This document shows, piece after piece, positions 1-42,486 of a DNA stretch of 42,486 bases. The position numbers and the translations under genes are program-made. Below the pieces are notes generated by a model. It was not told the DNA's origin, did not search any database, and was given only the letters and a program-made list of their open reading frames with translations. Every line of letters starts with the position of its first letter. The first letter of the stretch is position 1. This stretch comes from a virus. Location of the stretch: the IMG/VR virus record IMGVR_UViG_3300047497_000282, positions 1-42,486 of that record; one strand, 5' to 3'.

Positions 1-1197
1 TCAAGTTTCGATAATACGCTTTCCGGTTTTGATGTCAAACGCTTTGGGACCGACAAGGGACCGATGCGCTTGGGTCAGTTTGTCCATCTCGGTCCAGTAC
101 CTTTCCACCCCGGCAATAAAATCAGTCAGGTATTCCGGGCGCAAATGCGTGTAGTTTCGGCCCGATCCGCGTTCGCCGCTGTGGCCCGCCGCTGCATCGA
201 TCTGCGCCTGAGGAACGCCAATGCGCTGGCAATAGGTGTGAATGGTATGGCGCAGCGTGTTCGGACTGCCCAGCGGTTCGCCATTGCTGTCGATGATCCC
301 GGCGTCAGACAGGCACCCGGCGAAGGAGTTCTTGATCGTGTAGGTTGGGCGCTCGTACACGCTGCCGTCTTTGCGCAGGGACCGATACATGATCGCCTTG
401 CCGCGTGCTGGAAGCCATGGCGCGAGGGCAGGGGTCACCGGCACGATAGACCGCTTCTTGCTGGTCTGCGGTCGGCCCTTGGCGTTGAAATAGATCAGCC
501 CTTGGCGCACCTGTTCGGCTTCGAGTTCAAGCACGGCCTCGGTCCTGCCATGCGTTGACAGCATGATCATGGTGAAAGTCGCGACGTGCATCCGGTCAAA
601 GCGGTTCGTCGCGGCATTCAGCAGCGCGGCGACCTGTTCCTGGCTGTATTCGATGTCCTTCGGTTCGGAGCGCATCGCCTTGGGCACTTTGGCAACACGT
701 GGCGCGTAGGGTATCAGGTCGTTGTCTGCGGCCCAATTGAGCGCGGTTCGGAGCGCGGACAGTTCGCCGCTGATCGTTTCCCCAGTCACACCCTCACGGC
801 GGCGAAAGGCGATAAATGCCTCGGTCGCGGTGACGTTGACATCGGACACCATCATCTGCCCTTGCGTCTCGATCCAGCGTTGCAGCGAGCGGTGGGCATA
901 GGCGTATTGCGCAGCCCTGACGCGCTTCGGTGCCTCCTTGGCCAGCCAAGTATTCAGCAGCCCCATCAGGCTTGACCGGCTGTTCGGGTCGATCGCTTCG
1001 GGCTTTCCGTGCCGGGCGAAGTGTTCGGCAAGTGCCTGTTGCGCTTCGACTGGCGGATGACCATCATTGAGATTGCGGCACCCTGTTGACTTTCGACGGC
1101 GGGTTCCTGCAGCGCTGTCGTTCCAGCAAATCGCCCATTCCTCGCGGTCGGTGCGCCACGCAAGCCAGAATTGCCCAAGTCGTTGTTGCCCTGACAT
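1..1197 (-). CDS. int: Tyrosine recombinase (phage integrase)
   Basis: Site-specific recombinase of 398 residues that would integrate and excise the prophage. The N-terminal ~170 residues are an arm/core-binding region and the catalytic domain follows. Catalytic positions visible are Arg218 (in STHGRTEAV), Arg316 (in NTLRHT), His339 (in AAGHSG) and the nucleophile Tyr349 (in RNYTHL). The His usual two residues before the second Arg-Leu is Asn313-Thr here, a tolerated substitution. The ATG at 1197 sits inside the reading frame of a small upstream ORF. It is the last gene of the leftward early operon, as in lambda. The stop codon is the first three bases of the window, so the attachment site should lie just outside on the left. 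Family assignment is firm; target site unknown. Confidence 0.93.
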   Translation of the reverse strand: MSGQQRLGQFWLAWRTDREEWAICWNDSAAGTRRRKSTGCRNLNDGHPPVEAQQALAEHFARHGKPEAIDPNSRSSLMGLLNTWLAKEAPKRVRAAQYAYAHRSLQRWIETQGQMMVSDVNVTATEAFIAFRRREGVTGETISGELSALRTALNWAADNDLIPYAPRVAKVPKAMRSEPKDIEYSQEQVAALLNAATNRFDRMHVATFTMIMLSTHGRTEAVLELEAEQVRQGLIYFNAKGRPQTSKKRSIVPVTPALAPWLPARGKAIMYRSLRKDGSVYERPTYTIKNSFAGCLSDAGIIDSNGEPLGSPNTLRHTIHTYCQRIGVPQAQIDAAAGHSGERGSGRNYTHLRPEYLTDFIAGVERYWTEMDKLTQAHRSLVGPKAFDIKTGKRIIET

Positions 1198-1349
1198 GAT
1201 GCGGCCAGTTCCTTGCTTTCCAGTTCTGCGATCAGGGGATAGATCGGGGACGCCAGCAACGCCAAGACGTGCGCCGGGTCAAGGTGTAGGCGTTCGCCAT
1301 TGCGAGCTGCGCGCCTGATGCGGTTGGCGATTTCGGCAAAGGCCGTCAC
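966..1349 (-). CDS. Small hypothetical protein overlapping integrase
   Basis: A GTG start at 1349 has a strong ribosome site (GGGAGGGG) just upstream and gives 127 residues. The first ~50 residues look like a real protein (VTAFAEIANRIRRAA, then a helical HLDPAHVLALLASPIYPLIAELESKE). From about 1197 the frame runs out of phase through the integrase N-terminus and becomes Ser/Gly/Arg-rich, which is unlikely to be selected coding sequence. An ancestral gene probably stopped near the integrase start and lost its stop by frameshift. A 16-codon ORF (1349-1397 region), starting in an ATGA overlap with the methyltransferase stop, bridges the two genes. Function not recognised. Confidence 0.5.
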   Translation of the reverse strand: MTAFAEIANRIRRAARNGERLHLDPAHVLALLASPIYPLIAELESKELAASCQGNNDLGNSGLRGAPTARNGRFAGTTALQEPAVESQQGAAISMMVIRQSKRNRHLPNTSPGTESPKRSTRTAGQA

Positions 1350-1392
1350 CGTCCCCCCTCCCGATGCGCGGCTTCGGTGATCAGTTGGCGGG

Positions 1393-2385
1393 TCATGCCA
1401 CTTCTCCAAACATCCCGGCGTCCTTGGCAATCCGCTGCCTCGCCATTTCCGCATAGGCCGGGTTTAGTTCGATCAGGATGGCATCACGCTGCAGCCGATC
1501 AGCGACAAGCGCGGTTGTGCCAGCGCCGCCGAATGGATCTAGGACAAGGCCCCCAACCGGACATCCGGCCATGATGCACGGTGCCACCAGTGCTGGCGGA
1601 AAGGTGGCGAAATGGGCGTCGGAAAAGCCTGCGGCGGCGATATTCCAGACTTCGGGCGGGATGATCGCGGATAGGTCGGGTTCGTAGTTGCGAAGTAGGC
1701 GTCCGTTTTCCTGTTGCTCGGCTTTTGTCATGTGGTCCCAGCGATCGTTGAAACCATCGTGGCGGCGGGAATGACCGCGCTGTTTTTCGCCGCCAACGGC
1801 TTTCATGCGACCATTCGTCTTGCGCCCTGCATTGGCCCGATCTGAACCGGCTTGGCTTTCAACGTCCTGTGCCCATCGAACAAGGCTCACTTCACTGGCC
1901 GGCATCCGCACCGCCTCGCTGTCATAAAACGACTTAGCGCTCTTGGTCAGCAGGAACAGTTTTTCGTGTGCTGTGCTGGGTCGGTAGCGACCCGACGAAT
2001 CCGGCATCGGGTTCGGCTTGCCCCAAATTATTTCCGACCGGACCCACCAGCCTGCGTCCTGCAGCGCGATGGCGAGGCGGTTGGGCACCATGCACAGGTC
2101 TTTCGGTTTGAGTGTTACGGGATTGACGCGCTTGGTGTCGCCGCGATCACCCCCACTCGGATGGCCTGGGTCATAGATCGGCCCGACTGTCGAAAACGGC
2201 TTATCCCGGAACGTCCGGTCATCGTTGCCCACTGCCTTGGTATCTGCCGCGCTGCGCCCGTTCGGCTTCGTCGCATAGCAGTCGCCGTAATTCAGCCATA
2301 GCGAGCCCTCGGGCTTCATGACACGGCGCACAGCGTCAAACACCTCGACCATGACGGCGATATGTTCGCCAAGCGTCGGCTCCAT
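1393..2385 (-). CDS. DNA methyltransferase, N-terminally truncated
   Basis: 330 residues related to phage beta-class N4-cytosine/N6-adenine methyltransferases (S-adenosylmethionine-dependent, acting on DNA amino groups). The AdoMet-binding motif I is clear at residues 283-291 (DPFGGAGTT), with the preceding LVAPCIMAGCPVGGLVLD context and following IELNPAYAEMARQRI. A variable target-recognition segment occupies about 150-240. In this permuted class the catalytic motif IV (S/D-P-P-Y) lies near the N-terminus, ahead of the GQIGMEPTLGEHIAV segment. Here translation starts at that segment, and the 25 upstream in-frame codons back to a stop at 2461-2463 encode no SPPY. The catalytic motif is therefore missing and the enzyme is probably inactive, or depends on another subunit. 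Assignment to the family is firm; activity doubtful. Confidence 0.85.
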   Translation of the reverse strand: MEPTLGEHIAVMVEVFDAVRRVMKPEGSLWLNYGDCYATKPNGRSAADTKAVGNDDRTFRDKPFSTVGPIYDPGHPSGGDRGDTKRVNPVTLKPKDLCMVPNRLAIALQDAGWWVRSEIIWGKPNPMPDSSGRYRPSTAHEKLFLLTKSAKSFYDSEAVRMPASEVSLVRWAQDVESQAGSDRANAGRKTNGRMKAVGGEKQRGHSRRHDGFNDRWDHMTKAEQQENGRLLRNYEPDLSAIIPPEVWNIAAAGFSDAHFATFPPALVAPCIMAGCPVGGLVLDPFGGAGTTALVADRLQRDAILIELNPAYAEMARQRIAKDAGMFGEVA

Positions 2386-2460
2386 GCCGATCTGACCTGC
2401 ATCGAAAAAACCGGCGCCGCTTGTTGGGCTGTCGCGCCGTCCTCTTGGGGGGAACTGGGG

Positions 2461-2688
2461 TCAAGCGGTGATGTGCTTCACGGCCCACATCACGGCTTCC
2501 TCGACCTTCGTCTTGGCGAGCGACAATTCGCGGCTCTGGCCAAGGCTGCCGATGAATTCATGGAACGCGAGGCCATCGTCCTTGATCTTCTGCATCGCGG
2601 CCTTTTCGGCATCGGTCAGCACGCGATAGGCATGGCGCATGACGTTGTTGACGGTGCGGTCATCGCTGGTGGAATTGACTTCTAACAT
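2461..2688 (-). CDS. Probable Acb2/Tad1-type cyclic-nucleotide sponge
   Basis: 75 residues. The start at 2688 is chosen because AAGGAA lies seven bases upstream and a longer frame has no ribosome site. After a short polar lead, the protein reads as a helical hairpin: MRHAYRVLTDAEKAAMQKIKD, a turn, then SRELSLAKTKVEEAVMWAVK near the end. This layout (YR-x-L-S/T-x-x-E-x-x-x-M-x-x-IK, then R-x-x-x-A/G-x-T-x-x-x-x-x-x-M) matches my recollection of the Acb2/Tad1 hairpin domain. Those small phage proteins bind CBASS or Thoeris signalling nucleotides and so block abortive defence. It lies in the early leftward operon, which suits an immediate-early anti-defence role. Family match by eye only; ligand unknown. 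It could instead be an uncharacterised helical phage protein. Confidence 0.6.
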   Translation of the reverse strand: MLEVNSTSDDRTVNNVMRHAYRVLTDAEKAAMQKIKDDGLAFHEFIGSLGQSRELSLAKTKVEEAVMWAVKHITA

Positions 2689-2746
2689 TGGTATTCCTTT
2701 CGTGTTTTTCGCGCGTCCCTGCGAACCTGGCGCATCAGGTATGGGG

Positions 2747-3184
2747 TCAAGCGGCCAAACGTTCGGCCTCGGCTCGCAATGTGGTGACATCAACGCCGGT
2801 CCATGTGGACCAGAGCGCCAGCGCTTTGTCGGTAAATTCCGCCCGTTCAGCCTCGTTCATCGCGCGGTTCGATGTCGAACGCAGCTTGCGATGCACTTCG
2901 CCGCTGGGCAGATAGATCGCATCGAAATACCGCAATTTGATGCGGGTGATGTCGTGCAGATCGGCCTCGTCCAGCGTCGTGTGGTGCCGTTCGTTCAGCA
3001 ACGGTGACACCAGTGCAGCAACGGCCCAATACAGGCCCCGACGCCTTTGGTTGGCGATGCCGCCTTTTATCTCGACACGGACTCGGCCCTTGATGTCGCG
3101 CATTGCTTCTTCGGCGGCGCGATTGGCTGGTTTCAGCATTCCAAGGTGTGCCTGAAAGAGCATCGGTGGTTTGTCGGCGCTCAT
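2747..3184 (-). CDS. Conserved phage protein of recombination module
   Basis: 145 residues starting at 3184, where ATGA overlaps the stop of the upstream HNH gene. The body has the sequence NQRRRGLYWAVAALV followed by DITRIKLRYFDAIYLPSGEV and a C-terminal TWTGVDVTTLRAEAER helix. This pattern (a conserved arginine-rich run before an aromatic helix, then a compact acidic domain) is reminiscent of phage DUF1367 or NinB-like recombination accessory proteins, but I cannot assign it firmly. It has no signal peptide or membrane segment and is probably a cytoplasmic DNA-transaction protein. Position between an HNH protein/SSB and the Acb2-like gene supports a recombination or early function. Confidence 0.65.
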   Translation of the reverse strand: MSADKPPMLFQAHLGMLKPANRAAEEAMRDIKGRVRVEIKGGIANQRRRGLYWAVAALVSPLLNERHHTTLDEADLHDITRIKLRYFDAIYLPSGEVHRKLRSTSNRAMNEAERAEFTDKALALWSTWTGVDVTTLRAEAERLAA

Positions 3185-3534
3185 GCTGCGTCTCTTTCCT
3201 GTCGAATACGGCGAATGTCGGCGGCTTTGGGGCTGGCCTTGCAAAAGGCGTCGATCAGCTTGTCAGTGTGATCCTCACCGCCAAGCATTGCCCAAAAACT
3301 GCGCTCGCCTACGCGGTGCTGATCTGCGTGACATTCCCGACAAAGACTGACCGTGCGCCAGTCGTCAGGCTTTTGCGCAACGCCGGCGCCCGAACCCAAG
3401 CGAACGTGCGCGACTTCGATTGCCGCCGTTCCGCCGCATGAACAACACGCGTGCGAGCGAACAAAATTGCAGTGCGCGGGTGAGCGCCAGCGGGTATCGC
3501 GTTTGGGCTTCTTGGGGATGCGGGGTGGGAGCAT
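3181..3534 (-). CDS. HNH-like/DUF968-type putative nuclease
   Basis: 117 residues with two Cys pairs, CCSCGG and LCRECH, flanking a segment with AHVR, and ending HADQH. This is the zinc-ribbon plus His metal-finger layout of HNH-related phage proteins such as DUF968 (RecA-dependent nuclease relatives). The Asp-Asp-Trp-x-Thr-Val-x-Leu-Cys segment is typical of that group. It would cut DNA in phage recombination. Its start overlaps the SSB stop (TGATG) and its stop overlaps the next start (ATGA), so it is translationally coupled in the SSB module. Exact substrate unknown. Confidence 0.75.
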   Translation of the reverse strand: MLPPRIPKKPKRDTRWRSPAHCNFVRSHACCSCGGTAAIEVAHVRLGSGAGVAQKPDDWRTVSLCRECHADQHRVGERSFWAMLGGEDHTDKLIDAFCKASPKAADIRRIRQERDAA

Positions 3535-3938
3535 CAGAACGGAATCCGATCATCGAGGTCATCGGTCGTGCCAAAACCACCAAAACCGCCGCCCCCGCGC
3601 GGTGCATCGTCATAGGACTGTTTGCGCTCGCCACGATTTCCGCCTGGCGCATCACCCTGAACAGTTACATGATCGGCCCGGCATTGAAGGTAAGTCTTGC
3701 CGTTGTGTTCGCGGGTGGAAAGTTCGCCGGAAAGAGCAACTTTCGTGCCCTTGCGCAGAATGCTGGATAGGCCCTTTGCCCCCGCTCCCCATTTGGTGAC
3801 ATCGATCCATACGGTTGACCGGCTTTCGCCATAGCCGACCGACACCCCGACAGAAAATGAGCAAAATTCTTTGCCCGCCTGAGTGGTCTTAAACTCGGCA
3901 TCTTTACCGAGGTTACCAGCGAGAGTAGCAATAAGCAT
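3534..3938 (-). CDS. ssb: Single-stranded DNA-binding protein
   Basis: 134 residues. An OB-fold occupies residues 1-100, beginning MLIATLAGNLGKDAEFK and including VWIDVTKWG and GTKVALSGELSTREHNGKTY. A glycine-rich flexible linker follows, then the acidic tip DDLDDRIPF, the C-terminal hook through which SSBs recruit partner proteins. It is slightly shorter than typical host SSBs and lies directly after the presumed annealing protein, so it most likely serves phage recombination and replication. The start codon directly abuts the upstream gene's stop. Confidence 0.95.
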   Translation of the reverse strand: MLIATLAGNLGKDAEFKTTQAGKEFCSFSVGVSVGYGESRSTVWIDVTKWGAGAKGLSSILRKGTKVALSGELSTREHNGKTYLQCRADHVTVQGDAPGGNRGERKQSYDDAPRGGGGFGGFGTTDDLDDRIPF

Positions 3939-4606
3939 TACGCCGCCTTCTCATTGTCCTTGCGCATTTGCTGCGCCCGGTCGTTGATCCATTTTTTTGC
4001 TGGGTCGAAGTAAACGGCGTCGAGTTCCCGCAAATCCTTAAGGGCGCCCCTCGCCAAAAACTCAGCGACCGGCACGTTCAGGTGGTCAAGCAACGTCATC
4101 AACTCTGCGCGCTGATCGTCCGTGATTTTGGCGCTTTGCAATGGCTGTTTGTCATTGCCGGAAAATTCCCGCGCCATGGCGGCAACGTATTTGTCGTCTT
4201 CAAAAAGCCCCATATGGACATCAGCCGCGACACCGACGCTCTTGAAAGCGTTCATGACTGCATCGGTAAAGGCCGACTTGAATGCCTCGTCATTGCTGCG
4301 AAGGCCATTGCGATCCTTGATAATCACCTTATCGCCGCCAACGCCGTAGAAGCTGTTTTCGCGGTTTGTGTGCCAGCATTGTAGACTGCAATAGACGAGG
4401 GTTTCCCCATCGGCACCGGGCACAACCTGATAGTCGGGTTTGCCGTGCCCCCATCCGAGTCCGACTGGGCCAAAGTGTTCGGTCAGCCGGCGATAAACCC
4501 ATATCGGCTTTGTCGCCGTGCCCTTGAAACCACCGGCGCGGCTGAAAGCTTTGGTGTGCGCAGGATCGGTTTTGCCGAGTGCATCCCAAATAGCGGTGTT
4601 GCTCAT
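3938..4606 (-). CDS. Probable single-strand annealing protein (Rad52/ERF-like)
   Basis: 222 residues. The start at 4606 is set by a TAATG overlap with the upstream stop. The N-terminal ~150 residues follow a Rad52-superfamily pattern: a helix with AIWDALGKTDPAHTKAF, a strand region ending GPVGLGWGH, a beta block with VYCSLQCW and FYGVGGDKV, then a KSAFTDAVMNAFKSVGVAAD helix equivalent to the 'KxAxTDAxKxA' signature. The C-terminus is a helical extension. Such proteins anneal complementary strands during phage recombination. Context strongly supports this: SSB follows immediately and a coiled-coil partner precedes. No exact family (Erf, Sak, Sak3) can be fixed by eye. Confidence 0.65.
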   Translation of the reverse strand: MSNTAIWDALGKTDPAHTKAFSRAGGFKGTATKPIWVYRRLTEHFGPVGLGWGHGKPDYQVVPGADGETLVYCSLQCWHTNRENSFYGVGGDKVIIKDRNGLRSNDEAFKSAFTDAVMNAFKSVGVAADVHMGLFEDDKYVAAMAREFSGNDKQPLQSAKITDDQRAELMTLLDHLNVPVAEFLARGALKDLRELDAVYFDPAKKWINDRAQQMRKDNEKAA

Positions 4607-5271
4607 TACACTGCTCGCTTTTCTTCGTTGATCAAAACACCTGGCAATTCGCGTGCGCCGTTGCGGACCTTCATGGCGGCAAAATCGGCCAGCCATGCTT
4701 TCAGGTCATCGGCGCAATTCTGCTTGACCCACCGTAGGAACGCGACTGGATCGGTGATCGTCGCCACCCACACAGTACGCAAACCAGTAGGCGCACGCTC
4801 GGCGCGGTTGGCCATGGCAGTCAGTTTGCTTGCCTGCTTAAGCTGATCCTCAGCAGCAAAGCGCGCCTCAAGGTCATCAGACTGCCTCAATGCCGCTTGC
4901 GCCTCGGCTTCGCGCTGTGCGGCTTCCTGACGGGCAATTCTGGCCGCTTCATCCTTCGCGCGCTGCTTGGCGACACGGTACGGCGTCAGTGCGGCCTTGA
5001 TCGCATCCGCAGCAGCGTCACAACGGGCAATGAGAGGCTTCCACAGTTCCTGCACCGCTTTGGCTGCATCGTCGTGTGGCTTCTTCTCTGCGGCGCGCTG
5101 GGCATCTGCGGCCTTGCGTGCATCGCGGACATCATCAAGCAATGCGTCGAGCGCCTGCTCCTGATCGTCGTTCGATACCGGCCCGGATGTCGATCCTGAC
5201 ACAAGCGAAAACAGGTCTTCGATGTGCAGCGAATGCGCGACGTGCGGCGGCGGATTGTTATGGCCTTTCAT
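4606..5271 (-). CDS. Coiled-coil protein of recombination module
   Basis: 221 residues beginning MKGHNNPPP, a lead sequence common in alphaproteobacterial phage proteins found beside annealing proteins. Residues ~45-150 form a long charged, alanine-rich coiled coil. The C-terminal ~60 residues form a compact domain with VWVATITDPVAFLRWVK and DDLKAWLADFAAMKVR. It has no enzyme motif. It is coupled to its neighbours (ATGA with the upstream gene, TAATG with the annealing protein). I infer a structural or chaperone-like role in the recombination complex. Function not demonstrated for the family as far as I know. Confidence 0.75.
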   Translation of the reverse strand: MKGHNNPPPHVAHSLHIEDLFSLVSGSTSGPVSNDDQEQALDALLDDVRDARKAADAQRAAEKKPHDDAAKAVQELWKPLIARCDAAADAIKAALTPYRVAKQRAKDEAARIARQEAAQREAEAQAALRQSDDLEARFAAEDQLKQASKLTAMANRAERAPTGLRTVWVATITDPVAFLRWVKQNCADDLKAWLADFAAMKVRNGARELPGVLINEEKRAV

Positions 5272-5465
5272 GCTGCGATCTTTCGCGCAAACGTGGTCAG
5301 ATCATCCGATGCTTGGGCTTTGGCCAGCGCCTCGCTAACGGTTCCACCAACGCCGACACGGCCATCTGCCAGCGAAACGCAATAGCGATCCATGGTGCGA
5401 CGAATATTGGTGATGCCTTCGCGCTCCATGATTGCGGTCAGGTTCAATGCGGTCTGTGCGTTCAC
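5268..5465 (-). CDS. Small hypothetical protein
   Basis: 65 residues from a GTG at 5465, preceded by AGGAGT at suitable spacing. The GTG overlaps the stop of the upstream tiny membrane gene (GTGA) and the stop overlaps the next start (ATGA). The protein is an alpha/beta miniprotein: NLTAIMEREGITNIRRTMD, then YCVSLADGRVGVGGTVSEAL and a final helix. It has no recognised family. The tight coupling on both sides makes it a real gene of the early leftward operon. Confidence 0.7.
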   Translation of the reverse strand: MNAQTALNLTAIMEREGITNIRRTMDRYCVSLADGRVGVGGTVSEALAKAQASDDLTTFARKIAA

Positions 5466-5602
5466 TTCTGAAACTCCTGACAAACAGCCTGCGCGAGGCA
5501 GACGAACAACGGAATGCACCCAACAAAGCCGCAGACCAGACACAGGCGCCAAGCGAGGCCAAACGGGGTGTACGCGGATAGGGCGCGGGTTAGGTTGGTC
5601 AT
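5462..5602 (-). CDS. 46-residue single-span membrane protein
   Basis: A tiny ORF from ATG 5602 to TGA 5462, overlapping both neighbours by the ATGA/GTGA mode that runs through this operon. After MTNLTRALSAYTPFGLAWRL comes a strongly hydrophobic, cysteine-bearing stretch (LCLVCGFVGCIPLFVCLAQA), long enough for one membrane span. It would place a small protein in the inner membrane early in infection. Superinfection exclusion and host-takeover peptides often look like this, but nothing in the sequence identifies a role. Confidence 0.6.
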   Translation of the reverse strand: MTNLTRALSAYTPFGLAWRLCLVCGFVGCIPLFVCLAQAVCQEFQK

Positions 5603-6018
5603 GGCCGTGCCTCCACCAAACCGCGATCAATCCCCGAAAAATCCGGGGTAGCCCGCGACAAGCGCCAGACCTCGACCGGCGCAAATTCGGCAACCGGGAA
5701 TTCGGCGACCAGCTCTGCGACCAGCGGTTTCTCGATGCGCCAGTGTCCGGCACCGTCGCGGTACTGCCTGCCCTTTGTAGACTGCTTGACGTAGTAAACA
5801 TGCAGCGTGCCACGGCCTGTTACGGCGTCGTGCTGGTGGATCACGAACGTTGCCTTGTGGACGGGCGGAAGCGCCTGCATCACGGCCTCGGCCAGCGTCT
5901 GCGGGTCGTTCAGCGCGATCGGGTTGCAGCCGGGTTGGACACCGCCGATGCTGCTGTCCGTGCGCCAGGCTTTGAACGTGATGCGCGGCGCGGGGCGGAT
6001 GTGGGCTAGCGGGGTCAT
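5599..6018 (-). CDS. Hypothetical early protein
   Basis: 139 residues. The start at 6018 is chosen for its ATGA overlap with the upstream stop; a longer frame would invade the upstream gene. The middle is beta-rich with HKATFVIHQHDAVTGRGTLH and VYYVKQSTKGRQYRD, followed by EVWRLSRATPDF. It is soluble, with no signal or membrane segment. I do not recognise the family. It belongs to the leftward early operon between two other unknown small genes. Confidence 0.7.
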   Translation of the reverse strand: MTPLAHIRPAPRITFKAWRTDSSIGGVQPGCNPIALNDPQTLAEAVMQALPPVHKATFVIHQHDAVTGRGTLHVYYVKQSTKGRQYRDGAGHWRIEKPLVAELVAEFPVAEFAPVEVWRLSRATPDFSGIDRGLVEARP

Positions 6019-6407
6019 GCTGCCCACTCCACCTTGTCCGCAAACGTGGCGCGGAAGGCGCGGGTCGCGGCACCGGTGTTCGTCGGGTGGCCACGGAACC
6101 GGTCCGGATCGCCGAAACGTGATGCCAGCGCGCCTTGCACGGTGGCCCGGCGCTGACTCCATGCCATGATGGCTTGGCGTGCCTGATCGGTTGCCGCTTT
6201 CAGAAACAGCCGGTTCGGCATGGTGACGCGCAGCTTTTCCAGACGCTCGAACACGCGCTGGCCGTGGTCTGTCGCCGGGCCGAACACCAGAATGCGTTCG
6301 CCCATGCTGTCACGGCTGTGCGTGATGTACAGGTCTTGTTCGGTCAGGCTGGCGAGCAGTGCCTGTGCTGCGGCTTTCTGGTGCCAGTCTTTGCGGGTGG
6401 TGGTCAT
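6015..6407 (-). CDS. Hypothetical early protein
   Basis: 130 residues, helical and basic. It begins MTTTRKDWHQKAAAQALLAS and includes ERILVFGPATDHGQRVFERL and a C-terminal arginine-rich region. It follows the LRR gene by eight bases and overlaps the next gene by ATGA. It has no recognised domain, signal peptide or membrane segment. Net basic character could suit nucleic-acid binding, but that is speculation. Confidence 0.65.
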   Translation of the reverse strand: MTTTRKDWHQKAAAQALLASLTEQDLYITHSRDSMGERILVFGPATDHGQRVFERLEKLRVTMPNRLFLKAATDQARQAIMAWSQRRATVQGALASRFGDPDRFRGHPTNTGAATRAFRATFADKVEWAA

Positions 6408-6415
6408 GCCACAGG

Positions 6416-7057
6416 CTACATCACATGCGCATTGATCGCGGCCGTAAACAGCACCGCGCGGTCATCGGTGCGCGACCAGTGCTTGAGCGCCTGTGCGCGT
6501 GTCAGGTTCTTGCGGCATCCGGCGCTGAACCGGTCGGTATCGGTCTGGATCAGCGCGTAGCCGGCATCGGGGCAGATCGCGAGGAAGCGGCGGCGTGTTG
6601 CTTCGCCGTTTTCGGCATACCACGGCGTCGGGACCGACAGTGAATTCAGACCGCGGAGGTCCAGCGAGCCGCCGACCGTGAGGCCCTCGGGCAGCGCGGT
6701 GATCTGGGTACCGCCGAGGTGCAGCCATTCGCCGACCGTGAGGCCCTCGGGCAGCGCGGCGATCTGGGTACCGCGGAGGTCCAGCGAGCCGCCGACCGTG
6801 AGGCCCTCGGGCAGCGCGGCGATCTGGGTACCGCGGAGGTCCAGCGAGCCGCCGACCGTGAGGCCCTCGGGCAGCGCGGTGATCTGGGTACCGCCGAGGT
6901 GCAGCCATCCGCCGACCGTGAGGTTGTCGGGCAGCGCGGCGATCTGGGTACCGCGGAGGTCCAGCGAGCCGGTCACATGCATAGCGCTATGCGCTTTGCC
7001 GGACATGATCAGACGTTTGGCTTTGTCGGGGCTATAGGTGGTGGTGGTGGTGGTCAT
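6416..7057 (-). CDS. Leucine-rich-repeat protein, first gene of leftward operon
   Basis: 213 residues. The core is five to six tandem 20-residue repeats of the form L-D-L-R-G-T-Q-I-A-A-L-P-E-G-L-T-V-G-G-S. This resembles bacterial (IpaH/YopM-type) leucine-rich repeats, which build curved protein-binding solenoids. An N-terminal helix (DKAKRLIMSGKAHSAMH) caps it. The C-terminal ~75 residues (PDAGYALIQTDTDRFSAGCR, then a helix with ALKHW and AVLFTAAINAH) look like a separate conserved phage module. As first gene downstream of the CI-controlled leftward promoter it should be expressed immediately on induction or infection. Function unknown; binding to a host protein is a fair inference. Confidence 0.8.
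   Translation of the reverse strand: MTTTTTTYSPDKAKRLIMSGKAHSAMHVTGSLDLRGTQIAALPDNLTVGGWLHLGGTQITALPEGLTVGGSLDLRGTQIAALPEGLTVGGSLDLRGTQIAALPEGLTVGEWLHLGGTQITALPEGLTVGGSLDLRGLNSLSVPTPWYAENGEATRRRFLAICPDAGYALIQTDTDRFSAGCRKNLTRAQALKHWSRTDDRAVLFTAAINAHVM
6651..6970. repeat. Tandem 60-bp repeat array inside LRR gene
   Basis: Five full 60-bp units plus flanking part-units, in register with the reading frame (20 codons each). Units at 6661 and 6841 are identical over all 60 bases; the others differ at a few positions that swap SLDLR for WLHLG and A for T. Such near-identity at DNA level implies recent unit duplication and makes the copy number prone to change by slippage or recombination. Confidence 0.95.
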
Positions 7058-7101
7058 CGTTTCGGCCTCTCAGCTTGTGCTGTGGGAGGGGAATATGGCG
7101 C

Positions 7102-7113
7102 GTAGTTTTCTAC
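7102..7113. promoter_or_regulatory. Operator copy, GTAG-N4-CTAC
   Basis: The perfect inverted repeat GTAGTTTTCTAC lies between the -35 and -10 of the leftward promoter. The minus-strand reading ATGTAGAAAACTACGC is identical over those 16 bases to the operator in front of cro at 8156-8167. Repressor binding here would directly occlude RNA polymerase. Confidence 0.8.
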
Positions 7114-7129
7114 ATGTCAAACGTTTTAT

Positions 7130-7141
7130 GTAGAATAATAC
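7130..7141. promoter_or_regulatory. Degenerate operator copy
   Basis: GTAGAATAATAC keeps one GTAG half-site and the flanking AT..GCG context, but has ATAC instead of CTAC in the other half. It overlaps the possible rightward -10. It may be a weaker binding site for the same repressor. Confidence 0.45.
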
Positions 7142-7212
7142 GCGTCACCTGCTACACGCGATCCATCGGCGCGCGCGATCATGCGAATCTGCGCCGGTTT
7201 GACGGAGGTGAT

Positions 7213-7446
7213 ATGGCTGAGTTGCGAGCGATCCACCCCGAACCGGCCGGAGAACTCGTTATCGAGGCATTGGAGCATATGCTTGAACGCGCTCGCGCAG
7301 GGGAGCTGTCAGCTGTTGCGATTGCTTGCGTCAATCGGGATGGAAGCGTTGGTAGCAGCTGGTCGGTATGCCCGTCTACCGCGACGATGATAGGAGCGCT
7401 GCGGATGCTGGAAATGCGCTTGCTGGCAAAAGTGATAGAGGGTTAG
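7213..7446 (+). CDS. Small conserved hypothetical protein
   Basis: 77 residues. The start at 7213 follows GGAGGTGAT directly. Sequence: an N-terminal helix (ELVIEALEHMLERARAGEL), two strands with SAVAIACVNRDGSVGSSWSV, and a C-terminal helix (MIGALRMLEMRLLAKVIEG). This compact alpha-beta-beta-alpha layout recurs in alphaproteobacterial phage and chromosomal hypothetical proteins, but I know no function. It is read away from the leftward operon from the shared control region and is convergent with the small genes behind cI. Confidence 0.7.
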   Translation: MAELRAIHPEPAGELVIEALEHMLERARAGELSAVAIACVNRDGSVGSSWSVCPSTATMIGALRMLEMRLLAKVIEG

Positions 7447-7448
7447 CG

Positions 7449-7592
7449 CTATTTATTCTTTTTTGGGGGTGCCTTGGCAATTTTCCGTTCGGCCAGCACG
7501 CGCCCAGCATCGGATGAACCCTTTGGCAGGTTCTTTGCCGCCTCCTTGACTTCCCGGGGTGTGGGCGGTGTGACCGTGATTTTCTTTGCCAT
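7449..7592 (-). CDS. 47-residue basic protein, third in cI operon
   Basis: ATG at 7592 to TAG at 7449, starting four bases after the preceding gene's stop with GGGGATTAG upstream. The protein starts MAKKITVTPPTPREVKEAAK and ends APPKKNK. It is highly basic, proline-rich at both ends and has one short helix. It has no recognised family. It is co-transcribed with the repressor, so it should be made in the lysogen. Confidence 0.6.
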   Translation of the reverse strand: MAKKITVTPPTPREVKEAAKNLPKGSSDAGRVLAERKIAKAPPKKNK

Positions 7593-7596
7593 ATGT

Positions 7597-7779
7597 CTAA
7601 TCCCCCTGCGCCACGGGCCTGTTGAATTCGGCGATCAACAGCCCGATCAGGATTGTGATCTGCACCATCCCCGACTGACCCAGGTGGTTTTTCCACATGA
7701 AAACGATCTGCATTCCGATCGCGCAAATCAGCGCCAGAACCGTGAAGGTCTTGGCCAATTCCTGATCGTGAGCGCTCAT
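7597..7779 (-). CDS. 60-residue two-span membrane protein, cI operon
   Basis: The start overlaps the repressor stop (ATGA). Two hydrophobic segments, FTVLALICAIGMQIVFMW and MVQITILIGLLIAEF, are separated by a short loop KNHLGQSG, giving a small hairpin in the inner membrane. Being tied to cI it should be expressed in the lysogen. Prophage membrane proteins in this position often give superinfection exclusion or act as toxins, but the sequence alone does not prove either. Confidence 0.7.
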   Translation of the reverse strand: MSAHDQELAKTFTVLALICAIGMQIVFMWKNHLGQSGMVQITILIGLLIAEFNRPVAQGD

Positions 7780-8093
7780 CCACCGGTGCCCGTGCGCTGA
7801 AGTTGAATAACCAGATCCTCCACGAGCGTTTTCTGCTCCGGCGACAGGCGTTCGATCTTTTGAGCCATTTCAGTCGCGCGTGTCGCGTCTCCCTCGCCGC
7901 TTATCAGCCAAATGAAATCGACTCCCAGGGCCTTAGCAAGGTTTTCGGCATTCTTGAGGGTCATGCTGTCGGTTTTTTTCTTAAGAAATTTGTCAAGCAT
8001 GCTGTCTGACATGCCTGCCGCGAGCGACACGCCGCGAACCGACAAATTCGGGTCCGCAGAGATTACCGCTTGTATCCTGTGGCGCATATCCAT
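7776..8093 (-). CDS. cI: CI-like prophage repressor (short, HTH only)
   Basis: 105 residues from ATG 8093 (ATG 8087 is also possible). An HTH of the XRE/lambda type spans ~12-65: LSVRGVSLAAGMSDSMLDKF (helices 2-3), then TDSMTLKNAENLAKALGVD. The C-terminal ~35 residues form a helix (EMAQKIERLSPEQKTLVEDL), probably for dimerisation. There is no S24 peptidase domain, so RecA-stimulated self-cleavage is not expected and induction must work some other way. It reads away from cro across two GTAG-N4-CTAC operators. The ribosome site is weak. Assignment as the lysogeny repressor rests on the HTH and position. Confidence 0.85.
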   Translation of the reverse strand: MDMRHRIQAVISADPNLSVRGVSLAAGMSDSMLDKFLKKKTDSMTLKNAENLAKALGVDFIWLISGEGDATRATEMAQKIERLSPEQKTLVEDLVIQLQRTGTGG

Positions 8094-8131
8094 GGGGCAA
8101 TTTTGCCACCAAACGTGCCCCTCGCGGTAAT

Positions 8132-8143
8132 GTAGAAACCTAC
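8132..8143. promoter_or_regulatory. Operator copy next to cI/cro promoters
   Basis: GTAGAAACCTAC, a perfect GTAG-N4-CTAC inverted repeat ending one base before the TTGACG -35 of the cro promoter (8144-8149). It lies 24 bp centre to centre from the next copy, about two helical turns, which would allow cooperative binding on one DNA face. Confidence 0.75.
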
Positions 8144-8172
8144 TTGACGGAGTGCGTAGTTTTCTACATATC
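8144..8172 (+). promoter_or_regulatory. Promoter of cro-like gene
   Basis: TTGACG (8144-8149), 17-bp spacer, CATATC (8167-8172). The spacer contains an operator. A transcript starting 6-8 bases after the -10 would begin at or within a base or two of the cro ATG (8179), leaving essentially no leader. Confidence 0.65.
8156..8167. promoter_or_regulatory. Operator copy inside cro promoter
   Basis: GTAGTTTTCTAC, identical with its flanks (minus strand ATGTAGAAAACTACGC) to the copy in the leftward promoter at 7102-7113. It occupies the spacer and first base of the -10, so bound repressor would block cro transcription. Confidence 0.8.
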
Positions 8173-8178
8173 TCAGTC

Positions 8179-8394
8179 ATGAGCGAAACCCAACGACTGA
8201 TAGCCCGCATACATGCGCTGGCCCGCGCGCGCGGACTTGCGCCTGCCACGATCGGCGAAAAGGTGCTCGGCGGCGGTCAAATTCTTGGCAACCTTGAGTC
8301 CGGAAAAACGATCACGCTCGCCAAGTATGAACGCGCGAATGTTCTTCTTTCCGAGATGGAAGCGGCGCCGCCCACAACGGAGCGCGCCGCCTGA
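8179..8394 (+). CDS. Cro-like DNA-binding protein
   Basis: 71 residues from ATG 8179, the start that fits the promoter. It reads as helices MSETQRLIARIHALARARGL, ATIGEKVLGGGQILGNLESG and TITLAKYERANVLLSEMEAA, consistent with a small HTH of a degenerate XRE type. Divergent orientation to cI with operators between supports a Cro role as the lytic regulator. No Shine-Dalgarno precedes the start, consistent with a leaderless message. Sequence likeness to known Cro proteins is weak, so the call rests mainly on context. Confidence 0.65.
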   Translation: MSETQRLIARIHALARARGLAPATIGEKVLGGGQILGNLESGKTITLAKYERANVLLSEMEAAPPTTERAA

Positions 8395-8397
8395 CCC

Positions 8398-8649
8398 CTA
8401 ATCGCTTTCGCTTTTTTTCTGCGCTGAAAGGTAAATCGGATGGTTCGGCCCAAAACATTCCAGTGCCAGAACGGCGGACAGGTAATCCATTCTGCCCGCG
8501 ACTTGTCGATGCTTTCGCTTCTTCGCTTTCGTCCCGGCCTTATCAAGCGCGCAAATGATGTTTTGGCAATCGGCGTCGTCAATTCGGTTCGACTTGCGCA
8601 AGCTGGTGACAAGCGCGCAGAGAACGAGTTTCGTCGTTTCCAAATCCAT
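8398..8649 (-). CDS. Hypothetical protein convergent with cro
   Basis: 83 residues from ATG 8649, preceded by GGGGGAC. Sequence MDLETTKLVLCALVTSLRKS, then IDDADCQNIICALDKAGTKA, a basic run (KKRKHRQ) and ALECFGPNHPIYLSAQKK. It is mainly helical. Its stop lies three bases beyond the cro stop, so the two genes meet tail to tail. A competing plus-strand frame covers the same DNA but is richer in rare-looking composition, so I prefer this strand. Family not recognised. The next 130 bases (8650-8781) show nothing I can call. Confidence 0.5.
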   Translation of the reverse strand: MDLETTKLVLCALVTSLRKSNRIDDADCQNIICALDKAGTKAKKRKHRQVAGRMDYLSAVLALECFGPNHPIYLSAQKKSESD

Positions 8650-8781
8650 ACGTCCCCCCGTGCCGCCGCGCCGTTTGCTGGCCTGATCGCCATTGTTTGG
8701 CGTTGCGATCTGGATTTGATGCGCGCGCTTCGCGAGTCTGTGCAAGCGGTATTTCGCCGTGACGAAATGGCAGCCTGACCG

Positions 8782-9006
8782 ATGCCACGGCGGACAGACA
8801 CACGCATAGCCCACAGCGGCAACCAGGCGATCGCCTTTATCGATGGTGATTGGGTCGATCCCGCCACGCACCAAGTGGTCGGGCTGGGCAGCGATGGCGC
8901 GGTCAAGATTGTGCCGCTTCGGCGGTCTGTGGCCAGCCGCAGAAAAACGGCTGTTGTGGTTAACGACGTGCTGCGGCGCCGGCAAATCATCGGGAGGGAC
9001 TCATGA
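8782..9006 (+). CDS. Hypothetical protein, start of rightward early operon
   Basis: 74 residues: MPRRTDTRIAHSGNQAIAFI, a GDWVDPATHQVVGLGSDG beta segment, then a basic tail with RRSVASRRKTAVVVNDVLRR. No strong ribosome site is seen. Its TGA overlaps the double ATG of the next gene. The charge pattern might suit nucleic-acid binding, but I do not recognise the family. Confidence 0.6.
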   Translation: MPRRTDTRIAHSGNQAIAFIDGDWVDPATHQVVGLGSDGAVKIVPLRRSVASRRKTAVVVNDVLRRRQIIGRDS

Positions 9007-9320
9007 TGAACGCGACGATACCGCTCGCTGTGACGGCGGCTGCGCTGATCTTCGTCACCGGTCTGTGGTTGGTCGCAAAGGGCCAACTCACCGTAGCCTG
9101 GGATGACGCAGCCGAACACCGCGACACGGCAGAGCGCCAGTCCGAACAGATCAACGACCTGATCGAACGCAACGATGTCCTGAACGTCAAGAACCGCGTC
9201 CTGACCGATGAACTGATCGCGTACCGCAACGCCGAGCGGCACCGGGCCGAGCAGCGGCGTCTGGCTGGGGCGAAGGGCCGGGAAGCGCAGCGGTTGGCGC
9301 GGGAAGCGAAGGGGGGCTGA
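9003..9320 (+). CDS. Membrane-anchored coiled-coil protein
   Basis: 105 residues with GGAGGGA six bases before a tandem ATGATG start. Residues 4-27 form one membrane span (IPLAVTAAALIFVTGLWLVA). The rest is a charged coiled coil (EHRDTAERQSEQINDLIERN and onward) ending in a basic Arg/Ala/Glu helix. Orientation is probably N-in or signal-anchor. It resembles phage spanin- or RzI-like small proteins only in outline. It sits with two other tiny membrane proteins in an early operon, not in the lysis cluster. Confidence 0.7.
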   Translation: MMNATIPLAVTAAALIFVTGLWLVAKGQLTVAWDDAAEHRDTAERQSEQINDLIERNDVLNVKNRVLTDELIAYRNAERHRAEQRRLAGAKGREAQRLAREAKGG

Positions 9321-9449
9321 GGGATGGAATACGCGGGCCGAAAGTGCGGGAATGGGGTTTCGCCTGTCCGCAAGGATGGCGGAATTGGCAGGACTTTTGC
9401 GATGTTGGCGACAGCAGTCAAGTCGGCCGCGGGTGTGGGGAGTTCTGAC

Positions 9450-9584
9450 ATGACCGCTTTTGAGATAATCGCCATCGCCGTGATCCTGATCGCCGCCGGG
9501 CTGTTCTGTGCCGCCCTGTTTGACACCCCCGACGAGGACGAAATCAACGTCTGGCTCGATGGCGACAGGAGCATCTGGCCATGA
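9450..9584 (+). CDS. 44-residue single-span membrane protein
   Basis: I prefer the ATG at 9450, which follows GGGGAG at good spacing. An in-frame ATG at 9324, four bases after the previous stop, would add 42 mostly polar residues. The protein is MTAFEIIAIAVILIAAGLFC followed by an acidic tail (DTPDEDEINVWLDGDR). It is one membrane span with an acidic soluble end. No family recognised. The TGA overlaps the next start. Confidence 0.6.
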   Translation: MTAFEIIAIAVILIAAGLFCAALFDTPDEDEINVWLDGDRSIWP

Positions 9585-9757
9585 CTTCCGACGACCTGCG
9601 CGCCCTCTTGGCCATTATGCTGCTTTGGACAGCCATTTTTGCCACCGCGTTTCTGTTCGAGCGCTTCGGGTCTGTTGCACAGATTTTTGCCACCGCGCTT
9701 GTCTCGATCGCGGGCTTTATCGCGCTGTGCTGCCTGTCCATTGCTGGGGTTATTTGA
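9581..9757 (+). CDS. 58-residue two-span membrane protein
   Basis: Starts in an ATGA overlap with the preceding gene. Two hydrophobic segments are visible: LLAIMLLWTAIFATAFLF and IFATALVSIAGFIALCCLSI, joined by ERFGSVAQ. The hairpin topology resembles small phage membrane proteins such as exclusion factors or holin-like peptides, but neither is supported beyond the topology. Third in a row of small membrane proteins. Confidence 0.65.
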   Translation: MTSDDLRALLAIMLLWTAIFATAFLFERFGSVAQIFATALVSIAGFIALCCLSIAGVI

Positions 9758-9760
9758 TCC

Positions 9761-9889
9761 ATGCGCGCGGCAATCCCCCCCTGCTGCGCGCTGGCTGCTG
9801 CGGGGCCATCCATGCGGGTGTATGAGCCCCGCAGTTTGGTGCGTCCCGGCTGTTTCCCTTTCCTCCATAATGGAGGCAATACCAAATGA
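9761..9889 (+). CDS. Possible 42-residue ORF
   Basis: ATG 9761 lies three bases after the preceding stop, and the TGA at 9887-9889 overlaps the next ATG (ATGA). That phasing matches the rest of the operon. The product is MRAAIPPCCALAAAGPSMRV then YEPRSLVRPGCFPFLHNGGN. It could equally be an untranslated leader: the same bases hold an inverted repeat (CTGCGGGGC near 9796, GCCCCGCAG near 9826) and the palindrome over the next ribosome site. Confidence 0.35.
   Translation: MRAAIPPCCALAAAGPSMRVYEPRSLVRPGCFPFLHNGGNTK
9862..9876. promoter_or_regulatory. Perfect palindrome containing the ribosome site of the 9886 gene
   Basis: CCTCCAT-A-ATGGAGG, 7-bp arms around a single base. The right arm contains GGAGG, the ribosome site for the ATG at 9886. 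As RNA the arms could pair and hide that site; as DNA it is a symmetrical protein-binding site. Confidence 0.6.
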
Positions 9890-10329
9890 GCCGTGATAAA
9901 GTCCTGACACATCATTGGGTCATCGACACAAAGGCTTTGCTGTTCGCTGGGGCGAAAATCATTCGCGACATCCAGTCCAAGCATGGCGAAACCGATCAGG
10001 TGACCGCCGACAAGATCGGTATCTCAAAAGGCACCCTGCGCGGTATCCGTGACGAGACACGGGTGATGTCGTTTCTGACAGCGACACGGATCAGGGCTGT
10101 TTATGGCAAGGAATCGCTGCGGCCTTGGGCTGCGCTGTTCAGCTTCGAGGATGAGGCGCAGGAACCGGAACTTCTGCCGCTGATGGCCGATGCTATTACG
10201 GCGGTTTCGCGCGCTAAGGGGCCCAAGGGCGAGCTTGATGCTCTGCCGGCGGTCAAGGACCTGGCCGAGGGCGCCGTGGCATGGATCGGGGCCGTGGAGC
10301 GGAACCACCGGCTGAGGGCGGTGTCGTGA
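9886..10329 (+). CDS. Hypothetical protein with HTH-like segment
   Basis: 147 residues with GGAGG upstream. The middle, GETDQVTADKIGISKGTLRG followed by IRDETRVMSFLTATRIRAVYG, reads as a helix-turn-helix with the usual A-x-x-x-G-IS turn. The C-terminal third is alanine-rich and helical. It may be an early transcription regulator or replication accessory. Its stop overlaps the GTG of the next gene (GTGA), and its ribosome site lies in a palindrome, hinting at self-control. Confidence 0.7.
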   Translation: MSRDKVLTHHWVIDTKALLFAGAKIIRDIQSKHGETDQVTADKIGISKGTLRGIRDETRVMSFLTATRIRAVYGKESLRPWAALFSFEDEAQEPELLPLMADAITAVSRAKGPKGELDALPAVKDLAEGAVAWIGAVERNHRLRAVS

Positions 10330-10646
10330 GCAATCCGCCGCTATCCCAGCGCGAATACGACGTGCTTACGTTTCTCGCGGCGGCCGAGGAATGGGTAACG
10401 CGCGGCCCGTCTCATCGCGAAATCATGGCGGCGTGCGGTCTGCCTTCGATTGGCACGACGTGGCGCGTGATCATGAGCCTTTGCGACAAGGGCTATCTGA
10501 AAGCCGATCCGCATCATTACCGGTCATTGCGCGTCGTCCGCGAAGTTCCGGAAGCGCCCTTTGATCTGTCGTCCGTTCCGACGATCCATCTTCGTAGGGA
10601 AATCGAGCGCCGCAAGGGCTTTGCGTTTGAGGGGATTTCAGCATGA
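10326..10646 (+). CDS. LexA-type winged-helix DNA-binding protein
   Basis: 106 residues from a GTG at 10326 coupled to the upstream stop. Residues 1-65 match the LexA DNA-binding domain layout: [37 protein letters not shown], and [20 protein letters not shown]. The C-terminal ~40 residues ([20 protein letters not shown]) are not a LexA peptidase. It would bind DNA as a phage regulator; it is a candidate late-gene activator. Assignment of the domain is good, the target unknown. Confidence 0.75.
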
Positions 10647-11104
10647 CCCAGCAACCCACCGCAGCGCCATCAAGATGGCCGTACAATCACCGCACCGTTG
10701 CTCAGGTCGATCGCGATGCCGAGATTGATCGTTTCAGGCGCGAGCGGCGCGAGTTGCATGCGGCGGAGGATGCCAGGGAGCCGCCGCCGGCTGAGGCTTT
10801 TGAATTGCTGCCAACCACTGGCCACAACAAACCACCGGAGACTGAAACCATGGCTGACACCAGTGACGACCGCCTGCGCCTGCTGATCGAACGCATCGAA
10901 CGCCTTGAGGAAGAAAAGAAGGGCATCGGCGACGACATCAAGGATGTCTATTCCGAAGCCAAGGCCACCGGCTACGACGCCAAAATCCTGCGCAAGGTCA
11001 TCGCGATCCGCAAGATGAAGCCCGATGATCGCAACGAGTTTGCGCAGGTGCTGGAAACCTACCGCTGCTCTCTCGGTACCAGGGCACGTTGTTCTGAACG
11101 GTGA
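10643..11104 (+). CDS. GapR-like (DUF2312) DNA-binding protein with N-terminal extension
   Basis: 153 residues. From Met70 onward the sequence ([40 protein letters not shown], ending [10 protein letters not shown]) is the GapR/DUF2312 domain. That alphaproteobacterial nucleoid protein encircles overtwisted DNA ahead of polymerases. The first 69 residues are a disordered, arginine-rich extension containing a GHNKPP segment. An internal ATG at 10850 would yield a GapR-sized protein. The final nine residues differ from the usual short end. In a phage it may aid replication of supercoiled DNA or mimic the host factor. Confidence 0.85.
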
Positions 11105-11460
11105 CAAACGGCGCTGTCATATCTCTGCCATGGCCGGATAGCGTGCTGCGCCCCAACGCGCACCTGCATTGGCGCTACCGTCAGAAGGCGGCAAAAACAG
11201 CCCGCACAGCCGCGTTCTATCTCGCCAAGTCAGCAGGGGCCTCAGCGCCTGACGAAGGCCCTGTGAGGGTCACTGTGACGTTCTGCCAACCCGACAACCG
11301 GCGCCGTGATCTCGACGGCTGCATTGCGCAATGCAAGGCGTATTTCGACGGCATTGCCGATGCGATGAAGGTTGATGACCGCCGTTTTCATCTGGCGTTC
11401 GAATGGGGTGAGACTGCCAAGCCTGGGCGGGTGGAAATCGTGATCGGCGGTGCGGTGTGA
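11101..11460 (+). CDS. rusA: RusA-type Holliday junction resolvase
   Basis: 119 residues from a GTG in a GTGA overlap with the preceding stop. The RusA signature is present: [10 protein letters not shown] with Asp70 and Asp72, then [17 protein letters not shown] with an acidic pair at 92-93, giving the metal-binding carboxylates. The N-terminal [16 protein letters not shown] is the usual lead. It resolves branched DNA during phage recombination or before packaging. Length is normal for the family. Confidence 0.92.
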
Positions 11461-12146
11461 GTGATTTGCTCGCGCGCCTGATCGCTGATGGTGTAAGCGC
11501 CGATCTGATCGCCGAAGTAGCCATGCTGCTCGCTGAAAAGAAATTGGCCGAAAAAGCGATCGAGGATCGGCGCGCCAAGGATCGTGAGCGCCAAAACCGT
11601 CGCCGGTCACGTGATGTCACGGATTGTCACGTGACAGAGCGTGACAACGCGACCGAACCCTCCCTTTCCCGCCCCCTCCCTCTTTCCCCCCAAACCCCCC
11701 AAACACCCACCCCCACCCATACCCACCCGGATACACAACCCCGTGCGCGCACGCGAGGGGCTCGTTTGCCGGCCGATTGGCAGCCTGAGCCGTTTTCAGG
11801 CGATTTGGCTTTAGCGATAAACCTTTGGAATCCGGGAGAAATCGAAAGCGAATTGGCGCGGTTCAGGGATTGGGCAGCATCCGCAACGGGGCAAGCAGCC
11901 CTGAAAGCCGACTGGCAAGCCGCATGGCGCAACTGGTGTCGCCGCAAGAACGACGAAAGGCCTCGAAATGACCGACTATCAGGACGATCCGCGCATGTTG
12001 GGCCAAGTCATCGAGGCTCTCGACCCAACCCAGCGCTCGACATGCTCCTCCAAGCCGAACGCGAACTCCAAGCCGAAGCCATCGGCAAAAATCCGGGGTT
12101 TGATTGGTCGGCTCGGGCTGCGTTACCACCCGGCCAATTCGGCTGA
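11457..12146 (+). CDS. Phage replication-type protein with DnaT-like C-terminal domain
   Basis: 229 residues from a GTG overlapping the rusA stop. The N-terminus is a helical, charged region ending in an Arg-rich run (DRERQNRRRSRD). Residues ~70-98 are a Pro/Thr-rich linker encoded by an extreme C-rich tract. The C-terminal domain (LPADWQPEPFSGDLALAINL, then FRDWAASATGQAALKADWQA and WRNWCRR) is common in phage replication-initiation proteins and resembles the DnaT-like ssDNA-binding fold. The last ~60 residues overlap the next gene in another frame. I infer a replisome-loading role. Confidence 0.7.
   Translation: MSDLLARLIADGVSADLIAEVAMLLAEKKLAEKAIEDRRAKDRERQNRRRSRDVTDCHVTERDNATEPSLSRPLPLSPQTPQTPTPTHTHPDTQPRARTRGARLPADWQPEPFSGDLALAINLWNPGEIESELARFRDWAASATGQAALKADWQAAWRNWCRRKNDERPRNDRLSGRSAHVGPSHRGSRPNPALDMLLQAERELQAEAIGKNPGFDWSARAALPPGQFG
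11660..11735. other. C-rich tract, G-quadruplex potential on minus strand
   Basis: Between about 11660 and 11735 the plus strand is almost pure pyrimidine with runs of 3-6 C. The minus strand therefore has many runs of three or more G separated by one to four bases. It encodes the Pro/Thr linker of the replication-type protein. The lambda origin also lies inside its initiator gene, so an origin function is possible but unproven. Confidence 0.6.
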
Positions 12147-12603
12147 TCTGGCATCGCATCAGGCCATGCTTTTGTTGCTCGCCGAAGACTTGGCGCACGT
12201 CGATCCCGAAATGCTGGAGCGCGCGATCAACAAGCACGTGGCGAAATCGCCGTACATGCCCAAGGCGTCGCAATTGATCGCGCTGGCGCAGGCGGAGATT
12301 GCACCGCGCACGTCGCTGCAGGCCTATGCCGACGTGCTTACCGACGAGCGGTTCAGTCGCGAAAATGGCTGGCGCTGGTCGGTTTCGACGGACGGGCAGA
12401 ACCGGAAATACCTCGATCGCCACGATATCGGCGAACAGTTTGTGGCCTATCAGCCCAGCGAACTCGAAATGCGGATAACGCAAGAAGTCTGCGCCGAACT
12501 GGCCCGCGATCCTGACCTGACCCAGGCGCAATTCGCACACATGGTCCGATATGGCCGTGTATCGCGGATCGTGGCTGATCGGCTGCGAGAGGCGCCGGCA
12601 TGA
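11968..12603 (+). CDS. Phage replication-associated protein, overlapping
   Basis: 211 residues starting MTDYQDDPRMLGQVIEALDP. A Ser/Lys/Pro-rich stretch follows (this is the part overlapping the previous gene). From ~residue 50 there is a well-formed helical domain: LASHQAMLLLLAEDLAHVDP, MLERAINKHVAKSPYMPKAS, later ELEMRITQEVCAELARDPDL. The middle is typical of phage proteins with a P-loop loader partner or of helicase-loader-like N-terminal domains, but no nucleotide motif is present. The overlap of 179 bases with the upstream gene is unusually long. It could start later (e.g. ATG 12165). Confidence 0.65.
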   Translation: MTDYQDDPRMLGQVIEALDPTQRSTCSSKPNANSKPKPSAKIRGLIGRLGLRYHPANSADLASHQAMLLLLAEDLAHVDPEMLERAINKHVAKSPYMPKASQLIALAQAEIAPRTSLQAYADVLTDERFSRENGWRWSVSTDGQNRKYLDRHDIGEQFVAYQPSELEMRITQEVCAELARDPDLTQAQFAHMVRYGRVSRIVADRLREAPA

Positions 12604-12658
12604 CTCGCGCACAACAAGACGGGAGCCTGAGCCCCCGCCGGTCATCGGGGCTTGTGGC

Positions 12659-13132
12659 ATGATGGTCAATCAACGGGCTTCGGTTGCGTTGCTGGGGCGT
12701 GAGCAGGCGCAAATCTATGCCATGCTCAATGCTGCTGCCGAACGAGGCGAGCCGTGCCCGGTCAACGTTGATTTGGAAATGGCGGTGGGGTTTTCTTCAT
12801 GCTCCATGGCCTCGAAGATCATCGGGCAGCTTGAGGCCAAGGGCCATATCGTTGTTGAGCGGTCGCAGAAAGCCCGGCGCGTGATGATCACCGCGACCGG
12901 CAAATGGACGCCATGGCCGGCATGGCACAAGGCAGAGGTGAGGCGCATGGACAGGGGTTCGCACGACGATTCATTTCTGATCGCAGCGTTGGTAGAATTC
13001 GGGTTGGAGCGAGAGACTGTAGTGCAGAAGGTGGCGACGTTGCAGGACCTGAACCGTTTGGCGAAGGCGTTGACCAGGTGCACCACGCTGGTTGAGCGTC
13101 GGATCGGTGGTATGATCAGGGGTGAGAAGTAA
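12659..13132 (+). CDS. Winged-helix transcriptional regulator
   Basis: 157 residues from ATG 12659 (ATG 12662 next). Residues 10-85 form a winged helix: REQAQIYAMLNAAAERGEPC, MAVGFSSCSMASKIIGQLEA, then the wing KGHIVVERSQKARRVMITAT. The C-terminal part (SFLIAALVEFGLERETVVQK) is helical, perhaps for dimerisation. As the last gene of the rightward early operon, it occupies the position of lambda Q or a late activator. A 20-codon ORF at 12600-12662 bridges it to the upstream gene by ATGA overlaps and may merely couple translation. Confidence 0.75.
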   Translation: MMVNQRASVALLGREQAQIYAMLNAAAERGEPCPVNVDLEMAVGFSSCSMASKIIGQLEAKGHIVVERSQKARRVMITATGKWTPWPAWHKAEVRRMDRGSHDDSFLIAALVEFGLERETVVQKVATLQDLNRLAKALTRCTTLVERRIGGMIRGEK

Positions 13133-13150
13133 TGCTTACTAACAATTGGG

Positions 13151-13170
13151 GAATTATATAGATGACTCCC
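13151..13170. repeat. Left inverted repeat of IS1595 cassette
   Basis: GAATTATATAGATGACTCCC; matches the complement of 14900-14919 at 17 of 20 positions. It overlaps the stop of the 51-residue gene. Confidence 0.5.
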
Positions 13171-13309
13171 GATCGTCGTGATTTTCCTTTATCTTCATGC
13201 GCTTTACACGCCGGGCGATCTTTGCCGATGCCTGCCCTTTGTCGGAAGGCCGGTATGAGAAAACCGCGCTTGTTATCGCGCCCAGCGCATCCAAAATCTT
13301 ATCGGTCAT
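13154..13309 (-). CDS. 51-residue passenger ORF behind transposase
   Basis: ATG 13309 overlaps the transposase stop (ATGA), so the two are translated together. The product starts MTDKILDALGAITSAVFSYR and continues into a strongly basic region (KIARRVKRMKIKENH). It has one amphipathic helix and a basic tail, and no known family. It may regulate transposition or bind element DNA. Its TAA lies inside the left inverted repeat. Confidence 0.6.
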   Translation of the reverse strand: MTDKILDALGAITSAVFSYRPSDKGQASAKIARRVKRMKIKENHDDRESSI

Positions 13310-14223
13310 GCGATCAACTCCGAATAGGTCAGGCGTTTGCCTATCGCCGCGCCGAACAGGCTGTTGAGCCGGTCCATCGTGTGGCGCTTCACATCACCAT
13401 CGTTCAAGCGAAACACGAATTCGCTGACATAGCGGTCAAGGTGCTTTGGGCTGGCGTGGTGATATACCCCGTTCAATCCGCGCTTCATCACGGCCCAGAC
13501 GCTTTCGATACCGTTTGTGGTCACGCCATCGCGGACATACTCGCCTGCGCTGTGGTTGATGCGCTCGTGGTCGAAAAACAGCCCTTCAAGACCGACATAT
13601 CCGCCGTGCTCGTCGGTGTGCAGCGTCGATCCGACTTCAATCGAGCGATGGACCGCTTGATGGATAGACCTCGCGCTGGCATCTGCGATGACGGCGGCTT
13701 TGGTCCGGCCACTTTTTTCACGCATCCCGATGACGGCAGTTTTGCCGACCGCCCCGCGCCCAGCCTTCAGCTTTTTGACCTCATGCTTGTTCTTTTCGAT
13801 CCCGCCGACATAGGTTTCGTCAATCTCGACAAGGCCAGACAGCTTCGTCGGGTCGTTACCGCAAGCTTCGCGCAGGCGTTGCAGCATAAACCATGCCGAC
13901 TTTTGCGTGACGCCGATCTGTTTCGCCAGTTGCATGGACGAAATGCCCTTTCGGCTCGTGACCAGCAGATACATGGCGTAGAGCCACTTGTGCAGCGGCA
14001 CTTTCGACCGTTCGAAAATCGTAGCAGTGCGCACCGTGAAGTCGTTCAGACAGGCATTGCAGCGGTAAAATCCATCCTTGCGCACCCCGATGCGCTTCGT
14101 CTCGTTGCAGGCCGGGCAGGTAACGCCATCGGGCCAGCGCTGGGCCTCGAAATAGGCCCGCGCGCTTTCCTGATCGGGGAACCGTTGGAACAGTTCGAAT
14201 GTGCTGATGGTGGACTTTCTCAT
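13306..14223 (-). CDS. IS1595-family transposase
   Basis: 305 residues. An N-terminal zinc ribbon (CPAC at ~38, CNAC at ~56) is followed by a helical domain (ISSMQLAKQIGVTQKSAWFM). A DDE-type catalytic core comes next: EIDETYVGG (first Asp), TDEHGGY (second Asp) and TNGIESVWAVMKRG (Asn/Glu), the signature of the IS1595 group. Length is normal and no internal stop is seen, so the enzyme looks intact. It starts four bases after the upstream 75-residue gene, which is unusual for a stand-alone IS and argues for an operon with passenger genes. Confidence 0.92.
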   Translation of the reverse strand: MRKSTISTFELFQRFPDQESARAYFEAQRWPDGVTCPACNETKRIGVRKDGFYRCNACLNDFTVRTATIFERSKVPLHKWLYAMYLLVTSRKGISSMQLAKQIGVTQKSAWFMLQRLREACGNDPTKLSGLVEIDETYVGGIEKNKHEVKKLKAGRGAVGKTAVIGMREKSGRTKAAVIADASARSIHQAVHRSIEVGSTLHTDEHGGYVGLEGLFFDHERINHSAGEYVRDGVTTNGIESVWAVMKRGLNGVYHHASPKHLDRYVSEFVFRLNDGDVKRHTMDRLNSLFGAAIGKRLTYSELIA

Positions 14224-14224
14224 G

Positions 14225-14452
14225 TCAGCGGATGACGCGAGCGGTTGCGGCCATTATACTGGCACGAGCCCGGTCCCTATTTCCATCGCGATCAGCTTCC
14301 GCCGATTGATGGATTTTACTCGACCATTGACGCGCCGCGTGAGGTCGCGCCAGCGCGATCAATTCATCGTCGCCTTTGTTATCGTGCTCTGCACTAAAAC
14401 CAACTGTGTAAACGAAACCGGTTTCGGTGGTGAGTTCTACTGTGGTGGTCAT
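14225..14452 (-). CDS. Hypothetical protein upstream of transposase
   Basis: 75 residues starting MTTTVELTTETGFVYTVGFS, with a central EHDNKGDDELIALARPHAAR and an arginine-rich C-terminal half (DRDGNRDRARASIMAATARV). It ends four bases before the transposase start. It has no recognised family. The acidic-then-basic layout might reflect a protein-binding and a DNA-binding part, but this is only a description. Confidence 0.6.
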   Translation of the reverse strand: MTTTVELTTETGFVYTVGFSAEHDNKGDDELIALARPHAARQWSSKIHQSAEADRDGNRDRARASIMAATARVIR

Positions 14453-14464
14453 TGTCTTGTCCTT

Positions 14465-14833
14465 TCAACCGAGGATTGCGCGGGCATCGCCAGCGGTCAA
14501 TGTGTTCATCCGGCAAGCAGCGAGCGAAGCGCCTTCCGAAGCCCAGCGGTGAGCAATTTCGCGGCATTGGGCGTCGGTAGCGCCAAACTGTTGGCGAGCC
14601 TGCGCCGCAATGCGCAGGTTGCTGTAGATTTCGTCAAAGCTGGCCGGGACATCGGCCTGTGCGGCCAGGTATTCGTCAGAAGCCTTCCAATAGTCGCCCG
14701 CGTTGTCGATCGCTTCCTGCACCGCATCACGATAGGTCAGGCCGAACCCGTTTTCAGTATTGAATTCGTGGATCGAGCGAGCTTCTTCGCAAATCAGTTT
14801 GAAGCTGGCGGTGCGGATTTTGAGGGTCGCCAC
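14465..14833 (-). CDS. Hypothetical protein, first gene of IS cassette operon
   Basis: 122 residues from a GTG at 14833 with AAGGAGATAC just upstream. Composition is normal and mainly helical: TASFKLICEEARSIHEFNTE, YRDAVQEAIDNAGDYWKASD, EIYSNLRIAAQARQQFGATD, and AHRWASEGASLAACRMNTLT. No enzyme motif, signal or membrane span. A promoter lies upstream (TTGACT, 17 bp, TAGTTA on the minus strand, within 14880-14908). Family not recognised. Confidence 0.65.
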   Translation of the reverse strand: MATLKIRTASFKLICEEARSIHEFNTENGFGLTYRDAVQEAIDNAGDYWKASDEYLAAQADVPASFDEIYSNLRIAAQARQQFGATDAQCREIAHRWASEGASLAACRMNTLTAGDARAILG

Positions 14834-14947
14834 TTCGTATCTCCTTGGTTTTGGAGGCCAATCCCTCCTGACAAGTCGATAACTACCCTAGTTCAGTTAG
14901 GTAGTCAAGTATATAATTCGCTGCTGTGAACATTCAGGACTGAGGCG
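14834..14947. promoter_or_regulatory. Divergent promoter region: IS cassette operon and packaging genes
   Basis: Minus strand: TTGACT, 17-bp spacer, TAGTTA, reading into the 14833 gene. Plus strand: TATAAT at 14912-14917 with a poor -35 (TAGTTC), reading into the small terminase at 14948, which has AGGA and GAGGCG nearby. An imperfect palindrome, CTACC...GGTAG, at about 14884-14905 lies over the minus-strand promoter and may be an operator. Confidence 0.6.
14900..14919. repeat. Right inverted repeat of IS1595 cassette
   Basis: Complement reads GAATTATATACTTGACTACC, matching the left copy at 17 of 20 bases. It contains the TATAAT of the rightward promoter and the TTGACT of the leftward one. 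Confidence 0.5.
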
Positions 14948-15247
14948 ATGGGATTCGAAAAAGGGCAGAGCGGGAATCCCGGAGGCAGGGCCAAATATGT
15001 GCTTCCTGATGGCCGCACTCTGGCTGATGTGGCGCGCGAGCATACTGTTGCGGCCATCGAAACGCTGGTGTGTGTGATGACCTCTGGCGACACGTCTGCG
15101 GCGCAGGTTTCGGCTGCAAATGCGATCCTTGACCGTGGCTGGGGCAAGCCGAAGCAGGACCTTGGCCTTGATGTAACCGAAGACGCTGCGGATGTGATCG
15201 CGTCGGCGCGTGCCAGATTGCTCGGTATCGAGGCGCTGAAGGGATGA
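14948..15247 (+). CDS. terS: Terminase small subunit (DUF5681-like)
   Basis: 99 residues beginning MGFEKGQSGNPGGRAKYVLP, the FKKGQSGNPGGRP-type lead of DUF5681-like small terminases. A helical body follows: REHTVAAIETLVCVMTSGDT, then QVSAANAILDRGWGKPKQDL. It would recognise phage DNA and bring the large subunit for packaging. It overlaps the large subunit gene by ATGA. Shorter than classical small terminases, as usual for this type. Confidence 0.82.
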   Translation: MGFEKGQSGNPGGRAKYVLPDGRTLADVAREHTVAAIETLVCVMTSGDTSAAQVSAANAILDRGWGKPKQDLGLDVTEDAADVIASARARLLGIEALKG

Positions 15248-16746
15248 ATGCGCGCGCGGTGCAGTCGATCCTCGCCGACGACATCGGCGCGCTCGCCTGC
15301 GACCCTTACCGCTATGCGCTCTACGCGTTTCCTTGGGGCACCGGCGATCTGGCCAACGTCAGCGGCCCGCGTGTCTGGCAGCGCGAAGTCATGCAGACGA
15401 TAGGCAAGCACCTGTCCGACCCGTTGACGCGCTGTACGCCGCTCAGGATCGCTCGTGCCAGTGGCCACGGTATCGGCAAATCGGCGCTGATCGGCATGCT
15501 GGTCAAATGGGCGCTTGATACCTGCCCCGATACGAGGGTGATCGTGACCGCCAACACCGAGGCGCAGGTGTTGACCAAGACAAGCCCGGAACTGGCGAAG
15601 TGGGCGCGCCTCGCAATAACGGGCGACTGGTTCACCGCGAACAAGACATCGCTGGTTTCGAACATGAAGGGCCATGAGGCGCGTTGGCGCTGCGATCTGG
15701 TCACATGGTCCGACAACAACACCGAGGCATTCGCCGGTTTGCACAACCAGGGCAAGCGCATTGTGCTAGTGTTTGATGAAGCGTCAGGCATTTCCGACAA
15801 GGTATGGGAGGTCGCTTTGGGCGCGCTGACCGATGCCGATACCGAGATTATATGGCTCGCGTTCGGAAACCCCACGCTGAATACGGGCGCATTTCGCGAG
15901 TGCTTCGGCAAGTTCCGCAACCTGTGGAAGACGGCGCAGATCGACAGCCGCACGGTCGAAGGCACGAACAAAGCCTATCTCGATGAACTGGTCTCGACTT
16001 ATGGGGCTGATAGCGACATCGTGAAGGTGCGCGTGCTAGGCCAGTTTCCATCAGCCAGCGATATGCAATTCATTCCGACCCTCGTGGTCGAGGACGCGCA
16101 GAAGCGTGAGGTGCTGGCCGGGCTGCACAGCGATCCTATCGTGTACGGCGTTGACTGTGCCCGATTTGGTGATGACGAAAGCGTGCTCGCCAAGCGCCGT
16201 GGACGTGATGCGCGCTCGCTGCCGTGGAAATCGTGGCGCACCATGGATAGCATGACGCTGGCTGGCGACATCGCGCTGGAAGCGGCGCGCGAGCATCCTG
16301 ACGCGATATTTGTTGACGCGGGTAATATCGGTGCCGCGATCGTGGACAGGCTGCGTCAGTTGATCCCTGATATTCCGATAATTGAGGTATGGTTCGGCGG
16401 CACTGGTCGCGCTGCTGAACTAGAGCCTGGCGTCACGGTGGAGGTCGTCAACAAGCGTGCCGAAATCTGGACCCGTATGCGGTCATGGCTGCGCGGCGGC
16501 TCGATCCCGGACAAGCAGCGGCTCAAGGATGACCTGATCGGGCCGACGTATTCGTTCGCCGCCGATGACACCCGCGTGCAGCTCGAACGCAAAAAGGACA
16601 TGAAGAAACGCGGCCTGCCCAGCCCTGACTGGGGCGATGCGCTGGCCTGCACGTTTGCGGAGCCGGTGCAGCCACGTCTGGTTCCCAATTATACCAATCC
16701 GGCAAACTATCGCAGCGACGGCGACAGGTACAATGAACTGGACTGA
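15244..16746 (+). CDS. terL: Terminase large subunit
   Basis: 500 residues. ATPase part: Walker A GHGIGKS at 74-80, Walker B IVLVFDEA at 173-180, and coupling-motif context LAFGNPT at ~206. Nuclease part (RNase H fold): YGVDCARFGDDES with Asp304, IFVDAGNIGAA near 356, and SPDWGDALA near 474 supply the acidic cluster. It drives DNA into the prohead and cuts the concatemer. Full length and intact, coupled to terS. Confidence 0.95.
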   Translation: MNARAVQSILADDIGALACDPYRYALYAFPWGTGDLANVSGPRVWQREVMQTIGKHLSDPLTRCTPLRIARASGHGIGKSALIGMLVKWALDTCPDTRVIVTANTEAQVLTKTSPELAKWARLAITGDWFTANKTSLVSNMKGHEARWRCDLVTWSDNNTEAFAGLHNQGKRIVLVFDEASGISDKVWEVALGALTDADTEIIWLAFGNPTLNTGAFRECFGKFRNLWKTAQIDSRTVEGTNKAYLDELVSTYGADSDIVKVRVLGQFPSASDMQFIPTLVVEDAQKREVLAGLHSDPIVYGVDCARFGDDESVLAKRRGRDARSLPWKSWRTMDSMTLAGDIALEAAREHPDAIFVDAGNIGAAIVDRLRQLIPDIPIIEVWFGGTGRAAELEPGVTVEVVNKRAEIWTRMRSWLRGGSIPDKQRLKDDLIGPTYSFAADDTRVQLERKKDMKKRGLPSPDWGDALACTFAEPVQPRLVPNYTNPANYRSDGDRYNELD

Positions 16747-16749
16747 ACC

Positions 16750-17025
16750 CGCGATTCGGTAATCAATCGGCTTAAGGGGGCCTTCCATCATTTCTTGTGA
16801 AATGAATGCCTTAAGCTGGCTTGGGGCTACAAAAAGGGGGAAAGGGGCCCCGGCTTCTTCGGCGGCGTATTTCTTGCGGCGCGAAGCCCCGCTACGGGCG
16901 CCTAACACAGCATTTGTAATGCCAGTCTCACTCAAAACTCGCTGGACGCCGTGCGGTCCCATGACAACAGCGCACGGGATCACGGAGCCAGCTATCTCAA
17001 GTTTGCTCTTGAAGCTCTCAAGCAC
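16750..17025 (-). pseudogene. Remnant of a P63C-domain phage protein gene
   Basis: Minus-strand fragment of ~90 codons: LEIAGSVIPCAVVMGPHGVQ, RVLSETGITNAVLGARSG, then PLFVAPSQLKAFISQEMMEG and PLKPIDYR. This is the start of a P63C-type domain, but the frame then runs antisense into terL (16483-16750) and the rest of the domain is absent. At the 5' side there is only a GTG with no ribosome site, and an in-frame stop at 17050-17052. Both ends are lost, so it is a relic. It fills the otherwise gene-free gap 16747-17044 between terL and the portal unit. Confidence 0.65.
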
Positions 17026-17044
17026 GCGCGGGGTATCATCATTC

Positions 17045-17073
17045 GCGATTCAAGGCCGGCACAGGGACGCATA
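17045..17073 (+). promoter_or_regulatory. Late element copy 1: GCGATTCAAG...CATA
   Basis: GCGATTCAAGGCC at 17045-17057, then CATA at 17070-17073, i.e. positions 26-29 counted from the first G. The same two boxes at the same spacing precede 21906, 28394 and 35338. A 6-bp hairpin (ACCTCG...CGAGGT, 17079-17096) follows before the ATG at 17102. Confidence 0.6.
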
Positions 17074-17101
17074 GAACCACCTCGACACAACGAGGTCTGA
17101 T

Positions 17102-17284
17102 ATGTGCAGCGCACCCACCGTCCCGACCACCCCGGTACGACAGCCCACCCAGTTGCCTGATGGTGGCTCACCTGCGGTAGGCACCGATCCGTTGGCATGG
17201 CGGCGCGCTATCATGGCGGGGATGGCGACCAGTCCGCAAGGCGTGCTCGGTTCGCCGAACGTGGGCAAAGCCACGCTTGGCTAA
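17102..17284 (+). CDS. Small conserved protein ahead of portal
   Basis: 60 residues starting MCSAPTVPTTPVRQPTQLPD, then DPLAWRRAIMAGMATSPQGV and ending KATLG. Proline-rich lead, single conserved Cys after Met, and a C-terminal TSPQGVLG...TLG end are typical of a small protein found next to T7/BPP-1-type portals. It may be a minor head or portal-associated peptide. It overlaps the portal frame by eight bases. Confidence 0.7.
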   Translation: MCSAPTVPTTPVRQPTQLPDGGSPAVGTDPLAWRRAIMAGMATSPQGVLGSPNVGKATLG

Positions 17285-19004
17285 AGTCCCTGCCCCGATG
17301 ACCGGGCCGGTAAAGCAGCCTGATCGCAGCCCAGATGCCGACATTCGCAAGCACTGCGAAATGCGGCTCGGGATGCTCAAGTCCGTGCGTGTCGATTACG
17401 AGGCCGAGGCCGAACAGATCGCCCGGTTTGCCCAACCGGCACGATCGCGGTTTCTGCACAACAGCAAGGACAAGAACGGGCCACGTCGTCGGCGCTGGAA
17501 CAGCACCTTGTTCGACCCGCATGGCATCGAAGCGTTCCGGACACTGACCAACGGCATGACCTCAGGCCTGTCGAGCGCATCGCGGCCGTGGTTCAGTCTC
17601 AACATGGCCAACGAGGATCTGATGGAGGCGCCTGGCGTGCGGCCATGGCTGTCCGAAGTCGAGCGCCGGATGTACATCTTTTTCGCGACCACCAATTTCT
17701 ATTCGGCGGTCAAGTCCGGTTACGGCGAAATGGGGCTCTTCGGCACAGAGGGCTGTGTCATGGTGGAGCATGCCGTGGTGGGTGCGGTCTGCCATGCCCT
17801 GACGTTCGGCGAGTACTGGATCGGTCTGTCCGATACCCTCGCACCCGACACGCTCTATCGAATCTGTCCGATGAGCGTGAAGCAGGCGGTCGAGACATTT
17901 GGCGACCGTGTTTCGCGGACTGCGCGCGGTCTCTACGACCGAAGCAATTACGATGCCGGGATCGAAATCTATCAGGCGATCGAACCTGATCCGGATTACG
18001 ATCCTGCCAAGTTTGCCTCGAAACCATGGCGTTCGGTTTACTGGGAGACGATGGGCGACAAGTCGGATTCGTTGCTCAAGTTCTCTGGGTACAATGAGCA
18101 ACCGTTCTGGGCACCACGCTGGGATGTGATCGGTGGGGATGTCTACGGGACATCACCGGGAATGGAGGCTTTGCCGGCGCTGCGCGAATTGCAGATGCAG
18201 GCCAAACGCCGCAACGAAGCGATCGACCAGATGGTCAAACCGGAGCGCATCGCGCCGCCCGGTGTAACGCTGACGGGTCAGCCGGGCAACATTGTGTCGG
18301 CGTCTGGCGTCGATGCCGGCAACTTCGTGGTGCCCTATCCGATGCCATATCAGGTCGTCGCGGCAATCGGCGAGGAGCGCGACAAGTGCAAGCAACAGAT
18401 CGATGGCCTCTCGTTTGCCGATCTGTTCAACGCGATCACCAACATGGCCGGCATCCAGCCGCGCACGGTCGAGGAAATCGCCGCGCGCAACGAGGAAAAG
18501 CTGACCCAGCTGGGCCCGGTGATCGAACGCGTCGCCAATGAAAAGCTGCAAGTCGCGATCGACCGTGCCTTTGCCATCCTGAACCGTGGTCAGTTGCTGC
18601 CGCCACTGCCGCCTGCGCTGCAACAGAACGGTGGTGCGCATATCAGTGTCGAGTTTGTGTCGATCCTGCAACAGATGCAGCGCATGGTCGGGTTGGGCCA
18701 GATCGAACGTGTCACTGGGTTTGTCGGCAACCTTGCCGCCGTGCATCCCGAAGTTCTGGACCTCGTGGACTTCGATCAGACGATTGACGAGTACGGGTAT
18801 CGTGCTGGATCGCCGGCCCGGATGCTGCGTGACGCCGATGCGGTGGCGCAGATCAGGCAGCAGCGCGCAGCGGCACAGCAGCAGCAACAGAGCCTTGCCG
18901 CGCTGGCCCCGGTCAAGGATGGCGCGCAGGCCGCACAACTTCTGTCGCAGGCTGATATGGGCGGCGGCACCAACCTGTTGCAGAAAATCGCGGGGTCGCC
19001 GTGA
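17277..19004 (+). CDS. Portal protein (T7-type head-tail connector)
   Basis: 575 residues if begun at TTG 17277; the first ATG is 17298 (568 residues), and neither has a clear ribosome site. Family features: an N-terminal helix LKSVRVDYEAEAEQIARFAQ, RWNSTLFDPHGIEAFRTLTN, GMTSGLSSASRPWFSLNM, GYGEMGLFGTEGCVMVE, and a Gln-rich C-terminal tail (AAAQQQQQSLAAL). This is the head-tail connector of podoviruses. A dodecamer forms the DNA gate at one capsid vertex. The stop overlaps the next gene's GTG. Confidence 0.92.
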   Translation: MAKVPAPMTGPVKQPDRSPDADIRKHCEMRLGMLKSVRVDYEAEAEQIARFAQPARSRFLHNSKDKNGPRRRRWNSTLFDPHGIEAFRTLTNGMTSGLSSASRPWFSLNMANEDLMEAPGVRPWLSEVERRMYIFFATTNFYSAVKSGYGEMGLFGTEGCVMVEHAVVGAVCHALTFGEYWIGLSDTLAPDTLYRICPMSVKQAVETFGDRVSRTARGLYDRSNYDAGIEIYQAIEPDPDYDPAKFASKPWRSVYWETMGDKSDSLLKFSGYNEQPFWAPRWDVIGGDVYGTSPGMEALPALRELQMQAKRRNEAIDQMVKPERIAPPGVTLTGQPGNIVSASGVDAGNFVVPYPMPYQVVAAIGEERDKCKQQIDGLSFADLFNAITNMAGIQPRTVEEIAARNEEKLTQLGPVIERVANEKLQVAIDRAFAILNRGQLLPPLPPALQQNGGAHISVEFVSILQQMQRMVGLGQIERVTGFVGNLAAVHPEVLDLVDFDQTIDEYGYRAGSPARMLRDADAVAQIRQQRAAAQQQQQSLAALAPVKDGAQAAQLLSQADMGGGTNLLQKIAGSP

Positions 19005-19357
19005 TCAAACTGGACCGCAGGGATGCCGAACACCTGATCGCGCAACCTGAATTTTTGCGGTTCCTCGGTGCTGCGATTCAAGCCGCCGGCATCTTGGGTC
19101 ATCACGGGGCTGCCAATGGGCAGCTAACGCGTGATCTCGGCCATTTCGAGGGGCGCCGCAGCCTGGGGTTCGATTTGCTTCTGATGGCCCACAGCGGCCA
19201 GCCAGAGGCGATCCGCGCGGCTGATCCAACGGGAATGACGACCCTGACCAGTGCGCTTCGATCCGTTCTCAACCCCAGTCCCACAGGAAAGCCCAATGAC
19301 CGACGCAATCGTGACACCGCCAGATACGCCACTCTCGAACCAGACACCGACGCCTGA
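19001..19357 (+). CDS. Bbp19-like head protein
   Basis: 118 residues from a GTG in a GTGA overlap with the portal stop. The core (QPEFLRFLGAAIQAAGILGH, then HFEGRRSLGFDLLLMAHSGQ) has the conserved F-x-R-F-L...F-x-x-G-R-R-x-x-G pattern of Bbp19-like phage proteins, found between portal and scaffold in BPP-1 relatives. The last ~20 residues overlap the scaffold gene in a different frame (62 bases). Exact role in head assembly is not known to me. Confidence 0.75.
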   Translation: MIKLDRRDAEHLIAQPEFLRFLGAAIQAAGILGHHGAANGQLTRDLGHFEGRRSLGFDLLLMAHSGQPEAIRAADPTGMTTLTSALRSVLNPSPTGKPNDRRNRDTARYATLEPDTDA

Positions 19358-19955
19358 TGCGGCGCCGGCTGGCGACGGAACCGTATTGGGCGGCGCGCAA
19401 GAAGCGAACCCGGCATCGCCCGCAGCCGATCCGGCCCAGACCGACCCCAACGCGCCCGCTGATCCCGCCGCGCCGGTGCTGCCGGAAAAGTACGAATTCA
19501 CCGTCGAAGGCTTTACCCCTGATCCGGACATCCTGACCGCAGCTGATCCGGTCCTGCGCGAACTGAACCTGACCAACGAACAGGCCAACAAGCTGGCGCC
19601 ACTGGCGCAGTCGATTGTCGAAAAGACTACGGCCAGTCTGGTGCAGCAGCTTCAGGCCGGCGCGGCTGTGCAGAAGAAGGCATGGCTTGATGCCTTTACC
19701 GCCGATCCGGAGATCGGTGGCACCAACAAGGCGCAGACCGAAGTGCTGGCAGCCAAGGCGCTTGATGCCTTGGGCTACACCAAGGGCCACCCGTTTCGCC
19801 AGGCGCTGAACGACAGCGGGTTCGGTAACCACCCCGACATGATCCGTGCCTTTCGCCGGCTGGGTGAAATGGTGGGCGAAGACAACAGCTTTGCCCGCGC
19901 CGGTGTCGGACACGCCGACAAGCCTGTTTGGGAGCGCATGTACCCCAACGGCTGA
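19296..19955 (+). CDS. Capsid scaffolding protein
   Basis: 219 residues from ATG 19296, with AGGAAAG eight bases upstream. Residues 1-75 are disordered and rich in Pro, Ala, Asp and Thr. The rest is helical: LTNEQANKLAPLAQSIVEKT, AWLDAFTADPEIGGTNKAQT and the C-terminal FGNHPDMIRAFRRLGEMVGE. This low-complexity acidic lead plus helical end just before the capsid gene is typical of podoviral scaffolds, which guide prohead assembly and then leave. Confidence 0.85.
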   Translation: MTDAIVTPPDTPLSNQTPTPDAAPAGDGTVLGGAQEANPASPAADPAQTDPNAPADPAAPVLPEKYEFTVEGFTPDPDILTAADPVLRELNLTNEQANKLAPLAQSIVEKTTASLVQQLQAGAAVQKKAWLDAFTADPEIGGTNKAQTEVLAAKALDALGYTKGHPFRQALNDSGFGNHPDMIRAFRRLGEMVGEDNSFARAGVGHADKPVWERMYPNG

Positions 19956-19995
19956 TGAAACAGCCCTACGGGGCGTCAATTGAAAGGCAAGACCA

Positions 19996-21015
19996 ATGGC
20001 AATTCTCGGATTTTCGTACTGGAACCTGATCGACGTTCTGAAACAGCAGAACGACGGCATCGGCGATGTGGTCGAGGCATTGACCAATCTGACGCCGTTC
20101 ATGAAGGACGCCAATGTCGTCACCTGCAACAGCGGGACGGCGCATCGTGTTTCGATCCGCACCGGGCTGCCCTCGGTGTCATGGGGCGCGCTGTATCAGG
20201 GCATCGTGCAGTCCAAGGGCAATTACACCGAGGTCAAGGACGAGACCGGCTTCGTCGAAGGCTTGTCCAGCGTCGACGAGCGCCTGCTTGCGCTCAAGCC
20301 GGCCGAATCCGCCAAGTTGCGGCTGGTCGAAGGCAATGGCTTTCTGGAATCGATCGCCCAAACCGTGGACGGCGCGATCTGGTATTCGGATGTCAAAATC
20401 GCCGGCAAGCAGTTCCATGGCCTGTCGCCGCGCTACAATGCTCTTGCGAACTACAACGTGATCAGCGGCGGCGGGACCGGCTCGAACAACGCCTCGATCT
20501 GGTTCGTCACCCACGGGGATGCGCAAACATCCATCATTGTCCCCGAAAACATCCCGGCGGGTGTCCAGCGCGAGGACATGGGTCGTCAGCGTGTCCTCGA
20601 CGCCAACAACAACCCGTTCTACGTCAAGGAAGAAAAGTTCACCCAGCATGTCGGCCTGACCGTGAAAGACTGGCGCTACAATGGCCGCATCGCCAATATC
20701 GACGTGCCCAGCGTGATCGCCGGTACGGTAGCGCTCAACCCGCTGATGCGGCATATGTTCTACCGTCTTCAGGGACGCCGTGCCTACCTGATGCAGGACA
20801 AGCCCGGCCAGATGCATCCCGGCAATACCGTGATCTACATGAACCGGACTCTGATGGAAGCGCTCGACGCCGAGGGCACCAACGCGCGGCCTGGCTTCGA
20901 CAACTTCATTCGCCTGGTGCCGATGGAGATCCAAGGCGAAACTGTCCAGACGTGGCGCGGGATGCCGATCCGCGAGACCGATGGGTTGCTCAACACCGAA
21001 ACGCTGGTCTCGTGA
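19996..21015 (+). CDS. Major capsid protein (Bbp17-type)
   Basis: 339 residues with AAAGG upstream. It begins MAILGFSYWNLIDVLKQQND. Family features include RVSIRTGLPSVSWGALYQG, FVEGLSSVDERLLAL, the AIWYSDVKIAGKQFHGLSPR segment, and FYRLQGRRAYLMQDKPGQMH. The overall plan fits the HK97-fold capsid of BPP-1-like podoviruses. Directly after the scaffold and before the cement protein, as in that group. A long plus-strand frame over the same DNA (19980-21026) is arginine-rich and spurious. Confidence 0.9.
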   Translation: MAILGFSYWNLIDVLKQQNDGIGDVVEALTNLTPFMKDANVVTCNSGTAHRVSIRTGLPSVSWGALYQGIVQSKGNYTEVKDETGFVEGLSSVDERLLALKPAESAKLRLVEGNGFLESIAQTVDGAIWYSDVKIAGKQFHGLSPRYNALANYNVISGGGTGSNNASIWFVTHGDAQTSIIVPENIPAGVQREDMGRQRVLDANNNPFYVKEEKFTQHVGLTVKDWRYNGRIANIDVPSVIAGTVALNPLMRHMFYRLQGRRAYLMQDKPGQMHPGNTVIYMNRTLMEALDAEGTNARPGFDNFIRLVPMEIQGETVQTWRGMPIRETDGLLNTETLVS

Positions 21016-21042
21016 TCGCGCGCTGAACGAAAGGACAAGACG

Positions 21043-21486
21043 ATGATTTTCGACAACACTCTGATTTTCAGTGCAGCACAGGCGATCACGGCTCCTGCCG
21101 CTTCGACCAACACGATTGATATGGGCGCCACCGGGACGCCCTATGGCGCATCGGCTGCGTTGGTGCTCGATCCGGGCCGTGACATGCATTACCCCGATCT
21201 TTCGATCACGGTCACGCAGGCGTTCAACAATCTGACCAGCTTGACGGTCAGCTATCAGACCAGCCTTGACAATGCGACCTGGACCAGCGCCGAAGATGTC
21301 ACCGTTCCGCTTGCGGCTCTTATTCTCGGCTACCAGTTCAGGGAGCCGAGGCGCATTCCGCAGGGTGCGTATGGTCGCTATCATCGGCTCTATTTCACGC
21401 CGAACGGCACCGCACCGACGACCGGCGCGATCAACGCCGAATTCGTTGCGAGCCGCCAGACCAATATCAGCTACGGAGCGATCTGA
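21043..21486 (+). CDS. Bbp16-type capsid cement protein
   Basis: 147 residues with AAAGGACAAGACG before the ATG, nearly the same leader as the capsid gene. Sequence MIFDNTLIFSAAQAITAPAA, then PYGASAALVLDPGRDMHYPD and LTVSYQTSLDNATWTSAEDV, ending in beta-rich GRYHRLYFTPNGTAPTTGAI. This matches the cement protein of BPP-1 relatives, a jelly-roll trimer that stabilises the capsid at three-fold positions. Confidence 0.85.
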   Translation: MIFDNTLIFSAAQAITAPAASTNTIDMGATGTPYGASAALVLDPGRDMHYPDLSITVTQAFNNLTSLTVSYQTSLDNATWTSAEDVTVPLAALILGYQFREPRRIPQGAYGRYHRLYFTPNGTAPTTGAINAEFVASRQTNISYGAI

Positions 21487-21677
21487 TGGCCCGCTATCGC
21501 GCAACGCAGCATATCGCTCACGGCGTGAAGGGCATGCTTGAGCCCGGCACCGAATTCGACTGCGACATGCCTCCCGGTGATGCGTGGGAGCCGCTCGATG
21601 ACGAGGCGAAGGCCAAGGTGAAGGCTCTGGCAGATGCCAGGGCCAAAAAGCCCGAGATTCCCGTCAAGTTGACCTGA
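21486..21677 (+). CDS. Small hypothetical structural-region protein
   Basis: 63 residues. The start overlaps the region of the cement gene's stop. It has a short beta part (MARYRATQHIAHGVKGMLEP, GTEFDC) and a lysine/alanine-rich helix (DEAKAKVKALADARAKKPEI). The N-terminus resembles small domains in head-completion proteins, but I do not recognise a defined family. Last gene before a terminator. Confidence 0.65.
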   Translation: MARYRATQHIAHGVKGMLEPGTEFDCDMPPGDAWEPLDDEAKAKVKALADARAKKPEIPVKLT

Positions 21678-21778
21678 TCCGCGCATTCTGGGGTATGCGC
21701 GTTGACTTTTACCTCCGAAACCCGCAGGAATCCGGCGCTCATAGCAAAAATCAGCCGCGGTATCGTCGCGGTCAATGG

Positions 21779-21818
21779 AGCCCGGAGATGGTGGTACATC
21801 TCCGGGCTCTTTGCTTTT
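21779..21818 (+). terminator. Strong intrinsic terminator after head genes
   Basis: Perfect 12-bp stem: AGCCCGGAGATG (21779-21790) pairs with CATCTCCGGGCT (21797-21808) across the loop GTGGTA, followed by CTTTGCTTTT. It ends the packaging/head transcription unit. Late element copy 2 begins 49 bases beyond it. The rest of 21678-21905 shows no gene. Confidence 0.9.
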
Positions 21819-21866
21819 GGCACGAATCCTTAGGCGGGGGCTTCGGTTCCCGCCCATTCCTGTCGC

Positions 21867-21895
21867 GCGATTCAAGACCGGGCAGGCGCGGCATA
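21867..21895 (+). promoter_or_regulatory. Late element copy 2: GCGATTCAAG...CATA
   Basis: GCGATTCAAGACC at 21867-21879, CATA at 21892-21895. It directly follows the terminator and precedes the gp11-like gene, whose ATG lies 39 bases after the first G with no evident ribosome site. Same internal spacing as the other three copies. Confidence 0.65.
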
Positions 21896-21905
21896 TCCAT
21901 GGCTC

Positions 21906-22601
21906 ATGGCCAGCCTGATCGACTGTTGCAACCGGGCGCTCGCCGAGATCGCTGCCGGGTCCATTTCAAGCCTCAGTGACGGCTCGATGGAATCGCGTGA
22001 GTGCAACCGCTTTGCGCAAGCGCTGGTTTCGGAAATATCGGGCTGGCACGAATGGGGCTGGCAGATCGTCAACGTCGCGCTGGCCGAAGTGCCGAACGAT
22101 CGCAGGCACGAATGGCATCATGCTTATGGCCTGCCATCGGACATGGAGCGCCCGCTGTGTGTCCGTGATCATCACTGCTACGCGGAAGGAGGTGATCAAA
22201 TCTCGCTGCCGGAGGGGGTGTGGGTTGATGTCGAGCGGCACAGGTTTCCGGTGCGCGGCAACTTCCCATTCCCGGCGCAGGACGCTTCACCGGTGGCCTA
22301 TATCATCGAAGGCGAGGCCCTTTATACCAATGCTCGCGACGCCAGGCTGCACTACTTCAAGGTCATTACCGACATCGGCCAGTGTCCCCCACAGGTAGCC
22401 CGGGCATTCGAGTTGCAGCTTGCCGCAAGGATCGCCTTGCCGCTCAAGAAAGATGCGCAACTGGCCGCCGCGATCAACCAGCAGGCCGAACTGGCGCGGC
22501 AGCGGGCCATTGCCGATGACATCAATCGCCATCCCCGACCGCCGGCTATTTTCACCAGTGATGCCGCCTATGCGCGCACCGGACAGTCCGACTGGCTATG
22601 A
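21906..22601 (+). CDS. Tail adaptor protein (T7 gp11-like, tubular protein A)
   Basis: 231 residues: MASLIDCCNRALAEIAAGSI, SRECNRFAQALVSEISGWHE, WGWQIVNVALAEVPNDRR, and ALYTNARDARLHYFKVITDI. The opening (NRALA.IG...I.SL.E.S.E...C) and helical body with the C-terminal QLAARIALPLKKDAQLAAAI match podoviral tail tubular protein A, which joins the portal to the nozzle. No ribosome site is visible; an upstream out-of-frame ATG lies at 21899. Confidence 0.85.
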   Translation: MASLIDCCNRALAEIAAGSISSLSDGSMESRECNRFAQALVSEISGWHEWGWQIVNVALAEVPNDRRHEWHHAYGLPSDMERPLCVRDHHCYAEGGDQISLPEGVWVDVERHRFPVRGNFPFPAQDASPVAYIIEGEALYTNARDARLHYFKVITDIGQCPPQVARAFELQLAARIALPLKKDAQLAAAINQQAELARQRAIADDINRHPRPPAIFTSDAAYARTGQSDWL

Positions 22602-23275
22602 CAGCGCCGCGCATCCCTCAGGTCAATTTCAGCAAGGGCGAACTTGGGCCATATCTCTTTGGCCGGTTCGATGTCGAAAGCTATGCCGGTGCTCTCGCCA
22701 AGGCGCGCAACGTCTATGTGATGAAGTATGGCGGGGTCTGCAAGCGTCCGGGGACGTGGCTGGTCGGCGAAGTCATCGGCGAAGGCTATCCGGTACGCCT
22801 GATACCGTTTCAGTTCTCCCTGACACAGGCCTATGCGCTGGAATTCGGCAACGGCTATATCGCGCCATGTCTACAAGGCGGCAGGCTGCTTGAAGGCGAA
22901 TTGGCGATCACCGGGATCAGCAATGCGACCAACGCCGAGATCACGGTCGCCTATCATGGCTACAGCGTCGGCGACTATGTGTTCCTGCAGGGCATCACCG
23001 GTGCCGAGCCCGATCTGGGCAACCTGCTCAATGATCGCACCGTCGAAATCGTTTCCGTCGTGGATGCGAACCACTTCACGATTGATGTCGATACGAGTGG
23101 CGTTTCGGCGTTTGTGTCCTGCACCGGCGGCACAACGAACACCAGCGCCCCAGCAGCGCCTACGGTGCCTACGGTGGGCAGTACGACACCCGTTACGGTA
23201 TCCGGAACCAGCGGAACGGGTGTCAGCCCGGGCGGTGGCATGGGCAATACCTTGCGCCAACAGAATCACGCCTGA
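22598..23275 (+). CDS. Tail nozzle protein, N-terminal part (T7 gp12-like)
   Basis: 225 residues, overlapping the previous stop by ATGA. It begins MTAPRIPQVNFSKGELGPYL, then GRFDVESYAGALAKARNVYV, KRPGTWLVGEV and IPFQFSLTQAYALEFGNGYI. That is the standard N-terminus of podoviral tail tubular protein B-type nozzle proteins. An inserted beta domain follows (AITGISNATNAEITVAYHGY to FTIDVDTSG), then a Thr/Pro/Gly linker ending GNTLRQQNHA. The protein stops where intact relatives continue with the segment found at the start of the next gene. Confidence 0.8.
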   Translation: MTAPRIPQVNFSKGELGPYLFGRFDVESYAGALAKARNVYVMKYGGVCKRPGTWLVGEVIGEGYPVRLIPFQFSLTQAYALEFGNGYIAPCLQGGRLLEGELAITGISNATNAEITVAYHGYSVGDYVFLQGITGAEPDLGNLLNDRTVEIVSVVDANHFTIDVDTSGVSAFVSCTGGTTNTSAPAAPTVPTVGSTTPVTVSGTSGTGVSPGGGMGNTLRQQNHA

Positions 23276-25095
23276 TGGGCTCCGCGCGAGTCTATAAATT
23301 CAATGTCCCCTATGCTGGGGCTGATGTCGGGGATCTGAGTTATACCCAGACCACGGACACGATGTATCTGGCACACCTGTCCTATCCGCCATCGAAGATC
23401 GTGCGGGCCGGTTCGACATCATGGACATTCCAGACCCTGACGTTCGGATCAACGCAGGTGCCTCCGACAGCACCAACCGCGACGGCGACCACGCCGAACA
23501 ATGGTGGATCGGTTGGTCTCTATGATGTTTCGGCTGGTTATGTTGTCACCGCCGTGGCGACGCAGACCCAGGTCGAAAGCGTTGCAACAGCGCCGGTTAC
23601 GGTGTCGAACGACCTGACCTTGCAGGGCAACATCAACACCATTAGTTGGACCGCGCCTGCCGGTGCAACCAGCACCACGACCTATTACAACGTCTACAAG
23701 ACCACGGTGAACGGGTTCTATGGGTTCGTCGGATCGACCACGAACACGACATTTACCGACGACAATATCGGTCCGGATTACAGCCAATCCCCTCCACAGA
23801 ATGTCAATCCGTTCGCGACAGCCGGCAATTATCCTTCATCGGTCACGCTGTTTCAGCAGCGGCTGTTCTGGGCTCGCACCACGAACGCGCCCAATGGTTT
23901 GTTCTCGTCACGCGTCGGGGGCGCCGATCTGGAAAATCTGAACCGGTCTACCCCGTTGCGCGCCGACGACAGTATCGACACCGCGATCTTTTCCGGGCAG
24001 GCGACGAACATCAATTCGTTGACCAGCACCAGCTATCTGCTCGGGCTGGCATCGGACGGTGTTTATGTCATTGATGGAGACGGCAACGGTGGTCCGATCT
24101 TCGCCAACAGCGGGCCGTCGATGCGCAAGCAGGTCGGACGCGGTGCGTCCCGCTTGCCTGGAATCGTTGCTGACTCCGTGGTGTTCTACTGCCCGGCGAT
24201 CGGCAACAGTGTCCGGACGCTGGGCTTCGATTACACCGTCGATGGTCTCAAATCGAACGATGTCTCGATTTTCTCACCACACCTGTTCGAGGGATTCTTG
24301 ATCGTGTCGTGGTGCTATCAGCGGGAGCCGCGTTCGATCATCTGGGCGGTGCGCAATGATGGCATACTGCTCTGCTTCACGTGGGAGGAAGGCCAAGGCG
24401 TCTGGGGTTGGACGCGATGTGACACCGATGGAACCGTGCTTTCGGTCTGTTCGATCAGCGAGAACGCAGAGGACAGTGTCTACCTGATCGTGGAGCGCGT
24501 GATCAATGGTGTGACCAAGACCTATGTCGAGCAATTGGCCTCGCATCTCTGGACCGATGTCAAACAGACCTGTTTCGTTGACTGCGCGGTTACGGCAACA
24601 TTCACGACGCCGGTTTCGAGCGTGTCCGGGCTCTGGCACCTTGATGGGGCGACCAATGTTGCCGGGATCGTTGACGGTGTTCCGGTGTCGGGCCTCACGG
24701 TCACCAATGGCGTTGTTGATCTGCCGGCGTCGATCGGCACCGGTTCGGTTATCACGCTGGGCCTGCCATTTGAGGTCGAAGTCCAGACGCTGCCGATGCG
24801 CCAGACCTTGCCCAATATCGGCTCCAACATCGGACGGATGCAGCAGGCCGCGCAAGCCGTTCTGACCGTGCTGAACACCAGCAATCTGAGCGTCGGCATC
24901 AATTCCGGCCAGACGTTTCCATGGCGTCCGACCGATGACCAGATGTGGGATAATGCGACCGGGCTGTTCACCGGCGATAGCGTCGTGACGCTGGACAACA
25001 AGGCGCACAACCAGGTCTCGCTTTACATCAACCAGACCGCCGCGGCGCCGCTGACGCTGCTTGGTGTTGCCCTCGATCTGGATGTGACGCAATGA
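23275..25095 (+). CDS. Tail nozzle protein, C-terminal part (T7 gp12-like)
   Basis: 606 residues, starting in a TGATG overlap with the preceding gene's stop. It opens VYKFNVPYAGADVGDLSYTQ, TTDTMYLAHLSYPPSKIVR, which in relatives continues straight from the N-terminal part. Then come an Ig-like insert (SWTAPAGATSTTTYYNVYKT), FQQRLFWARTTNAPNGLFSS, and the late beta-propeller-like segments IIWAVRNDGILLCFTWEEGQ and GWTRCDTDGT. Together the two parts give ~831 residues, a normal nozzle size. Either re-initiation at TGATG makes a two-chain protein or this is a recent frameshift. Confidence 0.82.
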   Translation: MGSARVYKFNVPYAGADVGDLSYTQTTDTMYLAHLSYPPSKIVRAGSTSWTFQTLTFGSTQVPPTAPTATATTPNNGGSVGLYDVSAGYVVTAVATQTQVESVATAPVTVSNDLTLQGNINTISWTAPAGATSTTTYYNVYKTTVNGFYGFVGSTTNTTFTDDNIGPDYSQSPPQNVNPFATAGNYPSSVTLFQQRLFWARTTNAPNGLFSSRVGGADLENLNRSTPLRADDSIDTAIFSGQATNINSLTSTSYLLGLASDGVYVIDGDGNGGPIFANSGPSMRKQVGRGASRLPGIVADSVVFYCPAIGNSVRTLGFDYTVDGLKSNDVSIFSPHLFEGFLIVSWCYQREPRSIIWAVRNDGILLCFTWEEGQGVWGWTRCDTDGTVLSVCSISENAEDSVYLIVERVINGVTKTYVEQLASHLWTDVKQTCFVDCAVTATFTTPVSSVSGLWHLDGATNVAGIVDGVPVSGLTVTNGVVDLPASIGTGSVITLGLPFEVEVQTLPMRQTLPNIGSNIGRMQQAAQAVLTVLNTSNLSVGINSGQTFPWRPTDDQMWDNATGLFTGDSVVTLDNKAHNQVSLYINQTAAAPLTLLGVALDLDVTQ

Positions 25096-25547
25096 CGGTG
25101 CGAATCGTCCCTGCGGCCTATAGCCACGTCAACCGTCTGGCACGGGACATGCGGGCCATTGACCGCGCGGAATGCCTGGCGATGGGGCGTACGCCAAAAC
25201 AGGCGCTGCGGCATGGCATCATGGCGAGCGCGTGGGTGCGTACCGCGCTGGTCGATGGCGAGCCGCAGGCGATGTTTGGCGTCGTGGTCGAATCCGCGAT
25301 GACGGGGGATGGGATACCGTGGTTTTTGGGCACCGATGCGGTGTTCAGACATGGCCGAGACCTGATCCGCATGGGCCCTGCGATCCTGCGCGACATGGGC
25401 GATTCAAGCCGCATGCTGCGCAATCTAGTGTCCGCCGACAATGCCAAGGCGATCCGGTTGCTGAAACGCTGGGGTTTTACCGTTGATCCCGAGCATGTCC
25501 GCGTCGGCGGCTTGCCGTTTCGTCGGTTTGAAATGGAGTTCGGTTGA
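25092..25547 (+). CDS. Gp13-like virion/assembly protein with GNAT fold
   Basis: 151 residues: MTVRIVPAAYSHVNRLARDM, then MASAWVRTALVDGEPQAMFG, PWFLGTDAVFRHGRDLI and SADNAKAIRLLKRWGFTVDP. The last segment is the typical acetyl-CoA-fold C-terminus (N..A.RLL.R.GF). It matches the T7 gp13-like family, which has a GNAT fold and is needed for virion core assembly; acetyl transfer has not been shown to matter. Overlaps both neighbours by ATGA. Confidence 0.8.
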   Translation: MTVRIVPAAYSHVNRLARDMRAIDRAECLAMGRTPKQALRHGIMASAWVRTALVDGEPQAMFGVVVESAMTGDGIPWFLGTDAVFRHGRDLIRMGPAILRDMGDSSRMLRNLVSADNAKAIRLLKRWGFTVDPEHVRVGGLPFRRFEMEFG

Positions 25548-26113
25548 TGTGTGCGCCCATTATCGGTCTGGCCGCAGCGGGCATCAGCGGTGTTCTTGGC
25601 ACCGTCGCCAAAGTGCAACAGGATCAGGTACAGGCGCAAGTTGCGGACCAGAACGCGGCGGCTGAGCGGGCAGCGGCTGCTCAGGACCAGACCAACATGA
25701 ACCAGGCCGCGTTGCAGCGGTATATGCAGATCAGCCAGACCGAAGGCCAGCAGCGGGCGACACAGGCGGCAAATGGGGTTGTGGTGGATTTTGGGACTGC
25801 CAAGGAGCAGGTTTCGGACACCGCGTTGCTGGGCTCGATGGATGTGAACAAAATCTATCAGACCGGATTTCAGGCGCAGCGCGGTCATGATGTCGCCATT
25901 GGCAATGACGTGGCGACGGCCCGCGCGGCGCGATCGAACGCGGTTCTGACCGGAATCGCGGGGGGCTTTGGGGCGGCGGCCAGCTTTCTTGGCGGCGCCA
26001 ACCAATACGGTATGCTGGCATCGAAATTCGGCATCCCGTCTGGCGCATCTGGCGCGACCAGCAATTTCGGCATGTCGAATGGTGCCGGTGCCATGGGCGG
26101 GGCGTTCGGCTGA
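25544..26113 (+). CDS. Internal virion core protein (T7 gp14-like)
   Basis: 189 residues. An N-terminal hydrophobic Gly/Ala segment (IIGLAAAGISGVLGTVAKV) precedes a long Gln/Ala-rich helix (QQDQVQAQVADQNAAAERAA), then GVVVDFGTAKEQVSDTALLG, and a Gly/Ala-rich C-terminus with possible membrane-inserting stretch (GIAGGFGAAASFLGGANQYG). This layout fits the gp14-like ejection protein that enters the host outer membrane at infection. Confidence 0.85.
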   Translation: MMCAPIIGLAAAGISGVLGTVAKVQQDQVQAQVADQNAAAERAAAAQDQTNMNQAALQRYMQISQTEGQQRATQAANGVVVDFGTAKEQVSDTALLGSMDVNKIYQTGFQAQRGHDVAIGNDVATARAARSNAVLTGIAGGFGAAASFLGGANQYGMLASKFGIPSGASGATSNFGMSNGAGAMGGAFG

Positions 26114-28353
26114 TGCCCACAGTACCGCTCTACAGGCCGGACCAGAACTGGGTTCAGCCCAATGAGGCGCAGTTGCGCGCGCCGGATATTTCGAGCGGGC
26201 TTGAGGCGGTTTCGCAGGGGCTGGGCCATGTCGCCGATGTGACGAACCAGATTGTCCAGATGTCGAGCGAGACACAGGCGCGGGCTCAAGCGTTGCAGGA
26301 CAGTCAGGCACTGTCGAAACTGACCGCGCAATATCAGACCTTGCAAGGGCAGAATGCCGTCGATGCGCAGGCTGATACCTTGAAGCAGATCAAAGCGCTT
26401 CAGGATCAGGGCATGGCGTCGATGGGCACGCCGCTGATGCAGCGCTATTATGTCCAGCACGCGGCACCGATTTTTGCCGGGGCGAATGATGCGGTCTATG
26501 GCCATGCGGTGCAGCAAACGCATGTGGCTTTTGGAAACCAGTTGACGGCGGAACGCAGCGCGGCACAGGACACAGTGGCGGGTCTTTATCAGGACGTTGA
26601 CAAGTTGGCAGACGGTCTTGGTGTCGTTGCGGACAAAGCCCGCTCAGAAGCGATTTTTCAAGGTCTCGGCGATCCCAATGGGGACGCGGTAAGGGAATAC
26701 GTCAAGAACAAGACCGGCGAGGTAATCAGTGGTGCAATCCATAATGCCTTGTCGAGCGATGTCACGGCGGACGGCAAGAGCGGGGTCGATCTCGCGATTG
26801 ATCTGAACAATCGGTTTGGTGGGGACAAGCTGCCGTTCGCCATTCAGCAGCAAGTCGAGGCTGCGATGAAGGAGCCCTTGCTGAACCGTGAGGCTGCGGC
26901 CTATGTGGCTGCGGCGAAAAACGGCACCGCATTGCCCGTCAAAGGCGATGACGGACATTGGATTATTCCTCCGTCCGATCCTACGGCGCAAGGCGATGCT
27001 CCAAGTTCCGATACAGCGTCCCCCGGCTTCCAAATGCCGGTGGCTGGGAAGATCGGCCAGACCGTCGCACAGCATAAAGCACGCGGCTCAGAGGGTATTG
27101 ATATTCCGGTCCCGCTTGGAACGCCTGTCAAAGCGCCAGCGCAGGGAACAGTTGCGAGAACGGGCTATGATCCGCGTTCCGGAAATTTCGTGGTCATCGA
27201 CCATCCGGACGGCAGCACGTCAACGCTTGCGCACTTTTCGAATGTGCAGGTCAAGCCCGGCGATCAGGTCAACGCAAACACCGTGCTGGGCGCCTCGGGC
27301 CAATCCGGTGATGCGACCGGACCGCATGTCCATTGGCAATTGATCGACAAGAACGACAAATATGTTGATCCGGCGTCAATGGTTGGCGGCAAGCCGGGCG
27401 CTGTTGCGGCGGTGACATCGCCGGGCGGTCTGGTGGTCCCGGACGAAGCAAAGGTGCTGGCCAATATTGATGCGATGAATCTGCCGCCTGAAATGGCTAC
27501 GCGGGTCAAGGCGCTGGCCTCGCAACAGTTCAAGCAGGCGCGCACGGCGGAAACCTATCAGTTTGAGCAAGCAAGTCAGAATGCGACGGAATGGGTAGCA
27601 AATTGGGCGCTGGCGCACAACAACGAATACCCGCCTGCCACGGCGATCCCGCCTGCGATCCTGAACAAGATGCGCCCGGACGAGGCTGCGGAGTTGCAGT
27701 TGCGGGTCAACAAGGCGCGCGAGGGTGATATCGACCAAGCGCAAAGTCAGGCACAATCGAAGCGCTACGCTGATTTGCAGGTCATGCGGTATGCCGATCC
27801 TGATCGTTTCCTCGCCATCAATCCAAAGGATTTGATCGGGCAGGTGAGCGCAGGACAATGGAACGAAATTCGCGTCACGCAGGCGCAGATGCGCGCCAAA
27901 GACGACAAGGAACCGAAAGCCTGGGACCCATACAAAGGGGCGTATCAGGCGTTCGCGACTTTCCAGAAATTGGCGCCGGAAGTGCTTCCGCCGGCGATGG
28001 CCAAGACCGATCCAAACGGATATGCGCAGAGCCGTGCCGCTCTGCTCGAAGGTGTGCGGACCGGTGCTGAGGCGCTTTCCAAAGCCAACGGCGGACGCGC
28101 GCCGACGCCTGTTGAATGGCAGGCGCTGGTGCGCAATGCAGCGTCTATGGTTTCGACTCCGAAGACGTTTTTCGGTATTCCGACCGGGACGACCCAAAAA
28201 CCTGCGTTCGCGATCAAAGCCAGTGAAATTGACAAGCCGACGCGCAAGACGATCATTGCGGGCTGGCGCGCATCACATCCTTCTGATCCGACCGATGCCG
28301 ATATTGTTGAAGCATACCAGAGGCTGCACGCGCTCAGGGCTTTGCGCCAGTAG
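26113..28353 (+). CDS. Internal virion protein (gp15-like) with embedded M23-type domain
   Basis: 746 residues. The N-terminal ~290 are Gln/Ala-rich helices typical of podoviral ejection proteins. Residues ~305-415 form an M23 (lysostaphin-type) peptidase-like domain: GIDIPVPLGTPVKAPAQGTV, VVIDHPDGSTSTLAHFSN and GPHVHW, with Asp330, His374, His405 and His407. The usual first zinc ligand, four residues before the Asp, is Ser326 instead of His, though His321 is close by. The C-terminal ~330 residues are again helical. It would form part of the periplasm-crossing channel and may cut peptidoglycan during entry. Confidence 0.82.
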   Translation: MPTVPLYRPDQNWVQPNEAQLRAPDISSGLEAVSQGLGHVADVTNQIVQMSSETQARAQALQDSQALSKLTAQYQTLQGQNAVDAQADTLKQIKALQDQGMASMGTPLMQRYYVQHAAPIFAGANDAVYGHAVQQTHVAFGNQLTAERSAAQDTVAGLYQDVDKLADGLGVVADKARSEAIFQGLGDPNGDAVREYVKNKTGEVISGAIHNALSSDVTADGKSGVDLAIDLNNRFGGDKLPFAIQQQVEAAMKEPLLNREAAAYVAAAKNGTALPVKGDDGHWIIPPSDPTAQGDAPSSDTASPGFQMPVAGKIGQTVAQHKARGSEGIDIPVPLGTPVKAPAQGTVARTGYDPRSGNFVVIDHPDGSTSTLAHFSNVQVKPGDQVNANTVLGASGQSGDATGPHVHWQLIDKNDKYVDPASMVGGKPGAVAAVTSPGGLVVPDEAKVLANIDAMNLPPEMATRVKALASQQFKQARTAETYQFEQASQNATEWVANWALAHNNEYPPATAIPPAILNKMRPDEAAELQLRVNKAREGDIDQAQSQAQSKRYADLQVMRYADPDRFLAINPKDLIGQVSAGQWNEIRVTQAQMRAKDDKEPKAWDPYKGAYQAFATFQKLAPEVLPPAMAKTDPNGYAQSRAALLEGVRTGAEALSKANGGRAPTPVEWQALVRNAASMVSTPKTFFGIPTGTTQKPAFAIKASEIDKPTRKTIIAGWRASHPSDPTDADIVEAYQRLHALRALRQ

Positions 28354-28354
28354 G

Positions 28355-28383
28355 GCGATTCAAGGCCTCGGCCCTACGGCATA
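28355..28383 (+). promoter_or_regulatory. Late element copy 3: GCGATTCAAG...CATA
   Basis: GCGATTCAAGGCC at 28355-28367, CATA at 28380-28383, immediately after the stop of the preceding gene. The ATG at 28394 is 39 bases from the first G, as in copy 2. TAGGGC...GCCCTA around box 1 can form a 6-bp hairpin. Confidence 0.6.
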
Positions 28384-28393
28384 GGTAGGCGCC

Positions 28394-31300
28394 ATGGCCA
28401 ATCCTACCCTCAATGATGCTGATCTGCTCGCGCAATCCTATCGTGATGAGCAAATCCAGTCTTTGCGCCAGACGATCACCGATGCACCGCATCCCGATAG
28501 CGTGGCGACATCGAACCGGATAGCGCCGCAACTCGGATTGCCGCCGTCACAACTCGATAACATCCACGATCAGGCCCAAACCGCGATCCGTGCGCAAAAC
28601 ATGGCCGCCGTTGCGCAGGCACATCCCACAATCGGGACATGGGCGGCAGCAAACCCGCGTCAGGCCGTGGCTGCATCGGATGATCACAAGTCGCTGGGCA
28701 TGCTCGGGCAGGCGTGGGACTCGATCAAGAACGCTGCTGGTTCCCTGTTCACCAGCACGGCAGCGGTCAATCCGCTTGTGCTTGGCGGGGCGCTTCTGAG
28801 CAGCATCGAGCGCGCGACCGGTTATGCGCCAGGCGATCTGACCAAAGCAATCCAGGCTCCGGTTGATAAGACGGTCGGCGGCATCGTCGGCGGTGTGGCC
28901 AGTGTCGATCGCATGATCGCGCGGCGCACTGGTATTGGCGATCCGCAATCGGTGGATCAGGACCTTGCCGATGCGTCGGCGCAGTTCAAGGCGGCGGGAA
29001 CGTCGATCGCGGCATCACAGCAGGCCCATGGCAATCTCTCGTCGGTGCTTGGCCTCGCGGGCGGTGTTTTGCCGTATGCCGCTACTGGCGGATTGGCTCC
29101 CCTTGCGATGGGCGCGAGCGGTGCTGATGAGCAGGCAGACGCAGCAGCAAAGGCCGGAAAATCCGGAACTGCGGCCAGCGATGCCGGCATTATCGCAAAC
29201 GCGGCATACCAGGCCACCGTGGGCCATGTGTTCGGCCTTCTGGGCAAGTATGGCGCCCCAATGGTTGGAGACGCCGTAGCGGGTGCTGTGGGCCGCTCCA
29301 TGGCGCGCACATCGGGCGGGTCGCTGACTGGCAATATCCTCGGACAGGCTGCAACGGAGGGTTCGGGAAAACTGGCCGACTATGCCACGCGCATGATCGG
29401 GTCTGCTGGCCTTGGTGCGGGAATGTCGGTCGGGTCCAATCTGATCACGCAACAGACGATCAATCCGAAACAGTCGATCATGGACGGAGCAGGCGAAAGC
29501 GCGATGTCGATGGTCGCGCTTGATATGTTGACGCACGGATTGCATGCGGCCCTGGGCGGACATGACGCGGCGCAAGGTGATCCAACAGCCAATCTGACGC
29601 AGACGGGCCGCGCAATCCTGCCGGGTATCACGCGGGCCCTGGGCGGGCTGCATGATGCCTCCATTCTTGATGCGATGGACAGGGCGGCATCTGACAGCAA
29701 GTTCAAGACCCGCGATCCCGATGGCTATACCGCGCTGGTCAAATTTCTGGCCGATCAGCATGGCGTCGATAACGTCTATGTCTCGCCCGATGCGATCCGC
29801 GCCTATCAGCAGTCCGGTGGGTACGACCGGTTCAACGATCCGTTCCAAGCCCACGAGGATGCCATTCAGGAGGCGCAGGCGACGGGTGGTGAGGTCGCAT
29901 TGCCTGCCGAGTTCGTCATGGGCGATCTGGCCGGAACCGGTGCTTACAAGGCGATCAAGGACAGCGTGCGGTTGCGCCCCGATGGCATGACGGGCGCAGA
30001 GGCGAAAGACACGCTGAACAAGATTGACCAGGTTGCAAAAGACACGTTCGACAAGCTGAACGAACAGGACCGCGCCGGGCAGAAGGAACAGGATGCGCGC
30101 GCCGATTTGACGAAACAGGCTCAGGAGAAATTCCAGAACGCGGGCTTCACCCCGCACGTTTCGAGCATCTATGCGCAACTGGTCGCGCAACGCTATTCGA
30201 CGCGGGCAGAGCGGCTTGGCAAGACGTTGGAGCCCGGCGACTTCGACACGCGCATTGTCCGCGTCCTGCCGCCGTCTCTGGAAGCTGCGCGCAAAGCCGA
30301 CAATCTCGATCTGGCGATCAATGCGATGCGCAAGGGCAAGCCGGCTGAGACACAGGGCGGAAAGAGCCTGTTGCAGTTCATTGCTGATCGCGGTGGCATC
30401 AATGACAGCGGCGGCGATCTGAAAGCAATGGGTGCGGATGCTTGGCACCGTGAGCAGCCGGGCCGCAAGAAGCTGATCCGCGATGAGGCAAAGGTCGATC
30501 CGATGCGCGCGGCCGGGGATGATCTGCGCCGCATGATAGAGAATGAGGGGCGCGATCCCTCTGGCATGTCGGACAAGGAAATTCGCAAGTTTGTCGAGGA
30601 GAAGGCGAAAGAGCCTATGCCGGGTGGGCGTTCGCTCGATCAGGTTGCATATCATGGTTCACCACATATCTTCGATCGCTTTTCGCTTGAACACATCGGT
30701 GAAGGTGAAGGAAACCAAGCGTATGGTTATGGCCTATACTTTGCCGGCAAGAAAGCAATTGCTGAGCATTATCGAAAAATGCTGGCTGGAAAGCCACAGT
30801 ATACGGCAGATGATTACAAGGAGTATTTTAAGCCTGGGCGTATCATAGATGGATATAGCGGCAAAGATAAAGTTGTCGCATTCCATGAGGGTGCAAAAAA
30901 TGAGCCATGGAATTGGTCTGTCGATGTCCAGCGCGTCGATGCAAACGGCGAGCCTGCTCAGGGCGAGCGGGTAAGAAACCACACCACGCGCCCTACCGAC
31001 AGGGAAATGCATAAGGTTCTGGGCCATGCGCCCACCGTCGCGCCAGGCCGTCTTTACCACGTCGATATACCGGACGATCATGAGTTTTTGAATTGGGATA
31101 AGCATGTCGCCGGTCGTGATCGTGATATTTTTATCAAAGCATTCGACATGCTCGGATCAGACAATTGGCGCGCCAAAGATATGGCCGATGCCCTAAAGTC
31201 TAATAACGACATAACCGGCGGGGAGGCTTACAAGATGCTCGTCAAGGCGATCGGTGCATCGCGTTCAAAGCTCGATGGCATTGTCTCTGATCCGTTTGGA

Positions 31301-34300
31301 AGAACTGACCAGATCGCGTCAGAGTTGCTCCATAATGACGGCATAGCAGGGGTAAAATATCTCGATGGAAGCTCGCGCGACAATGGCGAAGGATCGCACA
31401 ACTATGTCGTGTTTGACGATAGCCGCGTTTCGATAAAATCCTATGAGCAATCGAAAGTGGGTGACGATACGCCACGCGGCCAAATCAAAATGCCCGTCGA
31501 TGGCTGGGGCTCAGGCCCGGCGACAATCGAACTGTTCGCCAAAGCCAACCTGTCAACGCTGCCCCATGAACTCGGGCACCAGTGGCTTGAGGAACTGCGC
31601 TTCGATGCACAGCATCCCGATGCCAGCCAAAGCCTGAAAGACGATTGGGCCACGGTGCAGAAGTGGTTCAAGGACAACGGGCATCCGGTCGAAGGCGATA
31701 CGATCCCGACCGATGCCCACGAACTGTTTGCACGGGGTATCGAGCGCTATCTGATGGAGGGCAAAGCGCCGACCAAAGCGATGGACGGCATATTCTCGAA
31801 AATTCGTGGCTGGATGATCAACATCTATAAGACCGTCAAAGCGTTGGGCGCTCCGATCACCCCGGAAATTCGGCAGGTGTTCGACCGGCTGATCGCCACT
31901 GATGACGAAATAAACGCCAAGGAAAGTGGGCTCGCGATCAAATCCGGGTTCGATGACCTGGCCAAGATCGGCATGTCGGAGGCTGAGGCCAAAGCCTATA
32001 CCGATCTGACCAACAGCGCGCGCGACGAGGCGAACTCTGATCTGCTGGCTAAGACCATGGCCACGATCCGGCGCCAGCATACCACAGCGTGGAACGAGGA
32101 GCGCAACGGGGTCAGGGCAGAGGAGGCGGCGCGGCTTGAAGAAACGCCACTGCTTTCGGCTATCCGGCTGATGAAGGAAAACCCGGTTGACCGGGAATGG
32201 ATCGTTGACCGGATGGGCGAAGATGCGCCGGGGCTGCTGCCGAAAAGCAACCGGGCACTCGTCAGGGATGGTGGCGCGCATCCGGACGATATCGCCGAAA
32301 TGGCTGGGTACAGTTCGGGCGAGGAAATGCTTCATGCCCTGATGGGCGCCGAAAAGGCCAGCCGCGATGCGAAGGCGTCGGGCGACAACCGGACATTGCG
32401 CAATCGTCTGATCGATCAGGCGACCGATGCGGAAATGGCGCGGCGGCATGGCGACGATCCGTTCAGCGATGGCGCGATCGAAAATGAGGCGATCCAAGCC
32501 GTCAACGAAAAGATGGGCGGCAAACTGCTCGATGCGCAACTGAAGTTCCTGGGCGCGAAATCCGGGAACGTCGCGGCGCTTTATTCCATCGCCCGGACAT
32601 GGGCTCGGGAAAAGGTACGTAGCGGGGTTATCGCCTCTGAGGCCATGGCGAGTGCGGTGCAGCGCCATACCCGGGCGGTGGCGAAAGCCGGGCGCGAAGC
32701 AGAAAAGGCCATCCTTGCCGGCAAGTGGGACGAGGCGTTCAAGGCGAAACAACGGCAAATGTTGGCATCGGCGCTGCTGGCCGAAGCGCAGGATGCCCAT
32801 ACCGAAGTGAACAAGGCGGCCGATGCTCTTGCAAAAATCGCCAAGCGCAAGACGATGGCCAGTGTCGATCAGGATTATCTTGATCAGGCCCATGCGCTGC
32901 TTGATGATGTTCAGCTCGGACCGCGTTCGCAGAAGTCGATCGACCGTCAGGGCAAATGGGCGGACTGGGCAGCGGCGCGCGCGGCTGAGGGGTTTGATGT
33001 GGTCGTGCCCGCGTCGTTTGAGGCCACATTGAAAGGCGAGCATTGGACGCGCCAGACCGTCGAAAACTTCCTGGCGCTCAAAGATGCCGTCGATCAGGTC
33101 ATGCACTTGGGCAAGTTGAAGCAGTCGCTGTTGGATAATCAGGAACAGCGTACCTGGGATTCGATTTACAGGGAGGCGGAGAACGCTGCCGGCCATATCG
33201 ATGGTCCACCGCCGAAGTCGATGGCTGATCTGCATTCACCCGGCGCGCTCGATATGGTCAAGCATGGTCTTGCCAGCGCCGATGCGCAATTGTTGCGCAT
33301 GGAGACCGTCTTTGATTGGCTCGATGGTCACGATCCAAACGGCGTTTTCAACCGCATCGCGTTCAAGCCTATTGCCGAAGCGCAGGCTCGCGAACACGTC
33401 ATGATGAAGGACTATATCGATGGTGTCAGAGAGCGCATGGAAGCGGTTCCGGCAGAGGATCGGGCGCGCTGGGATGATCGATTGACAACGCCATGGACTG
33501 ATACCCGCATAAATGAGCCCATGGTGCTGACGCGGCAACAGGCTATCGCGATGGCACTGAACGTCGGCAACGAAGGCAACCTGCAACGCCTGACCGATGG
33601 TTATCATCTGAACGAAGGCGCTGTGCAGCAGTGGTTGAACGACACCCTGTCACCCGGTGAATGGCAGTTCGTGCAAAGCATCTGGGACCATATCGGCACG
33701 CTCTGGCCGCAGATTGAGGCGCTGGAAAAGCGGGTCAACGGGGTTGCGCCAGACAAGGTTGAACCGCGCTCGTTCGACACGCCGCATGGTACCATGCGCG
33801 GCGGTTACTACCCGGCGATCTATGACAGCAAGATCGACACTCGGTCGGAAGCCAATGCGGGCAAAGCGGGTGATCTGCTGGAAGCGAAATACACCCGGGC
33901 CACCACACGCGCCAGCGCGACCAAGGAGCGGTCGGATCAGGTGACCGCGCCGATCCTGCTCGATCTGGGCGTTATCAACCGACACTTGGCCGAAGTGATC
34001 CACGACATCACGCACCGCGAAGCTGTTATGCAGGCATGGCGGTTTCTGGGCAGCGAGAGGGTGCAGAACGCCGTCAAGACTGCGTTCGGACCGGAATACG
34101 CGAAGCAGTTTCAGCCCTGGGTCAAATCGGTTGCCAATTCGATGGCGATGGATCGCGCGGGCAATGAAGGGTTTGGCGCATTCCTTCGCCGGGCACGGAT
34201 GAATGTCACGATGGTTGGGCTTGGGCTCAGGGCAACTACGATGTTTGTCCACACCACCGGGCTCGCTGCCGGGGCTCAGGTGATCGGCGAAAAGGCAATG

Positions 34301-35278
34301 GCTCATGGTCTGGCAGTCATGGCCCGGAATCCATCGGCAGCGATCAAGACTGTTCTTGATGCGTCGGCGGAAGTGCGCAGCTATCTTGAACACTATGAGC
34401 GCGACATCGGCACGATGATCGACAGCATGGATAGCAAGCCCGCGACGAAAGCGAAGCAGCTTATCCATGACGGCCAGAAGTTCGCGCTGTATGGGATCGG
34501 GTGGATGGTGCAACGAACCTCTGTCCCGGTATGGATCGGGGCTTATGACAAGGCGATCAGTGAGGGCATGGCGCACGAAGATGCGATATTCGCGGCTGAC
34601 AAGGCAGTGCGCTATTCGCTCGGTGCTGCGGCCCCGAAGGACCTTGCGGCGGTGCAACGATCGTCCGGCAAGTGGGGCGAAGCGATCAAGATGCTGACCA
34701 TGTTCTATACGTCCATGGGAAGCCAGTACCAGCGTCAACGGACGCTTGCGCGCGACGTTGGCGGTAGCGACAGCAGATCGGTGCGAGACCCTGCCAAATT
34801 GGCGTCCAGAGCGTTCTGGGGCGTTGCCATGGTTCCGCTGTGGGATGCTGTCATTCGGATGGCGATCGGCGGCCAGGGGCCGGACAAAAACGAATGGTGG
34901 TCCACTTGGCTGGCGAACAAGATGGTGTCGAACATGCTGGCGCCGATCCCCGGTATCCGCGATCTGATCGAACCGGCATTGAACAAGGTCGAAGGTCACT
35001 ATTCACGCAATCCGTCGATCACGCCATTGCAGGGCATCTATGACAGCGTGTCGAAGTCTCTCGATGATGCCGGCGCCATCATTCACGGCAAGCCGACCAA
35101 GAGCCTGACCAAGGACACGCTCTCGACGGCGGGCTACATCACTGGTCTCGTGCCCGGGCAGGTCGCGTCGGCTGCGCAATATCTGGTCGATGTCGGCAAC
35201 GGGTCTGCGCATCCCGATTCCGTGAAGGACTGGATCAATGGCCTTTCGTTGGGCCATGAGGTCAAGCATCCCCGCTAG
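28394..35278 (+). CDS. Giant ejection protein with ART-like and zincin-like domains
   Basis: 2294 residues, in the place of T7 gp16. Residues 1-740 are Ala/Gly-rich helices with membrane-active-looking stretches (ATGGLAPLAMGASG, GSAGLGAGMSVGSNL). Residues ~750-1010 form an ADP-ribosyltransferase-like domain of the polyvalent-protein type: VAYHGSPHIFDRF (His754), YGYGLYFAGKKAIAEHY (Tyr782), and the end GIAGVKYLDGSSRDNGEG then SHNYVVFDDSRVSI. A zinc metallopeptidase-like domain follows: HELGH at 1058-1062 with DAHELFARG (Glu1110) as likely third ligand. The remaining ~1150 residues are long helices. It is probably injected with the DNA. The ART segment looks lower in GC than its flanks. Confidence 0.85.
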   Translation: MANPTLNDADLLAQSYRDEQIQSLRQTITDAPHPDSVATSNRIAPQLGLPPSQLDNIHDQAQTAIRAQNMAAVAQAHPTIGTWAAANPRQAVAASDDHKSLGMLGQAWDSIKNAAGSLFTSTAAVNPLVLGGALLSSIERATGYAPGDLTKAIQAPVDKTVGGIVGGVASVDRMIARRTGIGDPQSVDQDLADASAQFKAAGTSIAASQQAHGNLSSVLGLAGGVLPYAATGGLAPLAMGASGADEQADAAAKAGKSGTAASDAGIIANAAYQATVGHVFGLLGKYGAPMVGDAVAGAVGRSMARTSGGSLTGNILGQAATEGSGKLADYATRMIGSAGLGAGMSVGSNLITQQTINPKQSIMDGAGESAMSMVALDMLTHGLHAALGGHDAAQGDPTANLTQTGRAILPGITRALGGLHDASILDAMDRAASDSKFKTRDPDGYTALVKFLADQHGVDNVYVSPDAIRAYQQSGGYDRFNDPFQAHEDAIQEAQATGGEVALPAEFVMGDLAGTGAYKAIKDSVRLRPDGMTGAEAKDTLNKIDQVAKDTFDKLNEQDRAGQKEQDARADLTKQAQEKFQNAGFTPHVSSIYAQLVAQRYSTRAERLGKTLEPGDFDTRIVRVLPPSLEAARKADNLDLAINAMRKGKPAETQGGKSLLQFIADRGGINDSGGDLKAMGADAWHREQPGRKKLIRDEAKVDPMRAAGDDLRRMIENEGRDPSGMSDKEIRKFVEEKAKEPMPGGRSLDQVAYHGSPHIFDRFSLEHIGEGEGNQAYGYGLYFAGKKAIAEHYRKMLAGKPQYTADDYKEYFKPGRIIDGYSGKDKVVAFHEGAKNEPWNWSVDVQRVDANGEPAQGERVRNHTTRPTDREMHKVLGHAPTVAPGRLYHVDIPDDHEFLNWDKHVAGRDRDIFIKAFDMLGSDNWRAKDMADALKSNNDITGGEAYKMLVKAIGASRSKLDGIVSDPFGRTDQIASELLHNDGIAGVKYLDGSSRDNGEGSHNYVVFDDSRVSIKSYEQSKVGDDTPRGQIKMPVDGWGSGPATIELFAKANLSTLPHELGHQWLEELRFDAQHPDASQSLKDDWATVQKWFKDNGHPVEGDTIPTDAHELFARGIERYLMEGKAPTKAMDGIFSKIRGWMINIYKTVKALGAPITPEIRQVFDRLIATDDEINAKESGLAIKSGFDDLAKIGMSEAEAKAYTDLTNSARDEANSDLLAKTMATIRRQHTTAWNEERNGVRAEEAARLEETPLLSAIRLMKENPVDREWIVDRMGEDAPGLLPKSNRALVRDGGAHPDDIAEMAGYSSGEEMLHALMGAEKASRDAKASGDNRTLRNRLIDQATDAEMARRHGDDPFSDGAIENEAIQAVNEKMGGKLLDAQLKFLGAKSGNVAALYSIARTWAREKVRSGVIASEAMASAVQRHTRAVAKAGREAEKAILAGKWDEAFKAKQRQMLASALLAEAQDAHTEVNKAADALAKIAKRKTMASVDQDYLDQAHALLDDVQLGPRSQKSIDRQGKWADWAAARAAEGFDVVVPASFEATLKGEHWTRQTVENFLALKDAVDQVMHLGKLKQSLLDNQEQRTWDSIYREAENAAGHIDGPPPKSMADLHSPGALDMVKHGLASADAQLLRMETVFDWLDGHDPNGVFNRIAFKPIAEAQAREHVMMKDYIDGVRERMEAVPAEDRARWDDRLTTPWTDTRINEPMVLTRQQAIAMALNVGNEGNLQRLTDGYHLNEGAVQQWLNDTLSPGEWQFVQSIWDHIGTLWPQIEALEKRVNGVAPDKVEPRSFDTPHGTMRGGYYPAIYDSKIDTRSEANAGKAGDLLEAKYTRATTRASATKERSDQVTAPILLDLGVINRHLAEVIHDITHREAVMQAWRFLGSERVQNAVKTAFGPEYAKQFQPWVKSVANSMAMDRAGNEGFGAFLRRARMNVTMVGLGLRATTMFVHTTGLAAGAQVIGEKAMAHGLAVMARNPSAAIKTVLDASAEVRSYLEHYERDIGTMIDSMDSKPATKAKQLIHDGQKFALYGIGWMVQRTSVPVWIGAYDKAISEGMAHEDAIFAADKAVRYSLGAAAPKDLAAVQRSSGKWGEAIKMLTMFYTSMGSQYQRQRTLARDVGGSDSRSVRDPAKLASRAFWGVAMVPLWDAVIRMAIGGQGPDKNEWWSTWLANKMVSNMLAPIPGIRDLIEPALNKVEGHYSRNPSITPLQGIYDSVSKSLDDAGAIIHGKPTKSLTKDTLSTAGYITGLVPGQVASAAQYLVDVGNGSAHPDSVKDWINGLSLGHEVKHPR

Positions 35279-35279
35279 C

Positions 35280-35308
35280 GCGATTCAAGCCCAGCCCCCG
35301 ACCCCGTA
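35280..35308 (+). promoter_or_regulatory. Late element copy 4: GCGATTCAAG...CGTA
   Basis: GCGATTCAAGCCC at 35280-35292, CGTA at 35305-35308 (CATA in the other three). It starts two bases after the TAG of the giant gene and leads into the tail fibre gene at 35338. Confidence 0.55.
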
Positions 35309-35309
35309 A

Positions 35310-35333
35310 ACCCCGGTCACCATTCACCGGGGT
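35310..35333 (+). other. 8-bp hairpin before tail fibre start
   Basis: ACCCCGGT (35310-35317) pairs with ACCGGGGT (35326-35333) over an 8-base loop. No U-run follows, so it is not a classical terminator. It covers the only G-rich sequence near the ATG at 35338 and could limit ribosome access or protect the 5' end of the message. Confidence 0.6.
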
Positions 35334-35337
35334 CCGC

Positions 35338-36156
35338 ATGTCCGTCAACGCCAGCCCAGCCTATTCGGGACCTTATCTGCCGAACGGCGTGGTGACGGCG
35401 TTTTCGTTCAATTTCCCGTGCCAGTCCGCCGCCGATGTCGCTGTGCTGCAAAATGATGTCGCGCTGACAACCGGGTTTGCGATCACGCTGAACGCCGATC
35501 AGTTGGATAGCCCGGGCGGCGTGGTCACGTTCACCACAGCGCCTCTGACGGGTTCCGGTCTGGTCAAGATCGTGTCTGAGCCGGTTCTGTATCAGGAAGC
35601 TGCGTTTGAAGCCGGGGTGCCGTGGAATGCGGCGGCAACGGTCACGCAGAACGGGGCGAATGATCGGGCAGTGATTGTGGCGCAGGCGCTGGCTCGGGAT
35701 GTTGCGCGGGCGCTCCTGTTGCCCATCGGTGACGGCGCCGGACAGCTTCCGCAGTCGGCTGCGCGGTCATATACGCTTTTGGGTTTTGGTGCGAACGGCG
35801 CATTGACGCTTTACCCCCAAGCCAGTGTCACCACCAATGCAATCCAGTTGATTGAAGTGGCAACCTCTGGCGCCACACTGGCGGCTAACCAGTATTACGC
35901 CCTGAAAACCAGCCTCGGCAACCTTGCGCCTGTTTTGCCTGAATTGTCGCAAGTCCTTTTTGGTGCGGCGATCGAAATTCAAGACATCGATTTCGAGGCA
36001 TTTACGCACAACCAGGTCATCGCCGCGTCAGGGTCTGACACGATCACATATCAGGATCAGGAACCCGCAGAGACCTTCACGATGAACGAGAACGGCGTGT
36101 GCCTGCGCTTTGTCGCCAATGGTTCGACTTGGAGGGCTATCTATTATGGTGGCTAA
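35338..36156 (+). CDS. Tail fibre N-terminal/adaptor protein (T7 gp17-like head)
   Basis: 272 residues: MSVNASPAYSGPYLPNGVVT, AFSFNFPCQSAADVAVLQND, GGVVTFTTAPLTGSGLVKIV, then QNGANDRAVIVAQALARDVA. This is the podoviral tail-fibre attachment domain (F-x-F-x-F, G-x-V-T-F-x-x-x-P, and a D-x-x-x-x-x-Q helix). The C-terminal 110 residues are a separate beta domain (FEAFTHNQVIAASGSDTITY, ENGVCLRFVANGSTWRAIYY). There is no receptor-binding shaft, so later genes must supply it. No signal peptide, in contrast to the following genes. Confidence 0.8.
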   Translation: MSVNASPAYSGPYLPNGVVTAFSFNFPCQSAADVAVLQNDVALTTGFAITLNADQLDSPGGVVTFTTAPLTGSGLVKIVSEPVLYQEAAFEAGVPWNAAATVTQNGANDRAVIVAQALARDVARALLLPIGDGAGQLPQSAARSYTLLGFGANGALTLYPQASVTTNAIQLIEVATSGATLAANQYYALKTSLGNLAPVLPELSQVLFGAAIEIQDIDFEAFTHNQVIAASGSDTITYQDQEPAETFTMNENGVCLRFVANGSTWRAIYYGG

Positions 36157-37636
36157 AGCCATCTGCACAGTTCTGTTTGTTCTGGCGGCAGCGTTGTGTG
36201 CCCCTGTGGCGACGCCTGTGCTTGCGCAATCCGCGCCCGGCCCAAGCCTCCCCCTTAGCGGCGCCGAGACGATCCAGTGTTGGCAGAACGGCTCTCCAAG
36301 GGGCTGCACCGTGGCGCAGGTCGCGCAGAAAACCGCGCCGGTCAATCTCGCGCCCAACAGCCAATGGGAAATCATGTCCGGATGGGGTTTCTCAACGCAG
36401 ATGAACCCCCAAGGGACGGGCACCGAGGGCACGATCACCGCCAGCGCAAACACCACCGGCAGCATCGGTCGAGCGACTTTTACAGTAACGGCGACCGACG
36501 ATCTGAGTGTTGGCGATCTGATCCAGGTGCAATCCGGCACCGGCGTTGACGCCTGTTTCCTCGTCGGCCCGATGCGCATCGTCTCTCTTGTGGCAAATAC
36601 CTCGATCACGGTTCGCACCCCCCTCGGATGTATGCCTGCAACGACGGCATCGGAGGTCCTGCTGCCGGTCACGGGTGGCGCGTACAGCATTACGGCAACC
36701 GGCAGCGGTCCCGATGGGTGGACGAAATCGACATCGCTTCCGATGTGGCGCAACGAAAACCGTGGCGCTTATGGCGCAAACCTCCCGACATTCGTTGGTG
36801 CTTACGCCAGCCTCGGCATGATCAAGGACCAGGGGACTGGCAACAACGAACAGTTCTACATCAACATTTCCGTCGGTCAGATGGCCCAGTACCAAGGAAA
36901 AACGATCGTTTTCGGGATCGACGGATATCAGAAGGTTCGCGGCGGTTCGGGGACGTGGACAATATTCGAAAACGACAACGTAAACGGTAGTCGCACGCTT
37001 TGCGGCAATGCGCCAACCACTGGCACTTTCAACTGGATGGAATGCGCCTACACGGTACCCGCGAACGCCACCTATCTGTATATCGGTGTACAACTCAATG
37101 GCGCTGCAAATGATGCCTATTATTTTGCAGACCCGGTGCTGGCTATCGGGTCGTTCATTGGTGGACCGCAGAACTATCAGAAACCGCGCAACGAAATACT
37201 GATCCCAACGGTGCATATCTCGCCCTTTGGCTGGATTAATGGGACCGTCACTTATTCTGCCTCAACGGCATCGTATTGCGGCAGTTTGACGGTTTGCTTC
37301 GAGCATGACCCTTATGCCGAGAGCGGCGGCATTGTTGCCCCTACGGTCCAAAAAATCCATGGCCAACTTGAGGGCTGGGACTGCGGCGCCGCGCAACTGA
37401 CGACCGGCTATGTGCGGGTTTTGGCTTGGTATGATCGCGGCGCAGCTCCCGAAAAGTCGGGATCGTTTCTTGGGCAGACGCTGCCTTGCCTCAAAGGTTT
37501 TTCCTACATGGACATGCCTTTGAACCAATACGTCTCGACGCTGGATGTGCAGGGCACTGGCATCTTTGCAAGCAACATCGTTTCCGACCAATGGCAAAAC
37601 GTGTCGCTTGAATACGATTGGTTCATTCTGAACTAA
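36146..37636 (+). CDS. Secreted-type tail-region protein 1 (signal peptide)
   Basis: 496 residues from ATG 36146, inside the preceding gene's last codons; an upstream in-frame ATG would bury the signal. Residues 1-28 are a Sec signal: short basic start, hydrophobic core TVLFVLAAALCAP, and an AQS-type cleavage site. The mature part is beta-rich: SNPQGTGTEG-type repeats of Gly/Thr, FTVTATDDLSVGDLIQVQSG, a carbohydrate-binding-like module near NNEQFYINISVGQMAQYQGK to DPVLAIGSF, and several Cys pairs (TASYCGSLTVCFEHD). This resembles fibre or cell-surface-binding modules, but export is unusual for a virion protein. Confidence 0.75.
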   Translation: MVAKAICTVLFVLAAALCAPVATPVLAQSAPGPSLPLSGAETIQCWQNGSPRGCTVAQVAQKTAPVNLAPNSQWEIMSGWGFSTQMNPQGTGTEGTITASANTTGSIGRATFTVTATDDLSVGDLIQVQSGTGVDACFLVGPMRIVSLVANTSITVRTPLGCMPATTASEVLLPVTGGAYSITATGSGPDGWTKSTSLPMWRNENRGAYGANLPTFVGAYASLGMIKDQGTGNNEQFYINISVGQMAQYQGKTIVFGIDGYQKVRGGSGTWTIFENDNVNGSRTLCGNAPTTGTFNWMECAYTVPANATYLYIGVQLNGAANDAYYFADPVLAIGSFIGGPQNYQKPRNEILIPTVHISPFGWINGTVTYSASTASYCGSLTVCFEHDPYAESGGIVAPTVQKIHGQLEGWDCGAAQLTTGYVRVLAWYDRGAAPEKSGSFLGQTLPCLKGFSYMDMPLNQYVSTLDVQGTGIFASNIVSDQWQNVSLEYDWFILN

Positions 37637-37647
37637 AGAGGTTTGAA

Positions 37648-38376
37648 ATGAAACGCTTTCTTCTTTTTCTGAGCCTGTTCTATGCAGCTGTTCTGGCGCC
37701 GACCACAGCGCAAGCATCGACATGCCTGATGATTGCGGTATCCAACTCGCTGTCCTGCTCAACCTTCGACAACGTGCCGATCGGCTCGACCACGCCATCG
37801 ACCGGATCGTTTACCACGGTGGTGGCCTCTGGCACGATCGCGGCGCAACCCGCTGGTTCGGCATCAGCGCCATCGATCACCTTCAACGGCGATGCTACGA
37901 CGGGCATCTATCGAACGGCTGCGGGGACCATTGCGGTTTCGTCCAGCGGATCGTTTATCGGTCAGTTTCAGCCCACTGGGCTCAATTACATGGCGATCGG
38001 AGCCACCAGCCCCAATACCGGTGCATTCACCACGTTGACCGCAAAATACTTGGCAGGCAATGGCACGACAACTTTCACGGCGGCCGCGGCCGCAGGCAGC
38101 AGCCCGACCGTTGTGTGCGCCAGCGGTTATGTGTGCGACAGCATATCGGGCACTATCACATTGACCACCGGCACAAGCCCGACGACAGGCACGCTGGTTA
38201 CTGTCACACTGCCATTGACGCGCGCCAACAGCCCGTCATGCGTCGTCAACATCAAGGGCGTTTCTAGCGCCAATTACAGCGACAGCGAGACAACCAGCAC
38301 GGTCGTGTTCAGCGTGACTTCTGCGCTGGCAGCCGGCACCGCCTACAAGCTCACCTATGTCTGCGGGGGTGTCTAG
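37648..38376 (+). CDS. Secreted-type tail-region protein 2 (signal peptide)
   Basis: 242 residues with AGAGG seven bases before ATG 37648. Signal MKRFLLFLSLFYAAVLAP with cleavage near TAQA-S. The mature part has the repeated pattern TPSTGSFTTVVASGTIAAQP and SPNTGAFTTLTAKYLAGNGT, the common phage fibre motif (P-x-T-G-x-F-T-T-L). The C-terminal domain SGYVCDSISGTITLTTGTSP onwards is a beta-sandwich found at the tips of fibres. The Cys content again fits an oxidising compartment. Confidence 0.75.
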   Translation: MKRFLLFLSLFYAAVLAPTTAQASTCLMIAVSNSLSCSTFDNVPIGSTTPSTGSFTTVVASGTIAAQPAGSASAPSITFNGDATTGIYRTAAGTIAVSSSGSFIGQFQPTGLNYMAIGATSPNTGAFTTLTAKYLAGNGTTTFTAAAAAGSSPTVVCASGYVCDSISGTITLTTGTSPTTGTLVTVTLPLTRANSPSCVVNIKGVSSANYSDSETTSTVVFSVTSALAAGTAYKLTYVCGGV

Positions 38377-38425
38377 TGGACAAAGTCCTCGTCATGATCA
38401 CCACCGGTCCGCGCCAGAGCCCGCT

Positions 38426-38716
38426 GTGACCGACACCGCAGAACAAACAAAGGTCAATCAGCAGGCAACGGCTTTGACCCGTGCGGAATGGATTGCGGCG
38501 GGCGCCTTGATCATTTCGACGGGAACCGGGCTCTATACCGCCGGCATCGAGGTCCAGCGCCTCAACGATCATGATCGCCGGCTTGCCGCTGTCGAGGCCT
38601 CGGAAAGCACGGCGTCCGGGAAGATCGAACAGTTGCTGATCACGACATCGCGCATCGACGCGAATGTGACCACGCTGACCGATCAATCCAAGGAACAGCG
38701 GGAGCGGCGCAAATGA
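38426..38716 (+). CDS. Single-span membrane protein with coiled coil, lysis-associated
   Basis: 96 residues from a GTG at 38426, overlapping the end of a 17-codon ORF (38376-38429) that itself overlaps the previous stop. N-terminal 25 residues are polar. One span follows (WIAAGALIISTGTGLYTAGI), then a coiled coil (EVQRLNDHDRRLAAVEASES and SKEQRERRK end). The N-in, coiled-coil-out layout next to an endolysin resembles XhlA-type or inner-spanin-type lysis helpers. It could be a pinholin partner. No direct family match by eye. Confidence 0.65.
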   Translation: MTDTAEQTKVNQQATALTRAEWIAAGALIISTGTGLYTAGIEVQRLNDHDRRLAAVEASESTASGKIEQLLITTSRIDANVTTLTDQSKEQRERRK

Positions 38717-39258
38717 CACACACCTTTGCCGATGCGCTGCCGGTGATCCTGCACGAGGAAGGCGGCTTTTCGGACAATCCTGCCGATCCGGGCGGTGCGA
38801 CGATGGATGGCGTCACGCAAGGTGTCTGGCAGCAGTGGGTGGGCCATGCTGTGACCGCGATCCAGTTGCAGCAGATCACGCCGGACCAGATCGCGGCGTT
38901 CTATCAGGCCGAATACTGGGACAAGGTTTCGGGCGACAATCTCCCCGATGGGCTCAATCTCTGCGTCTTCGATTTCGCCGTGAACCATGGCCCGCACGGC
39001 GCCGCAACGATGCTTCAAGGCCTTGTCAGCGTCACTCAGGACGGCGCGATCGGTCCGGCAACTCTGGCCGCTATCAGCGCTTTGATCGCGTCTCACAGCG
39101 CTGCGGAACTGGTGCAGGCCTATTCCGATGCACGGACCGCATTTTACCGCACGGAACCCGACTTCGCCAAGTTCGGACGCGGCTGGCTGAACCGCGTCGG
39201 ATACGTCGAAGGGGTGGCTCTGTCATGGATCGCCAGAAACCAAGGAAACACGCAATGA
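38713..39258 (+). CDS. Endolysin, glycoside hydrolase family 108
   Basis: 181 residues, coupled by ATGA. Catalytic Glu16 lies in ILHEEGGF, followed by SDNPADPGGATMDGVT, the GH108 signature. A C-terminal PG-binding-3 part includes NLCVFDFAVNHGPHGAATML and VTQDGAIGPATLAAISALIA, ending ARTAFYRTEPDFAKFGRGW. It would hydrolyse peptidoglycan glycan strands for lysis. No signal sequence of its own, so a holin or similar is needed for release; the gene upstream is the likely candidate. Confidence 0.92.
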   Translation: MTHTFADALPVILHEEGGFSDNPADPGGATMDGVTQGVWQQWVGHAVTAIQLQQITPDQIAAFYQAEYWDKVSGDNLPDGLNLCVFDFAVNHGPHGAATMLQGLVSVTQDGAIGPATLAAISALIASHSAAELVQAYSDARTAFYRTEPDFAKFGRGWLNRVGYVEGVALSWIARNQGNTQ

Positions 39259-40010
39259 GGTATCTGCTCTTTATCCTGTCGCTGTGTGTCCCGGCATTGG
39301 CGATCGCGCAGCCTGTCATCAGCCATGTCAGCGCGCAGCCTCAGGTGCAGTACGATACGACCGGCACGGCTTTGGCGGATTCGACCAACCATGCGTTGCG
39401 GATCGAATGCATCAGCAATACCTGCGGCGGCGGTTCGGTCACGCTGGGCACCACGGACAGCACAAATCTTGCGTCAACCGCGACTTATCTGTCAACGCTT
39501 GCGGCCGGCATCAACAACCCCCTTGCTGCACAGACAACGCAAGGCGTTCTAATCGGCGCGGTTCAAGGAACGTCAACGCCGGGTACCAGCGCGACTGCGA
39601 ACGTATTTCCGATCCAGGGCTGCGCGACGTGCGTGCCTGTGCCGGTGACGGGCAATATCAGTCAGACCCTCGGCACCACGAATGGATGGACTCCCCTGCG
39701 CAGCAGTGCGCTTTCGACCACCGTTGTTTCGGTCAAATCCAGTGCCGGCCAGCTTGGCGAGTTGCTTTGCTACAATCCCAATTCGTCAGCGGTTTATGTC
39801 CAGATTTTCAACGTTGCCTCGGGCTCGGTGACGCTCGGCAGCACGTCGCCAGTGCTTTCGATCCCGATCGCGCCGCAATCCACCGGCGGTCTGCCGCTCG
39901 CGAACCCTGGCATCAACTTTTCGACGGCGATCTCGATCGCGGCGACCACGACGGCAACTGGCTCGACAGCGGCATCGACCGCGCCGGACTGCAACGAGGT
40001 CTATAACTGA
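39255..40010 (+). CDS. Secreted-type tail-region protein 3 (signal peptide)
   Basis: 251 residues starting in an ATGA overlap with the endolysin stop. Signal MRYLLFILSLCVPALAIAQP, cleaved near AIAQ-P. The mature part has Thr/Ser/Ala-rich repeats (YLSTLAAGINNPLAAQTTQG), a Cys pair (IQGCATCVPVPVTG) and a beta domain (LGELLCYNPNSSAVYVQIFN). It appears to be a short fibre or adhesin-like module. The TGA overlaps the next ATG (TGATG). Confidence 0.72.
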   Translation: MRYLLFILSLCVPALAIAQPVISHVSAQPQVQYDTTGTALADSTNHALRIECISNTCGGGSVTLGTTDSTNLASTATYLSTLAAGINNPLAAQTTQGVLIGAVQGTSTPGTSATANVFPIQGCATCVPVPVTGNISQTLGTTNGWTPLRSSALSTTVVSVKSSAGQLGELLCYNPNSSAVYVQIFNVASGSVTLGSTSPVLSIPIAPQSTGGLPLANPGINFSTAISIAATTTATGSTAASTAPDCNEVYN

Positions 40011-40819
40011 TGCGCCGCGCGCTTACCTTTCTTGCCGCGCTTACCTTTCTTGCCGCGCTGTCGCTGTGGTTGCCGGGCGCCGCGCAGGCCACGGTGACCA
40101 AAACCCTTGTCGGTTCCGGCACCTGCGTCACAGCAGCATCGAGCTGCACCGGCAATTTCACGACAACGATAGCCATAGGTTCGATCGTCGAAATCGAAAT
40201 CACCGTTGGCGGTCAGGCGCAATCCTATGTCTTCACGATCACGGACAGCGGCGGGAATGTCTATGGTGGCGCCGGTGCTGGCAGCACCAACAAGACGACG
40301 CTCAATTCGGTAAACAATGCCTCTCTGGTTATGGGCTACACGCTCAGCACAACCGCAGGGCTGACCAGCGCCAGCACCTTTACGGTGACCAGCAGCGCCA
40401 GCACCTTCCCCTATGTCATGCAAGCCTTTGTGCTGACCGGGGTGTCAAAGGTCGGGTCTGTCGGCACCTCCGTCAGCGGGACATGGACCAGCGGCACGCC
40501 GAACACCTTCGCGACGACGCCGGTGCTGGGGTATACCTCCGAGTATGCCGACGCGATCATTGGTGGTCTAGGCAACACGGCTGACACCATGGGGACTTAT
40601 GCCAATGGGTTCGCTGCGGTCAGTTCGATCACGACCAGCAGTTCCAATCGTGGCGTGATGTTCATTTCTGGCCAGACCGTCACCAGCGGCACCCCTACCC
40701 TCGTTGCGACACCAACCAGTTCGGGTGGACGCGCCTACAGTTCGATCATCATCTATTGGGTCGTCACAGGAGCCGTGAAAATCGGCTGCGGCGGCTGTGG
40801 TTTGTTGAAAGGTCTTTGA
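40010..40819 (+). CDS. Secreted-type tail-region protein 4 (signal peptide)
   Basis: 269 residues. The signal MRRALTFLAALTFLAALSLW is lengthened by a perfect 18-bp tandem duplication (TFLAAL twice), with cleavage near AQA-T. The mature protein is a Thr/Ser-rich beta protein: TKTLVGSGTCVTAASSCTGN, AQSYVFTITDSGGNVYGGAG, AGLTSASTFTVTSSASTFPY, AVSSITTSSSNRGVMFISGQ. This resembles fibre-tip or bacterial surface beta-sandwich domains. The C-terminal end GCGGCGLLKGL is Gly/Cys-rich. The family is not recognised. Confidence 0.72.
   Translation: MRRALTFLAALTFLAALSLWLPGAAQATVTKTLVGSGTCVTAASSCTGNFTTTIAIGSIVEIEITVGGQAQSYVFTITDSGGNVYGGAGAGSTNKTTLNSVNNASLVMGYTLSTTAGLTSASTFTVTSSASTFPYVMQAFVLTGVSKVGSVGTSVSGTWTSGTPNTFATTPVLGYTSEYADAIIGGLGNTADTMGTYANGFAAVSSITTSSSNRGVMFISGQTVTSGTPTLVATPTSSGGRAYSSIIIYWVVTGAVKIGCGGCGLLKGL
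40021..40056 (+). repeat. 18-bp tandem duplication in signal-peptide codons
   Basis: GCTTACCTTTCTTGCCGC occurs twice head to tail (40021-40038, 40039-40056) without mismatch. It adds six residues to the hydrophobic core of the signal peptide and keeps the frame. Confidence 0.9.
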
Positions 40820-40821
40820 CC

Positions 40822-42486
40822 ATGATAAGCCGCCTTCTCGCCGCTCTGGCCCTGCTCTGCGTCCCGCTAGCAGCCCATGCCAGCGATGCTCCCAGTCTGG
40901 CCGAAAAGGTGGACAGCGGGTCGTACATCACCGCGCCGGACTTGTCCGATATCGCTGACGCCCATTTCTACGGCGCCATTCCGGGTCTTCACACCGGCAC
41001 CGGTTGCCCGAACGAGGCGACTTACAACGATGGCTGCTATAACGGCGGGGCGATCCAGCAGCCGTTGTTCTTCAAGGGTTATGCCAGCCAGTCGGTCGGC
41101 GTCACCGTGCCGGGCGGCACATACTTCGGGAACCTGGGCTACGGGCCCTACACGAGCCTGCAACCGGCAGTCTATGCCAACCGTCCGCCGTGGCAGGTGG
41201 CTGGTGTCGATTATGGCGTGGGTATGCCGCGATGGCTGATGCCGACACTGAGCAACTTGCACCCGACATGGCTGAAGGACCCGGCGAACGTCGCGACCGA
41301 CAGGCTGGTCAATCCGCAAGGCCTTGGCGAAAACTGCCAGTTTTTTGCCAATAACTTGGCCTACACCGCCGGGCCGGCCGTCATGCCAGGCACCAGCACG
41401 CAGCCGACGCCATCGGCGTATAGCGGACCGTTCATTTATTGCCGCAACCAGAACGGGGGGTCTGCGACACCGCTTGTCTTTGATGGCTATAACTTCGGCT
41501 GGAATTCGGTGACGGGCTGGAACTGCGTTACGGTCATCATCAGCGGTGCGGCATGGGGCACGAGCGCGGGCAACACCGGGCCCGATGATGCCAACATCGT
41601 GTTCCGCAACAGCCTGTTTCTCAACGGGCCGGGCTGCAACATCAGCGGCGGCCTTTATCAAGGTCCTGGCACAACCGGCGCAGGACCGCTGAATCCCGAT
41701 TATGCGGCGCAAGTCATTCTTGGTGTCGGTGCAGTCAATTCGATCAGTTTCCACCATAACACGATTTTCGGCTGCGGCGGCGACCCCAAAGCCAGCGTGC
41801 TGGAAACCGCGCTGTGCCGCCTGACTTTCAACGCCACCAGCTATGCCGCCGGGTCGATATCGACTTTCGTGAATGGCGCGACGGTCGGTGTGGCGCCGAT
41901 GAACAACCACCCGTTTGGGCTCAACGGCGGCGGCAATGTCTGGATGCAATACAACGCTTTCATGCATTTGGCCGGACGCGGTTTTGTCGAGGACGCATCG
42001 AACTACACCAACCGCACCGAATATATCGACCACAACTATGTCGAGGGGATGAACTATTTCCTGACCAAATGGGCGCAGATCGCCAGCATCGTGTGCAGTG
42101 CCAACTGTTCGTCGCCCAGTGTCGCCAGCCCAGCCACCGAAACCGTGACCACCGTGGCGCCGCATGGCGTGCCAATCGGCGGATATGCCAGCATGGTGCT
42201 GTCCGGCAGCACGGGCGGATGGCTTAACCTGACATGGACCGTCCAGGCGACCGATGCGACGCACCTGACCCTGATGTCTTCGACCAATTATGGAGACTAC
42301 ACCTGGTCTTCGGGAACGTATCCGACGCTGACCGAAGAGGCTGAGCACGCCGAATTTTTCGAGGAAGGCTATGAAACGACGGTCGGCGCAGCCTATACCG
42401 GGTCGATCACCGGCAACACGCTGACCAGCAGCAGCGTTACCAGTGGTGCGATCGCGATCGGGCAATATATCACCCCGGCGGGCACC
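40822..42486 (+). CDS. Secreted-type tailspike-like beta-helix protein (partial)
   Basis: Open to the right window edge (555 codons seen). Signal MISRLLAALALLCVPLAAHA, then SDAPSLAEKV. The body has the stacked-turn pattern of right-handed beta-helix proteins: NIVFRNSLFLNGPGCNISGG, VNSISFHHNTIFGCGG, NVWMQYNAFMHLAGRGFVED and TEYIDHNYVEGMNYF. Many tailspikes that bind or cleave capsule and O-antigen use this fold. The catalytic residues cannot be fixed because the end is missing. A 532-residue minus-strand frame over the same DNA is a shadow. As the last visible gene, it is the likely receptor-recognition protein. Confidence 0.75.
   Translation, partial: MISRLLAALALLCVPLAAHASDAPSLAEKVDSGSYITAPDLSDIADAHFYGAIPGLHTGTGCPNEATYNDGCYNGGAIQQPLFFKGYASQSVGVTVPGGTYFGNLGYGPYTSLQPAVYANRPPWQVAGVDYGVGMPRWLMPTLSNLHPTWLKDPANVATDRLVNPQGLGENCQFFANNLAYTAGPAVMPGTSTQPTPSAYSGPFIYCRNQNGGSATPLVFDGYNFGWNSVTGWNCVTVIISGAAWGTSAGNTGPDDANIVFRNSLFLNGPGCNISGGLYQGPGTTGAGPLNPDYAAQVILGVGAVNSISFHHNTIFGCGGDPKASVLETALCRLTFNATSYAAGSISTFVNGATVGVAPMNNHPFGLNGGGNVWMQYNAFMHLAGRGFVEDASNYTNRTEYIDHNYVEGMNYFLTKWAQIASIVCSANCSSPSVASPATETVTTVAPHGVPIGGYASMVLSGSTGGWLNLTWTVQATDATHLTLMSSTNYGDYTWSSGTYPTLTEEAEHAEFFEEGYETTVGAAYTGSITGNTLTSSSVTSGAIAIGQYITPAGT

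Follow-up and report, generated by a model that had tools for sequence, protein, structure and literature searches.

The DNA analysed here (42,486 nucleotides, IMG/VR record IMGVR_UViG_3300047497_000282; hereafter, the window) carries a short sequence that recurs ahead of several late genes, and the question arises as to what this repeat does and by which protein it is read. The phage of the window is temperate and belongs to the Epsilon15-type podoviruses; its terminase is about 50% identical to those of Epsilon15-group phages, and an integrase is encoded at the window's left end. To our knowledge, late-gene switching has been little studied in phages that infect sphingomonads, as in those of most other alphaproteobacteria. 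An exact search of both strands of the window located the 10-mer GCGATTCAAG on the plus strand only, at positions 17045, 19073, 21867, 25399, 28355 and 35280. The pattern GCGATTCA-N19-TA was found five times, always on the plus strand, whereas shuffling predicts 0.03 occurrences, and five or more occurrences were obtained in 0 of 100 shuffles. An earlier note on this DNA had named four copies (17045, 21867, 28355 and 35280) with a second box, CATA or CGTA, at positions 26–29 counted from the first G, which was confirmed in the window sequence, and had considered the two copies inside genes to lack a full second box. This was correct for the copy at 19073..19082 (plus strand), which lies in coding sequence (AIQAAG), has no TA at positions 28–29 and was rejected as a promoter, but not for the copy at 25399, which has TCTA, with TA at positions 28–29. 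The window contains five elements, that at 25399 included.

Element 1 (17045..17073, plus strand, as are all elements described here) consists of box 1 at 17045–17053 and CATA at 17070–17073, with a predicted transcription start at 17084; it is followed by a leader with a GAGG Shine–Dalgarno sequence and, from an ATG at 17102, by a small gene preceding the portal gene. The same position carries an element in 35 of the 39 portal-bearing loci examined. Element 2 (21867..21895) has its predicted start at 21906, which is the A of the ATG of a tail protein gene (21906–22601), and its orthologous sites in eight relatives (G001, G002, G003, G006, G009, G030, G031 and G041) likewise have ATG at position 40. 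The strong terminator reported ahead of this copy is real, being an intrinsic terminator on the plus strand at 21777..21810 (stem −31.4 kcal/mol, z −5.9). Element 3 (28355..28383) has a predicted start at 28394, again the A of an ATG, here of a gene for a 2294-aa virion protein, and the homologous giant gene in three relatives (G002, G034 and G041) also has its ATG at position 40. Element 4 (35280..35308), the copy with CGTA, has a predicted start at 35319, upstream of the ATG at 35338 of a tail-fibre type gene; orthologous sites were found in G002, G003, G009 and G028. The four copies do lie in gaps between genes, although the description of these gaps as sizeable does not suit elements 3 and 4, whose gaps of 40 and 59 bp are barely promoter-sized. 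The giant gene downstream of element 3 (28394–35278), predicted to be leaderless, belongs to a family of unknown function, phrog_9880. Its product has low-identity relatives in BPP-1-type and Caulobacter phages; as a query for related IMG/VR loci it yielded none by that method, and relatives were found in genomes.

The internal late promoter element (25399..25427) lies inside gene 25092–25547, has a predicted start at 25438 and would serve genes 25544–26113 and 26113–28353. In the reading frame at this place, the codons that spell the two boxes, TCA and CTA, are retained in 13 phages, whereas in the late genes TCA makes up 7% of serine codons and CTA 3.3% of leucine codons; phages without an element at the equivalent place use different codons there. 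Since retention of rare codons is hard to explain by the protein sequence alone, the copy at 25399 is likely to be functional.

Conservation of the element was assessed in relatives identified by a portal-protein search, which yielded 52 loci from viruses and 10 from genomes, the latter belonging to Novosphingobium and other Sphingomonadales. Many Epsilon15-like podovirus prophages, including several Novosphingobium ones, keep the element despite their distant relationship, and the box with its spacing recurs there before virion genes, tied to gene starts. The consensus of 140 non-redundant sites, which were chosen by pattern and include some chance matches, was GCGAT[T/C]CAA-N16-C-N-TA-G, with fixed spacing; the informative positions were 1–9 (GCGAT[T/C]CAA), 26 (C), 28–29 (TA) and 30 (G), and then 40–41. 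The DNA between the boxes, described as unconserved from the window copies, is so over all 140 sites. Upstream of the small gene preceding the portal gene, the element is present in essentially all close relatives, and the 16 bases between its boxes vary freely. Among 313 distinct 60-mers from the relatives' loci, each beginning with G[C/G]GAT[T/C]CA, TA started at position 28 in 76, and each of the other offsets at which it was present accounted for 1 to 16, mostly fewer than 10; the exact gap to C-N-TA was found in 68 sites, and other gaps in 0–5. In 18 phage contigs, 75 sites were on the plus strand and 1 on the minus strand, with 3–6 per phage, and reversed-pattern controls gave counts near zero. 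The phage of Novosphingobium sp. Leaf2, with a portal about 63% identical, has the element at the same four genes as the copies of the earlier note, its first copy having a degraded second box, CGCA; it should be noted that CGCA replaces CNTA in the first copy of two phages, which counts against the promoter reading proposed below. A scan of IMG/VR with the leaderless pattern found two or more sites together in at least 20 contig stretches, whereas the shifted-spacing control gave none among the matches listed; most of the single matches listed, in AT-rich contigs, look like chance. Thus, comparison reveals two conserved halves at fixed spacing, associated with one strand and with gene starts, and the earlier proposal of a new late promoter class is strongly supported by the bipartite layout, the fixed spacing, the strand bias and the place before virion genes in many diverged phages.

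The second half of the element can be compared with the sigma-A promoters that have been mapped in the sphingomonad Zymomonas mobilis, which consist of TTGNNN, a 17-bp spacer and TANNNN without a conserved T at −7, have a 6-nt discriminator and in some cases give leaderless transcripts (PMC7566282). The element is similar in its TANNNN, the T of which lies 12 nt before the ATG or A at position 40, in its unconserved −7 position, in the 17-bp spacing and 6-nt discriminator and in its predicted leaderless transcripts; it differs in that GCGAT[T/C]CAA stands in place of the −35 TTGNNN, positions 5–10 being T[T/C]CA[A/C]N, with C rather than G as the third base. When the sigma-A layout is placed on the element, positions 28–33 become the putative −10 hexamer, positions 34–39 the discriminator and position 40 the predicted start. 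The boxes had previously been read as CATANN at positions 26–31 for the −10 and GATTCA for the −35; TANNNN at positions 28–33 and TTCAAN are the better readings, and the start estimates made with those shifted registers were 5 nt too far upstream.

The same start position follows independently from the register of start codons. ATG stands exactly at position 40 in 46 of the 140 sites (p about 2 × 10−54), and in the 94 sites without ATG there, base 40 is A in 38 (p about 5 × 10−6). A Shine–Dalgarno-like sequence occurs upstream of the ATG in merely 3 of the 46 sites with ATG at position 40 and after position 38 in 42 of the other 94. Leaderless messages are common in alphaproteobacteria, 375 having been reported in Caulobacter (PMC4117421). 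In copies 2 and 3 of the window, the ATG lies 39 bases past the first G, that is, at position 40, as had been noticed before; the suggestion that these messages are nearly leaderless gains support from the exact register in relatives, and leaderless messages starting at 21906 and 28394 are predicted. Inverted repeats around the Shine–Dalgarno sequence were observed upstream of the first late gene in the window (17079–17096) and in loci L018, L040 and L009; these repeats follow closely after the box and persist from phage to phage, although their sequences vary. With the predicted start at position 40, their 5′ arm would be upstream of the transcript.

These comparisons strongly support reading the element as a putative new class of promoter within a general kind already known, in which a host −10 is combined with a phage box replacing the −35. 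The element is almost certainly a late promoter belonging to the phage itself, and we consider it quite probable that this promoter is used by host sigma-A polymerase together with a phage winged-helix activator on box 1. Promoter activity, the start site, the use of sigma-A, activation rather than repression and contact between protein and box are all inferred here from DNA and protein comparison. Under the proposed mechanism, the element would serve as late promoter throughout a large clade of Epsilon15-like podoviruses, which are temperate and infect sphingomonads and related bacteria. The housekeeping sigma of host RNA polymerase would read TANNNN at positions 28–33, with transcription from position 40, and the upstream half, GCGATTCAA, at −39 to −31, would take the place of the −35 element. 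After early transcription has produced it, the winged-helix protein encoded at 12662–13132 would bind box 1 and recruit or stabilise the polymerase. In about one-third of the copies, the ATG would be at +1, giving leaderless messages, and others would have an 18–20 nt leader carrying a Shine–Dalgarno sequence. Because each of several late units has its own copy of the promoter, no single long antiterminated late transcript would be needed. Since box 1 overlaps the −35 hexamer, the protein would have to displace sigma region 4 or touch sigma in an unusual manner.

Among the nearest known systems are the middle promoters of T4, which work by sigma appropriation: a small DNA-binding protein of the phage recognises a MotA box that accompanies the host sigma-70 −10 (PMC2988021). 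Both systems have, beside a host −10, a phage-specific box of 9 bp that is not palindromic and substitutes for the −35. However, the box here lies at −39 to −31, whereas that of T4 is centred at −30, and their sequences are unrelated; the candidate reader here is a LexA-like winged helix, whereas MotA is a double wing; and the genes concerned here are late virion genes of a temperate podovirus.

The candidate for reading box 1 is a LexA-like winged-helix protein of 156 aa (12662..13132, plus strand), the predicted activator, which occurs in every element-bearing phage whose sequence covers the region. Among the 11 near-complete element-bearing phages, the families present in all 11 are virion genes, antisense shadows of these and the winged-helix gene, which is the sole non-virion family common to all. 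Among 39 loci, both the element and the gene were present in all 35 that had the element and enough upstream sequence, 2 had the gene with a degraded second box, 2 had neither, and none had the element without the gene. Gene and repeated element are both absent from E15, BPP-1, Caulobacter phage Jess A, Cobetia phage Carin1 and a Paracoccus prophage, which share the virion genes; in Epsilon15/BPP-1 podoviruses (Uetakevirus, Rauchvirus), the genes for terminase, portal, capsid and tail are homologous to those of the window and similarly ordered. This co-occurrence could partly reflect the common descent of the clade. Within a phage, the box variants co-vary (as strongly in 0 of 2000 shuffles), and box differences track winged-helix divergence beyond portal divergence in a Mantel test, which corrects for tree structure only in part (partial r 0.475, p 0.0005). 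In more distant phages, the element is either unchanged or altered in concert: the box reads GCGATCCAA in one group of Novosphingobium prophages and GGGATTCAC or GCGATTCAC in a second group, and CCGATTCAA and TCGATTCAA occur in still other phages. The winged-helix domain was modelled by AlphaFold with pLDDT >90, its nearest domain is the LexA DNA-binding domain (1lea, TM 0.75), and its Pfam and PDB matches belong to LexA/MarR-type families. Thus, box 1 is probably read by this phage-encoded protein, and activation is favoured by the poor −35 match, the positions of the late genes and the analogy with T4 MotA. The involvement of an activator, already suspected in the earlier note, is therefore supported; of the two winged-helix genes put forward there, that at 12659 is conserved with the element, whereas that at 10326 (ORF 10281–10646) falls outside the conserved families. 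ORF 10281–10646 also encodes a LexA-like winged-helix protein, one distantly related to the predicted activator.

It is conceivable that an alternative sigma or an ordinary factor of the host reads this promoter and that the winged-helix gene is a mere fellow traveller. The strictly fixed spacer in a −35/−10 bipartite layout is typical of a sigma factor, and the −10 agrees with the host sigma; however, box 1 differs in a concerted manner (GCGATTCAA, GCGATCCAA, GGGATTCAC) among phages of a single host genus, Novosphingobium, and its variation follows the winged-helix protein and not the portal. Furthermore, the host genomes searched hold 0–2 element matches outside the prophage region, which is the chance level, and a canonical sigma-70 scan flagged 0 of the 5 window sites. 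We consider this explanation unlikely.

That the winged-helix protein might instead be a repressor acting on box 1, keeping late genes silent in the lysogen while the promoter is otherwise a plain host one, accords with the temperate nature of the phage and with the fold of the protein, whose resemblance to repressors of the LexA and MarR types also counts against an activator. The −35 (TTCAAN, TCCAAN), however, matches TTGNNN poorly, so the promoter should be weak unaided. The usual location of late activators is where the early/middle block ends, immediately ahead of the terminase genes. The winged-helix gene, the last conserved one directly upstream of the terminase genes, appears to end the rightward early/middle block rather than to lie in a repressor region. 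Repression is thus very doubtful.

Still less credence can be given to box 1 as a GcrA/CcrM site, in which GATTC would be a GANTC methylated by host CcrM, with GcrA and sigma-70 activating. GATTC occurs in 113 of the 140 sites, and the phage encodes a DNA methylase (PF01555, 1393–2385) whose closest solved structure is the GANTC methylase CcrM. Yet an entire phage group has GATCC (27 of the 140 sites) and no GANTC, with unchanged architecture; the extended GcrA motif is YGAKTCK (PMC7987155), and CGATTCA has A where the final K (G or T) is required; and the methylase gene is not conserved across element-bearing phages. The most speculative proposal concerns the GATTC-box phages, in which gating by GANTC methylation could link late expression to replication. 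A single-subunit phage RNA polymerase was rejected, as the giant 2294-aa protein is absent from the element-bearing G027 and G029 and the families shared by 11/11 phages are those named above; the different polymerase specificity suggested previously is less likely than host sigma-A with an activator, which remains the preferred reading.

Another comparable system is GafYZ, phage-derived activators of the Caulobacter gene transfer agent promoter, where GafY acts far upstream with IHF (PMC11150451). Both cases would involve phage-derived activators of a virion gene cluster in an alphaproteobacterium with host RNA polymerase; however, GafYZ serves one promoter with antitermination by GafZ, whereas here the box lies at −35 and is repeated before several units. 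The promoter is not described in the literature searched, and a text search with the 9-mer gave no relevant paper among the matches listed. Likewise, comparison with named phages gave no match for two winged-helix homologues (tblastn) or for the right part of the window, 28300–42000 (megablast), and no Rfam family matched the window. We lean towards a new activator family, in which a LexA-fold monomer would act on a 9-bp box replacing the −35 at several dispersed sigma-A late promoters paired with leaderless starts. The model predicts five start sites to the base in one phage and names a candidate activator, and the pairs of box and protein variants would form a natural specificity set. The element pattern offers a means of locating units of virion genes in prophages that lack annotation. 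If true, the exact fusion of start codon and promoter would have virion proteins routinely translated from leaderless messages, which would be unusual.

Two further features were observed in this part of the phage. The early region encodes a GapR-like nucleoid protein domain (10643–11104). An IS1595-family insertion (13151–14919) separates the winged-helix gene from the gene for the terminase small subunit, with a transposase on the minus strand (13306–14223) and 20-nt imperfect terminal inverted repeats (13151–13170 and 14900–14919); in this prophage, the insertion may interrupt early transcription that reads through into the terminase genes.
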